Shown: piece by piece, positions 1 to 46,784 of the stretch
Layout: the number at the start of each line of letters is the position of its first letter
Position numbering within the stretch: the first letter of the stretch is position 1
Origin: an uncultured Prevotella sp.
Lineage (GTDB): Bacteria > Bacteroidota > Bacteroidia > Bacteroidales > Bacteroidaceae
Reading direction: 5' to 3'
Assembly: GCA_900553465.1 (NCBI GenBank)
Contig: USDT01000021.1
Location: forward strand, 1 to 46,784
DNA length: 46,784 bases
Notes under the pieces: model-generated
The model's database searches: none
What the model saw: the letters and a program-made list of their open reading frames with translations, nothing else
Told to the model about the DNA's origin: nothing
Position numbers and translations under genes: made by a program

Positions 1-182
1 ATCCGCTTATGCAACTTATAATCAGGGATTTAATTTATAGAAGTCCCCTTAATAGTGTCCGATAATTACGATGTCTCATTCTTTTTGCTGTCAACCATTG
101 GAGGATTAGTATTATTTTTACTTTCTATGCATATTACTAAAATCTTTATTTCAATGCTTTAATGCTTCAATAGAAAAGATAA

Positions 183-220
183 ATGATTAATCCACGAATG
201 GATACCGGTGGATTAATCAT
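183..220. repeat. 13-bp perfect inverted repeat in the left-end non-coding stretch
   Basis: Positions 1-431 carry no convincing gene. The only clear structure is a perfect inverted repeat, ATGATTAATCCAC (183-195) and its complement (208-220), around a 12-nt loop. Read on the minus strand it lies about 210 nt past the carbonic anhydrase stop and is followed by TTATCTTTTC. It could be that transcript's terminator, or an operator for a gene left of the window. A 67-codon open frame covers it, but it has no family resemblance and I do not call it a gene. Confidence 0.6.
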
Positions 221-431
221 CGTATTAAAACAGACTATATCATCAGTCTTTTTGTATGTTTTGATATACGTTTATTTAATAATCATATTGCAAATGCAAT
301 CATCTTTCTTCAATACATATTTTCAATATCAGTCTGAACATCAACCATCTGTAAAAATGTTATGGTACTCAAAAGGTCTTAAATAGACTGAGTACGATAC
401 ATAACTTTTTATGTTTTGGCAGTTTTGTTTT

Positions 432-998
432 TCAGACAATCTTCTGAAGTTCGCCAGTAGTTGAGTCGATGATGTATCCGTGGATTGTTACGTCGTCCGG
501 AATGAGTGGATGGTTGGCTATGCATTCCGTAGTCTTCCTTACAGATTCTTCTGTGTCATGGAATCCTTCAAGCCAATGGTCAAGATCGATTCCGCTGTGA
601 CGCAGTGTCTCAAGTGTTTCTTTCTTTATGCCGCGTTCCATCATCAGTTCTGTCATTTTTTTGCCGTTCATGTGGCACGCACCGCAGTTTGTGTGCGCAA
701 TAACCATTATATCGGTCACTCCCAGCTCATATACGGCTACGAGCAGACTGCGTATTGCACTGTCGAAAGGGTGGAGTATTGTTCCTCCGGCATTCTTTAT
801 CAGTTTGGCGTCACCGTTTTTCAGTCCGAGAGCTGCGGGCAACAGCTCAGTGAGTCTTGTGTCCATGCATGAGAGAATTGCAAGCTTCTTGTCCGGATAC
901 TTGCTTGTGATGTACTTCTCATACTTCTTGTCGGCAACAAACTGTTTGTTGAAATCCAGTATATCCTTTATCATATCTTTATGTTTTAGATTATTCAT
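432..998 (-). CDS. beta-class carbonic anhydrase
   Basis: Predicted to interconvert CO2 and bicarbonate in the cytoplasm, supplying bicarbonate to carboxylases. The 188-residue length fits the short, plant-type/bacterial beta class. The zinc and catalytic residues are all visible: Cys44 with the Asp46-Arg48 dyad in SCMDTR, then His102 and Cys105 in AHTNCGAC. There is no signal peptide. The start codon overlaps the stop of the upstream flavoprotein gene by 4 nt (ATGA), so the two are probably translationally coupled in one operon. The enzyme family is secure; the physiological role is inferred. Confidence 0.93.
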   Translation of the reverse strand: MNNLKHKDMIKDILDFNKQFVADKKYEKYITSKYPDKKLAILSCMDTRLTELLPAALGLKNGDAKLIKNAGGTILHPFDSAIRSLLVAVYELGVTDIMVIAHTNCGACHMNGKKMTELMMERGIKKETLETLRHSGIDLDHWLEGFHDTEESVRKTTECIANHPLIPDDVTIHGYIIDSTTGELQKIV

Positions 999-2263
999 TG
1001 TTTTTCAGTACCGGCTTTGGCAGCTATCGCACGTGACACAACGTAGCCCATGGTCCATGCTGCCTGCAGGTTGAATCCGCCGGTTACGGCATCCACGTCG
1101 AGCACTTCGCCGGCGAAATAAAGTCCTTCATGCTTCCTGCATTCCAGTGTGGCGGGATTTATGTTGCCCAATGCCACACCGCCGCATGTCACGAATTCTT
1201 CTTTGAAACGGTTTTTCCCGTCCATCCGGTAGGTGCTGTTTGTCAGCGCAGTAACTATCTTGTTCAGTCCTTTTCGGCCGATCTCCGCCCAACGCTGTTC
1301 CGGTTTTATGCTGTTGTGCAGCAATATGTTGCGCCACAACTTGCTGTTGAGACAATCAGGATAGACGTTTGCCACCTGCTTCTGCATGTTGCGTGCAGCC
1401 ATGTCTGTTATCAGTGCGGCCACCTCTGCTTCTTTCATGCTGCCCATCCAGTTCACTGTCAGTTGCGCCCTATATGCATTTTCGCTGAGCAGACGTGCCG
1501 CGTGCGACGACAGTTTGAGTATTGCCGGCCCGCTCATTCCCCAGTGTGTTATGAGCAGTGCGCCCGAGGCATGAATCTTTGTGCCGCAAATACCCACCGT
1601 AGCATTGTCCACTACCGTTCCCGAAAGCTCCCTTATGTCGTCTCCGGGCAGGCATATGCTGAAAAGAGACGGTACCGGTTCCACAATGTCGAGCTCCAGA
1701 CTGTCGAGCATTGCCAGCCCGCCGCGTCGCGGACTTCCGCCCGTTGTCACCACAACATTGTCCGCATAAGTCTTTTCTCCGTTTGCGAAATCTATGCGGA
1801 AACGTCTTTTCTGTATGTCGTCCATTCCGTCATTGTCTGTTCTCTTGATGGAAACAGCGCGATGAGCCATTCTTGTCTTCACACCGCTCTCGCGCATCAG
1901 ACGAGTGAGAGTTGACACAATCTCCATAGCGTCCTGCGATTTCGGGAACACACATCTGTCTGTCTGGGTGACAAGTCTTACTCCGTTGCTCTCAAACCAT
2001 CTGTATGCATCCTTATGACTGAACTCCTTCAGCAGGCGCTTCATCAGCCGTGCACCACGCGGATACACCTCGTCCGTGCTTCTCACATCCTCAAACGAGT
2101 TTGTAAGATTGCAGCGTCCGCCTCCGGTTATAGCCACTTTGGCCAGCAGGCGGTGTCCGCTTTCATACACTGTTATGTCGTTGTCCGGCATGAGCCGTTT
2201 CAGGTTTATGGCGGCAAAACATCCTGCCGCGCCTCCTCCTATTATGGCAGTGGTGGTTGTCAT
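995..2263 (-). CDS. NAD(P)/FAD-dependent oxidoreductase, HI0933/YhiN family
   Basis: A flavoprotein of the HI0933-like (YhiN/BaiN) family, 422 residues, the usual length. The N-terminus has a Rossmann dinucleotide motif (IIGGGAAG, about residues 7-14) and then the family signature GGGRCNLTN (about residues 47-55). A second glycine-rich segment, TTGGSPRRGG, lies mid-protein. The C-terminal FAD-binding segment reads DAVTGGFNLQAAWTMG. The substrate is not established for most family members, and the BaiN bile-acid role in clostridia should not be transferred here. It is the first gene of a two-gene minus-strand operon with carbonic anhydrase (4-nt overlap). No TAnnTTTG box is obvious immediately upstream. 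Confidence 0.9.
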   Translation of the reverse strand: MTTTTAIIGGGAAGCFAAINLKRLMPDNDITVYESGHRLLAKVAITGGGRCNLTNSFEDVRSTDEVYPRGARLMKRLLKEFSHKDAYRWFESNGVRLVTQTDRCVFPKSQDAMEIVSTLTRLMRESGVKTRMAHRAVSIKRTDNDGMDDIQKRRFRIDFANGEKTYADNVVVTTGGSPRRGGLAMLDSLELDIVEPVPSLFSICLPGDDIRELSGTVVDNATVGICGTKIHASGALLITHWGMSGPAILKLSSHAARLLSENAYRAQLTVNWMGSMKEAEVAALITDMAARNMQKQVANVYPDCLNSKLWRNILLHNSIKPEQRWAEIGRKGLNKIVTALTNSTYRMDGKNRFKEEFVTCGGVALGNINPATLECRKHEGLYFAGEVLDVDAVTGGFNLQAAWTMGYVVSRAIAAKAGTEKQ

Positions 2264-2429
2264 GTCAGTTATGGCATTAATATTCTGATATGATATTATA
2301 ACGTACCAAATCCTTTGTTATTTTCTTTAAGCCATACTATTTCGTCATTCGTACGTATCCTGAGGACCAATAAACCAACTACAGTCGTAAGGAAAATACG
2401 TCGGACCACAGCGGAAAGGATGCATGTCG

Positions 2430-2483
2430 TGCAGGATTCCACTCTTTGTTGGCGGCCTTAGTTCCGTTGTCCTGCAGTTTTTT
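2430..2483 (+). terminator. terminator-like hairpin upstream of mntP
   Basis: TGCAGGA (2430-2436) pairs with TCCTGCA (2470-2476) and is followed by a T6 run (2478-2483). It precedes the mntP promoter box although no plus-strand gene lies upstream. It may end a small leader transcript or be fortuitous. The rest of 2264-2517 shows nothing else I can support. Confidence 0.35.
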
Positions 2484-2517
2484 CATAACAGCCGTAATAC
2501 CGTTCGGATAATTTTGT

Positions 2518-2525
2518 TACCTTTG
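2518..2525 (+). promoter_or_regulatory. TAnnTTTG promoter -7 box for mntP
   Basis: TACCTTTG matches the Bacteroidetes primary sigma -7 consensus and lies 73 nt before the mntP start codon. No clear TTTG -33 box stands at the expected distance. Confidence 0.6.
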
Positions 2526-2552
2526 CAGCCGCAAACCGCAATAACATTATAC

Positions 2553-2572
2553 TCTTCGTGCCGTCACGAAGA
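2553..2572 (+). promoter_or_regulatory. 8-bp hairpin in the mntP 5' leader
   Basis: TCTTCGTG and CACGAAGA form a perfect 8-bp stem around a CCGT loop, inside the predicted untranslated leader 27 nt before the start codon. The manganese riboswitch (yybP-ykoY) often controls mntP in other phyla, but I cannot recognise its conserved core here. The role is unknown. Confidence 0.4.
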
Positions 2573-2598
2573 CAAACATACTTTAATCAGTATACACA

Positions 2599-3174
2599 AT
2601 GAGTCTTTTAGATGTCTTCCTGCTTGCCATGGCTCTTGCCATGGACTGTTTCACCGTTTCCATCGTCAGTGGTGTCATCGTACGCAGATATATTCTGTCT
2701 GTCACGTTGCGCATGGCCTTGCTTTTCGGACTTTTCCAGGCCCTCATGCCGTTCTTCGGCTGGCTGGCGACAAGCTATTTCAGCAGTTACATCGAGTCTG
2801 CCGACCATTGGATAGCCTTCGCACTCCTGGCGTTTCTTGGCGGCAAGATGATAAAAGACTCTTTCGGCGGTGAGGAAGACGCACATTTTGATCCGACGAA
2901 GATTACCAACCAGCTGTTGTTTGCCGTGGCAACGAGTATCGATGCACTTGCAGTCGGAATTTCGTTTGCCTGTCTTGGCTATAAGAACATGGCACAACTG
3001 TCCGAACCTCTCATAATCATCGGCGTATGCTCGTTTGTGATGTCTGTTCTCGGCAATGTGCTGGGAGTGGTGTTCGGCAAGTCTATTGTGAAACGTCTTA
3101 AGCCGGAACTTGTCGGCGGTATCATATTGCTGCTGATCGGATTCCGCATTCTTTACGAGCATGTAGAATTATGA
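2599..3174 (+). CDS. mntP: manganese efflux pump MntP
   Basis: Inner-membrane exporter of Mn2+ (DUF204/YebN family), 191 residues with about six transmembrane helices. The internal duplication typical of the family is visible: an N-terminal membrane Asp in ALAMDCFTVS (Asp16) and the matching ATSIDALAVGIS in the second half. The gene stands alone between the minus-strand flavoprotein operon and clpB. It has its own TACCTTTG promoter box and a leader of about 70 nt holding a stable hairpin, so control by metal is plausible but unproven. A plausible terminator follows at 3235-3257. Confidence 0.93.
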   Translation: MSLLDVFLLAMALAMDCFTVSIVSGVIVRRYILSVTLRMALLFGLFQALMPFFGWLATSYFSSYIESADHWIAFALLAFLGGKMIKDSFGGEEDAHFDPTKITNQLLFAVATSIDALAVGISFACLGYKNMAQLSEPLIIIGVCSFVMSVLGNVLGVVFGKSIVKRLKPELVGGIILLLIGFRILYEHVEL

Positions 3175-3234
3175 TGCAGGTGTGAAAGCGTCACATCGTG
3201 TGTCGGATTATTCTGACTGTGTTTTTATTTACTG

Positions 3235-3266
3235 CTGTCGGCACATCCTGCCGGCAGTTTCTGTTT
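3235..3266 (+). terminator. probable mntP terminator
   Basis: CTGTCGGCA (3235-3243) pairs with TGCCGGCAG (3249-3257), nine pairs including one G-T, around a 5-nt loop. TTTCTGTTT follows. It lies 60 nt past the mntP stop. Confidence 0.5.
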
Positions 3267-3339
3267 GCACAGGTTTGCTCTATATGGCATGCGTAACATG
3301 CGTATGCCTTATGACATAACATGTTGTCTCACGTTATAG

Positions 3340-3383
3340 TAACATAAAAAATAAGGGGCACAAGCCGTTCCGGCCTGTGCCCC
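3340..3383 (-). terminator. clpB rho-independent terminator
   Basis: On the minus strand a GGGGCACA/TGTGCCCC stem (3355-3362 with 3376-3383), extended inward by GCCG/CGGC, is followed by TTATTTTTTA (to about 3345). It begins 37 nt past the clpB stop codon. Confidence 0.85.
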
Positions 3384-3419
3384 CTGCACGTTATCAATTC
3401 TTCTGAAAATAGTTTACAA

Positions 3420-6008
3420 TCAGTTTCTGAATACGAGTCCTGCACCGTTGGCGTCGATGATGACCGGTTTCTCGCGGCTAACCTCTTCGGCGAGCAGTTT
3501 CTTTGACAGGTCGTTGAGCACATATTCCTGTATCGCTCTCTTGACAGGACGTGCGCCGAACTCCGGATCGAATCCTGCGTCGGCCAGCCAGTTAATGGCA
3601 GCGTCGGTGTATTCGAGAGTGAATCCCTGCGGTTCGAGCATCTTCTTCACTGCGTCCATCTGCAGTCTTACCACTCCGGCTATCTGCTCCTTTGTAAGCG
3701 GAAGGAACATGATGGTGTCGTCGATACGGTTGAGGAATTCCGGACGTATGGTTTTCTTCAGCAATGTCATCAGCTGGTTGTTGAGCTGGTTGAGTTCGCT
3801 GTTGTTGAGCTTTCCATTGTGTTTCTCCAGTTCCTCACGTATGAGCTGGCTGCCGAGGTTAGATGTCATGATGATGATGGTGTTCTTGAAGTTCACTGTT
3901 CTGCCCTTGTTATCGGTCAGACGACCGTCGTCGAGCACTTGCAGCAGGATGTTGAACACATCAGGATGAGCCTTCTCTATCTCATCGAAGAGCACCACTG
4001 AGTAAGGTTTGCGCCTTACAGCCTCGGTGAGTTGTCCGCCCTCGTCGTATCCTACGTATCCCGGAGGTGCACCGATGAGCCTTGACACGCTGAACTTTTC
4101 CTGATACTCACTCATGTCGATACGTGTCATCATCGTCTCGTCGTTGAACAGATATTCTGCCAAAGCCTTTGCCAGCTCGGTCTTTCCTACACCTGTCGTA
4201 CCGAGGAAGATGAACGATGCGATAGGACGTTTCGGGTCCTGAAGTCCTGCACGGCTACGACGTACGGCGTCGCTTACTGCCGTTATGGCCTCCTCCTGAC
4301 CTATCACACGCTTGTGGAGTTCCTCCTCAAGGTGCAGAAGTTTCTCGCGTTCGCTCTGCATCATACGTGTCACAGGTATTCCTGTCCAGCGGCTTACCAC
4401 TTCGGCTATGTCGTCGGCAGTCACCTCTTCGCGTATCATGGCGTTGTCGCCCTGCGCTCCCTTGAGCTGGTTCTGTATGTTCTTTATGTCATCCTCGAGC
4501 ATGCGCAGACGGCTGTAACGTATCTCGGCCACACGTTCGTAGTTGCCTTCCCGTTCGGCACGCTCTGCCTCATACTTGAGTTGCTCCATCTGCAGTTTGT
4601 CCTGCTGTATGCGATTGACCAGTTCTTTCTCGCCTTCCCATTTGGCACGGTAGGCCTTCTCCTGGTCTTTCAGTTCGGCAATGTCCTTGTCGAGTTGTGC
4701 TATCTTCGGTTGGTCGTTCTCGCGTTTGATTGCCTCACGCTCAATCTCCAGCTGTTTCAGACGGCGCGTTATCTCGTCGAGCTCCTCCGGAACAGAGTCG
4801 CGCTCCATACGCAACTTTGCAGCTGCCTCATCCATAAGGTCGATGGCCTTATCCGGCAGGAAACGGTCGGATATGTAACGCTCCGAAAGTTTCACCGCAG
4901 CAATGCAGGCGTCATCCTGAATACGTACCTTGTGGTGGTTCTCGTAGCGTTCTTTTAGACCACGCAGGATGCTTATCGCGCTCAGTTCGTCAGGCTCGTC
5001 CACCATGACGGTCTGGAAACGACGCTCGAGGGCCTTGTCCTTTTCGAAGTATTTCTGATACTCGTTGAGGGTCGTGGCACCGATGCTACGCAGTTCACCA
5101 CGTGCAAGGGCAGGTTTCAGAATGTTGGCAGCGTCCATGGCGCCCTCGCCACCTCCAGCACCGACAAGGGTGTGAATCTCGTCGATGAAGAGGATTATGC
5201 GTCCTTCACTGTTGGTCACTTCCTTTATGACGCTCTTCAGACGCTCCTCGAACTCGCCTTTGTATTTTGCGCCGGCAACTAGCGCACCCATGTCGAGAGA
5301 GTAGAGTTGCTTATCCTTCAGGTTCTCGGGCACATCGCCGCGGACTATACGCTCGGCCAGACCTTCAACGATGGCGGTCTTACCTGTTCCCGGTTCACCT
5401 ATGAGGATAGGGTTGTTCTTCGTACGTCTTGAAAGTATCTGAAGCACACGTCTTATCTCGTCGTCACGTCCGATCACCGGATCGAGCTTTCCCTGACGGG
5501 CTTCCTCAACAAGGTTCTTGGCATATTTCTCGAGCGACTGATAATTTTCGTCGCCCGACTGCGACTGAACCTTCTGTCCCTGACGCAGGCTTTCTATGGC
5601 CTTGCGCATGTCGTTTTCGGTAAGTCCGGCATCTTTCATGATGCGCGATGCAGTGGAGTTCACTGCGAGCAGCGCGAGCAACAGCGGCTCCACGCTCACG
5701 AACTCGTCGCCCATCTTCTGCGAAATGTCGGTGGCTTTCTGCAGCACGTTCGATGTGTCGTTGCTGAGATAAGGTTGTCCGCCCTGCACTTTCGGCAGAC
5801 GTGCAATTTCGCTGTCGAGCACGGATTCTATCTGATTGGCGTTGGCTCCGAGTTTCCGGAATATGTATGAAGACACATCCTTGGCTTTCGTCATGACACC
5901 TTTAAGCAGATGCACCGGCTCAATGGTCTGCTGTCCGTTGCGGCTCGCTATGTTCACAGCCTCCTGAACAGCTTCCTGCGCTTTGATTGTGAATTTGTCG
6001 AATGTCAT
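3420..6008 (-). CDS. clpB: ATP-dependent disaggregase ClpB
   Basis: Hexameric AAA+ chaperone that, with DnaK, pulls polypeptides out of aggregates after heat stress. The order of parts is standard: Clp N-domain repeats (residues 1-150), first AAA+ module with Walker A GEPGTGKT (about 204-211) and Walker [10 protein letters not shown], the long coiled-coil middle domain (about 400-530), then the second AAA+ module with GTTGVGKT and [11 protein letters not shown], and a C-terminal ClpB small domain. I place the start at the ATG at 6008 ([13 protein letters not shown], 862 aa), which has an AGGAG sequence about 10 nt upstream. A further in-frame extension to 6068 looks spurious. Monocistronic, ended by the hairpin at 3355-3383. 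I see no clear heat-shock operator in the upstream 800 nt. Confidence 0.97.
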
Positions 6009-6372
6009 GTTTTGTTTCTCCTTTCTTGTTTTATGTTCTTTAATGTTTTCCGCTTTCTGTAAACACAAAATGCGTGCCCTGTGAAGATTGCTGACAAAAT
6101 GTCATGTGTATGGTGTCAAAATGGCGTATTGGAAACTCCTGTTGTTTTACACATTGTATATATGTTTGATGTGTGTAACGCTGTGCATCGCCTGTTAAAT
6201 ATTTGTAATTCGCGTGCTCGTTTGGTGGTGCGTGTGTTAAAAATAAGGGTGAAAAAATGCCGGATTTTTCGCGTTTTTGCAACTGGAAGGGTGTCTGACG
6301 GGATTTTCGTGAGTTTTTGATGGATGTGTCTAAATTGTTGATTATTAGTAAGTTGTTTGCGGTGTGTGATAC

Positions 6373-6504
6373 GATGTACTCGTCCTGACTTTCCAATATG
6401 GGCTTTGTTGCATTGCGAAACAGTCCATATTATGCCCCGATATGGGCCGTTTCGCCTCATGAAATAGCGTTCATTGAAGTGTAATATGGTCTCTTTCGCA
6501 TCGT
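6373..6504 (+). repeat. 22-bp repeat array, copy 1 (six units)
   Basis: Six contiguous 22-nt units start at 6373, 6395, 6417, 6439, 6461 and 6483. They begin GATGTACTCG, AATATGGGCT, GAAACAGTCC, GATATGGGCC, GAAATAGCGT and AATATGGTCT. The first unit ends CCTGACTTTCC, close to the first unit of copy 2 (CCTGACATTCC). The array lies between clpB (-) and the efflux operon (+). The remaining non-coding sequence 6009-6372 and 6505-6739 shows no gene; it is AT-rich on the left and has a TTTAACATCCGTT stretch near 6606. Confidence 0.75.
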
Positions 6505-6739
6505 GCTTCGTTTTTAAACAGCTCGCGGACTCCGCCGGACTGTCGTGAAAAAGGCTTTCTTCCGAATTTCATTTTCTGGTTAGGAGATTTCAGAATGTTA
6601 ATTATTTAACATCCGTTAGCATATCGTTGATAATCTGACATGAATATTGCTGCGTCTGCTCTCTCATAATCTATCATAGTGTGTTCCTGCATATTTCTGT
6701 ACCACTATACAGTCAATGACTGTTTGGGGTGGCTGATGA

Positions 6740-6762
6740 ACATTGCAACAAAGTTGCATGTT
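6740..6762. promoter_or_regulatory. candidate operator overlapping the -33 region of the metal efflux operon
   Basis: The palindrome TGCAAC-AAA-GTTGCA (6744-6758), with ACAT and TGTT outer arms, overlaps TTG at 6754-6756, which sits at about the -33 position for the TATATTTG box at 6771. A site of this kind would suit a repressor or MerR/ArsR-type sensor, but no regulator gene is next to it. Confidence 0.4.
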
Positions 6763-6770
6763 ATTATCTG

Positions 6771-6778
6771 TATATTTG
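6771..6778 (+). promoter_or_regulatory. TAnnTTTG promoter box of the metal efflux operon
   Basis: TATATTTG, 45 nt before the adaptor gene start codon. This is an exact match to the Bacteroidetes -7 consensus. Confidence 0.7.
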
Positions 6779-6822
6779 CACATCATTTTGCATACACTAA
6801 AAAATAATAACCTAAAAACGTT

Positions 6823-7992
6823 ATGAATAAAAGAACATTGATTGCCGGCGTTATGGGACTTATGGTTTTTGTTTCGTGCCATAACGGTAAAAGCGGCGAC
6901 CATGATGAGGACATCCATGCCGAAGAGGAGCACATGGAAAGTGGAAAACATGAAGAAGAGGAGGCGCATGCCGGCGAGATTGTGTTGCCGGTGGAGAAGG
7001 CCAAGGCAGCCGGAGTGGTGGCCGAAGTGATAAAGCCGGGCGACTTCCAGACAGTCATACAGACAAGCGGTAGCCTGCAGAGTGCTTCTGGTGACGAGGC
7101 ATCGGTTGTGGCAACGATGTCTGGTATAGTGCGTTTGCTCAAGCCGATGCCCGAGGGTGCAAAGGTAGAACGTGGACAGGCTCTGTTCAGTATATCGTCT
7201 GAGCACATGCAGGATGGCGATCCTGTCGACCGTGCCGGAGTTACTTACGAGACAGCCAAGCGCGAATATGAGCGTGCACAGAAACTCGTGAAAGACAAGA
7301 TAATATCTGAAAAGGAATTTAACGCCATAAAGGAGAACTATGATATGGCGCGTATAGCACAGAAGGCTTTGGCCGGAGCAAAGGGTAAGGCGGGCGTGAC
7401 TGTGGCGTCGCCTGCGACGGGATATGTCATGCAGTGTCTTGTAAAGAACGGCGACTACGTTACGGCTGGACAGCCACTTATGAGCGTCACACGCAACAGA
7501 CGACTTTATCTTGTGGCAGATGTACCTGGCCGCTATCTGCAGGAATTGGCTCAGGTGAAGACAGCACGGTTCATGTCATCATACGGTGGCGGACTCTACG
7601 ACCTGAGTTCGCTCAATGGCCGCACTGTGGCTTATGGCCGTACGACGAACGCCGGGTCTTCATACGTACCTGTGACATTCGAGTTTGATGCCACCGCAGG
7701 TCTGCTTCCGGGCATGGCCGTTACGGCATATCTTGTGACAGGAACGCGCAGCGGAGTGATGAGTGTGCCCGAGTCGGCTCTGACCGAGGAGGAAGGTACC
7801 AAGTATGTTTACGTACGACTGGATGATGAATGCTACGAGAAACGCGAGGTACGTACTGGTGCAAGCGACGGTGCTCGCAGAGAAATATTGGGCGGACTGA
7901 AGCCTGGCGAGACCGTGGTGACAAAAGGAGCGATACATGTGAAGCTGGCTTCGGCAAGCAATGCCATACCGGCCCACTCACATTCACACTGA
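6823..7992 (+). CDS. RND efflux periplasmic adaptor (CusB/CzcB-like lipoprotein)
   Basis: Membrane-fusion subunit of a tripartite heavy-metal exporter, 389 aa. It has a lipoprotein signal (MNKRTLIAG..., lipobox FVSC, Cys at about residue 20). A strikingly His/Asp/Glu-rich linker follows (about residues 21-52, many H-E and H-D pairs), and the C-terminus ends PAHSHSH. Both tails are likely metal-binding. The body shows the usual barrel-sandwich, alpha-hairpin (YERAQKLVKDKIIS) and beta-barrel order. It is first of three genes: 22 nt separate it from the pump gene. The metal cannot be read with certainty. The His-rich tails favour Zn, Co, Ni or Cu over drugs. Confidence 0.9.
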   Translation: MNKRTLIAGVMGLMVFVSCHNGKSGDHDEDIHAEEEHMESGKHEEEEAHAGEIVLPVEKAKAAGVVAEVIKPGDFQTVIQTSGSLQSASGDEASVVATMSGIVRLLKPMPEGAKVERGQALFSISSEHMQDGDPVDRAGVTYETAKREYERAQKLVKDKIISEKEFNAIKENYDMARIAQKALAGAKGKAGVTVASPATGYVMQCLVKNGDYVTAGQPLMSVTRNRRLYLVADVPGRYLQELAQVKTARFMSSYGGGLYDLSSLNGRTVAYGRTTNAGSSYVPVTFEFDATAGLLPGMAVTAYLVTGTRSGVMSVPESALTEEEGTKYVYVRLDDECYEKREVRTGASDGARREILGGLKPGETVVTKGAIHVKLASASNAIPAHSHSH

Positions 7993-8014
7993 TAAAACTT
8001 AACATAAGAAAGAA

Positions 8015-11000
8015 ATGCTGAACAAGATAATACATTTTTCGCTTCAGAACCGTCTTATGGTTCTTGTGGCGTCAGTGCTGCTTATGGTGGGAGGAGCATA
8101 CATGGCCTTTCATACGGAGGTCGATGTCTTTCCCGATCTGAACGCTCCGACTGTAGTTGTGATGACCGAGGCTGGTGGTATGGCAGCCGAGGAGGTGGAG
8201 CGTCTTGTGACATTCCCCATTGAGACAGCCGTCAACGGAGCGACCGATGTGCGCAGGGTGCGTTCGTCGTCAACAACCGGATTTTCTGTAGTATGGGTAG
8301 AGTTCGACTGGGATACGGACATTTATCTGGCGCGCCAGATAGTTTCTGAGAAACTTTCTACGGTGAGTGGAAGTCTGCCAGACAATGTCAGTCAGCCGGT
8401 GCTGGGGCCACAGTCGTCCATTCTCGGTGAGGTGCTCATCGTGGGATTGACGTCAGACAGCACGTCGATGCTCGACCTTCGCACACTTGCCGACTGGACC
8501 GTGCGTCCGCGTTTGCTGTCTACTGGCGGTGTGGCACAGGTGGCTGTGCTTGGCGGCGACATAAAGGAATATCAGATACTGATACACCCCGACCGTATGA
8601 AACACTACGGAGTGAGCCTTTCGGAGGTGATGGCCGCAACGCGTGGAATGAACCAGAACACCAGTGGAGGTGTGATATATCAGTATGGCAATGAATACAT
8701 CGTGCGCGGAATAGTTTCGGAGAACGATGTGGAGAAGTTGTCACAGTCGGCTCTCAGAACGGCTTCGGGTACAACGGTGACACTGGCCGACGTGGCCGAT
8801 GTGAAGATAGGTGCACAGCAACCCAAGCTGGGTGTGGCTTCGGAGAAGGGAAAACCGGCGGTACTGCTCACCGTAACGAAGCAGCCCAACACGGGAACGA
8901 TTGAGCTTACAGAAAAACTGGAGGAGGCCATAAAGGACCTTAAGAAGAACATGCCGTCTGATGTGCACGTGTCGACTGATATATTCAGACAGGCCAACTT
9001 CATAAACAGCTCGATAGACAATGTGCAGGAGTCGCTCATCGAAGGTGCCATCTTTGTTGTGATTGTACTTTTCCTGTTCCTTGCCAACGTCCGTACGACA
9101 GTCATATCGCTTGTCACTCTGCCGCTATCCTTGCTCATAACTCTGCTTGTGCTCCATTATATGGGACTGAGCATCAACACCATGAGCCTCGGAGGTATGG
9201 CCATTGCCATCGGCTCACTTGTGGATGATGCCATAGTGGATGTGGAGAATGTGTGGAAGCATCTGCGCCAGAACCGTATGCTGCCGGCAGAGGAACGTCG
9301 GCCGGTGCTCGACGTAGTATTCGATGCTTCGCGCGAAGTTCGTATGCCTATTCTCAATTCCACTATTATAATAGTTGTAAGTTTTGTGCCGTTGTTCTTC
9401 CTCAGTGGTATGGAAGGCAAGATGCTCATTCCGCTCGGTATCGCGTTCATTGTGGCACTGTTTGCATCGACTATCGTGGCACTGACACTCACACCGGTGC
9501 TGTGCAGCTATCTGCTTGGCGGACGCAAGGGTAGTGAAGGATTGCCAAAGGAGGCTTTTGTGGCAGTGTGGTTGAAGAAATATTATGAGGCGGCATTGCT
9601 TTGGGTGTTGGGGCATAAGAAGACCGTGGTAGGTGGTACGGCTGTGTTGCTCGTAGCGGCCATAGGCTTCTTCTTCACGCTCGGCCACAGTTTCCTGCCG
9701 GGATTCAACGAAGGTTCGTTCACGATAAACATCAGTTCGCTGCCCGGAATTTCGCTTGAGGAATCGGACAACATAGGTCGTCGTGCGGAGAAACTGCTGC
9801 TGACTGTGCCCGAGATAAAGACAGTGGCGCGCAAGACAGGACGTGCCGAGCTTGACGAGCACGCTCTGGGAGTGAACGTTTCGGAGATTGAGGCCCCGTT
9901 CGAACTGAAGGATCGTTCGCATGAGGAAGTGCTTGCCGACGTGCGAAAGAAACTGTCTGTGCTTACGGGTGTGAACATAGAGATCGGTCAGCCCATAAGC
10001 CATCGCATCGATGCAATGCTCAGTGGTACACAGGCCAATATTGCTATAAAGCTCTTCGGCGACGACTTGAACCGCATGTTCCTCATAGGTAACGAGATAA
10101 AGGAGTCGATTGAGTCGGTGGAAGGTATAGCTGACCTGAACGTGGAGCAGCAGATAGAACGTCCGGAACTGAAGATTGTGCCGCGCCGAGACATGTTGCG
10201 CAAGTATGGCATATCGCTTCCTGAGTTTGCGGAGTTCGTATCGGTGTGCATGGCCGGTGAGACTGTGTCACAGGTGTATGAGAGTGGTAAGAGCTTCAAT
10301 CTTGTGGTGCGTGTGGACGAAGATGACCGCAAGACAATGGAACGCATAGAGGACATGATGATAGACACGGCCGACGGACAGCGTATTCCGCTTACGGAGG
10401 TGGCTGATGTTGTGTCGGCCAAGGGTCCGAACACCATCAACCGCGAGAATGTGAAGCGCAAGATTGTCATCTCTGCCAATACAAGCGGACGCGACCTTCG
10501 CAGTGTTGTGAACGATATACAGAAACGAATTGACAGTCAGATAAAGCTGCCGGAAGGTTATCATATAGAATATGGCGGACAGTTCGAGAGCGAACAGGCG
10601 GCCAGCCGTACACTGATGATAACATCGCTGATGAGTATAGTGGTGATATTCCTGTTGCTTTATATGCAGTTCAAGAACTCTTTTGAGAGCGGTGTCATCA
10701 TGCTTAACCTGCCACTTGCACTCATCGGAGGTGTGTTCGCACTGGTGTTTACGACAGGTGAGGTGAGCATCCCGGCCATCATCGGATTCATTTCGCTGTT
10801 TGGTATTGCCACGCGAAACGGTATGCTGCTCATAACCCGATACAACGCGCTGCGCAATGAAGACGGATTGTCGGTACGTGAGAGTGTGCTGCGAGGTTCG
10901 CTCGACCGACTTAACCCCATACTTATGACAGCTCTAACATCGGCCTTGGCACTTGTGCCTCTGGCATTGAGAGGCGGTCTGCCTGGCAATGAAATACAAA

Positions 11001-11128
11001 GTCCGATGGCAAAGGTTATATTGGGCGGACTGCTTACGTCCACTTTCCTCAATGCGTTTATATTGCCCGTTGTGTATGAGTGGATGCAGGGAAAGGAAGA
11101 AAAGATGAAACGAAATAAAACGAAATGA
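8015..11128 (+). CDS. heavy-metal RND efflux pump (CusA/CzcA family)
   Basis: Proton-driven inner-membrane pump subunit, 1037 aa, the normal RND size with 12 predicted helices and two large periplasmic loops. The N-terminus (MLNKIIHFSLQNRLMV, then DVFPDLNAPTVVVMTEA) is characteristic of the heavy-metal (HME) branch. The TM4 signature reads AIAIGSLVDDAIVDVENVW. The Asp pair and DVEN differ from the CzcA pattern (DFG...DGAVV) and from the monovalent CusA pattern (GAMVDAAIVMIEN), so it belongs to another HME subgroup and the metal specificity is uncertain. The final codons overlap the next gene by 4 nt (ATGA). Confidence 0.94.
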   Translation: MLNKIIHFSLQNRLMVLVASVLLMVGGAYMAFHTEVDVFPDLNAPTVVVMTEAGGMAAEEVERLVTFPIETAVNGATDVRRVRSSSTTGFSVVWVEFDWDTDIYLARQIVSEKLSTVSGSLPDNVSQPVLGPQSSILGEVLIVGLTSDSTSMLDLRTLADWTVRPRLLSTGGVAQVAVLGGDIKEYQILIHPDRMKHYGVSLSEVMAATRGMNQNTSGGVIYQYGNEYIVRGIVSENDVEKLSQSALRTASGTTVTLADVADVKIGAQQPKLGVASEKGKPAVLLTVTKQPNTGTIELTEKLEEAIKDLKKNMPSDVHVSTDIFRQANFINSSIDNVQESLIEGAIFVVIVLFLFLANVRTTVISLVTLPLSLLITLLVLHYMGLSINTMSLGGMAIAIGSLVDDAIVDVENVWKHLRQNRMLPAEERRPVLDVVFDASREVRMPILNSTIIIVVSFVPLFFLSGMEGKMLIPLGIAFIVALFASTIVALTLTPVLCSYLLGGRKGSEGLPKEAFVAVWLKKYYEAALLWVLGHKKTVVGGTAVLLVAAIGFFFTLGHSFLPGFNEGSFTINISSLPGISLEESDNIGRRAEKLLLTVPEIKTVARKTGRAELDEHALGVNVSEIEAPFELKDRSHEEVLADVRKKLSVLTGVNIEIGQPISHRIDAMLSGTQANIAIKLFGDDLNRMFLIGNEIKESIESVEGIADLNVEQQIERPELKIVPRRDMLRKYGISLPEFAEFVSVCMAGETVSQVYESGKSFNLVVRVDEDDRKTMERIEDMMIDTADGQRIPLTEVADVVSAKGPNTINRENVKRKIVISANTSGRDLRSVVNDIQKRIDSQIKLPEGYHIEYGGQFESEQAASRTLMITSLMSIVVIFLLLYMQFKNSFESGVIMLNLPLALIGGVFALVFTTGEVSIPAIIGFISLFGIATRNGMLLITRYNALRNEDGLSVRESVLRGSLDRLNPILMTALTSALALVPLALRGGLPGNEIQSPMAKVILGGLLTSTFLNAFILPVVYEWMQGKEEKMKRNKTK

Positions 11129-12303
11129 CGATGAAAAAGGTTATTATAGTTGCTGCGGCACTGGTATTCGGACTGAATGCCGGTGCGCAGAGCATAGACG
11201 AGATACTGAGAAGTGTGGAGCAGAACAACAAGGAACTGCAGGCACTGGGCGAGCGGGGCAAGGCGGATGCGCTTGATATCGAGGCCCAGAACAATCTGGA
11301 GGATCCCAGCGTAGAGTACAGTCCGTTTTTTGCCAAAGGTGTTGACGGCATTGCTACTTCGGAACTTGTTGTGAAGCAGGGCTTTGATTTTCCGACAGTG
11401 TATGCGGCACGCAGCAAGTCGGGAAAGCTGCAGAAAGAAGTTGTTGATCTGGGTTATCAGACTTCTCGCTGTAATATTCTGCTTTCGGCAAAGCAGTTGT
11501 GTCTTGACCTGATACTTCTGAATCAGGAGCGTGAACTGCTCGAGAAGCGCCGCAAGAACGCCGAGGAACTGCTCACCATGTATGAAACGAGAATGAAGAA
11601 TGGTGATGCCACCATACTGGAGGTGAACAAGGTGAAGATGGACAGGATGAATGTACAGACGGAAGTGACGCAGAATGAAGTGGCACATCAGACGGCCTTG
11701 CAGTCGCTTCTGGCACTGAACGGCAATATGCCTCTTGAATTCAGCTTGAAAGATTATCCTTCCGGACAGGCCCTGGTGGACTATGAGGCTCTTTATGACA
11801 AGGCTGTGGCTTCCGAGCTGACGCTTCGTTCGGCACGTGCGGAGGTGAAGGCTTCGGCTCAGGAAGTGAAAGTGAACAGACAGAACTGGCTGCCTAAGCT
11901 GGAGTTGGGTTACAGACGAAACACCGACGGTTCGGATGCTAGCAACGGTTTCATGGTCGGCGCGTCGTTCCCTTTGTTCTCGGGACGCAACAAACTGAAG
12001 TCGGCCAAGGCAAGACTGCAGGAATCCACGCTGCAGCTGGACAATGTGAAGGTGCAGACAGAGAACAATGTGCGTTCGCAAGTTAATGAGATGAAGCAGT
12101 TGCGCAAGGCTGCAGACACCTATGATACGGCATTGCTCAATTCAACGCTCGACCTCCTGCGTAAGGCTGTGGAGGGCGGTGAGCTTTCGCTCATTGATTA
12201 TTATGTTGAGGCTGACGCCATATACAAGAATCTGCAGACGCAGATGCAACTTGAAAACAGATATCAGAAGGTGTTGGCTGAACTAACAAAGGGTGATTTG
12301 TAA
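11125..12303 (+). CDS. TolC-like outer-membrane efflux protein
   Basis: Outer-membrane factor completing the metal exporter, 392 aa. It has a cleavable signal (MTMKKVIIVAAALVFGLNAGAQ) and two outer-membrane-efflux repeats rich in alpha-helical coiled coil, for example QERELLEKRRKNAEELL and the matching C-terminal LDNVKVQTENNVRSQV segment. Shorter than Escherichia coli TolC, as is usual for CzcC-like partners in Bacteroidetes. The start overlaps the pump gene by 4 nt, so adaptor, pump and channel are one operon. Two hairpins at 12312-12349 and 12382-12415 follow. Confidence 0.9.
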   Translation: MTMKKVIIVAAALVFGLNAGAQSIDEILRSVEQNNKELQALGERGKADALDIEAQNNLEDPSVEYSPFFAKGVDGIATSELVVKQGFDFPTVYAARSKSGKLQKEVVDLGYQTSRCNILLSAKQLCLDLILLNQERELLEKRRKNAEELLTMYETRMKNGDATILEVNKVKMDRMNVQTEVTQNEVAHQTALQSLLALNGNMPLEFSLKDYPSGQALVDYEALYDKAVASELTLRSARAEVKASAQEVKVNRQNWLPKLELGYRRNTDGSDASNGFMVGASFPLFSGRNKLKSAKARLQESTLQLDNVKVQTENNVRSQVNEMKQLRKAADTYDTALLNSTLDLLRKAVEGGELSLIDYYVEADAIYKNLQTQMQLENRYQKVLAELTKGDL

Positions 12304-12311
12304 TAAATATG

Positions 12312-12349
12312 ATGCTCTGCTGTAACAGTAGGAAACTACGGCAGAGCAT
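12312..12349 (+). terminator. hairpin after the efflux operon
   Basis: ATGCTCTGC (12312-12320) pairs with GCAGAGCAT (12341-12349), extended inward by TGTA/TACG with one wobble. No T-run follows, so this is a stable 3' hairpin rather than a classical terminator. Confidence 0.45.
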
Positions 12350-12381
12350 TGAGAAAATACAGAACAATAAGTAGTGGATAC

Positions 12382-12415
12382 AAAAACAGGCAGGGCGAAT
12401 GTCCTGCCTGTTTTT
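12382..12415. terminator. bidirectional terminator between the efflux operon and the yitT-like gene
   Basis: A perfect 13-bp stem, AAAAACAGGCAGG and CCTGCCTGTTTTT, with an 8-nt loop. It gives a T-run on both strands between two convergent genes. Confidence 0.9.
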
Positions 12416-12429
12416 ATGTTGCGTGTAGT

Positions 12430-13329
12430 TTATTTTATCTTGTCGAAACCTTCGCCGAACACTCCGTGACAGAAGGATTGTGATACGAGAGCGTCAGGGT
12501 CGATGCTTTTGATGTAGTTGAAAAGGTCTTGTGACTCGTATTTGCGTGCAAGAACAATAAGTATATCGACCTCTTTCTTTGAATACCAGCCTTTTCCTGT
12601 TATTGCCGTGACACCGCGATGGAGCTTCTGGTTTATCACATCGGCTATCTTGTCGTATTCTTTTGATATGATGATGAACTGCACAGTCTGGCGTGCTCCG
12701 TTGATGACGTAGTCGCATACGAAACTTGCTACCAGAGTGAAAGCAATACCATAGACAATCTTTTCAGAGCTGTGGAACAGAATGTATGACGAGCTGATGA
12801 TGGTGATATCGATGAACTGCATGGCCCGTCCGAAACTCATTCGGAAGTATTTGTTGAGCAGCGCTATGATGATATCGGTGCCTCCGGTTGAACCGTTGTG
12901 CGAGAACACGAGACCAAGGCCCGCTCCTGCCATTGCACCTCCGATGAGTACGTGCATGAATGTGTCCTTTCCTGCGGTGATGATTGGGAATGCCTCAAAA
13001 ATGGGTTGCAGCGCACCGACAAGCACTGCCATTATCGTTACGCCGATGATAGTGCGTATGCTGAATTGTTTGGTGAGAGCCCTGAAGGCTATAAGCAACA
13101 TTGTGGCATTGAGAATGTAAATGGATGCTCCGGCTGGGAACTTGAATGCATAGTATAATAAAGCTGATATACCGGCCACGCCTCCCATAACCACTTTCTC
13201 AGGAAGAATGAATGCTGTGTAACCTATTGAGTAGAGCAGTATGCCTAAAAAGATGAAGAACAGATCCTTCCACTGCTGTTTTTTTACCCTATATTTGGCG
13301 GCTTTGTTGTTAATGTTCATGATATTCAT
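12430..13329 (-). CDS. YitT family membrane protein (DUF161 + DUF2179)
   Basis: Predicted integral membrane protein of unknown transport function. The N-terminal two-thirds have five or six hydrophobic helices, starting FFIFLGILLYSIGYTAFILP, with the family segment HNGSTGGTDIIIALLNKYF. The C-terminal cytoplasmic DUF2179 domain contains LHRGVTAITGKGWYSKKE. About 300 aa, a typical length. I start at the ATG at 13329 because the further in-frame TTG at 13350 overlaps the TATATTTG promoter box. The ATG at 13320 is equally possible. It is transcribed alone, and the terminator at 12382-12415 serves it. Confidence 0.85.
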   Translation of the reverse strand: MNIMNINNKAAKYRVKKQQWKDLFFIFLGILLYSIGYTAFILPEKVVMGGVAGISALLYYAFKFPAGASIYILNATMLLIAFRALTKQFSIRTIIGVTIMAVLVGALQPIFEAFPIITAGKDTFMHVLIGGAMAGAGLGLVFSHNGSTGGTDIIIALLNKYFRMSFGRAMQFIDITIISSSYILFHSSEKIVYGIAFTLVASFVCDYVINGARQTVQFIIISKEYDKIADVINQKLHRGVTAITGKGWYSKKEVDILIVLARKYESQDLFNYIKSIDPDALVSQSFCHGVFGEGFDKIK

Positions 13330-13347
13330 ATTTGTATTTTGTTGATG

Positions 13348-13355
13348 CAAATATA
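13348..13355 (-). promoter_or_regulatory. promoter -7 box of the yitT-like gene
   Basis: Reads TATATTTG on the minus strand, 18 nt before the chosen start codon. This implies a very short leader. Confidence 0.6.
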
Positions 13356-13731
13356 ACTTAAATTTTTATTGCATCAAAAAAAATCGTATGATATTTAGTG
13401 TAATGTTTTCTATTATGGCGTAGCACGAATTATTTACAAAAACCAATACAGAATGTTGTTTTATTAATACGTGTCTCAGTCAACCTGCTGATGTATCGGA
13501 ACATAAGTGCAGATGCCGTGTTTGTAATTTTTTTATGGCGCAGTTTTCCTGCTCAACCGATAAATAATAGGGGAAGAGAAATTACGTATAAATTCCGGAA
13601 AATCCGAAAAGGAAGAATTCTATCGTTAATAACGATTCGTCCGGGGAATCATAAACACAAAATTTGCTCATACTTCCCGCGTCTTTTCTCATGTCTGATA
13701 TCAGCGTTTTCTCAGAACACTCAGCTGGCGT

Positions 13732-14164
13732 ACTTACAATTTTTCTTGACTTTTTTTTGACAAAATAAAATCGCGAAAGAGATGTTAAGAAATGTAAAAT
13801 CAGGTGCGATAAAGGCTCTTTCTGGTCATACCGTCATGTAGCATACACTACCTTGCAGTACCGGATAGTCTTCCTGACATTCCGATTAAGGCCGTTTCAC
13901 GCCATGATTACGCCCATATTATGGTGTGATATGGAGCATTTCAGGGCCTGAAACGGGCAATATCACAAGCCGAAACGGTGCTTATTGCAGGACGAAAAAA
14001 TGAATGTCATACATAAGCTATTGCTGTTCAAAGACTTATGTGAAGTCCTTATAATTCGCGTATTTGCGTCCGAAGTAATGTCCGTTTGCAAATTCTCGCT
14101 TATTTTTCGGGGTAGAACTGAAAACTCAGACGAAAAAATCGCAGGAAACTGAAAATCTGTAAGT
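13732..14164 (+). mobile_element. 433-bp MITE-like element, copy A
   Basis: It ends in inverted repeats: ACTTACAATTTTTC at the left and GAAAATCTGTAAGT at the right. It aligns without gaps over its full length to the reverse complement of 22731-23163, at roughly 80-85% identity by eye. Inside are an AT-rich left arm (TTGACTTTTTTTTGACAAAA), six 22-bp units (13862-13993), and a right arm with CGCGTATTTGCG and TCGCTTATTTTTCGGGGTAG. No transposase is encoded and no clear target duplication is seen. A frame without stops on the minus strand is conserved in copy B but starts outside the element. The flanks 13356-13731 and 14165-14351 show no gene. Confidence 0.75.
13862..13993 (+). repeat. 22-bp repeat array, copy 2 (six units, inside element A)
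   Basis: Units start at 13862, 13884, 13906, 13928, 13950 and 13972. They begin CGGATAGTCT, GATTAAGGCC, GATTACGCCC, GATATGGAGC, GAAACGGGCA and GAAACGGTGC. Most keep the pattern of a G-A-rich head, a central GGnC, then ATTTC or ATATC and a 7-nt spacer such as AGGGCCT. Confidence 0.8.
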
Positions 14165-14345
14165 GCCCCATTTTGTTTTATTCCAGCGGAATGAAACACA
14201 GCTGATTCACTATTGAAGTCTCACTCTTCCCGTTGAAATCAATATCCCACATAATTATTTCCATTGAGCATTTCTTCGGATGCGGATGTGTGCCGGTGCT
14301 TTGTCCTGACTCTTGCCCGGTGCAGTTTTAAAGAAATTACAGGTA

Positions 14346-14379
14346 CAAAAAAATCTGCACCCGAAATTAGGTGCAGATT
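14346..14379 (-). terminator. terminator of the secreted two-module protein gene
   Basis: A perfect 10-bp stem, AATCTGCACC and GGTGCAGATT (14352-14379), with an 8-nt loop. On the minus strand it is followed by TTTTTTTGT. It lies 24 nt past the stop codon. Confidence 0.9.
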
Positions 14380-14402
14380 CCAGATTTTGGTACAAGGTAT
14401 TA

Positions 14403-15863
14403 TTATTTGGTGATTTGCTTTTTGCCGTTCTTTATAACAATGCCTTTGTAAGAATCGTTAACTATCTGTCCTCCTACGTTAAAGGTCTTTCCGTCCTTTG
14501 TCTCCTTATCGGCATTGATGTCTTTGATAGCTGTTGCTATAGTTCCGTCAGTGAGATAAATACCCATTATTATGCCTTTGTCATTGTTGCCGGTATAATT
14601 GTTCAGGGTGATGCTTTCTATCTGTTTGTTGCTTTGCGGATAATCCTCGATTTCATACAGACCGACATAATCTCTGTCGTCAACGCCACCATAATAGCGG
14701 CCTGTCTGTACGGCAGCCAATGATTGGTTGTTACACCAGTCGGGTATTTCGATAAAGCTTGTGCTGTTGGAACCGTCTGTATAGTTATATGTTACGTCTA
14801 TCACGGCCGGACCGTTTCCTGCAGTTGCAAGATAAACAAGCGCACCATAGTCGCTTACCGTAGGTTTGTCTTCCAACTCGAGTGTTGTGGTTGACTCGTC
14901 TACGTCGGGTGTTTCCATATCATCGGCAACGAGTCGTGTGGCATTGAGCGCGCTATAATCCACTTTATATGTCCTGTTGCTTTTTGTTACAATGTTTCCG
15001 TCTTCAGGAAGACCGTATTCGGTTGTCATTTCCATCTCACCAAGAGACTGGGAATAAAGCACACATGCATTTCTGTCGAGCGGAGCGCTGGAGTGTTCGC
15101 TTATAGGTCTTGCTTCCGCAACAACGTCTGCATTGAAACCTTCTGCTATTTCAATGGGCTGACTGCCTGTTGATAATCCGAGAATTGTGGGATATCCGTT
15201 GCTTACGTTGGTCTTTTCAATGTACACAGACTGAATTTCCTTGTTGGGGTCTGTTGCTATTGATTTTTCGAGAAGACGTACAGCACTTACGCCCTGCGGA
15301 TTTTCTGTCTCACGGTCTATGCGGTCGAATCCCCAGAAAGCCTCGTCTTTGCCTTTGTGTTCTTCCGGATCCTTGCTTTCGTTCCACCAGTCTTCTATTG
15401 TGATGTTGGCATATGTATAATCTCCTCCTTTATAGAAAACTTCTACATATAAATCTGTCGGTCCGTTTCCGCAGATGCAGAGCAACCACAATTTGTCTGT
15501 TTTTACGGGAGTGCTCAGCATGAGTTCTCCGTTTGTTGGAAAATTGCTGCCTGCCGGATCCTGAGGACCTGCCAGTCTGAGAGCGTTGTTCGTTGTATAG
15601 TCAATGTTGTAAAGGTTTCCGCTTTCAAATGCCTTCATCGGCATTTCAGATGGTAATCCGTTATTGACAAAGTCCAGTTTCTTGCTGAACAGTCCTACAC
15701 TTCCGTTGTCAATTCCAAGTACAAGGTGTTCTTCCACAGGTACTCCTTCAGCAACTACGTCTGCCGTAAATCCGCTTTTAACTCTGATTTGTCCCTCCTG
15801 CTGGGCGAATGATGGCAACATGCCAAGAAAAAATGAATTTAGTAATAGTAAAGTCTTTTTCAT
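14403..15863 (-). CDS. secreted protein with two tandem modules and a Prevotella-type C-terminal tail
   Basis: 486 aa with a signal peptide (MKKTLLLLNSFFLGMLPSFA). The mature part contains two diverged copies of one module of about 190-200 residues. The first starts near GFTADVVAEGVPVEEH and the second near GFNADVVAEARPISEH. Both contain a GNGP element followed by a V-x-YxxG strand and an acidic I-x-DW motif (ITIEDWWN and IEIPDWCN), suggesting a beta-sandwich fold. The last 25 residues (FNVGGQIVNDSYKGIVIKNG, then KKQ) resemble the short tail common on exported Prevotella proteins and possibly recognised by type IX secretion. The binding or enzymatic function is unknown. Monocistronic with a strong terminator. 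Confidence 0.8.
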   Translation of the reverse strand: MKKTLLLLNSFFLGMLPSFAQQEGQIRVKSGFTADVVAEGVPVEEHLVLGIDNGSVGLFSKKLDFVNNGLPSEMPMKAFESGNLYNIDYTTNNALRLAGPQDPAGSNFPTNGELMLSTPVKTDKLWLLCICGNGPTDLYVEVFYKGGDYTYANITIEDWWNESKDPEEHKGKDEAFWGFDRIDRETENPQGVSAVRLLEKSIATDPNKEIQSVYIEKTNVSNGYPTILGLSTGSQPIEIAEGFNADVVAEARPISEHSSAPLDRNACVLYSQSLGEMEMTTEYGLPEDGNIVTKSNRTYKVDYSALNATRLVADDMETPDVDESTTTLELEDKPTVSDYGALVYLATAGNGPAVIDVTYNYTDGSNSTSFIEIPDWCNNQSLAAVQTGRYYGGVDDRDYVGLYEIEDYPQSNKQIESITLNNYTGNNDKGIIMGIYLTDGTIATAIKDINADKETKDGKTFNVGGQIVNDSYKGIVIKNGKKQITK

Positions 15864-16019
15864 GCTTAATGTTTTTTTGTTTGGTTGTTAAAAATATAAT
15901 ATTGGACTATATAATTGTTTTAACAACTATAAAATAGAGATTATTGAAATTTTAATGATTGTAAACAATGTTACATTCTTGTTAACTTTTTGAGTGCATA
16001 CACGAATTTCAAAAAAGAG

Positions 16020-16050
16020 TTTGCATAATCAAAGTTTTTCTGTAACTTTG
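16020..16050 (+). promoter_or_regulatory. corA promoter (TTTG ... TAACTTTG)
   Basis: TTTG at 16020-16023 and TAACTTTG at 16043-16050 have the spacing expected for the Bacteroidetes primary sigma factor. They lie in the gap 15864-16196, which has no gene. A candidate start for the minus-strand gene in the same gap is not clear. Confidence 0.7.
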
Positions 16051-16056
16051 CATCCG

Positions 16057-16196
16057 CAACAATTAAAACGAATTTATGGACGATTATCACGCGGAAAATA
16101 TTACTTTCTGAGGCTGGTGACAGAGTGTTACTCTAAGCAAAGAGACTGTCTCCTGCCGACAAATCAAAAGACGAGAAATCTAAGGAGATTAGCTTT
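16057..16196 (+). promoter_or_regulatory. structured corA 5' leader of about 140 nt
   Basis: The leader between the promoter and the corA start is long for this window. It holds AGAGT-GTT-ACTCT, GAGA-CTG-TCTC and, just before the start codon, AATCT-AAGG-AGATT, which would place the purine-rich AAGG in a hairpin loop. I do not recognise an M-box or other known magnesium element. Its role as a sensor is only a possibility. Confidence 0.35.
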
Positions 16197-17123
16197 ATGA
16201 GAACATTCTGGAATACTGACAGTGCCCTGAAAGCGATAGCTGAGTGGCAACCCAACTGCTGGATACAAGTGACATGTCCTACTGAAGAAGATCAGCAGTG
16301 GCTTGAAGATAAATTCAATTTACCCGATTATTTCCTTTCCGACGTAAGCGATACCGATGAGCGTGCCCGTTACGAATATGATGACGGTTGGATGCTTATA
16401 ATCCTTCGTATTCCTTATGTGAAGGAGATACGTTCGCGTACGCCGTACACCACTGTTCCGCTTGGTATTATTCATAAAGGTGATGTCACAATCACTGTTT
16501 GTTATTATGAGACAAACATGATGATTGATTTTGTGAGCTACCAGCAGAAACGCGGCGAAGGCTTCACCGACTATGTGGATATGATATTCCGTCTGTTCCT
16601 TTCTTCCGCAGTGTGGTATCTGAAACGATTGAAGCAGATAAACACTCTCATAGAGAAGGCAAAGCATAATCTTGACAATGTGGTGAACAATGAATCGCTT
16701 ATCGCGCTCAGTCGTCTGCAGGATTCTCTTACATATTTTATAACGTCAATCCGTGGCAACGAAACTCTTCTTGCGAAACTGAAGTTCAAACTTCAGGTCG
16801 ATGAACTTGACGCCGATCTTATTGAAGACGTCAATATCGAGATGTCGCAGGCGCGAGAAACAACAAACATCTATTCCAACATTCTCGAATCAACTATGGA
16901 CACCTATTCGAGCATCATCAACAATAATATGAACACCGTGATGCGCACGCTCACATCGGTTTCTATTATAATGATGTTCCCGACGCTCATAGCCTCGCTT
17001 TTCGGAATGAACCTTATCAATGGCATGGAGTCAACCAGTTATGGATTCATTGTGGCATTGGTTATTTCCGTATGTGTTTCAGGGCTGTCATGGTTTATTT
17101 TGCGCCACAAAAGATTACTTTGA
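16197..17123 (+). CDS. corA: CorA-family magnesium transporter
   Basis: Homopentameric Mg2+ (possibly Co2+/Ni2+) channel, 308 aa. A large acidic N-terminal cytoplasmic domain is followed by the long stalk helix and two C-terminal transmembrane helices. The family GMN signature is present after TM1 (LIASLFGMNLING). The second helix reads FIVALVISVCVSGLSWFI, and the tail ends in the basic RHKRLL. The start ATG follows AAGGAGATTAGCTTT. It has its own promoter and a long leader. No terminator is evident before the next promoter at 17153. Confidence 0.92.
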   Translation: MRTFWNTDSALKAIAEWQPNCWIQVTCPTEEDQQWLEDKFNLPDYFLSDVSDTDERARYEYDDGWMLIILRIPYVKEIRSRTPYTTVPLGIIHKGDVTITVCYYETNMMIDFVSYQQKRGEGFTDYVDMIFRLFLSSAVWYLKRLKQINTLIEKAKHNLDNVVNNESLIALSRLQDSLTYFITSIRGNETLLAKLKFKLQVDELDADLIEDVNIEMSQARETTNIYSNILESTMDTYSSIINNNMNTVMRTLTSVSIIMMFPTLIASLFGMNLINGMESTSYGFIVALVISVCVSGLSWFILRHKRLL

Positions 17124-17152
17124 CGGAAAAATGTAAAAAATACATAAGTTTT

Positions 17153-17184
17153 TTTGCGGAATTACTTTTTTTTATTTAAGTTTG
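17153..17184 (+). promoter_or_regulatory. promoter of the DUF349 protein gene
   Basis: TTTG (17153-17156) and TAAGTTTG (17177-17184), leaving a leader of about 115 nt. Confidence 0.6.
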
Positions 17185-17304
17185 CATCAATAATTATTTG
17201 AATTTAAAATATCATGCAAAATGTTAATGTCTTTGAATATAAAGGCATTTTGATATTTGCTTGGATATTGTGGAAAAACCGTGTCATAAACTTAAAACAG
17301 TGAA

Positions 17305-19182
17305 ATGATGGATTCTCAAGAAAATGCTCTTCAGAATGGAGTGAATGAAAACGAAAAAGGCATGGAGCAGTCTGTTGCTCAAGTAAACCAGGATGAAAAC
17401 AAACCGGAAAGCCTGATAGCGGAAACCGAAAATGTCTGTTCTGATGAGAATATGACAGAAGAAGCACCTTTGTTGCAGACGTACAAAACAAAGAAAGAAA
17501 TTCTTGCGCGTCTGAAGGAAATCGTTGCCAATAAAGAATTTTCAAACAAGGAAGAGATTGATCATCTTAAAACCTCTTTCTATAAAATACATATTGCGGA
17601 ACGTGAAGCCCGTTTGAAGGAATACCTCAACGATGGAGGTGATCCGGAGAAGTATCAGATTGTGCCCGATGAGGATGAGAATATCTTCAAGGCAGAAATG
17701 GCTGTAATACGTGAGAACCGCACGAAAATATTCCAGCAGCAGGAAGCTGAAAAACAGGAAAATCTTGAAAAGAAGCTTGAGATTATAAACAAGATCAAAG
17801 CTATGGCCACCTCGCCAGAGCAGGCCAATAAATCTTATGCTGAATTCAAAGAGCTGCAGCAGCAGTGGAAGGAGATAAAGGCTGTTCCGGCAAATAAGGC
17901 CAGTGAGTTGTGGCGCAGCTATCAGCTTTATGTAGAACAGTTCTATGATCTGCTCAAACTTAACATCGAAGCACGCGAATATGATTTCAAGAAGAATCTT
18001 GAACTGAAGACAAAACTGTGCGAGTCGGCTGAAAAACTTGCTGAAGAACAGGATGTAATCAGCGCATTCCACCAGTTGCAGGAACTTCATCAGCAGTACC
18101 GTGAGATCGGTCCTGTGGCAAAAGACCTGCGCGAAAGCATCTGGACACGCTTCAAGGCTGCATCAACTGTGATAAACAAACGCCATCAGCAGCACTTTGA
18201 GAGCCTCCGTGCCAAGGAGGAAGACAATCTTGCACGCAAGACGGAACTCTGTGAGAAGGCTGAGGCTATTGCCAAAGAAGAAAACAAGGGCGCAAGCGAT
18301 TGGGAGAAACATACAAAGGAAATAATAGCTCTTCAGGCTGAGTGGAAGACCATCGGATTTGCTCCGCAGAAGATGAATGTCAAGATATTCGAGCGTTTCC
18401 GCGGCACATGCGATGATTTCTTTGGACGCAAGGCTGCTTTCTTCAAGGAACTCAAGGAGTCTTTTGCCGCTAACGTGGAGAAGAAAAAAGCTCTTATCGA
18501 GAAAGCGCGTTCAATGTCTGACAGTACTGACTGGAAGTCTACCGGTGACAAGTTCATAGCTCTGCAGAAAGAGTGGAAGACCATAGGCAGTGTGCCTAAG
18601 AAGATAGGCGATCAGTTGTGGAATGATTTCCTGGAGGCATGCAACAAGTTCTTCGCTGCCCGTAATGCCGCAAATGCCGGTGTACACAATGAAGAGCGTG
18701 CCAACCTCGAGAAGAAACGTTCTATCATTACAAAACTGCGCGACTTTACAACCGAAGGTGTTGAGAACGTACAGGAAAAGATACAGCAGCTCGTTGAGGA
18801 GTACAACGCTGTGGGACACGTGCCTTATAAGGAGAAAGACAATGTCTACAACGAATATCATGCAGTGCTCGACAAGTTGTATAAGGAGCTTAACATATCA
18901 AGCACACGCCGTAAGCTTGACAACTTCAAGACAAATCTGAAGAATGTTGCAAAGCGTGGCGAGGACGCTCTCGACAACGAACGCGGTCGTCTGATGCGCC
19001 GTTATGACCAGTTGCGTCAGGAAATCCAGACATACGAGAACAACCTCGGATTCCTCACAGCAAGCAGCAAGAAGGGCAATAGTCTTGTAGACGAGATGAA
19101 CAGAAAGGTTCAGAAGTTGAAAGACGATATGGAACTCGTAAAACAGAAGATCAAGGCTATCGACGCAGAACAGGCCGACTGA
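17305..19182 (+). CDS. DUF349-repeat coiled-coil protein
   Basis: 625 aa, highly charged and almost entirely helical. After a low-complexity acidic N-terminus (about 60 residues), at least five DUF349 units can be seen. Each is marked by a W-K-x-I/V motif followed by P: QWKEIKAVP, QYREIGPV, EWKTIGFAP, EWKTIGSVP and EYNAVGHVP. The C-terminus is a long coiled coil (RRYDQLRQEIQTYENNLG). The family is widespread in Bacteroidetes. The function is not established; some relatives are described as RNA- or ribosome-associated, which I do not assume here. Start: ATG ATG at 17305/17308, with either codon possible. Confidence 0.85.
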   Translation: MMDSQENALQNGVNENEKGMEQSVAQVNQDENKPESLIAETENVCSDENMTEEAPLLQTYKTKKEILARLKEIVANKEFSNKEEIDHLKTSFYKIHIAEREARLKEYLNDGGDPEKYQIVPDEDENIFKAEMAVIRENRTKIFQQQEAEKQENLEKKLEIINKIKAMATSPEQANKSYAEFKELQQQWKEIKAVPANKASELWRSYQLYVEQFYDLLKLNIEAREYDFKKNLELKTKLCESAEKLAEEQDVISAFHQLQELHQQYREIGPVAKDLRESIWTRFKAASTVINKRHQQHFESLRAKEEDNLARKTELCEKAEAIAKEENKGASDWEKHTKEIIALQAEWKTIGFAPQKMNVKIFERFRGTCDDFFGRKAAFFKELKESFAANVEKKKALIEKARSMSDSTDWKSTGDKFIALQKEWKTIGSVPKKIGDQLWNDFLEACNKFFAARNAANAGVHNEERANLEKKRSIITKLRDFTTEGVENVQEKIQQLVEEYNAVGHVPYKEKDNVYNEYHAVLDKLYKELNISSTRRKLDNFKTNLKNVAKRGEDALDNERGRLMRRYDQLRQEIQTYENNLGFLTASSKKGNSLVDEMNRKVQKLKDDMELVKQKIKAIDAEQAD

Positions 19183-19225
19183 TTCTCAGTATGGTGCGAT
19201 ACCGTCGTATAGAAAATGAATAAAC

Positions 19226-19301
19226 AAAGCGTGGTGGTATGTTCCGCTAATGACAGTATGGTTTTAATTCTGTCGGCCGGATGTACCACCACGCTTTTTT
19301 A
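19226..19301 (+). terminator. long-stem terminator after the DUF349 gene
   Basis: AAAGCGTGGTGGTA (19226-19239) is perfectly complementary to TACCACCACGCTTT (19284-19297), with a 44-nt insert and a T-run at the end. It lies between convergent genes. Confidence 0.75.
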
Positions 19302-19351
19302 TGTGTGTGTCTGAGATGAAGGTTACACCTCAGACACGTCATGTTTCCGTC

Positions 19352-19804
19352 TTAAAGACTGAGAATCTGTCCTGCGTGCTCCTTTACCTTTATCTGTTTC
19401 GGACCCATGATATTTTCCACTACACCGTTCTCATCTATGATGAATGTTGTACGGAATGTGCCCATGTATGTTCTGCCACACATTTTCTTTTCGCCCCATA
19501 CGCCGAATTCCTCAACGAGTTTCTTGTCTGTATCAGCTATAAGGGTGAACGGCAACTGGTTCTTCTCGATGAATTTCAGGTGAGATTTCTCACTGTCCAC
19601 ACTCACGCCAACAACCTCGTAGCCTTTCGCTTTCAGTTCTTCGTAGTTGTCGCGCAGGCTGCATGCCTCGCTTGTACATCCCGGAGTGGAGTCCTTTGGG
19701 TAGAAATACAGTACGAGTTTTTTGCCGGCGTAGTCGCTCAGACGCACTTCTTTTCCGTTCTGGTCAACGCCCAGTATTTCCGGAGCTTTGTTTCCTATTT
19801 CCAT
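19352..19804 (-). CDS. bcp: thioredoxin-dependent thiol peroxidase (Bcp/PrxQ)
   Basis: Peroxiredoxin of the Bcp/PrxQ class that reduces hydrogen peroxide and organic hydroperoxides using thioredoxin. About 150 aa from the ATG at 19804 (MEIGNKAPEI). A longer in-frame extension runs through the promoter boxes and is not used. The catalytic segment is FYPKDSTPGCTSEACSLRD, with the peroxidatic Cys in PGCT and the resolving Cys five residues on. C-terminal RTTFIIDENG is also typical. Transcribed alone from two tandem TATCTTTG boxes. Confidence 0.95.
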   Translation of the reverse strand: MEIGNKAPEILGVDQNGKEVRLSDYAGKKLVLYFYPKDSTPGCTSEACSLRDNYEELKAKGYEVVGVSVDSEKSHLKFIEKNQLPFTLIADTDKKLVEEFGVWGEKKMCGRTYMGTFRTTFIIDENGVVENIMGPKQIKVKEHAGQILSL

Positions 19805-19852
19805 AATCTTATTCCCTTTTTGTTGTTTATAACTTCTTTTTCTGATCTTATG

Positions 19853-19881
19853 CAAAGATAATGCCAGTGGATGCAAAGATA
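19853..19881 (-). promoter_or_regulatory. duplicated TATCTTTG boxes upstream of bcp
   Basis: On the minus strand TATCTTTGCAT occurs twice, boxes at 19860-19853 and 19881-19874, exactly 21 bp apart. The nearer box lies about 48 nt before the bcp start. Confidence 0.6.
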
Positions 19882-19957
19882 ACGCATGGTGCTTGAATCT
19901 CAAAGCGAATAAATGTTAAAACGGAAACACTGTGCCTGACGTTTGTCATTAAACAGA

Positions 19958-19965
19958 TAATTTTG
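19958..19965 (+). promoter_or_regulatory. promoter -7 box of the MATE transporter gene
   Basis: TAATTTTG, 36 nt before the ATG at 20002. Confidence 0.6.
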
Positions 19966-20001
19966 CGCTGTGAAAACAACAGAACATATATACCTCAGCA
20001 G

Positions 20002-21333
20002 ATGAAACAGATAAACCGTCAGATACTGCGCATAGCTCTTCCATCCATAGTTTCCAACATCACAGTGCCGTTGCTCGGTCTTGTGGATGTGGCGATAGTG
20101 GGACATATGGGCGATGCGGTTTATATCGGTGCGATAGCCGTTGGTTCGATGATATTCAATGTGATATACTGGATATTCGGATTTCTGCGTATGGGTACGA
20201 GCGGAATGACCTCACAGTCGTTCGGACGTCGCGATCTGGCTGACGTTGTGCGTCTGTTGCTGCGTTCGCTCACGGTGGCTCTTGTTGTGGCCGCCCTGAT
20301 AATATTGTTCCGACATCCGCTGCTCAGTCTTGCACTTGCTGTTGTCAGTCCGTCGCCGGACATCACAGTGTTTGTGCATACCTATTTCAACATCTGCGTA
20401 TGGGGCGCTCCTGCCATGTTGTGTCTTTACGGACTGACCGGCTGGTTTATCGGCATGCAGAACACACGCATACCGATGTTCATTTCAATTATGCAGAACG
20501 TGGTGAACATAGCCGCAAGTCTGAGCCTGGTGTATGTGTTCGGTATGAAAGTCGAAGGTGTTGCCCTGGGAACGCTTATTGCTCAGTATGCCGGTCTGTT
20601 TGCAGCTGTGCTGTTTCTGTTCATTAGTTATGGACGGCTCCGCAATCATTATTCCGCCGTCGGACTGTTTGATTTTCAGGCCATGTGCAGGTTCTTCAGT
20701 GTCAACCGCGACATATTCATCCGCACTCTGTTCATTGTGGCCGTAAATCTCTTTTTCCTCTCAGCCGGAGCGTCACATGGTGCAGTAGTTCTTGCGGTCA
20801 ACACTCTGCTCATGCAGCTCTTCACTCTCTTTTCCTATGTCATGGACGGTTTTGCTTATGCCGGCGAGGCACTCTGTGGCCGCTATTACGGTGCCCGCAA
20901 CGAACGTATGTTCCTCTCCACGGTGCGCCATCTTTTCATGTGGGGACTTATTCTTGCCGTGGCTTACACAGCCTTATATGCTTCCGGTGGCAGTGCATTC
21001 CTCTCGCTGCTCACCGATGATGCTTCCGTCATAGCATCCTCTGCGGCTTATTTCCCATGGGCTGTAGCCATCCCGGCCGCAGGTATGGCTGCTTTTGTGT
21101 GGGACGGAGTGTTTATAGGCGTCACGGCTACACGTGGCATGATGCTTTCCTCCATAGTTTCAGCTCTTTTGTTTTTCGGTGTTTATCTGTCGCTCCGTGG
21201 GTTGTGGGGCAATCATGCCCTTTGGTTTGCCTTCATAGTCTATCTTGCTTCGCGCAGCGTCATCCAGACTTTGCTTTTCATGGTACAAAAAAAGAGGATG
21301 TCCTCTCTTCATCCAGAGAAGACATCCCACTGA
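20002..21333 (+). CDS. MATE family efflux transporter (DinF-like)
   Basis: Na+ or H+ coupled multidrug/toxin exporter, 443 aa, with 12 predicted membrane helices in two halves. The N-terminal family segment reads LPSIVSNITVPLLGLVDVAIVGHMG, shown here as LPSIVSN then PLLGLVDVAIVGHMG. GTSGMTSQSFGRRD follows, and the second half starts NLFFLSAGASHGAVVLA. I use the ATG at 20002, because an upstream TTG falls inside the promoter box. The 3' end of the coding sequence also forms a hairpin that works on the opposite strand as a terminator (21296-21327). The substrate is unknown. Confidence 0.9.
   Translation: MKQINRQILRIALPSIVSNITVPLLGLVDVAIVGHMGDAVYIGAIAVGSMIFNVIYWIFGFLRMGTSGMTSQSFGRRDLADVVRLLLRSLTVALVVAALIILFRHPLLSLALAVVSPSPDITVFVHTYFNICVWGAPAMLCLYGLTGWFIGMQNTRIPMFISIMQNVVNIAASLSLVYVFGMKVEGVALGTLIAQYAGLFAAVLFLFISYGRLRNHYSAVGLFDFQAMCRFFSVNRDIFIRTLFIVAVNLFFLSAGASHGAVVLAVNTLLMQLFTLFSYVMDGFAYAGEALCGRYYGARNERMFLSTVRHLFMWGLILAVAYTALYASGGSAFLSLLTDDASVIASSAAYFPWAVAIPAAGMAAFVWDGVFIGVTATRGMMLSSIVSALLFFGVYLSLRGLWGNHALWFAFIVYLASRSVIQTLLFMVQKKRMSSLHPEKTSH
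21286..21327 (-). terminator. terminator of the NigD-like gene embedded in the MATE gene 3' end
   Basis: GGATGTC/GACATCC and TCTCT/AGAGA stems (21296-21327) around a short loop are followed on the minus strand by a TTTTTTT run (21287-21293). This lies inside the last codons of the convergent MATE gene and about 160 nt past the NigD-like stop. Confidence 0.75.
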
Positions 21334-21484
21334 GAGATGAATCAAAGTTTAAAGCCTATGAAAATATTATGATTTATTGTTGCTGATATTTTCCAGAGGT
21401 TGTGCCCCGTTGTCGGGAGTATGCCGGAACAGCAGGTTGTAGCAGGCTGTTGTGCCGTGCCGCCCCGGTCCCGGCATGTCTCTA

Positions 21485-22252
21485 TTATTTCAGGGTCTTC
21501 ATATATTCCGAAGCCTTTACCACGGTCTCGGCGTTAGCGTTTGTGGATTTGCGTGTGCAGTATTTGAATGTCACCTTGCGGTCGCCGTTATACGACTTCC
21601 ATTTCAGTGTCAGGTCCACAGTCTTGCCTTCCGTGTCGGGCAGTTTGTCAAGTTTGAATGCCACGATGCCGTAGCCCCACAGACCGTTCACGTCGCCATC
21701 GGCATTGTGATAGAATGTCACTTCATACGGATCGTTCGGATTCTCTCCTGCCACGAGGTTCACATAATGCGGTTTCTGGCTTCCCCATTTTGTCTTGAAG
21801 CTCAGTGTGAGGTATCCGTCCTCGGCTATGGTCACCCAGTCGCTTGTGCCTATCTCCACCGGATCCTGACCGTATTTCTTTATGTTCTCCTCAACGCCAA
21901 GGTTTGTTGCAGTCGATTTGGTCAGTATGCTGTCCATCCAGTTCACGTAAACATTGAAGTTGCGTTTGTTGTTCTGCTGTTCGGCGTAGCTGAAGTTGAT
22001 GAATGCTCTTACTTCCTTGTCACCGTAAGGAGACGTTCTCATGTTGAGCGGAGTGAGTGTTGTTGAGTCGTCGAGCTGCAGGAAGAACTTGCTGTCGGCA
22101 GTCTCAGGTTTTACTGTCACTACTGCGTTAGGTCTGTTTATCGGATAATAATAGTAGTATTCATCATCGTCGTCACACGATTGGAATGTCATTCCGACGG
22201 ATAGTATGCTTAAAAAAAGCAATGATAATTTCAGTTTTTTCATATTCTTCAT
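21485..22252 (-). CDS. NigD-like lipoprotein
   Basis: 255-aa exported lipoprotein with lipobox MTFQSC (Cys about residue 26) and a following run of Asp and Tyr residues. Two domains follow, as in the Bacteroidales NigD-like family: an N-terminal OB-like part with the conserved R-A-F-I-N-F segment, and a C-terminal beta-sandwich with GLWGYGIVAFKLDKLPDT and a final KYCTRKST. The family is named from a putative bacteriocin-associated operon in Bacteroides. Its biochemical role is not established and no bacteriocin genes are nearby. Start: ATG at 22252, or 22243 three codons later. Confidence 0.85.
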   Translation of the reverse strand: MKNMKKLKLSLLFLSILSVGMTFQSCDDDDEYYYYYPINRPNAVVTVKPETADSKFFLQLDDSTTLTPLNMRTSPYGDKEVRAFINFSYAEQQNNKRNFNVYVNWMDSILTKSTATNLGVEENIKKYGQDPVEIGTSDWVTIAEDGYLTLSFKTKWGSQKPHYVNLVAGENPNDPYEVTFYHNADGDVNGLWGYGIVAFKLDKLPDTEGKTVDLTLKWKSYNGDRKVTFKYCTRKSTNANAETVVKASEYMKTLK

Positions 22253-22288
22253 TTTTTATCGTGTTATGTCCTTTTTCTGTAGATATAA

Positions 22289-22324
22289 TGCACAAATTGT
22301 TCCTGTTTTGCATCCATTTGTGCA
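22289..22324. promoter_or_regulatory. 9-bp inverted repeat upstream of the NigD-like gene
   Basis: TGCACAAAT (22289-22297) and ATTTGTGCA (22316-22324) form a dyad about 40-70 nt before the start codon. It is a possible operator or leader hairpin. The stretch 22325-22730 shows nothing else. Confidence 0.35.
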
Positions 22325-22730
22325 AAATGATGTTAAAATCGGCAAATCTTCACATTTTCATACATATCCGTTTCTTTCTTTTTTCCACGGTCATCATGTT
22401 GTGCTGTCCCTAAGAGTGATGTGCTGTGGTTATGATGTGCGGGTATGTTTTTGTCTTTTCAGTGAGAATATTTTCTGCTTTATGAATGGTAAAAAATTTT
22501 GACATTATGCCGCTTGTGTTCCGTCTGATTATCAACGGAAGACCATATTGTCGAAAAGAATATTTGGGGCTGTGGATGCTTATATCGTATGTATCATATT
22601 TGTTCTGTATTCTCTGTAGCGTCGGGAATGGTAATGTGGAAATCAGGTTGAGTCTGGTTTCAAGAAAACAGCAGCTTCAATCCCTAATTATTGTTGTTCC
22701 TGTCTGTTGAAAAGGAATGCAATATGTGGT

Positions 22731-23163
22731 ACTTACAGATTTTAAGTATCCAGTGATTTTTTCGTCTGAGTTTTCTGTTCTACCCCGAAAAATAAGCGAG
22801 AATTTGCAGACTGACTCTCCGGCGGACGCAAATACGCGAATTATGAGGACTTTACATAAGTCATTGAACAGTAATAACTTATTTTTGACATCCATTTTTT
22901 CGTCCTGCAATAAGCACCGTTTTGGCTTGTGATATTGCCCGTTTCAGGCCCTGAAACGCACCATATTACACCCTGATAAAGGCGTAACCATGGCGTGAAA
23001 CGGCCTTAATCGGAATGTCTGACGAACTGTCTGGGCCTGCAAAGCCGGTGCTGCTACATGACGGTATGACCGGAAAGAGCCTTTATTATGTTTGCTTTTA
23101 TATTTCTTAACATCTCTTTCACGATTTCTTTTTGTCAAAAAAAAGTCAAGAAAATCTGTAACT
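22731..23163 (-). mobile_element. 433-bp MITE-like element, copy B (inverted relative to A)
   Basis: The plus strand starts ACTTACAGATTTT and ends GAAAATCTGTAACT, which are terminal inverted repeats matching copy A. The whole element is an ungapped reverse-complement match to 13732-14164. The most conserved stretches are the TIR ends, CGTCTGAGTTTTC, TCTACCCCGAAAAATAAGCG, CGCAAATACGCGAATTAT, ATTTTTTCGTCCTGCAATAA and GGTCATACCGTCATGTAGCA (other strand). It occupies the divergent gap between the NigD-like gene and the alpha-2-macroglobulin gene. No transposase is present. Confidence 0.75.
22902..23033 (-). repeat. 22-bp repeat array, copy 3 (six units, inside element B)
   Basis: On the plus strand the unit boundaries are 22902, 22924, 22946, 22968, 22990 and 23012. 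Read on the minus strand the units begin CAGACAGTTC, GATTAAGGCC, GGTTACGCCT, AATATGGTGC, GAAACGGGCA and AAAACGGTGC. The order and content parallel copy 2. The remaining gap 23164-23650 is AT-rich with no supported gene. Confidence 0.8.
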
Positions 23164-23650
23164 TCCTCATCCGGGTTTTCTTTAAAACAGCAGATATTAG
23201 GAGTGAGGAAAAGTATAGAAAGCACGAGACTGTCTTGCAGGAATTATTCATTGGTCGTGACAACGTGAATTTATTATTACGCGAGGTTCATGCTGTCACG
23301 TTTCATACCATGCAGTGCCATCAGAAGGTATTGTTTTTCCTGTTTCAAGTTTTCTGTTTTTGCGTTTTCTGTCGATACCGTTTTGGTAAATTATTTTTAC
23401 AATATTCGTATTGCTTGTATGTCGGTTTTCTCATTTCCGCATTATCATAACGTGTCGCTTTTGACAGCCTTCGATGATACGCGATTTATGTTTTTCCCTT
23501 CTTCAGCCGTTTTCTTTTTCCTTCCGTAATGCCGTTTATGTTTCTCCTGCATACCTTGCTGTTGTCTTCAAACACGTTTCATTTGCGATAAAAAAACGGA
23601 AACATAAGTAAAAGTTTGTCATTTTGATTGCTCGTTGTCCGTAATATTCG

Positions 23651-23658
23651 TATATTTG
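23651..23658 (+). promoter_or_regulatory. promoter -7 box of the alpha-2-macroglobulin gene
   Basis: TATATTTG, 92 nt before the chosen start codon. Confidence 0.6.
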
Positions 23659-23749
23659 CAATAATATAGTGTGATGGCCGTACATGCTGTACAGCCCGTT
23701 TGGGCGGCATGGGCAAACGGATGAAAATAAAATCATAAAAATCAGAATT

Positions 23750-26700
23750 ATGAAACACAGATTGTTACTTGTCGTGTTCGCAGCTATAATGATGCCTGCG
23801 ATGGTGTCTGCCGACAGTTACACCACGTTGTGGAAGAAGGAGGCGGAGGCAAGAAAAAAGGATTTGCCACAGACTCGGATAAAGATACTCGACAGAATAA
23901 TAGCCAAGGCCGAGGCCGACAAGGCTTATGGTCATCTGCTCAAGGCACAGGTGGGCAGGATGGGGGCAAGCGCCACTGTCTCTCCCGACTCGCTGGCTCC
24001 GGCCGTACGCAGACTTGAGGCTGCGGCAAAGAAGGCCGAGGGTGTCGATGTAGTTCTGGCGGCGATATACAACTCCGTGCTCGGAACCGTTTACAGAGAC
24101 CGGCCGCATCTAAGCGACGATGCTGCCGAACGCAGCAAGGCTTTCTTTGATCTGTCGCTACGCAATCCCGACCGCCTGGCTCGTGCTTTCGCCACAGGCT
24201 ATGCCCCTTTCATCGAGGACGGCGTTGACAGTCGGCTTTTCGGCGACGACGTGTTGCACGTGCTTGGAATGGAAGCCGGCCGCTACGATTTTCTGCACGA
24301 TTACTATGAGAAAGCCGGTAACCGTGCAGCTACGTGTTTTTGCGCGCTGAAGATGATACAGCAGAACCGCAAGGGCAATACACTGAAAATGCAGAAGTCG
24401 AAGTATCTGCAGTCCATCGACTCGCTCATTGCAAAATATGGCGACCTGACAGTGGCCGGTGAGCTGGCCATCGAGCGCTACAACTTCATGGATGCATCGG
24501 AGGATGCCACTCCAGAAGACAAGATGAACTACATCGACTACGCTTTGGTCAAGTGGGGCGCATGGCCGAGAATGAACATCCTGCGCAATGCTGTGAAAAG
24601 GCTGACCATGCCATATTTCCATGTGTCTTTGGGCGATGAGATGATGGTGCCGGGCCAGCCGCGCACGGTGGTCGTGGCTTCGTTGTGCAACATAAGCGAA
24701 CTGACGATGACGGTGCGCCGTGTCAATGTGACCGGCGACGAGGACATCAATCCGTCCGACCCTCACGATTACGCCATACTGAAGAAACTGTTTACATCAG
24801 ACAAACCGTTCACACAGACGCGCCGTTATATCGGTCTGCCACCATACAAGATTGTGAATGACAGTATGCAGATAGACGGTTTGGACAAAGGTGTATATCT
24901 GGTGGAATTCACTACAAACAATATCAATGTGCCGGTGGAGCGTGCCCTGTTACGCGTGAGTAACCTCATGCTCATAACCGAGAGCCTGCCTGGCAACAAT
25001 ATGCGTATGGTTGTGGTGAACGCTACAACCGGTGAACCTGTGCCGGGAGCCAAGATACGCATTACGTCTGTAGATCGTCGCAATGAGGATGACAAGGATG
25101 TTGAGACACTCACGTGCAACGCTGATGGGGAGACTTTGTATAACTGTAAGGAGAATTTCAGACAGTCGTACTATATTTATACCGACGATGACAAGGCTTT
25201 TCCGGTATCTTCGTTAAACGGATATTTCTCTTATTACGACAACAAGCGTTCGGTAGATTATGTAAACATCTATACCGACCGCCGCATATATCGCCCGGGA
25301 CAGACCGTGCATGTGGCTGCCCTGGCATACAATCACAACAGTGAGACCAAACGTTCGGTGGCTCTTTCCGGCAAGACTGTCACGCTTACGCTGCGCGATG
25401 CCAACTATAAGGAGGTGGCGAAGCAGAAGGTTGTGACCGACGGTTTCGGTATGGCTTCGGCCGATTTTGCCCTTCCTGCCGCGTGTCTGCCGGGTAGTTT
25501 CTCCGTGAGATGCGATTTCGGTAACAATGGTTACACATCGTTCTCTGTCGAGGAGTACAAGCGCCCGACGTTCGATGTACAGTTTGACAAGCTCACAGCC
25601 AATTATCGCTCGGGCGATACTGTCGCAGTGAAAGGTTCGGCCAAGACATACGCCGGAGTGCCTGTGCAGGGAGCACGCGTTGTCTATACCGTCACACGCC
25701 GCCCGTCTATGCTTTGGAGATACTACGGAGGAGGCGACGAGACGGTTCAGATACTCTCTGATACCATAGCCACCGGCACTGATGGTACGTTCAGTATAAA
25801 AGTACCGGTTGCGTTGCCCGAGACAATGGATGAGCGCCCCAACCGTTTTTACAGTTTTGATATCAAGGCTGACGTCACTGATATGGCCGGCGAGACACAT
25901 AATGGCGAGACGAGCATACCGCTGAGCGACCGTCCGACGTCGCTCACATGCGACATGCCCGAGAGAGTGGAGCGCGACAGTCTGAAGACAGTGACATTCT
26001 TATACCGCAACAATGCCGGCGAGAAGATTGACGGCGATGTCACTTTCTATATTGACGACCAGAAATATACATGCAAGGCAAATGTGCCTGCCGAAATATC
26101 TTCCGCACAGTTCAAGTCGATGAAACACCGACTGAGAGCATATTGCGGCAACGACACTATAGACCGTGAGTTCGTGGTATTCACCATGCAGGACAAGAAA
26201 GCTGTGGTTGAGACACACGACTGGTTCTATGCTTCTGCAGAGGAGTTCAGTGCCGATGGTCGTCCGGTGTATGTGCAGCTCGGTGCTTCCGACAGTTTGC
26301 TGCACGTGTTCTACACGGTGTTTGCCGGTGACCGCATACTTGAGAACGGTACAATGACGCTGCGCGACGAGCTTCATACGCGTGAACTGACTTATAAACC
26401 AGAGTATGGCGACGGTATTTTGCTTAATTATGCATGGGTGAAGGATGGTATCCTTTACCGCCATAATGTATCTTTGCGTCGTCCAAAGGAAGACACACGT
26501 CTGCAGATGAAGTGGACCACATTTCGCGACAGACTCACTCCGGGACAGAAAGAGGAATGGACGCTCAGCGTGAGCCGTCCGGACGGAACACCTGCTGCTG
26601 CCCAGCTCATGGCCACACTCTACGACAAGTCGCTCGACCAGTTGCGCAGTCATTCGTGGACTCTTGCCATGCCGGTTTATTACAGTCTGCCATTCACAAT

Positions 26701-29281
26701 GTGGACAGGACGTTACATATCTAATCTTGGTGTTTATGGTGAGATGCCTCTGAAACTTTTTGATGAGCGCGGTTTGGACTTTGGGCATTATGATTTGTCA
26801 TCTTTGTTGGGTATGGTTGCTGTCGAGGAAGTGTATATGACTGATGGTGAAGTGCTTAAATCGAAACCTGTATTGGCACAGCCTGCGTTAACAATGGACC
26901 GTGTTGTGACGGTTGGTTATGCAAAGAAATCAAACGGTGAATTGTCTGAATCTATCGTGACAGAAAACGAAACTTCAGTAAAAGAAGACTCTGGTATAGG
27001 ACAGAATGAACCTCAGGTGCGTGAGAACTTCAACGAAACAGCATTCTTCTATCCGGGACTCACAACCGACGCTGACGGTAATATAAACATAAAATTCACA
27101 CTTCCGGAAAGCATAACAACATGGAAGTTCATGGGTATTGCGCACGACAAGGACATGAACAGTGGAATGCTTGAGAGCGAAATCGTTGCGCAGAAGACGG
27201 TGATGGTGCAGCCTAATGTGCCGCGTTTCGTACGTACAGGTGACAAGGTGAGCATTTCTGCCCGTCTGTTCAATACGTCTGAGAAGGACGTCACTGGTAC
27301 TGCGCGTCTCTCTTTGCTCAACCCAGAGAATGAGAAAGAGATTTTCCATCAGACAGTGAAGTATGCTGTGAAGAAAGGAGAGACCGAGGCTGTAAGCTTC
27401 AGTTTTGATATGAGCGATGTGGATAACGATGGATTGCTTATCTGCCGTGTCACAGCTTCTGGTCGTGGATACAGCGATGGAGAGCAGCATTATCTGGCCG
27501 TGATGCCTGATCGTGAACTTGTCACAAATACAAAGGCATTCACCTGGGACGGTGCGGGCGAACATACGATAGATCTCAAGCAGATGTTTGCGGTGAATGA
27601 TAAGGACAATAAACTGACTGTTGAATACACCGACAATCCTTCATGGCTCATTTTGCAGACACTTCCGACTATTGCCGAGACTAGTGAAAACAATGCTCTT
27701 AGTCTTGCCGCAGCATATTATGCGGGCAGTCTGGGACGTAATATTGTAAAGAATGTGCCCGACTTCAAGCGTGTGCTCGACCAATGGAGTCTGGAGAATG
27801 GCGACGAGACATCGCTGATGAGCAGCTTGCAGAAGAATGAGGAACTCAAGTCTGTGATGCTCAGTGAGACTCCGTGGCTTATGGAAGCTGAGAAAGAGGC
27901 AGACCAGAAACGTCTGCTGACAGGTTTCTTCGACGAGTCGGCGATGGAATACAGGCTTAATGATGTTCTGACAAAGCTTAAGAAACTGCAGAACGGTGAC
28001 GGTTCGTTCTCATGGTGGCCGGGTATGGGCGGAAACGTTTACATGACATCAGCTGTTGCAGAAATGCTTGTAAGGCTCAATGCCATGACCGGTACCGACA
28101 AGGAAACTGCCGGAATGCTTACTTCGGCAATCGATTATCTGGGCATGAAGATGTCTGTCGAGGTGGAGAATCTTAAGAAAGCAGAGAGTAAGGGTGAGAA
28201 GAATCTGCGCCCGAGCGAGATGGCTGTCACCTATCTTTATATATGTGCGCTCGACGGACGCGAACTTTCATCAAAGCGAAAGGATGAATATGAATATCTT
28301 GTTAAGTTGCTCGAGAAGCAGAATGGTCAGCTCACAATAGCAGGAAAGGCCAATGTCGCTGTGATAATGTCAGGCAGTGGACGTAGAGAGAAAGCGGCCG
28401 AACTTTTGCGTAGTGTGAAGGAATACACTGTCTTTAACGAGGAAATGGGACGCTACTTCGATACGCCGAAGGCATATTATTCATGGTACGACTATCGCAT
28501 TCCTACTCAGACTGCAGTCATCGAAGCTCTGCAGGCCATTACTCCGGAAGATGTCACTACCATAAGAGAGATGCAGCGCTGGCTGTTGCAGTCGAAACGC
28601 ACGCAAGGATGGGACACACCTATGAACAATGTTGACGCTGTATATGCCTTCATGAATGGCAACAAGGACAATATGTTCCCGACAGAAAAGCATCTGCCTG
28701 TGCTGAAGGTCAACGGCTCCAAGCTTGAATTGCCGAAGGGTACGGCCGGTCTGGGTTATGTGAAGACATCGCGTACCGGTGACAACATGAAGACATTCAC
28801 TGTAGAGAAGTCGTCCGAAGGCATGTCATGGGGTGCTGTTTACGCACAGTTCATGCAGGATGTGGCCGACGTGGCCGGTGCTTCTGAAGGCATGACGGTC
28901 AAGCGTGAGATAATGAAGGACGGCAAAGTGCTGTCCGATGGAGCACAGCTGGCCGTTGGTGATAAGATAAAGGTGAGAATCACCGTTACTGCCGCACGCG
29001 ACTATGACTTCGTTCAGGTAGTCGATAAGAGAGCTGCCTGCATGGAGCCGGTGATGCAGATGAGTGGTTATCATGGCGGATGCTATTACGCACAGGGTGA
29101 CAATCGCACCGGCTATTACTTCGACAGAATGGCCAAAGGCAGTCATGTCATCGAGACCGAATATTACGTTGACCGTGCAGGAACATACAGCACAGGTACA
29201 TGTACTGTGCAGTGTGCGTACAGTCCGGAATATTCAGCCCGTACCGCTGCCATGAATATAAATGTGTCGGAAGCTAAATAA
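23750..29281 (+). CDS. large alpha-2-macroglobulin family protein
   Basis: 1843 aa from the ATG at 23750 (MKHRLLLVVFAAIMM, cleavable signal ending VSA). A helical N-terminal region (to about residue 280) is followed by MG-type beta domains. The bait-like/MG2 area contains VNIYTDRRIYRPGQTVHVAA (about 510), and the A2M domain signature lies near residue 1100 (NFNETAFFYPGLTTDADG, then TTWKFMGIAHDKD). The C-terminal half has the helical toroid with LQNGDGSFSWWPGMGG. I cannot find the thioester CxEQ motif; the equivalent stretch reads NPSWLILQTLPTIAETSEN. Bacterial relatives are envelope protease traps or lipoproteins. This one has no lipobox. An unusual insert at about 1052 (VVTVGYAKKSNGE) looks like the start of a SusC plug. 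It leads an operon with the DUF1573 gene. Confidence 0.9.
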   Translation: MKHRLLLVVFAAIMMPAMVSADSYTTLWKKEAEARKKDLPQTRIKILDRIIAKAEADKAYGHLLKAQVGRMGASATVSPDSLAPAVRRLEAAAKKAEGVDVVLAAIYNSVLGTVYRDRPHLSDDAAERSKAFFDLSLRNPDRLARAFATGYAPFIEDGVDSRLFGDDVLHVLGMEAGRYDFLHDYYEKAGNRAATCFCALKMIQQNRKGNTLKMQKSKYLQSIDSLIAKYGDLTVAGELAIERYNFMDASEDATPEDKMNYIDYALVKWGAWPRMNILRNAVKRLTMPYFHVSLGDEMMVPGQPRTVVVASLCNISELTMTVRRVNVTGDEDINPSDPHDYAILKKLFTSDKPFTQTRRYIGLPPYKIVNDSMQIDGLDKGVYLVEFTTNNINVPVERALLRVSNLMLITESLPGNNMRMVVVNATTGEPVPGAKIRITSVDRRNEDDKDVETLTCNADGETLYNCKENFRQSYYIYTDDDKAFPVSSLNGYFSYYDNKRSVDYVNIYTDRRIYRPGQTVHVAALAYNHNSETKRSVALSGKTVTLTLRDANYKEVAKQKVVTDGFGMASADFALPAACLPGSFSVRCDFGNNGYTSFSVEEYKRPTFDVQFDKLTANYRSGDTVAVKGSAKTYAGVPVQGARVVYTVTRRPSMLWRYYGGGDETVQILSDTIATGTDGTFSIKVPVALPETMDERPNRFYSFDIKADVTDMAGETHNGETSIPLSDRPTSLTCDMPERVERDSLKTVTFLYRNNAGEKIDGDVTFYIDDQKYTCKANVPAEISSAQFKSMKHRLRAYCGNDTIDREFVVFTMQDKKAVVETHDWFYASAEEFSADGRPVYVQLGASDSLLHVFYTVFAGDRILENGTMTLRDELHTRELTYKPEYGDGILLNYAWVKDGILYRHNVSLRRPKEDTRLQMKWTTFRDRLTPGQKEEWTLSVSRPDGTPAAAQLMATLYDKSLDQLRSHSWTLAMPVYYSLPFTMWTGRYISNLGVYGEMPLKLFDERGLDFGHYDLSSLLGMVAVEEVYMTDGEVLKSKPVLAQPALTMDRVVTVGYAKKSNGELSESIVTENETSVKEDSGIGQNEPQVRENFNETAFFYPGLTTDADGNINIKFTLPESITTWKFMGIAHDKDMNSGMLESEIVAQKTVMVQPNVPRFVRTGDKVSISARLFNTSEKDVTGTARLSLLNPENEKEIFHQTVKYAVKKGETEAVSFSFDMSDVDNDGLLICRVTASGRGYSDGEQHYLAVMPDRELVTNTKAFTWDGAGEHTIDLKQMFAVNDKDNKLTVEYTDNPSWLILQTLPTIAETSENNALSLAAAYYAGSLGRNIVKNVPDFKRVLDQWSLENGDETSLMSSLQKNEELKSVMLSETPWLMEAEKEADQKRLLTGFFDESAMEYRLNDVLTKLKKLQNGDGSFSWWPGMGGNVYMTSAVAEMLVRLNAMTGTDKETAGMLTSAIDYLGMKMSVEVENLKKAESKGEKNLRPSEMAVTYLYICALDGRELSSKRKDEYEYLVKLLEKQNGQLTIAGKANVAVIMSGSGRREKAAELLRSVKEYTVFNEEMGRYFDTPKAYYSWYDYRIPTQTAVIEALQAITPEDVTTIREMQRWLLQSKRTQGWDTPMNNVDAVYAFMNGNKDNMFPTEKHLPVLKVNGSKLELPKGTAGLGYVKTSRTGDNMKTFTVEKSSEGMSWGAVYAQFMQDVADVAGASEGMTVKREIMKDGKVLSDGAQLAVGDKIKVRITVTAARDYDFVQVVDKRAACMEPVMQMSGYHGGCYYAQGDNRTGYYFDRMAKGSHVIETEYYVDRAGTYSTGTCTVQCAYSPEYSARTAAMNINVSEAK

Positions 29282-29324
29282 TGAAAATGTATAACACCAT
29301 AATATAATAAGCAAAACATAATTG

Positions 29325-30395
29325 ATGAATAAAAATATAATCGTACTGTCTGTGCTTGCCGCGCTTTCTGCCGAACTGCGGGCGCAGGACATGGTGGCTG
29401 CCAACGATGTGGTAGACTGCGGACAAGTGGAATACAACGTGCCGGTGACGGCTGAATTTGAGTTGACTAACAATGGAAACAGGAGCATGCGCATAAGCGA
29501 AGTGCAGACGAGTTGCGGGTGTATGGTTGCTGATTTTCCACAAAAGGATATACAGGCCGGTGAGAAGTTCATGGTCAGAATGACTTTCGACTCAAAGCAG
29601 ATGGGACATTTCGACAAATATGCCGATGTGTGTGTCGAAGGCAGTGACGAACCTCTGATGCTCAGAATGAAGGGGGTTGTGGTTAGAGAAGTGAAAGACT
29701 ATTCTGGTGATTATCCTTATAAAATAGGTACGTTGCTTGCAGACAGAAACACTCTCGAGTTTAATGATGTGAACAACGGTGAGACTCCGCAGTTGAAGAT
29801 ACACATCCGTAACACTGGAGGTGAAACTGCCGAACCGGTGGTTATGCACCTGCCGGACTATCTGGAAGCCGACGTGTCGCCGTCGAAGATAAAAAGCGGT
29901 CGTGCAGGTGTTGTGACAATAACACTCGACTCAAGAAAGCTTGACGATCTGGGACTTACAGAGACAAAGGTGTTTCTGGGCAACAAACCTGGTGACAAGG
30001 TGGACAGTGACAAGGAAATAAGTGTTTCTGCCGTGCTGCTGCCCCAGTTTCAGGATATGACAGAGGCCGAACTGGCTCTTGCTCCCGCCATAGAGGTTTC
30101 GGAGAAGGAGTTGAATCTTGGTGCGGCTGATGGTAAGAAGAAACTCAAGGGTACTGTGATGATAAAGAACACCGGAAAATCAGAGTTGAGAATAAGCAAT
30201 CTTCAGATGTTCTCTTCGGCCCTGAGTGTCTCGCTAAACAAATCGGTGCTCGATCCGGGTGAGGAGGCAAAGCTCAAAGTGACGGCCAATGTGGAACGTA
30301 TGAAAAAGTCGAAAAGCGAGCCTAAGGTGCTGATGATAACCAACGACCCGAATAATCCGAAGGTGGAAATAAACGTCGTAGTAAGCGGAATTTAA
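29325..30395 (+). CDS. secreted DUF1573 (ASPM/SPD-2/Hydin-like) protein
   Basis: 356 aa with a signal peptide (MNKNIIVLSVLAALSAELRAQ). The first Ig-like DUF1573 domain shows the standard core, FELTNNGNRSMRISEVQTSCGCM followed by RMTFDSKQMGHFDKY; the pair of cysteines in SCGC is the family mark. Two further Ig-like repeats follow, with IRNTGG and IKNTGKSELRISNLQ. The function is unknown, probably periplasmic or surface binding. It starts 43 nt after the alpha-2-macroglobulin gene. I use ATG at 29325 rather than the TTG just before it. Confidence 0.88.
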   Translation: MNKNIIVLSVLAALSAELRAQDMVAANDVVDCGQVEYNVPVTAEFELTNNGNRSMRISEVQTSCGCMVADFPQKDIQAGEKFMVRMTFDSKQMGHFDKYADVCVEGSDEPLMLRMKGVVVREVKDYSGDYPYKIGTLLADRNTLEFNDVNNGETPQLKIHIRNTGGETAEPVVMHLPDYLEADVSPSKIKSGRAGVVTITLDSRKLDDLGLTETKVFLGNKPGDKVDSDKEISVSAVLLPQFQDMTEAELALAPAIEVSEKELNLGAADGKKKLKGTVMIKNTGKSELRISNLQMFSSALSVSLNKSVLDPGEEAKLKVTANVERMKKSKSEPKVLMITNDPNNPKVEINVVVSGI

Positions 30396-30407
30396 AGGCA
30401 ACGGCAA

Positions 30408-31286
30408 ATGATTCATATTGAAATAGACAGCTCAAGCGGTTTTTGTTTCGGTGTCACCACTGCCATAAAGAAAGCGGAGGAAGAACTTGCCAAGGGCAAT
30501 ACGCTTTATTGTCTGGGCGACATTGTGCACAACGGAATGGAGGTGGAGCGGCTTCATGCACGCGGACTGATAACAATCAACCATGAGCAACTGAAACAGT
30601 TGCATGATGTGAAAGTGCTGCTCAGAGCCCATGGCGAGCCTCCCGAGACCTATGAGACGGCACGACGCAACAACATCGAGATAATAGATGCCACGTGTCC
30701 TGTGGTGTTGCAGTTGCAGAGACGCATAAAAAAACAGTACGATGCCAATCCCGAGGCACAGATTGTTATATTCGGAAAGAACGGCCATGCCGAGGTTCTC
30801 GGACTCGTGGGGCAGACACACAGCAAGGCCATCGTGATAGAAAAGCTCGAAGATGTGAGACTCCTCGATTTCAGTCGTGACATATATCTGTATTCGCAGA
30901 CCACGAAGAGCCTCGACGAATTCCGTCGCATCATCGATTATATACAAAGCCACATATCGCCGGACGCCACTTTCAAGAGTTTTGACACGATATGTCGTCA
31001 GGTGGCAAACCGCATGCCTAACATTGCAGCTTTCGCTGCCCGTCACGACATTATCCTCTTTGTCTGTGGACGGAAGAGTAGCAACGGCAAGGTGCTTTTC
31101 AGCAAATGCAAGAGTGTCAATCCAAACAGCTATCTCATAGAAGGTCCCGACGAGATTGAAAGCTCATGGATAGAAGGTGTCACTACCGTGGGTATCTGCG
31201 GAGCAACGAGCACGCCTAAATGGCTTATGGAGCAGTGTCGGGACAGTATACTTGAAAGCATTAAAGCCGCAGAACACCCCTTGTAG
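30408..31286 (+). CDS. ispH: 4-hydroxy-3-methylbut-2-enyl diphosphate reductase IspH
   Basis: Last enzyme of the MEP isoprenoid pathway, a [4Fe-4S] reductase giving IPP and DMAPP. 292 aa. The three iron-sulfur cysteines are visible: Cys13 in SGFCFGV, one in IDATCPVV (about 96), and one near the carboxyl third of the protein; GICGATSTP lies close to the C-terminus with the TSTP substrate loop. The gap to the DUF1573 gene is 12 nt, so it may share that operon. The product could feed the prenyl synthase at 34.97 kb. Its 3' end lies within a hairpin shared with convergent cmk. Confidence 0.96.
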   Translation: MIHIEIDSSSGFCFGVTTAIKKAEEELAKGNTLYCLGDIVHNGMEVERLHARGLITINHEQLKQLHDVKVLLRAHGEPPETYETARRNNIEIIDATCPVVLQLQRRIKKQYDANPEAQIVIFGKNGHAEVLGLVGQTHSKAIVIEKLEDVRLLDFSRDIYLYSQTTKSLDEFRRIIDYIQSHISPDATFKSFDTICRQVANRMPNIAAFAARHDIILFVCGRKSSNGKVLFSKCKSVNPNSYLIEGPDEIESSWIEGVTTVGICGATSTPKWLMEQCRDSILESIKAAEHPL

Positions 31287-31301
31287 TGTCTGCGGCTTTA
31301 A
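31261..31301. terminator. bidirectional hairpin between ispH and cmk
   Basis: TTAAAGCCGCAG pairs with CTGCGGCTTTAA, a 12-bp perfect stem extended by ACAC/GTGT past a one-base bulge. It includes the ispH stop codon and lies 33 nt past the cmk stop. Confidence 0.75.
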
Positions 31302-31334
31302 CGTATTATATTATCAGTGGAAAGTCCCGGCTGC

Positions 31335-32027
31335 TTATGCCTCGGCTTTCTCCTTATAGCGTGCCATAAGCCACGCCTTCTGTTCTTCTATCGTCATGTG
31401 ACTGTTGTCCAACTCCAGCGCATCGTCAGCCATGCGCAGAGGTGATGTTTCACGGTGAGAGTCGATGTAGTCGCGTTCCTTCACGTTTTTCAGAATGTCG
31501 TCGAAATCGGCCGGCATGCCCTTTACCTTCAGTTCGTCGTAACGGCGCTGCGCCCTCACTTCTGCTGATGCAGTTACGAAAATCTTGAGTTCGGCATCGG
31601 GGAAAACCACGGTTCCGATGTCGCGGCCGTCCATTATTATTCCTTTTTCTTTGCCCATTGCCTGCTGCTGTGCCACGAGGGCCTCTCTAACAAAGGGCAG
31701 GGCGGCAATCTTGCTTACGTTTGCCGACACCTCCATGGTGCGTATCTCTTTCTCTACCAGTTCACCGTTGAGATAAGTATCCGGGCGTCCAGTTTCGCTG
31801 TTCAGTCTGAACGAAATGTTTATTTCGCCCATTCTGTCTTTCAGTTCGTCGGTCTTTATGCTTCCGTCCTCATCGAACAGACTGTTGCGCATGGCGAAGA
31901 GCGTCACCGAGCGGTACATTGCTCCGGTGTCGACATATATGTATCCTATTTCGCGTGCAAGGTCTTTTGCCATCGTACTCTTTCCACATGAGGAATAACC
32001 GTCGATGGCTATCGTAATCTTTCTCAT
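31335..32027 (-). CDS. cmk: cytidylate kinase
   Basis: Phosphorylates CMP and dCMP with ATP. 230 aa from the ATG at 32027 ([18 protein letters not shown]). The P-loop is GYSSCGKST, followed by the VDTGAMYRS substrate motif, [12 protein letters not shown] and the lid R-R-Y-D-E-L. A longer frame extends upstream into porQ and is not real. It lies 11 nt downstream of porQ, so the two are co-transcribed. The porQ-cmk-ispH neighbourhood is, from memory, recurrent in Bacteroidetes. Confidence 0.96.
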
Positions 32028-32038
32028 TGTTATGTGAT

Positions 32039-32983
32039 TTATAAAGAATATGCCAGGTTTACCAATATGGATGAACTCGAGACGTGGTATTTGCCGTAAG
32101 CCAGATTCAGCTTGAAGCGTTCGAGGTTTATTCCCGCTCCGAACGAAAGACCGGCTCCGTGGCTGCTCGAGCCGTCGGCCTCGGTTATTTTCATTTCGTT
32201 GGCGCGTCTGAAGTTGTATCCTACGCCCACCCATATTGTAGGAGATATGATAATGTCGGCTCCCATCACCAGATGGTTTATGAATTTATAATCCAGATGG
32301 TTCAGGTCGACAAGTGTTGCCGATAAGCGGAACGGCATGTGTGCGAAGCGCTTGCTTGCTCCGAGCTGTACGTCGATAGGCATACGGTCGTACTGGTCGT
32401 CGTAGGCTTTCATCTGACCACCGAGGTTTTTCGCCACGAGCGACACCGACCATTCCTTCTCCGGGTCGTAGTAGTTCAGTCCGAGGTCAATGCCCATGGC
32501 TATCGAATTGTAGTCGCCGATGTATGAAGTCACGAATTTCGCGGTTATACCTCCGGCGATGCGCTCGGTCAGCATGTACGAGAAATAGCCTGCTATGGAA
32601 ATGTCTTTAGCCGAGAACTCGCCTGTCTGCACATTGTTCTCGTCCATTTCTTTCATTTTTCCGTAGTCGATGAACTGTGCCGATGCGGCTACAGACGCGC
32701 GTTCCTTTATGATTCTGTTGAATGCCGCACTTGCGGTGTTGGCGCCGGACATGTAGTTCATGTAGTTGAGGTTTATCGTTTTGTCACTTACCGACGACAG
32801 TAGTGCAGGGTTATTGAATATCATGGACTCATCGTCTTCGATGATGCTGATATTGTCGCCTCCCAAAGCCGCGGCATGCGCACTTACAGGCAGTCTCAGG
32901 AAGTTGTATCCCGTGCGGCTGTCTTGAGCTTTGGCAGCGATGGCCATGATTGTCAATATGATGATAAATGATGTTTTCTTCAT
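32039..32983 (-). CDS. porQ: type IX secretion system protein PorQ
   Basis: Outer-membrane beta-barrel protein of the PorV/PorQ family, which with PorU and PorZ forms the attachment complex processing T9SS cargo at the cell surface. 314 aa from the ATG at 32983 ([20 protein letters not shown], signal peptide). The family start [23 protein letters not shown] is clear as [30 protein letters not shown] and a C-terminal aromatic-ended strand ([10 protein letters not shown]) also fit. Its start is preceded by four TATCTTT boxes at 66-bp spacing. It fits with the T9SS cargo at 44.2-46.7 kb. Confidence 0.9.
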
Positions 32984-33003
32984 CTGCAGAACCAATTATG
33001 ATG

Positions 33004-33209
33004 CAAAGATAGTGCAAGCGAGTGGAAAGAAAACTTGCTTTCAATTTCCTGAGCGCCGCCTATTTTCTGTAAAGATAGTGCAAGCGAGTGGAAAGAAAGT
33101 TTGTTTTCAATTTCCCGAGCGCCGCCTATTTTCTGTAAAGATAGTGCAAGCGAGTGGAAAGAAAACTTGTTTTCAATTTCCCGAGCACAGCATATCTTCT
33201 GCAAAGATA
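33004..33209 (-). repeat. three 66-bp tandem repeats carrying promoter boxes for porQ
   Basis: A 66-bp unit is repeated almost exactly from 33005, 33071 and 33137. Each carries AAAGATAGTGCAAGCGAGTG, the AAGAAA(A/G)(C/T)TTG stretch and GCGCCGCCTATTTTCTG. On the minus strand the boxes TATCTTTG/A lie at 33004-33011, 33070-33077, 33136-33143 and 33202-33209, all exactly 66 bp apart. The porQ start codon is 21 nt past the first. The end boxes are TATCTTTG, the inner two TATCTTTA. The following 33210-33480 has no gene. Confidence 0.85.
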
Positions 33210-33559
33210 CAGCAAAGTACGAGCAGAATAAAATAAATTCATTTATTTTTTTGATAAGTGTCCGTATTACAGCTGCTATGGCTCCGCACTGGTGTCATGT
33301 GTCCGCAGGGTGTAAACCGTGTGCTTTCCATGCCTGTTTGCCATTGTTCTTTTCATACTACCGTTGTTGGTTAAACGGCCGTTCCAAAGCCTTTTTGCGC
33401 CCGTCTGTATGTTCTCAGCGTCGCGCCTGTAGATGCAAATTTTATTTAACATCTGTTTACTTTTCGCTGATGGGATTTAACATCCCGTTTTTTCATTTCC
33501 AGGAGATGACAGACCACAATATGGCATCCTAAAGCACCGTTTCGCTCTGACCGTAAACC

Positions 33560-33691
33560 GGTTGCCGGTCCGTCGGTTTGCGAAATTGCCTATATCATGG
33601 TGCGGTAAAGTCTGTTTCAGGGCATGGTTTGGTCTTTTTCGGCGTGTACTATGGCCTATTTCAGAGCATGAAACGGGCCGTTTCGCACGAT
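33560..33691 (+). repeat. 22-bp repeat array, copy 4 (six units)
   Basis: Units start at 33560, 33582, 33604, 33626, 33648 and 33670. They begin GGTTGCCGGT, GAAATTGCCT, GGTAAAGTCT, GGTTTGGTCT, ACTATGGCCT and GAAACGGGCC. The last unit contains the perfect palindrome GAAACGG-G-CCGTTTC. Weaker units may precede (AAAGCACCGTTTCGC at 33531). The right flank has TTTTCGCGATATTTCGCG near 33761, like the arm of elements A and B. The array lies in the divergent porQ/tonB gap; 33692-34089 has no supported gene. Confidence 0.75.
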
Positions 33692-34089
33692 GAAGAAATG
33701 CTGTGTAAAAGTCGGTGCTGTATAAATAGTTTATTATCAATGTGTTATGGATGTTTCGTGTTTTCGCGATATTTCGCGTCAACCGGCCGTCAGTTCGCTC
33801 CGACGTGATTTTTCAGAACTTCCGACGCGAAATATTTAACAATTCTCGCACCGTTTTTTGTTTATTTATACATCGGCATCCTGTATACCCGTGTCCGTGC
33901 CATGTGGTGTTCCTTCCCATAAAGCCTGTGTCGGCATAATGCCGGCAGAAAATTCATTGTCGGCACTACCGTCGTGTCACGGTTCGTGCATGCCTTGTTG
34001 GTGTGTGCCGTCTGTGCCCGTTGTGTCAGCGTGTGTCCGTAGTCATATTGCTGCGGATTGGCGGCCGGGATAAAAATGGAGCGATAGAT

Positions 34090-34120
34090 TTTGTTCTGTA
34101 TTATATTTGTGTTATCTTTG
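34090..34120 (+). promoter_or_regulatory. tonB promoter (TTTG ... TATCTTTG)
   Basis: TTTG 34090-34093 and TATCTTTG 34113-34120, the same spacing as the corA promoter. The leader is about 110 nt. Confidence 0.65.
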
Positions 34121-34233
34121 TATCGTTATATGCCATAACGACGGCTGCAGACGTATGGCTTTTGTCTCTACATGCAGTGCCGCCGCTTCTGATGCGCGAC
34201 TGCAATTATATAATAAGGTCTGTTTGTAGGATA

Positions 34234-34950
34234 GTGGAAGTAAAGAAATCAAAAAGTGCGGATATAAACAATAACAGAGCCACGTGGTTTCTGCTCGGTC
34301 TGGTGTTTGTGCTTTCGTTGCTGTTCGTCGTTCTTGAATACACGGCGTCTGACGGGAGTGCGTCAGACGATGAGGAACTGCTCGAGGACATGTCTCTTGA
34401 CATGGAGATTTATCCTTCGATGGACATAAAATCGTTCAAGGCGTTCATGGCTTCGTCGGAAGATAAACGCTCGCACGACAAACTGAAGATAGTAGAGAAC
34501 GAGGAGCAGAAGACCTCCGAGGCTGACATACCGGACGAAAATGTGGAAACATCTGAATTTTCAGAAGATGCCGCTACGTCGGGAAATGAAACCATAGAAG
34601 GTGCAGACCAGGAGTCTGACAAGACGGAAGAAGAACCCCTCAGCTTCCGTGTGGTGGAACAGATTCCGGAGTTTCCCGGCGGCATGGGAGCTTTCATAAA
34701 GTGGTTGTCGGCCAATCTGAAATATCCCGAATCGGCAAAGAACCGTAAGATACAGGGCAAGGTGGTCGTGTCGTTCATTGTCAATAAGGACGGCTCCATA
34801 TCCGACGAGAAAGTCATGAAAGGCATAAATCCGCTTCTCGACCGCGAGGCGTTGCGCGTGATAAAGCTCATGCCGAAGTGGAAACCCGGAGTGGAGAACG
34901 ACAAACCGTGCCGCACTTTATTCGCCATACCTATAGTTTTCAAAATATAA
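34234..34950 (+). CDS. tonB: TonB family energy transducer
   Basis: 238 aa from a GTG start at 34234 (read as MEVKKSKSADINNNRATWF), which matches the usual M-E-V-K-K-S start of Bacteroidales TonB proteins. The frame remains open further upstream across the promoter. One N-terminal transmembrane helix (about 16-36), then an acidic Glu/Asp-rich periplasmic linker instead of the usual Pro-rich one, then the TonB C-terminal domain (FPGGMGAFIKWLSANLKYP, KVVVSFIVNKDGSISD, MPKWKPG). It links inner-membrane proton force to outer-membrane transporters. It likely leads the operon with the prenyl synthase, the conserved protein and TatD (gaps 14, 36 and 9 nt). Confidence 0.9.
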   Translation: MEVKKSKSADINNNRATWFLLGLVFVLSLLFVVLEYTASDGSASDDEELLEDMSLDMEIYPSMDIKSFKAFMASSEDKRSHDKLKIVENEEQKTSEADIPDENVETSEFSEDAATSGNETIEGADQESDKTEEEPLSFRVVEQIPEFPGGMGAFIKWLSANLKYPESAKNRKIQGKVVVSFIVNKDGSISDEKVMKGINPLLDREALRVIKLMPKWKPGVENDKPCRTLFAIPIVFKI

Positions 34951-34964
34951 AACACATCAATGTT

Positions 34965-35939
34965 ATGTTGAACGCAAATGAAATATTGCAGAAGGTAAAC
35001 GAGTGTCTTGACATTATTTCCCGGGGCCGCGAGCCGGAAACGCTTTACGAGCCTATAAGATACGTGTTGTCCATCGGTGGAAAACGCATCCGCCCGGTGC
35101 TCATGATGCTTACTTATGAACTGTTCAGGGATGATCCGGAACAGATAATGATGCCGGCCTGCGCAATAGAGACCTATCATAACTACACGCTGTTGCACGA
35201 CGACCTCATGGACAATGCCGATCTGCGCCGCGGACATCAGACTGTTCACAAGAAGTGGGATGCCAACACGGCCATCCTTTCGGGCGACTCCATGCTGGTG
35301 CTGGCATACCAGCGCATGGCGCAGTGTGCCCCCGACAAGCTGAAACCCGTGCTCGACCTGTTTTCACAGACAGCTCTCGAAATAGGCGAGGGCCAGCAGT
35401 ATGACATGGACTTTGAACACCGCAACGACGTGACCGAGGCTGAGTACATCGAGATGATACGTCTCAAGACAAGTGTTCTGCTTGCATGCTCAATGAAAAT
35501 TGGTGCTATTCTTGCCGATGCTCCTGCCGGTGACGCCGAGAATCTCTACAAGTTCGGCGAACAGGTGGGCCTTGCCTTCCAGCTGCAGGATGATTATCTT
35601 GATGTGTACGGCGATCCTTCCGTATTCGGAAAGGCGATAGGCGGTGATATCGTTTCAAACAAAAAGACATACATGCTCATCAATGCCATGAACCGTGCCG
35701 ACGAGAAACAGCGTGCCAGACTTTCCGGATGGATTGACGCCCGTGAGTTCGACGCCGGCGAGAAGATTGCCGCTGTCAGAGCTCTTTACGACGAGATTGG
35801 CATAGACCGTCTGGCTCAGGAGAAGATAAACTATTATTTCGAGCAGAGCAGAAAATACATCGATGCCGTCAATGTGGCCGAAGAGCGCAAGGCGGAACTG
35901 ATGAGCTATGTCTCCAGAATGATGAAAAGAAATTATTGA
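34965..35939 (+). CDS. trans-isoprenyl diphosphate synthase
   Basis: 324 aa, makes linear prenyl diphosphates from IPP. The first Asp-rich motif is LLHDDLMDNADLRRG and the second FQLQDDYLDVYGD. The basic GGKRIRP substrate motif lies near residue 43. A Tyr stands five residues before the first Asp (NYTLLHDD), where long-chain synthases commonly have Ala. That suggests a short-chain product (farnesyl or geranylgeranyl), so I give no symbol. No long-chain ispB-like features are otherwise decisive. Start: ATG at 34965, 14 nt after tonB. Confidence 0.9.
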   Translation: MLNANEILQKVNECLDIISRGREPETLYEPIRYVLSIGGKRIRPVLMMLTYELFRDDPEQIMMPACAIETYHNYTLLHDDLMDNADLRRGHQTVHKKWDANTAILSGDSMLVLAYQRMAQCAPDKLKPVLDLFSQTALEIGEGQQYDMDFEHRNDVTEAEYIEMIRLKTSVLLACSMKIGAILADAPAGDAENLYKFGEQVGLAFQLQDDYLDVYGDPSVFGKAIGGDIVSNKKTYMLINAMNRADEKQRARLSGWIDAREFDAGEKIAAVRALYDEIGIDRLAQEKINYYFEQSRKYIDAVNVAEERKAELMSYVSRMMKRNY

Positions 35940-35975
35940 TAAGTTTCCTTTAAAATACAGCGAAAACCACTACAC

Positions 35976-36674
35976 ATGCCATACAGAAGATTGCCGAAGA
36001 CAGACGCTGCAAGGCTCAAGGCTTTGAAGATATTGTTGGACAACAACGATATCTACACTGTCAGAAACAATTTTGTCGGGTGGAAATCGCTCAACCGTGC
36101 GCAGACTGTCTACGACAGACTTTATACGGCATGCAGTCAGTACAAGCTTATGCTCGGAGCGCAGAAGCGTCACACGTCAAAGATAGACAAACTGATGCGC
36201 AATGCGTCAATGTATGTCAGCCATTTTCTTCAGGTTCTTTTCCTCGCTGTCGAGCGTAAGGAGATAAAGAAACAGAGCCTTGAGCTCTACGGTCTGACTC
36301 CGGAGACTACAGCTCTGCCCAACATCAAGTCGCCGGATGGTCTGCTGGAGTGGGCGCCCAAGATAATACAGGGCGAGAAAGCGCGCCTGAAGAAGGGCGG
36401 ACGTCCTATTTACAATCCGACGATAGGCATGGTTGCGACTCATTATGAGATATTCCGTGAGATGTACGAGAAGCACCGTGCAAGTGTGCAGAAGACTCAG
36501 AAGGCACTTGAGGCAGTGCAGGTGCAGCGCGAGGAGATAGACGCCCTGCTGCTCGACATATGGAATCAGATAGAACATCACTACGAGAACGAACCGCCTG
36601 AACGGCGCTATGCCGAGTGCCGCAAGCTCGGGGTGGTGTATTATTACAGGCGCAACGAGAAACATTTATATTGA
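35976..36674 (+). CDS. conserved Bacteroidales protein of unknown function
   Basis: 232 aa, basic, largely helical and soluble (no signal peptide or membrane helix). Features are an N-terminal KTDAARLKALKILLDNN helix, then MRNASMYVSHFLQVLFLAVER, a central short loop (GLTPETTALPNIKSPDGLLEW), and a long coiled coil (about 160-205), ending in ERRYAECRKLGVVYYYRRNE. I recognise no enzymatic motif. It lies between the prenyl synthase and tatD genes with 36- and 9-nt gaps, in the same operon. Confidence 0.75.
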   Translation: MPYRRLPKTDAARLKALKILLDNNDIYTVRNNFVGWKSLNRAQTVYDRLYTACSQYKLMLGAQKRHTSKIDKLMRNASMYVSHFLQVLFLAVERKEIKKQSLELYGLTPETTALPNIKSPDGLLEWAPKIIQGEKARLKKGGRPIYNPTIGMVATHYEIFREMYEKHRASVQKTQKALEAVQVQREEIDALLLDIWNQIEHHYENEPPERRYAECRKLGVVYYYRRNEKHLY

Positions 36675-36683
36675 ATCAAATCG

Positions 36684-37460
36684 ATGACATTTATTGATAC
36701 ACATATTCATCTTGACGGTGAGGAGTTTGCAGCCGACTGTGACGAGGTGGTGAGCCGCGCCAGGGCGGTGGGCTGTTCGGCCATGTTTGTGCCGGCTATA
36801 GACCTTGCACATCTGTCTGACGTGCTCGACGTATGTTCCCGCCATAAAGGTTATGCTTATCCAATGATAGGACTTCATCCGGAAGAGGTACGTTCCGACT
36901 GGCAGGAAGTGCTTGCCGCGATGAGACAGCAGCTCAGTCCGGCGTCGCCGTTCATTGCCGTGGGTGAGGTGGGATTGGACTTTTACTGGTCGCGCGAGTT
37001 TGAGAACGAACAGCTCGCGGCTTTCGAAGAGCAGGTGAAATGGTCAGTCGAAACGCGCCTGCCCCTTATGATTCACTGTCGCAAGGCGCAGAATGAAATG
37101 GTGAAAATATTGCGCAGATACCGTAAAGAACTGCCTGGCGGTGTGTTCCATTGCTTCACCGGCAATGAGCATGAGGCAGCCGAATTGCTCGAGTTTGATA
37201 ATTTCATGCTCGGCATAGGTGGTGTGCTGACATTCAAAAAGAGCAATCTGCCGACAGTACTGCCGGCAACGGTACCGCTCAATCGCATCGTTCTCGAAAC
37301 CGATGCGCCCTATATGGCACCTGTACCTATGCGTGGCAAGCGTAACGAAAGTTCTTTTATAACATATATTATAAGTATGCTCGCCGGATGCTATAATGTT
37401 TCTGACGATGAGGTTATGCGGCAGACAAATGATAATGTAAGGGCTGTTTTTAATCTGTAA
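36684..37460 (+). CDS. TatD family metal-dependent DNase/hydrolase
   Basis: 258 aa, TIM-barrel hydrolase. Metal ligands fit the family: IDTHIHLDG at the start, a Glu in VGEVGLDF, His in LMIHCRKAQ, His in GGVFHCFTGN and Asp in LETDAPYMAPVP. Relatives act as 3'-5' DNases or other phosphodiesterases. The start ATG lies 9 nt after the preceding gene. No terminator is seen before the tRNA promoter box at 37517. Confidence 0.92.
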   Translation: MTFIDTHIHLDGEEFAADCDEVVSRARAVGCSAMFVPAIDLAHLSDVLDVCSRHKGYAYPMIGLHPEEVRSDWQEVLAAMRQQLSPASPFIAVGEVGLDFYWSREFENEQLAAFEEQVKWSVETRLPLMIHCRKAQNEMVKILRRYRKELPGGVFHCFTGNEHEAAELLEFDNFMLGIGGVLTFKKSNLPTVLPATVPLNRIVLETDAPYMAPVPMRGKRNESSFITYIISMLAGCYNVSDDEVMRQTNDNVRAVFNL

Positions 37461-37516
37461 AACATTAAAGAACTTTAAAATACAAGGAGAAACTGCTGAA
37501 ATAATCAAAAAAACAA

Positions 37517-37524
37517 TACTTTTG
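37517..37524 (+). promoter_or_regulatory. promoter -7 box of the tRNA-Ser/exbB unit
   Basis: TACTTTTG, 15 nt upstream of the tRNA 5' end. Confidence 0.7.
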
Positions 37525-37538
37525 CAGTCGGTTTCAAT

Positions 37539-37626
37539 GGAAAGGTGCTCGAGTGGCTGAAGAGGCACGCCTGGAAAGCGTGTGTGCGTCAAAAGCGTAC
37601 CGGGGGTTCGAATCCCCCTCTTTCCG
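37539..37626 (+). tRNA. tRNA-Ser (anticodon GGA)
   Basis: 88 nt, class II with a long variable arm. The acceptor GGAAAGG pairs with TCTTTCC (discriminator G at 37626). The anticodon stem CACGC/GCGTG flanks loop CTGGAAA, anticodon GGA at 37573-37575. The T arm is GGGGG-TTCGAAT-CCCCC. No CCA is encoded. Decodes UCC and UCU. The exbB gene starts 20 nt downstream with no separate promoter visible. Confidence 0.97.
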
Positions 37627-37646
37627 CTTCACAAAAATACGTCCGT

Positions 37647-38486
37647 ATGAAAACAATCATTGCACGTTTTGCAATAGCTTTTTTATCCGTATTCTTTCTT
37701 AATGTCGTTTGTCTTGCATCACCGGTTGACAGTGCTTCAGCCAAATCCGTTGCAGCGGTTGCTGCCGACAGTGTTTCTGGCATGTCAGACGATTTGTTGA
37801 GTGAGTCAGACAGTGCATTGCTCGCATCGGCTGTTGTGCCTGTCGAAAGTCAGGGCTTCCACAAAGTGCTTAAGACAAAGTTCATTGAGGGCGACGCGGC
37901 GTTCATGTCGCTTGTGGCACTTGTGCTTGTCATTGGTCTGGCTTTTTGCATCGAGCGCATTATATATCTCAGTCTGTCGGAGATAAATGCCAAGAAGTTC
38001 ATGGCCGATCTCAGCGAGAAAGTGGAGTCGGGTGATATTGAGGGCGCCAAGAGCCAGTGTCGCGATACACGTGGTCCGGTGGCTTCCATCTGTTATCAGG
38101 GCCTTCTGCGTATCGACGAATCAATCGAGAATGTAGAGCGTTCGGTCGCTTCATACGGTTCGGTACAGTCGGCCAATCTAGAGAAAGGTTGCTCGTGGAT
38201 CACGATGTTCATTGTCATGGCTCCGTCACTCGGATTCCTCGGTACGGTGATCGGCATCGTTATGGCTTTCGGTGACATACAGCAGGCGGGTGATATAAGC
38301 GCCACTGCAGTTGCCGCCGGTATGAAAGTTGCGCTCATAACAACAATCTTCGGTATAATCGTTGCTTTGATTCTGCAGCTGTTCTATACTTACGTCATTT
38401 CAAAAATCGACCATATAGTATCGCAGATGGAAGAAAGTGCCATAACACTTCTTGATGCGATTGCGAAATACAAATTGAAGAAATGA
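37647..38486 (+). CDS. exbB: MotA/TolQ/ExbB proton channel family protein
   Basis: 279 aa. ExbB-type stator subunit that passes protons and energises TonB or Tol. An N-terminal signal-like segment (MKTIIARFAIAFLSVFFLNV) and an Ala/Ser/Val-rich periplasmic stretch come before three membrane helices: MSLVALVLVIGLAFCIERII, then a large cytoplasmic loop, WITMFIVMAPSLGFLGTVIG, and KVALITTIFGIIVALILQLF. The Thr in GTVIG and the PSLGFLGTVIGIV core are conserved family features. The frame continues upstream through the tRNA, so I take the first ATG after it. The last 4 nt overlap the next gene. Confidence 0.92.
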   Translation: MKTIIARFAIAFLSVFFLNVVCLASPVDSASAKSVAAVAADSVSGMSDDLLSESDSALLASAVVPVESQGFHKVLKTKFIEGDAAFMSLVALVLVIGLAFCIERIIYLSLSEINAKKFMADLSEKVESGDIEGAKSQCRDTRGPVASICYQGLLRIDESIENVERSVASYGSVQSANLEKGCSWITMFIVMAPSLGFLGTVIGIVMAFGDIQQAGDISATAVAAGMKVALITTIFGIIVALILQLFYTYVISKIDHIVSQMEESAITLLDAIAKYKLKK

Positions 38487-38995
38487 AACAAGGTATGCGG
38501 CAATATTCCACAGAGAAGCTCTCACATCGGGTTCTCTATGTTCTCACAGCTGTGATAGCGGTTGTGTTCTGTCTGTTCTATTTTGTCGGATACGACCAAC
38601 CGTTTGAAGACAATCCGGAATACAATGCCCCGCAGTTTACGGGCATGCTTGTGGGTTTTGTCGTTTTTTTCGTTGTAGCTTCAGTAGTGGTCGGCCTTGC
38701 TGCGCTTGTCATAAGCATTCGTAAGCGCGGCGGTTCTGAAGGCATTGTCAACGGCATACATGTCGCACGCATTGCTTCGGTCATTACTGTGTTCACTGTG
38801 TTGCTTCTCATTGTCACCTTTATATTGGGTTCCGGCGATGCTATTAATATCAATGGCGAGAAGTATCAGGACGCCTTTTGGCTCAAAATTGCTGACATGT
38901 TCGTCAGCTCCATCATTGTGATGCTAGTCCTTTCGGTTGCTGCCGTTGTGTTTGGAGCGACACGTTATCTCAGAAAAAAAGACCATAAATGCTGA
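38483..38995 (+). CDS. small membrane protein in the exbB-exbD cluster
   Basis: 170 aa with four predicted transmembrane helices, for example VLYVLTAVIAVVFCLFYFVG and MLVGFVVFFVVASVVVGLAA, and a periplasmic loop with GDAININGEKYQD. The start overlaps exbB by 4 nt and the end overlaps exbD by 7 nt, so it is translationally coupled. I recognise no named domain. Proteins of this size are, from memory, seen between exbB and exbD in Bacteroidales, so a stator accessory role is an inference. Confidence 0.8.
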   Translation: MKQGMRQYSTEKLSHRVLYVLTAVIAVVFCLFYFVGYDQPFEDNPEYNAPQFTGMLVGFVVFFVVASVVVGLAALVISIRKRGGSEGIVNGIHVARIASVITVFTVLLLIVTFILGSGDAININGEKYQDAFWLKIADMFVSSIIVMLVLSVAAVVFGATRYLRKKDHKC

Positions 38996-39522
38996 TAAGA
39001 AGAAGGAGACATACGGTTCCGAAGCTCGATGCCACGTCAACAGCCGACATCTCTTTCATGTTGCTGACGTTTTTCCTTGTTACGACTTCCATGGATTCGG
39101 ACAAGGGGCTCATACGTCAGCTCCCTCCCGCCGACACTGAAAACCAGACCGAGGCCCCTGTTGTGGCCCGCGAGAATCTGATGATGTTTAGAATAACATC
39201 GGCCGATCAGCTTCTTCTTAACGACACTGCGGTATCTACAGACAATCTTCGTGACGACATACGCAAGTTCATTGTAAGCCACGGCGACAATCATTCCATC
39301 GGCATAGATGCAGATCCCGCGTCGTCCTACGACACTTACTTCAGACTACAGAATGAGATTGCCGCCGCCTATGCCATGGTGCGCAACGACGTGGCAATCA
39401 AACATTTCGGCCGCGTTTACGGCCGTTGTAATCAGGACGAACGCGATTATGTGAGAAGCCGTTGCCCGCAACGCATAATCGAAATATACGATAAGGAAGG
39501 AGGAACGCAGCATGCAGATTAG
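38989..39522 (+). CDS. exbD: ExbD/TolR family protein (first copy)
   Basis: 177 aa. A short basic N-tail (MLIRRRRHTVPKLD), one membrane helix with the essential proton-carrying Asp in STADISFMLLTFFLVTTSMD, then a periplasmic domain. Partner of the ExbB channel. It has longer than usual C-terminal sequence (RNDVAIKHFGRVYGRCNQDE) where normal ExbD ends. The start overlaps the preceding gene and the end overlaps the second exbD by 11 nt. Confidence 0.9.
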   Translation: MLIRRRRHTVPKLDATSTADISFMLLTFFLVTTSMDSDKGLIRQLPPADTENQTEAPVVARENLMMFRITSADQLLLNDTAVSTDNLRDDIRKFIVSHGDNHSIGIDADPASSYDTYFRLQNEIAAAYAMVRNDVAIKHFGRVYGRCNQDERDYVRSRCPQRIIEIYDKEGGTQHAD

Positions 39523-39994
39523 GCGACACCGCAGGCCTGAAGTTCCGATGCTGAATACCGCATCGCTTCCGGACCTTATATTCACCGTTCTTTTCTTCTT
39601 TATGATGGTCACACACATGCGGACTGTCACACCGAAAGTGAAATACCACGTTCCGAACGGCAGCGAACTGACGCGCCTTTCGAAGAAAAACATCATTTAT
39701 TATATATATATAGGTGTGCCCGAAAAGTCTGTCTCAGATTCTGACAATGGCGGCGTGACTCGCATACAGCTCAATGACAAGTTTGTCACACCGGCTGACA
39801 TAACAGATTATATGACGTATGAGATGGCATCAATTATGCCATCCGAGCGCGACCGCGTCATGGTTTCGGTCAAGGCCGACCGCTCCACACACATGCGGAT
39901 AATCAGCGATGTGCGTCAGGCTTTGCGCGAGGCAGGCGTGCGCAGAGTCAGTTTCTCTGCTACAGGCGTGAATGATAAATTAACAGAAAAATGA
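39512..39994 (+). CDS. exbD: ExbD/TolR family protein (second copy)
   Basis: 160 aa, paralogue of the preceding gene. N-tail MQIRRHRRPEVPMLNTAS, membrane helix with conserved Asp in LPDLIFTVLFFFMMVTHM, then periplasmic domain ending ALREAGVRRVSFSATG, the ordinary ExbD C-terminus. Two ExbD-type proteins with one ExbB is the common arrangement in Bacteroidetes, where they may form a mixed stator. The start overlaps the first exbD by 11 nt. Confidence 0.9.
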   Translation: MQIRRHRRPEVPMLNTASLPDLIFTVLFFFMMVTHMRTVTPKVKYHVPNGSELTRLSKKNIIYYIYIGVPEKSVSDSDNGGVTRIQLNDKFVTPADITDYMTYEMASIMPSERDRVMVSVKADRSTHMRIISDVRQALREAGVRRVSFSATGVNDKLTEK

Positions 39995-40004
39995 TATGAA
40001 TTTG

Positions 40005-40035
40005 TTGTTATATTCATCATTTTATCCTATCTTTG
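40005..40035 (+). promoter_or_regulatory. promoter of the Lrp-type gene
   Basis: TTG at 40005-40007 and TATCTTTG at 40028-40035, 18 nt before the start codon. Confidence 0.6.
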
Positions 40036-40053
40036 CGCAAAATATAAATTAAA

Positions 40054-40545
40054 ATGGCATATCACAGTTTAGATTTATTGGATAAAAAGATCCTGAAACT
40101 TATTGCCGATGATGCCCGCATACCGTTTCTTGAAGTGGCGAGGGTATGCAATGTGAGTGGTGCGGCAATACATCAGCGCATTCAGAAACTGACAAGTCTT
40201 GGCATTCTGAAGGGTTCGCAGTTCATCATCGATCCGGAAATGATAGGTTATGATACGTGTGCCTACATCGGATTGTGTCTTAAGGATCCTGAACGTTTCG
40301 GCGAAGTGGTTGACGAACTGAGAAAGATACCGGAGGTGGTGGAGTGTCATTACACCACAGGCGGTTTCGACATGTTCATCAAAATCTATGCTTTCAACAA
40401 CCACCATCTGCTTGATATTATTCACGACAAGCTTCAACCTCTGGGCTTGGCACGCAGCGAGACAATAATATCATTCAATGCTGCAATCAACCGTCAGGTG
40501 CCGATATCAAACATTCTTGTATCGAAGGAAGAGGAGGAAGAATAA
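40054..40545 (+). CDS. Lrp/AsnC family transcriptional regulator
   Basis: 163 aa. N-terminal winged helix-turn-helix (LDKKILKLIADDARIPFLEV, recognition helix VSGAAIHQRIQKL) and C-terminal RAM ligand-binding domain (CAYIGLCLKDPERFGEVVDEL, VECHYTTGGFDMFIKI). The amino-acid ligand and target genes cannot be read. It is transcribed alone from its own TATCTTTG box. The extra acidic tail KEEEEE is odd but short. Confidence 0.93.
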   Translation: MAYHSLDLLDKKILKLIADDARIPFLEVARVCNVSGAAIHQRIQKLTSLGILKGSQFIIDPEMIGYDTCAYIGLCLKDPERFGEVVDELRKIPEVVECHYTTGGFDMFIKIYAFNNHHLLDIIHDKLQPLGLARSETIISFNAAINRQVPISNILVSKEEEEE

Positions 40546-40578
40546 GGCTGAGCTGTATTGTTTCAGATTTTGACAAAT

Positions 40579-40635
40579 GTCCGACCTTAGAGCAGCATGT
40601 ACATCTGGCGCTGCTCATGGCCGGACAAGTTTTTT
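40579..40635 (+). terminator. terminator of the Lrp-type gene
   Basis: TGTCCG (40579-40584) with CGGACA (40622-40627), and inner GAGCAGC with GCTGCTC, followed by TTTTTT (40630-40635). The T-run overlaps the last codon of the convergent folA. Confidence 0.75.
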
Positions 40636-41116
40636 ATGGTCTTTCGTAATCGGCGAAAGAATATTCAAACAAGTGTTTTTCGTCTTTCTGGTGGCTCTCT
40701 CTGTTTGTGAGAGTCCAGTCAGAGTAGTCGGGGAAGAAGGCATCGGCTTCCTGCGGAGTGTCGTCAATCTCGGTGAGCAGGAGTCTGTCTGCAAATTTCA
40801 TTGCCTGTTCGTAAACGCTCGCTCCGCCTATGATGAACACGTCCTCGTCCTCCTTGCAGTTGTTCAGAGCCTCTTCCAGCGACGAGTATTTGTCGCATCC
40901 CGGAAACTCGCTGTCGCTGCGGCTCAGTACCACATTGCGTCTGTTGGGCAGTGCACCTTTAGGTAATGATTCGAATGTGCGGCGTCCCATGATTATGGTA
41001 TGGCCTGTGGTGAGTGCCTTGAAACGCTTGAGGTCGTTGGGCAACCAGTACAGCAGTTTGTTGTTATGGCCTATGGCACGGTTACGCGCCACGGCAGCTA
41101 TGATGCTTATGCTCAT
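40634..41116 (-). CDS. folA: dihydrofolate reductase
   Basis: 160 aa. Reduces dihydrofolate with NADPH, regenerating the cofactor consumed by the adjacent thymidylate synthase. Motifs: SIIAAVARNRAIGHNNKLLYWLPNDL, seen as AIGHNNKLLYWLPNDL with the catalytic Asp; GRRTFESLP for NADPH; FIIGGASVYEQA. It is last in the rsmF-like, thyA, folA operon, 25 nt after thyA. Confidence 0.96.
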   Translation of the reverse strand: MSISIIAAVARNRAIGHNNKLLYWLPNDLKRFKALTTGHTIIMGRRTFESLPKGALPNRRNVVLSRSDSEFPGCDKYSSLEEALNNCKEDEDVFIIGGASVYEQAMKFADRLLLTEIDDTPQEADAFFPDYSDWTLTNRESHQKDEKHLFEYSFADYERP

Positions 41117-41141
41117 TGTTCTGTATGTTCTTTTGTTAATG

Positions 41142-41936
41142 TTATACGCTCACTTTCGCGCTTATGTGGTCCCACGGGTCGTATCCTTCCAGACAGAAGT
41201 CTTCATATTTGAAGTCGAACAGGCTCTTCACGTCCTTGTTCAGAATCATTCTCGGCAGCTGTCGCGGTGTGCGTGTGAGTTGCAGACGGGCCTGGTCAAG
41301 GTGGTTAAGATACAGATGTGTGTCGCCGGTTGTATGTATGAAGTCGCCGGCTTTCAGTCCCGTCACCTGTGCCATCATCATAAGCAGTAGCGCGTATGAG
41401 GCGATGTTGAACGGCACACCGAGGAACGTGTCGGCCGAACGCTGATAGAGTTGCAGCGAAAGGCGGCCATCTGCCACGTAGAACTGGAACAGACAGTGGC
41501 ACGGTGGCAGCGCCATCTGGTCTACCTCAGCCGGATTCCATGCACTCACCATCATGCGCCGTGAGTCAGGATGATGCTTTATCAGGTCTATGACATTGCT
41601 TATCTGGTCGATCGTTCCGCCGTTGTAGTCGGGCCACGAACGCCACTGATGGCCGTATACCGGTCCGAGGTCACCATTCTCATCGGCCCATTCGTTCCAT
41701 ATTCTCACACCGTGTTCCTGAAGATATTTCACGTTGGTGTCGCCCTTGAGAAACCACAACAGCTCGTATATTATCGACTTCAGATGCAGTTTTTTTGTGG
41801 TTAGCAACGGAAAACCATCTTCCAGATTGAATCTCATCTGGTGTCCGAACACGCTAAGTGTTCCTGTTCCCGTGCGGTCAGTCTTTTTTGTGCCCTCCGT
41901 AAGAATGCGGTCGAGCAGGTCAAGATATTGTTTCAT
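41142..41936 (-). CDS. thyA: thymidylate synthase
   Basis: 264 aa, the normal ThyA size. Methylates dUMP with methylene-tetrahydrofolate. The active-site Cys lies in [12 protein letters not shown] (about residue 146), preceded by dUMP-binding [12 protein letters not shown] and followed by [20 protein letters not shown]. The C-terminus ends ISAKVSV. The start overlaps the upstream methyltransferase gene by 17 nt. Works with FolA downstream. Confidence 0.97.
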
Positions 41937-43326
41937 TTCTTTTGATGATGATTTCGTTTTGTTCCGGAATGTGCTGACTCTTTATCTTCCATTCCTGCGG
42001 ATACAGATTGTTGGCGCGGTTGCCGATGTTCTTCTCAAATCCAAGCGGCATGCCTTTGTACGTGAGCAGCACGAAGCCTTTGGGCGTGCCGTCGGGTAGG
42101 GGCACCGCTTCCTTGCGCAGAAAGTTTATTGCCTGCGTGTAGTCTATATCTACACTGGCAAATCTGTTGCGGTCGAGCCGTGTCGAAAGAGCCAGCGACT
42201 GGTCGGGCACCATGTCCTTCCCTTTGCGCGTTCCGATGGTTATTCCGGCATGAATCACGTTCAGACCTTTTGCAGCGGCGTCATACACGTCGGCCCATTT
42301 CTTCGGTATTGCCACCAGACGGTCGCCTCTCTCTCTTGTCTCGAAGTCGTCGCTGCCGGTCAGCGGAAGGCTCACAGTCTTGTCTGTTTTTCTGTTCTGC
42401 TTTTTGTTTGCGGATGCCTTCGCTGGCGTGTCATGCTGTCCGTGTTTCCTCAGTACGGTCATGAACAGTCCCTCGCCCTCGCTCGTGCCGGGCAGAAAGC
42501 GGTATGACGTATTGTCGCCTACCAATGGTCCCGTGATGTTCCACTCCGGACTGATGGCTATCTCAACGAAATCCGCTCCCAGCTCTTCGGCTATCCATGC
42601 CGCGTTCTCCTCGTCCTCGTGGGCATTGAACGTGCATGTGGAGTATATCATCAGGCCGCCCGGCTTCAGACACGGCCATATATCGCTCACAATCTCGCGC
42701 TGCAACCGGCGGCAGTTCTCCACATTCTGCACACTCCATTCGCTTATCGCGCCTTCGTCCTTGCGGAACATTCCCTCGCCGGAACACGGCACGTCGGCCA
42801 GTATGATGTCGAACATGAGCCCCGACTTTCTGAAGTCTCGCGGATAGTTGTTGGTCACAATAACGTCCGGATGGCCGAACTTCTGCATGTTCTCGCTCAG
42901 AATGTTTGCCCTCGTCCTGACGGGTTCGTTGCTTACGAGCAGGCTGCCCTCAGGCAGGAATGTGCGGCACGCTGTCGATTTACCGCCGGGAGCGGCACAC
43001 AAGTCGAGCATTCTCACACTGCCGGTCACCGTCTGTCGCAACACGTGTGCCACAAACATCGACGATGCTTCCTGCACATAGTATGCCCCGGCATGCAGCA
43101 GCGGATCGAACGTGAAGTTCGGTCTTTCGTTCAGATACACTCCCGTAGGACACCATGCCACGTCGCTCCTCTTTCCGATTATTGCGGTGTGGGCGATGTC
43201 ACACTTCAGCGGATTCAGTCTGATGCTCACCGGTGCTTCATCCTTCAGGCCGGTTGCGAGCGACTCAAACCTGTCGTCTCCCATCAGCTCCCGCGTGTAT
43301 TTTATGAATTCTTCGGGCAGTGTCAT
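41920..43326 (-). CDS. RsmF-like rRNA cytosine-C5 methyltransferase (NOL1/NOP2/Sun)
   Basis: 468 aa. SAM-dependent m5C methyltransferase. SAM motif [10 protein letters not shown], catalytic Cys pair in [10 protein letters not shown] and [14 protein letters not shown]-terminal FEDxxx-type domain, and a C-terminal RsmF-like extension ([23 protein letters not shown]). The target is probably 16S rRNA, but this cannot be told from sequence. First gene of the operon with thyA and folA. A TACATTTG box lies about 20 nt upstream of the start. Confidence 0.92.
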
Positions 43327-43348
43327 GTCTGTATTATTAATTTATGTG

Positions 43349-43356
43349 CAAATGTA
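43349..43356 (-). promoter_or_regulatory. promoter -7 box of the rsmF-like/thyA/folA operon
   Basis: TACATTTG on the minus strand, 22 nt before the start codon. Confidence 0.6.
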
Positions 43357-43547
43357 GTAAATATATTCCACAATCAGTCCATTATGTTTCATTGATTGGC
43401 TTCCACGTTGTTCACATGCCATATGCCGGTTGCATGCGAGTACTGTTTATGTCAGTTTATTATTATCTGTGCCGAATTTAACAGCTTCCACAGTTCTGTA
43501 TAAATATACAATTATCTGTTCTGTATAATGCATAAATATTCAGCGTA

Positions 43548-43615
43548 AGTGCTCAAAACTCGAATATTTTCGAGCAACAGGTCGTTCGGTCGCAAATACG
43601 CGAGTTTTGAGCACT
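43548..43615. repeat. perfect 15-bp inverted repeat beside array copy 5
   Basis: AGTGCTCAAAACTCG (43548-43562) and CGAGTTTTGAGCACT (43601-43615) enclose 38 nt. The insert contains CGCAAATACG just before the second arm, matching the CGCAAATACGCGA motif of elements A and B. The flanks 43357-43547 show no gene. Confidence 0.7.
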
Positions 43616-43661
43616 TTGCGCATTTATCTGACAATCAACAGCTTACGGATTATTGCATCGC

Positions 43662-43793
43662 GGACCGACTTATTTTGTGTTGCGAAACAGTCTTTTTCAG
43701 GGGGCAAAACAGCCCATTTCAGGGGCTGAAACGGGCGATATCGTGTGCAGATTCGGGCTATATCAGGAGGCGATTCGGGCTCTTTTGTTTCAG
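43662..43793 (+). repeat. 22-bp repeat array, copy 5 (six units)
   Basis: Units start at 43662, 43684, 43706, 43728, 43750 and 43772. They begin GGACCGACTT, GAAACAGTCT, AAAACAGCCC, GAAACGGGCG, GATTCGGGCT and GATTCGGGCT. Units 2, 3 and 5 end with AGGGGGC, AGGGGCT and AGGAGGC. This is the cleanest copy for seeing the period. It lies in the divergent gap before the 44.2-kb gene. 43794-44224 has no supported gene; a long A/T-rich stretch precedes the gene. Confidence 0.8.
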
Positions 43794-44224
43794 TCCGTCG
43801 CCGGAAGCGCTTGCTGCGGATGATAAGACGGTTGGACGTCATGACCGTCTTCATGCGATAAAGCCTTTTCCGTTGCCCTCCGTTTTTCTATTTTGAGAAA
43901 AATTTTTGTCAAAATTTTTTACTACGAAAACTGCATAAATATGCAGAAAGTTGGATGATATGGCGTATTTAAGCTCCTTGTGTTAATATCTGGAAATTTA
44001 CTTACATAACGGCGTATGCAACAGAAATGTTCCATTTAAGAATATATTATTAACTATAATTCATAATATTTCCCAAATTTCGACGTTCTTGAAAACAGTA
44101 TAATATTTACTATTTGAGTACATTGTATTAATGAAATCATAATCTGTCAAATCGGATATACGGCTTCAACTGAATTTAAGAAAAACATCTGATCAGCATT
44201 GATTAACACAAAAACGAGGTAAGT

Positions 44225-46651
44225 ATGAAACTCAGAGGTATTTTGCTTTTAATATGTTTGGCCTGTCTCTCATTAGTAAAAGCTCAGACCAATGGTGATG
44301 AAAAAACGGTAGTCTGTTATTCAGACCGTATATCTCAGAATGTGCCACGGAGACAGACATTGTTGAAAAAGGAAAGCAATGCCGCAAGAAGCAAAGGTGT
44401 TATAAAATCAAGATTAGGAAAGTTTGTTGTCAGCTACGATGATAACAGTTTTATGACAGACGGTGTGAGACATTGTCTGAAACTGGCTTTGGATGTATGG
44501 GAAGACAAGATAAACATAAAGGTTCCTGTTTCTTTTTATGTATCAGTGTCTGAAAGCATGAAGCCTGACATTGCTATATCAACACGTGTGACATACAGCA
44601 GGAAGTCTGAAGACACATCCTTGTCTGACAATCTCTACAGTCAGGAATTTCCGTATGGCATTCCTGTTAATGATACTATAATGGTTAATGCCGGTATAGA
44701 CTGGGATTCATCGTGGCAGTATGACGATGGGTATAATGGCTCTGTGTGTCTGTTGAGCGGATTTATGCGCCATATCGGTCATGTGCTCGGCTTCGGTTCG
44801 TCTTTGGTGGAACGTGCGTCGGGTGTCGGTTTTGCCGTCAATCACATACCATCTGCTTTTGACAGACTGATTTATAACGGTGAACAAAGTCTTGCCGAGC
44901 TGAAAGATGCTGAAGGAAAAGAGTTTGAACGTTTCTTTACAAATAAAGATGTAAGGTTGAAATGTGACGGTTTCGTGTATGATATGTACGATCCTGACGG
45001 ATTCATACTGGGTGTAAGTGGTGTGTATTTCTCGCTTGGATGTGACAATATTTTAGAGTATCCGATACATGACTTGTCGCAAAGACTATCTGTAAATCAT
45101 GAGACACTGAATGTGTTGCATGCAATAGGATGGGATGTTTACAAACATGACAGATATATATTCTGTGACAGTATAGATGCGTTGGGTTATGGCTCGTTAT
45201 ACAAGAGTTATGATTTCACGTTGCGCGATACCATTACCGGTAGTGCCGCTTCCGCAGACTGGGAATATCAGATATACGACAAGAAGTCGGGAGTTTACCG
45301 CACTGTAAGCACCTATAATGGCAGTATATTTCATGTAGAGCCCTCTGTCATTGTCAACTCTATGGATGAGTATGGATGTTTACAGGCACGGGTCACGGCA
45401 AAGTTTTCTGAAACAGAATATTATTTTCCTCTTACTTTTGAGACGAGGCCGCTTATAGAAGATGTCTGTGTTTCAAATATCACGGGGACCGGAGATGGTC
45501 TTTATGGACTTGATATTATGATACGGCAACGCGGAGCGACGAAAGGAACGGTGTTGGTGTCGGATGATTCAGGAAGTATACATGAGTATGCGTTCAATGG
45601 TGGTTTAATACATGTTTCAGGATTGACAGTTGGTCTTAATGCTTACATAGACGTTTCTTTGGAAAATGAATACGGTTCAGCCAGTCGTTTGATACAAGGA
45701 TGCTTCTTTACAGGGAAAGAATGTTTTGTTTCAATATATGACGGTGATGATAATGAAGATCCTGATGATGGTGTTGTCGGGGAAAATGTCCTGCACGGAC
45801 AGGATTGCATCACGATGACGCTTTCTGATGATCAGTCAAGTAAAACAGATTCGATAAAGTGGTATTTATATATTGATGATAAGTGCAGGGAATTGTGTAC
45901 GCGTATGGACGGAGATAATTCGTATATGTTTAATGTAACACCTGAATCGCTGGAATGTAAGTTTGAGCAGGATGCAGAGACTGGAAATTCGATCTGCATT
46001 GGTGGTGACGGCTGGGGTAATCAGAGCTGGCCTACAGATGGCATGTGCCGTTTCATAGCAAAGGCATACCGGCATGACAGTCATGGACAATTTATGTTGT
46101 CATACCGTTTTGACTATAAACTGGATGTGTTGCCCGGTGAACCGAAGATAAATGTGCTTGATGTATGGAATGTGGAAGGTGATGATATGTCGCCTTATGC
46201 ACGGCTTTCATTCGACATAGACAATTATGATTATGCCGCTCTTTATGTTTATGAACCGGGCGGTCCGCATGTTAATGTTTATACTGATACGGTGTTTTAT
46301 GCAGGCACATGCGATGAATATACGATAGCATTGGGTGATTATGGAAATTATGTCTATTGTGTGGCATTGAACAGTTTTGGACAATGCAAAGGCCGTAAGA
46401 CCGGGTTGCCGCATACTGGAATATCTTCTGATGTGATGAAGGATATTAATATAAAGGTGTATAACAACATTGTCGAAATAGAAAATGAAACTGATTACAG
46501 TGTTGTTATATGTGCGATTGATGGTCGGGTGGTAGATGACAGAAAGAATATCAGACATTATGTTAAGGAGTTAGCATCTGGATGTTATGTACTTAGAGTA
46601 GAAGATGTAAAGTCAAAAACATCGGTTGTAAGGAAAATAATCATCAGGTGA
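44225..46651 (+). CDS. large secreted T9SS cargo related to zinc metalloproteases, probably inactive
   Basis: 808 aa. Signal peptide MKLRGILLLICLACLSLVKAQ. An N-terminal part (about 80-310) resembles Bacteroidales secreted metalloproteases: the segment LLSGFMRHIGHVLGFGSS corresponds to the usual HEIGHVLGFGSS, and SVNHETLNVLHAIGWD near 305 fits their domain end. Here the first zinc His and the catalytic Glu are Arg182 and His183, so classical activity is unlikely. Several Ig/beta domains follow. The last 70 residues (NIKVYNNIVEIENETDYSVVI, here VYNNIVEIENE; AIDGRVV; GCYVLRVEDVKSKTSVVRKI) are a type A T9SS C-terminal sorting domain. It fits with PorQ in this window. No TAnnTTTG box is seen; a GAGGTAAGT lies before the ATG. 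Confidence 0.82.
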   Translation: MKLRGILLLICLACLSLVKAQTNGDEKTVVCYSDRISQNVPRRQTLLKKESNAARSKGVIKSRLGKFVVSYDDNSFMTDGVRHCLKLALDVWEDKINIKVPVSFYVSVSESMKPDIAISTRVTYSRKSEDTSLSDNLYSQEFPYGIPVNDTIMVNAGIDWDSSWQYDDGYNGSVCLLSGFMRHIGHVLGFGSSLVERASGVGFAVNHIPSAFDRLIYNGEQSLAELKDAEGKEFERFFTNKDVRLKCDGFVYDMYDPDGFILGVSGVYFSLGCDNILEYPIHDLSQRLSVNHETLNVLHAIGWDVYKHDRYIFCDSIDALGYGSLYKSYDFTLRDTITGSAASADWEYQIYDKKSGVYRTVSTYNGSIFHVEPSVIVNSMDEYGCLQARVTAKFSETEYYFPLTFETRPLIEDVCVSNITGTGDGLYGLDIMIRQRGATKGTVLVSDDSGSIHEYAFNGGLIHVSGLTVGLNAYIDVSLENEYGSASRLIQGCFFTGKECFVSIYDGDDNEDPDDGVVGENVLHGQDCITMTLSDDQSSKTDSIKWYLYIDDKCRELCTRMDGDNSYMFNVTPESLECKFEQDAETGNSICIGGDGWGNQSWPTDGMCRFIAKAYRHDSHGQFMLSYRFDYKLDVLPGEPKINVLDVWNVEGDDMSPYARLSFDIDNYDYAALYVYEPGGPHVNVYTDTVFYAGTCDEYTIALGDYGNYVYCVALNSFGQCKGRKTGLPHTGISSDVMKDINIKVYNNIVEIENETDYSVVICAIDGRVVDDRKNIRHYVKELASGCYVLRVEDVKSKTSVVRKIIIR

Positions 46652-46784
46652 TACACTATCAAATGAATTTTATATTATATGGGTGTAAAAATAGTGGTGT
46701 TTATAATACTTTTATAAAGGTAATAATAGATCAATACTTCGGTAAATTTTTACCGATAAATTAAAATTAAACATAGAATCGGCA
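46652..46784. other. right-end non-coding stretch
   Basis: AT-rich. The only structure is a small CGGTAA-ATTT-TTACCG hairpin at about 46740-46755. No gene start is seen before the window ends. Confidence 0.4.

Follow-up and report, generated by a model that had tools for sequence, protein, structure and literature searches.

PINSR and BrickBuilt are, as far as the accounts drawn on here go, the nearest published repeats to the arrays that we describe. PINSR, the P. intermedia/nigrescens group-specific repeat, is a 188-bp sequence of one clade that is intergenic, occurs in 177 and 184 copies per genome, is without terminal inverted repeats and is absent from the majority of strain-specific CTn/MTn regions; two strains have about three quarters of its positions in common, and the account assigns it no function (PMC4755523). 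BrickBuilt is a MITE of Porphyromonas gingivalis with 23-nt repeats, 19 copies and IS5-type terminal repeats, whose units show 0–11 % mismatch and expand and contract between strains; 41-, 23- and 22-nt tandem repeats have also been noted in P. gingivalis W83 (PMC4596501). REP/BIME elements comprise many intergenic palindromes that are thought to be protein sites, including sites of gyrase (PMC12306157).

We analysed a 46,784-nt stretch of DNA, the window, from an uncultured Prevotella sp. (contig USDT01000021.1, assembly GCA_900553465.1). It contains five arrays, A1 to A5, each located between genes and made up of degenerate 15-bp palindromes that follow one another every 22 bp. Because 22 bp is two helical turns, the palindromes face the same DNA side. 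Compared by description, its consensus being in a figure, PINSR is like the arrays in being intergenic and present in many copies, and unlike them in being one 188-bp sequence; the account is silent on a 22-bp pitch and on even spacing (PMC4755523). BrickBuilt shares with the arrays the bacterial order and an anatomy of intergenic leader, repeats of about two helical turns and tail, but its unit is 23 nt against the 22-nt pitch here and its account reports no even spacing (PMC4596501). The BrickBuilt-type terminal repeat GAGACCTTTGCA has 4 matches in the window (at most 2 mismatches) against 4.2 expected, none of them at an array. REP/BIME units are tagged GTAG or CGTC at one end, whereas the array unit consensuses by inspection have neither; the arrays, unlike REP/BIME, keep the 22-bp pitch, and the REP/BIME account does not report even spacing. 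The features of the window are as follows.

6302..6363, plus strand: A1 leader-like region, weak, score 11
6388..6497, minus strand: A1 array, five fitting 22-nt units, with clpB and an RND-type efflux operon on either side
13684..14175, plus strand: segment common to A2 and A3, 492 bp, 83.5 % identity, inverted; a copied module
13884..14015, plus strand: A2 array, six units called, the last weak
14006..14067, minus strand: A2 leader, score 47.7, overlapping the last weak A2 unit
22720..23211, minus strand: 492-bp copy, at A3, of the segment around A2, 83.5 % identity
22828..22889, plus strand: A3 leader, score 42.9
22880..23011, minus strand: A3 array, six units called, the first resembling the flank
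33582..33691, plus strand: A4 array, five fitting units
33715..33776, minus strand: A4 leader, score 27.0
43498..43509, plus strand: AT-rich box GTATAAATATAC to the left of A5, 94 bp ahead of the leader start
43592..43653, plus strand: A5 leader, score 52.7, beginning GCAAATACGCG and containing a dyad core
43662..43793, plus strand: A5 array, six units called, the first weak
43907..43922, plus strand: A5 right-hand motif TGTCAAAATTTTTTAC, 315 bp past the leader start
43933..43944, plus strand: AT-rich box GCATAAATATGC to the right of A5, at offset 341 from the leader start

Sites such as those of matS/MatP, SlmA and Noc are palindromic, have a dedicated protein and are scattered over the chromosome. 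They are single sites of fixed sequence with a regional bias, whereas the arrays are degenerate, evenly spaced and species-specific in sequence. As far as a literature search goes, we know of no bacterial chromosome element so evenly spaced over the backbone.

An earlier sequence-only reading of the window had described five arrays of six units each. All five are present where it placed them, with small corrections to unit number and boundaries: six units hold for A2, A3 and A5, in each of which one end unit is weak or flank-like, and five fit in A1 and A4, one end unit of the boundaries first drawn for A1, A2, A3 and A4 not fitting. The same reading proposed an autocorrelation at lag 22, and this lag does stand out in the window scan. 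Within the 132 bp first assigned to each array (lags 3–69), 22 is the best lag for A2, A3 and A5; the best lag of A4 is 66, then 22, and that of A1 is 44, then 66 and 22. Over the whole window (lags 10–44), the five top lag-22 windows are the five arrays, with 70, 60, 59, 54 and 45 matches of 110. No window at any other lag reaches the counts of A5, A2 and A4. A3, with 54, is surpassed by one window each at lags 21 and 28, both with 56 matches, and by A1 itself, which has 55 at lag 44; A1 is conspicuous at that lag, not at lag 22. A unit profile trained on the five arrays recovered them and no other site in the window, and it had no match when the window was reversed.

Arrays are present in several other genomes, and the idea that the pattern might be confined to the window thus falls. 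Leyella lascolaii, the closest genome found, has 82 arrays on 1.54 Mb (42, 25 and 15 on three contigs), with a unit sequence that differs from that of the window. Xylanibacter rarus (25 arrays), Segatella maculosa (16) and Prevotella F0043 have arrays with palindromes of their own at the same 22-bp pitch. The arrays are mostly 4–8 units long. At least five palindrome types can be told apart by eye in F0043, once two within one array, so that one protein cannot easily read them all. The palindrome core TAANNNNYTGANWWTCARNNNNTTA occurs in 41 of 151 family genomes, with 86 forward matches versus 2 forward control matches, counting cores only and not arrays. The two-unit pattern that gives 28 matches in L. 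lascolaii gives 0 in L. stercorea, and 40 kb of Prevotella aff. ruminicola Tc2-24 hold no lag-22 array. A lag scan of 80 loci gave 31 peaks at lag 22, 44 at lag 21 and 0–14 at the other lags from 15 to 33; many of its lag-22 sequences are not palindromic, and these genomes also contain further tandem repeats of 22 nt, some of them highly identical. In a sequence-agnostic palindrome scan, pitch 22 stands out in F0043 (7 versus 0–2) and reaches 8 in S. maculosa (9 at pitch 23, 7 at pitch 33), 4 in X. caecicola (pitch 33 also 4) and 1 in X. rarus. The three L. lascolaii contigs gave 0, 0 and 2, because the units there are too degenerate for that scan, and 79 other loci gave 7 at pitch 22 but 21 at pitch 18.

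All complete gaps over 800 bp in the window hold an array and shorter ones hold none, as first noted, but this is not a rule: on the L. lascolaii contig C5, 30 of the 66 gaps of 800–5000 bp called by a home-made gene caller have one. The prevalence of divergent gaps (four of five in the sequence-only reading) does not generalise either. With the same caller, arrays lie in 15/35 divergent, 7/17 convergent and 15/45 tandem C5 gaps of 600–5000 bp, L. lascolaii arrays having little preference for gap orientation, and the 16 arrays of F0043 occupy 10 tandem, 6 convergent and 0 divergent gaps.

The arrays are set about every 10–15 kb along the chromosome, typically 14–16 kb apart in L. lascolaii, and comparison with random placement, another check proposed at the outset, found them far more even than chance. 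Spacing is strongly over-dispersed in all five contigs tested, with CVs of 0.29, 0.33 and 0.28 on three L. lascolaii contigs, 0.45 in X. rarus and 0.36 in S. maculosa (range 0.28–0.45), computed from spacings below 35 kb, against 0.63–0.76 for random placement in real gaps. The minimum spacing on C5 is 7.68 kb, with 0 of 41 below 7 kb against about 9–12 expected, and, with every one of four gap cut-offs, none of 5000 draws attained this minimum. In X. rarus, two spacings are below 5 kb. The largest void of the L. lascolaii contig C3, 180 kb long, encodes integrase-type and mobilisation proteins, has no arrays and, by its gene content, looks like a genomic island; it begins near the cumulative-skew maximum, but we rejected a link to the terminus on the strength of that gene content. 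A void in X. rarus contains a relaxase plus housekeeping genes.

The L. lascolaii arrays form part of a larger module with AT-rich boxes on either side and a leader that contains an inverted repeat around GCAAATACGCG. The leader core lies within 200 bp of 73 of the 82 arrays versus 3–5 % of random places, stands in fixed register to the array where aligned, and is found at 13 of the 15 arrays of C17, a contig outside the training set. Counted from the leader start, many copies of the left AT-rich box lie at −92 to −95, several of the right one at 339–342, and the right-hand motif mostly at 292–293, 314–316, 336–337 and 356–357. Judged by the IHF consensus, the dyad core of the Leyella leader resembles two back-to-back putative IHF-type sites. 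In 79 loci of other species the leader core has 4 matches scoring at least 20 (control 0), 3 of them then with 22 as best lag; by eye, the arrays of F0043 do not share a leader. Of the 82 L. lascolaii arrays, 63 have a unit profile that agrees with GC skew, whereas the leader agrees with it in only 33 of the 70 arrays whose leader score is at least 15. We therefore read the skew of the unit profile as compositional bias and reject a strand polarity of the arrays.

Position is kept in L. lascolaii for three of the five window arrays: the gap orthologous to that of A1 holds an array of the L. lascolaii unit type, A3 has a counterpart in the same gap, and the ortholog of the right-hand gene block of A4 likewise adjoins an array. 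The orthologous gap of A2, 286 bp long, has none. The three orthologous arrays follow the unit of their own genome, a case of concerted evolution. Those of L. lascolaii, which lie on C17, score 98–105 with the profile of their own genome, for which C5 was the training contig, versus 18–27 with the window profile; the window arrays score 35–53 with the L. lascolaii profile versus 79–100 with the window profile, which was trained on these same arrays. Between genera, 27 ortholog-flanking gene-sides in three genus pairs have an array in at least one of the two genomes, and only 1 of them has it in both.

The units of one genome carry 12–14 bits of sequence information. Among 526 L. lascolaii units, identity is 0.508 for adjacent units, 0.467 for non-adjacent units of the same array and 0.480 for units of different arrays, the slight excess between neighbours pointing to some local copying. 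Covariation between arms, assessed for the unit arms only, is not consistent in 526, 128 and 98 units: a few pairs reach z 2–4, with small effect, and others are negative. That array mates are hardly more alike and arms do not consistently covary argues against minisatellites and RNA hairpins, the latter rejected on the covariation result, and for selected binding sites. The units resemble samples of one consensus for the whole genome more closely than they resemble tandem copies.

We propose that the arrays are phased operator arrays, candidate binding sites of a dimeric DNA-binding protein that act as evenly spaced sites of chromosome architecture, a reading to which we give an even chance. 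The arrays would be clustered operators for one or few such proteins, maintained by selection on binding, and in Leyella the leader, with its IHF-like dyad core, may bend the DNA next to the bound array. Less surely, the resulting nucleoprotein platforms might organise the chromosome, for example by anchoring loops or supercoil domains or by serving as loading sites that reach over about 7–20 kb, so that one would be needed per backbone stretch. The specificity of the protein would drift and the arrays of a genome would follow. Even spacing, consensus-like units, the lack of consistent arm covariation and the concerted change at three orthologous sites indirectly favour the protein-binding, nucleoid-organising role raised by the sequence-only reading.

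Several observations count against the operator reading: the palindrome variety of F0043, the copying between A2 and A3, the absence of A2 from L. lascolaii, the scant conservation of position between genera, the lack of matches in L. stercorea, the X. rarus spacings below 5 kb, the slight likeness of adjacent units and the array-free 40 kb of Tc2-24.

A ParB clamp has a reach of about 10 kb and would have accounted for the array spacing. The parS picture is mixed: canonical parS (at most 1 mismatch) is found in 4 of 6 genomes, in one of which the control does equally well, and in neither L. lascolaii nor L. stercorea; the window has no parS within 3 mismatches of the consensus. Four of the 6 genomes have a single ParB_N match each, and the remaining two have two or three. 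In the ParB sequences recovered from 4 of 6 species, none of them the window species, the helix-turn-helix region is nearly unchanged, with one Ala/Thr and one Lys/Arg change, while the arrays differ. ParB is thus unlikely as the array protein, a ParB or Noc-like paralog was rejected as array reader for its few copies and nearly constant helix-turn-helix, and the suggestion of a partition-like site is not upheld in the ParB/parS sense. Lrp/AsnC, considered for its octamers, has an uninformative 2–3 matches per genome. The units are contiguous and degenerate, not near-identical repeats with unique spacers as in CRISPR, and no Cas domain was found among 20 window proteins scanned.

The arrays could instead be an intergenic element that is or once was mobile, MITE-like in the manner of BrickBuilt and spread by a transposase whose target immunity would set a minimum spacing. 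The A2/A3 segment, the missing A2 in L. lascolaii and the BrickBuilt-like leader, repeats and tail, as far as that account goes, fit such an origin, as do flanks that share repeats with those of another array (L. lascolaii 53/58, X. rarus 15/25, S. maculosa 7/16). The A2/A3 ends are TIR-like by eye and AT-rich boxes flank the L. lascolaii module, with no target-site duplication legible. The motif GGnACTTACAGATTTT of the A2/A3 ends, however, is not general (1 match on C5 and 0 on 400 kb of C3, at most 2 mismatches). Moreover, the units are unlike copies of a master, with which a further unit comparison, though confounded by short arrays, agrees; the three orthologous arrays differ by species type, the island-like C3 void is free of arrays, and F0043 lacks a common leader. 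We consider this origin unlikely, and the transposition substrate once suggested is mostly not borne out, given that void and the three positions kept, despite the copied A2/A3 segment and the lack of A2 in L. lascolaii. Another candidate is a topology site whose shape, more than its sequence, would be recognised, for example a strong BIME-like gyrase site; this would amount to about 110–180 bp of phased bendable DNA per 10–15 kb, in keeping with the array length, the even spacing and the joint over-dispersion of unrelated F0043 palindromes (CV 0.51, expected 0.83, P 0.012); the information content of the units exceeds what shape alone should require, and AT- and GC-rich blocks are by eye not cleanly 11 bp apart, which makes this explanation quite unlikely in our view.

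Even spacing is not called for by gene control, and little dependence on gap orientation in L. lascolaii, inconsistent arm covariation and no Rfam match in the window except a tRNA likewise speak against a promoter, terminator or structured RNA acting on adjoining genes. Such a transcribed element appears improbable, although the arrays are intergenic, the leader has an inverted repeat and F0043 arrays avoid divergent gaps. Neutral minisatellites would account for tandem 22-mers, and for the other 22-nt repeats of these genomes, but neither for the near-equal likeness of units within and between arrays nor for the even spacing; they are largely refuted and very improbable.

Returning to the operator arrays, we tentatively suggest, at somewhat below even chance, that Prevotella-group chromosomes may carry a genome-wide even lattice of architectural loading or anchoring platforms. 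Selection would keep the geometry, two-turn palindromes with one platform per 7–20 kb of backbone, while the letters change between species, and in F0043 between arrays, tracking fast-evolving dimeric DNA-binding proteins. A species-specific unit with a conserved pitch would offer a natural experiment in which a DNA-binding protein co-evolves with many sites. If the lattice is real, it would correspond, in bacteria, to domain boundaries placed at regular intervals. Should the arrays be architectural, a chromosome-domain map would be legible from sequence in a whole group of bacteria abundant in gut and mouth, and the long-standing question of what determines domains of about 10 kb would become directly testable.

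The window comes from the chromosome of a Prevotellaceae bacterium. It carries clpB, an RND-type efflux operon and genes for a YitT protein, CorA, MatE, alpha-2-macroglobulin, LytB, a cytidylate kinase, a polyprenyl synthetase and an RsmF-type protein. The cytidylate kinase has its best match in the genome collection in Leyella lascolaii khD1 (86% identical), and the khD1 genome was our comparison reference throughout. Searches of the window with Rfam (gathering cut-off) and ARAGORN found one RNA and nothing else:

37539-37627, tRNA-Ser (GGA)

The sequence-only reading had proposed five intergenic arrays of degenerate palindromic units at 22-bp pitch, and a lag scan together with a unit profile bears out all five as real. 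They have the unit consensus GAAAcGGnCcATTTCAgGgnnt, lie 7.5, 9.0, 10.7 and 10.1 kb apart and are called A1–A5 here:

6388-6497, A1
13884-14015, A2
22880-23011, A3
33582-33691, A4
43662-43793, A5

A second dispersed repeat lies beside A4, and about 44 of 52 matches in L. lascolaii are further copies of it spread through that genome:

33005-33209, 66-bp unit, 3.1 copies, 92% matches, adjoining A4

A genome-wide scan of relatives, which the same reading had called for, found that the arrays reach beyond the window into several genera. Contig C5 of L. lascolaii (744,918 bp) has 43 lag-22 windows, versus 0–7 at any other lag from 14 to 35. A profile trained on C5 (unit GGAAAAGGCTTTTCCGCGGTGC) finds 42 arrays there at a score of at least 30, and zero on reversed C5 and one first-order Markov sequence. 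Two further L. lascolaii contigs, C3 (577,582 bp) and C17 (first 220 kb), hold 25 and 15 arrays, with 0 and 1 in the reversed controls. Xylanibacter rarus has 25 arrays in 400 kb (unit AAAAgGtggCCTTTTGCAaTGC), all scoring at least 38.5 (three control matches score 31.6–35.6), and Segatella maculosa has 16 in 360 kb (unit AATATGACTcATATTGCnnggC; control 0). Lag-22 arrays also occur in X. caecicola (160 kb) and in Prevotella F0043 (200 kb), where at least five palindrome types can be told apart by eye and one array combines two of them in register. Prevotella aff. ruminicola Tc2-24 showed no lag-22 array in 40 kb. A two-unit pattern that matches 28 times in L. lascolaii had 0 matches in L. stercorea, which may have a different palindrome instead. 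By length, the arrays lie mostly outside called genes (C5, 42/42; X. rarus, 25; S. maculosa, 16; F0043, 16); the calls come from a simple home-made caller (coding share 71–89% of these sequences), so gap lengths are approximate.

The 22-nt period is not confined to palindromic arrays, as other repeats of the group have it. High-identity, non-palindromic 22-nt tandem repeats lie near 83,555 and 130,425 of the X. caecicola joined contig C55. S. maculosa contig C3 also has 22/23-nt arrays of a second kind, built of palindromes that are almost perfect, for instance TTATCACCATGGTGATAA. They fall outside the count of 16; examples, by position on the joined contig, are:

91,429, second-kind array
323,463, second-kind array

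The A1 gap (between clpB and the efflux operon) and the A3 gap were both found in L. lascolaii with an array, and an array also adjoins the counterpart of the gene block right of A4. The A2 gap is 286 bp there and has no array, and the left neighbour of A5 has its nearest array 4 kb off; three of the five positions are therefore kept. At these three orthologous sites the units have changed in concert. The kept L. lascolaii arrays score 98–105 with the L. lascolaii profile (trained on C5, tested on C17) and 18–27 with the window profile, and the window arrays score 35–53 and 79–100, respectively, the window-profile half of this comparison being circular because the window arrays were also that profile's training set. 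Judged by these sequence profiles, arrays at orthologous sites follow the unit type of their own genome. Only 2 of 82 L. lascolaii arrays carry the window type; they are neighbours (C5, 717,872 and 727,403), and the stretch may be foreign or lagging, perhaps a transferred segment. Between genera, positions are hardly kept (1/27, a small sample). Synteny with L. lascolaii is broken in the A4 gap (33216-34070) and at A5 (43389-44225), so both arrays are at rearrangement breakpoints. In the L. lascolaii counterpart of the A3 gap, a unit of roughly 205 bp, judged by eye, adjoins the array in about four tandem copies; none were seen in the window's A3 gap.

The arrays are evenly spaced. The shortest of the 41 spacings on C5 is 7.7 kb and the longest 58 kb, and 38 fall within 7.7 to 24.3 kb; none is below 7 kb, where about 9–12 are expected. 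Random draws of 42 real gaps never matched this minimum (0/5000 at each of four gap cut-offs; 0/2000 with length-weighted draws). For spacings below 35 kb the coefficient of variation (CV) is 0.29 on C5, 0.33 on C3, 0.28 on C17, 0.45 in X. rarus and 0.36 in S. maculosa, versus 0.63–0.76 for random gaps (P ≤ 0.006 in each of the five contigs, 2000 draws), and this stands when voids, the long stretches lacking arrays, are removed from the candidate gaps. Short exceptions occur on C3 (5.2 kb), on C17 (6.8 kb) and in X. rarus (2.0 and 4.2 kb). In F0043, 16 arrays positioned by hand, with five palindrome types pooled, are likewise over-dispersed (CV 0.51 versus 0.83 expected, P 0.012), and their smallest spacing is 5.0 kb (P 0.002). 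Voids of 40–180 kb occur in every species scanned for spacing, the C17 stretch having none; the largest is on L. lascolaii C3 (230–410 kb). Ten proteins sampled from the C3 void included two integrase-type proteins, a NikA-like mobilisation protein, an ArdC domain, DUF4099 and a transposase, and ten from the X. rarus void included a relaxase plus housekeeping genes.

Leyella arrays are mostly preceded, in fixed register, by a leader, GCAAATACGCGagTTTTgaGc..TTT.CgTAA..CgTTGAcAaTCAGC.g.TTACgC, which starts about 90 bp before the first unit. A leader profile iterated on the 63 arrays it scored (5 window, 58 L. lascolaii) reaches at least 24 in 51 of them. Its 58-nt form has 62 matches on C5, C3 and C17, 61 within 200 bp of an array (reversed control 0). 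A looser 36-nt core adjoins 73 of 82 L. lascolaii arrays (40/42 on C5, 20/25 on C3, 13/15 on C17) and 3–5% of random places; its off-array matches number 30 on C5 and C3, and the reversed control of all three contigs gives 22. The core also adjoins 14/25 X. rarus arrays versus 3% of random places, C17 and X. rarus lying outside the training, and only 1/16 S. maculosa arrays. The leader start recurs upstream as an inverted copy, and an AT-rich box is often present at −92 to −95. On the downstream side are TGTCAATATTTTTTAC and often a second AT-rich box, at offsets that change in steps of about 22 according to the number of units. The A5 landmarks at −94, 0, 315 and 341 are offsets also seen in L. 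lascolaii. The core comes close to a palindrome, and both of its halves resemble the IHF consensus, as putative sites.

Recent tandem duplication should leave clear likeness among units of one array. Adjacent, same-array non-adjacent and different-array identities are 0.508, 0.467 and 0.480 in L. lascolaii (526 units), 0.483, 0.451 and 0.462 in X. rarus (128 units) and 0.518, 0.412 and 0.458 in S. maculosa (98 units): neighbours alone are slightly more alike, and the units are nearly independent. If modules copied a master, same-index units should match; their identity is 0.417 versus 0.391, a comparison confounded because later indices often fall past the array end, so weight was put on the other identities. 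We looked for consistent compensation between unit arms and did not find it: a few L. lascolaii pairs reach z 2–4 with small effect (for example, 0.679 paired versus 0.638 expected), and other pairs there, like several pairs in S. maculosa, come out negative. Such a pattern does not fit paired RNA; it is as would be expected of sites for a symmetric protein.

Among the titles and abstract openings listed, from mainly open-access literature, there was no report of 22-bp palindromic arrays or of even spacing for this group. In the text available, the nearest reports are PINSR of P. intermedia (PMC4755523) and the BrickBuilt element of P. gingivalis (PMC4596501), whose paper mentions earlier-noted 22-nt tandem repeats in strain W83. 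PINSR is similarly of high copy number and absent from most conjugative transposons, and by analogy may be of the same class, its array nature undescribed in that text. BrickBuilt_16 is placed between clpB and an efflux gene (PMC4596501); A1 likewise has clpB on one side and an efflux operon on the other (6009-6852), probably by coincidence.

A transposon with target immunity is the other reading that would account for even spacing. The main difficulty for chromosome architecture is F0043, where several palindrome types fall under one shared spacing. This would mean that a single job is done by several related proteins, or else that DNA shape outweighs letters, as in a gyrase-type explanation. 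No trans factor came to light, and ParB as the array-reading protein tested negative. Chromosome architecture fits best, because a cis function of limited reach accounts most directly for the even spacing. A dimeric protein would bind one helix face at every unit, the DNA would bend at the leader, and the arrays would serve a function to be supplied every 7–20 kb.
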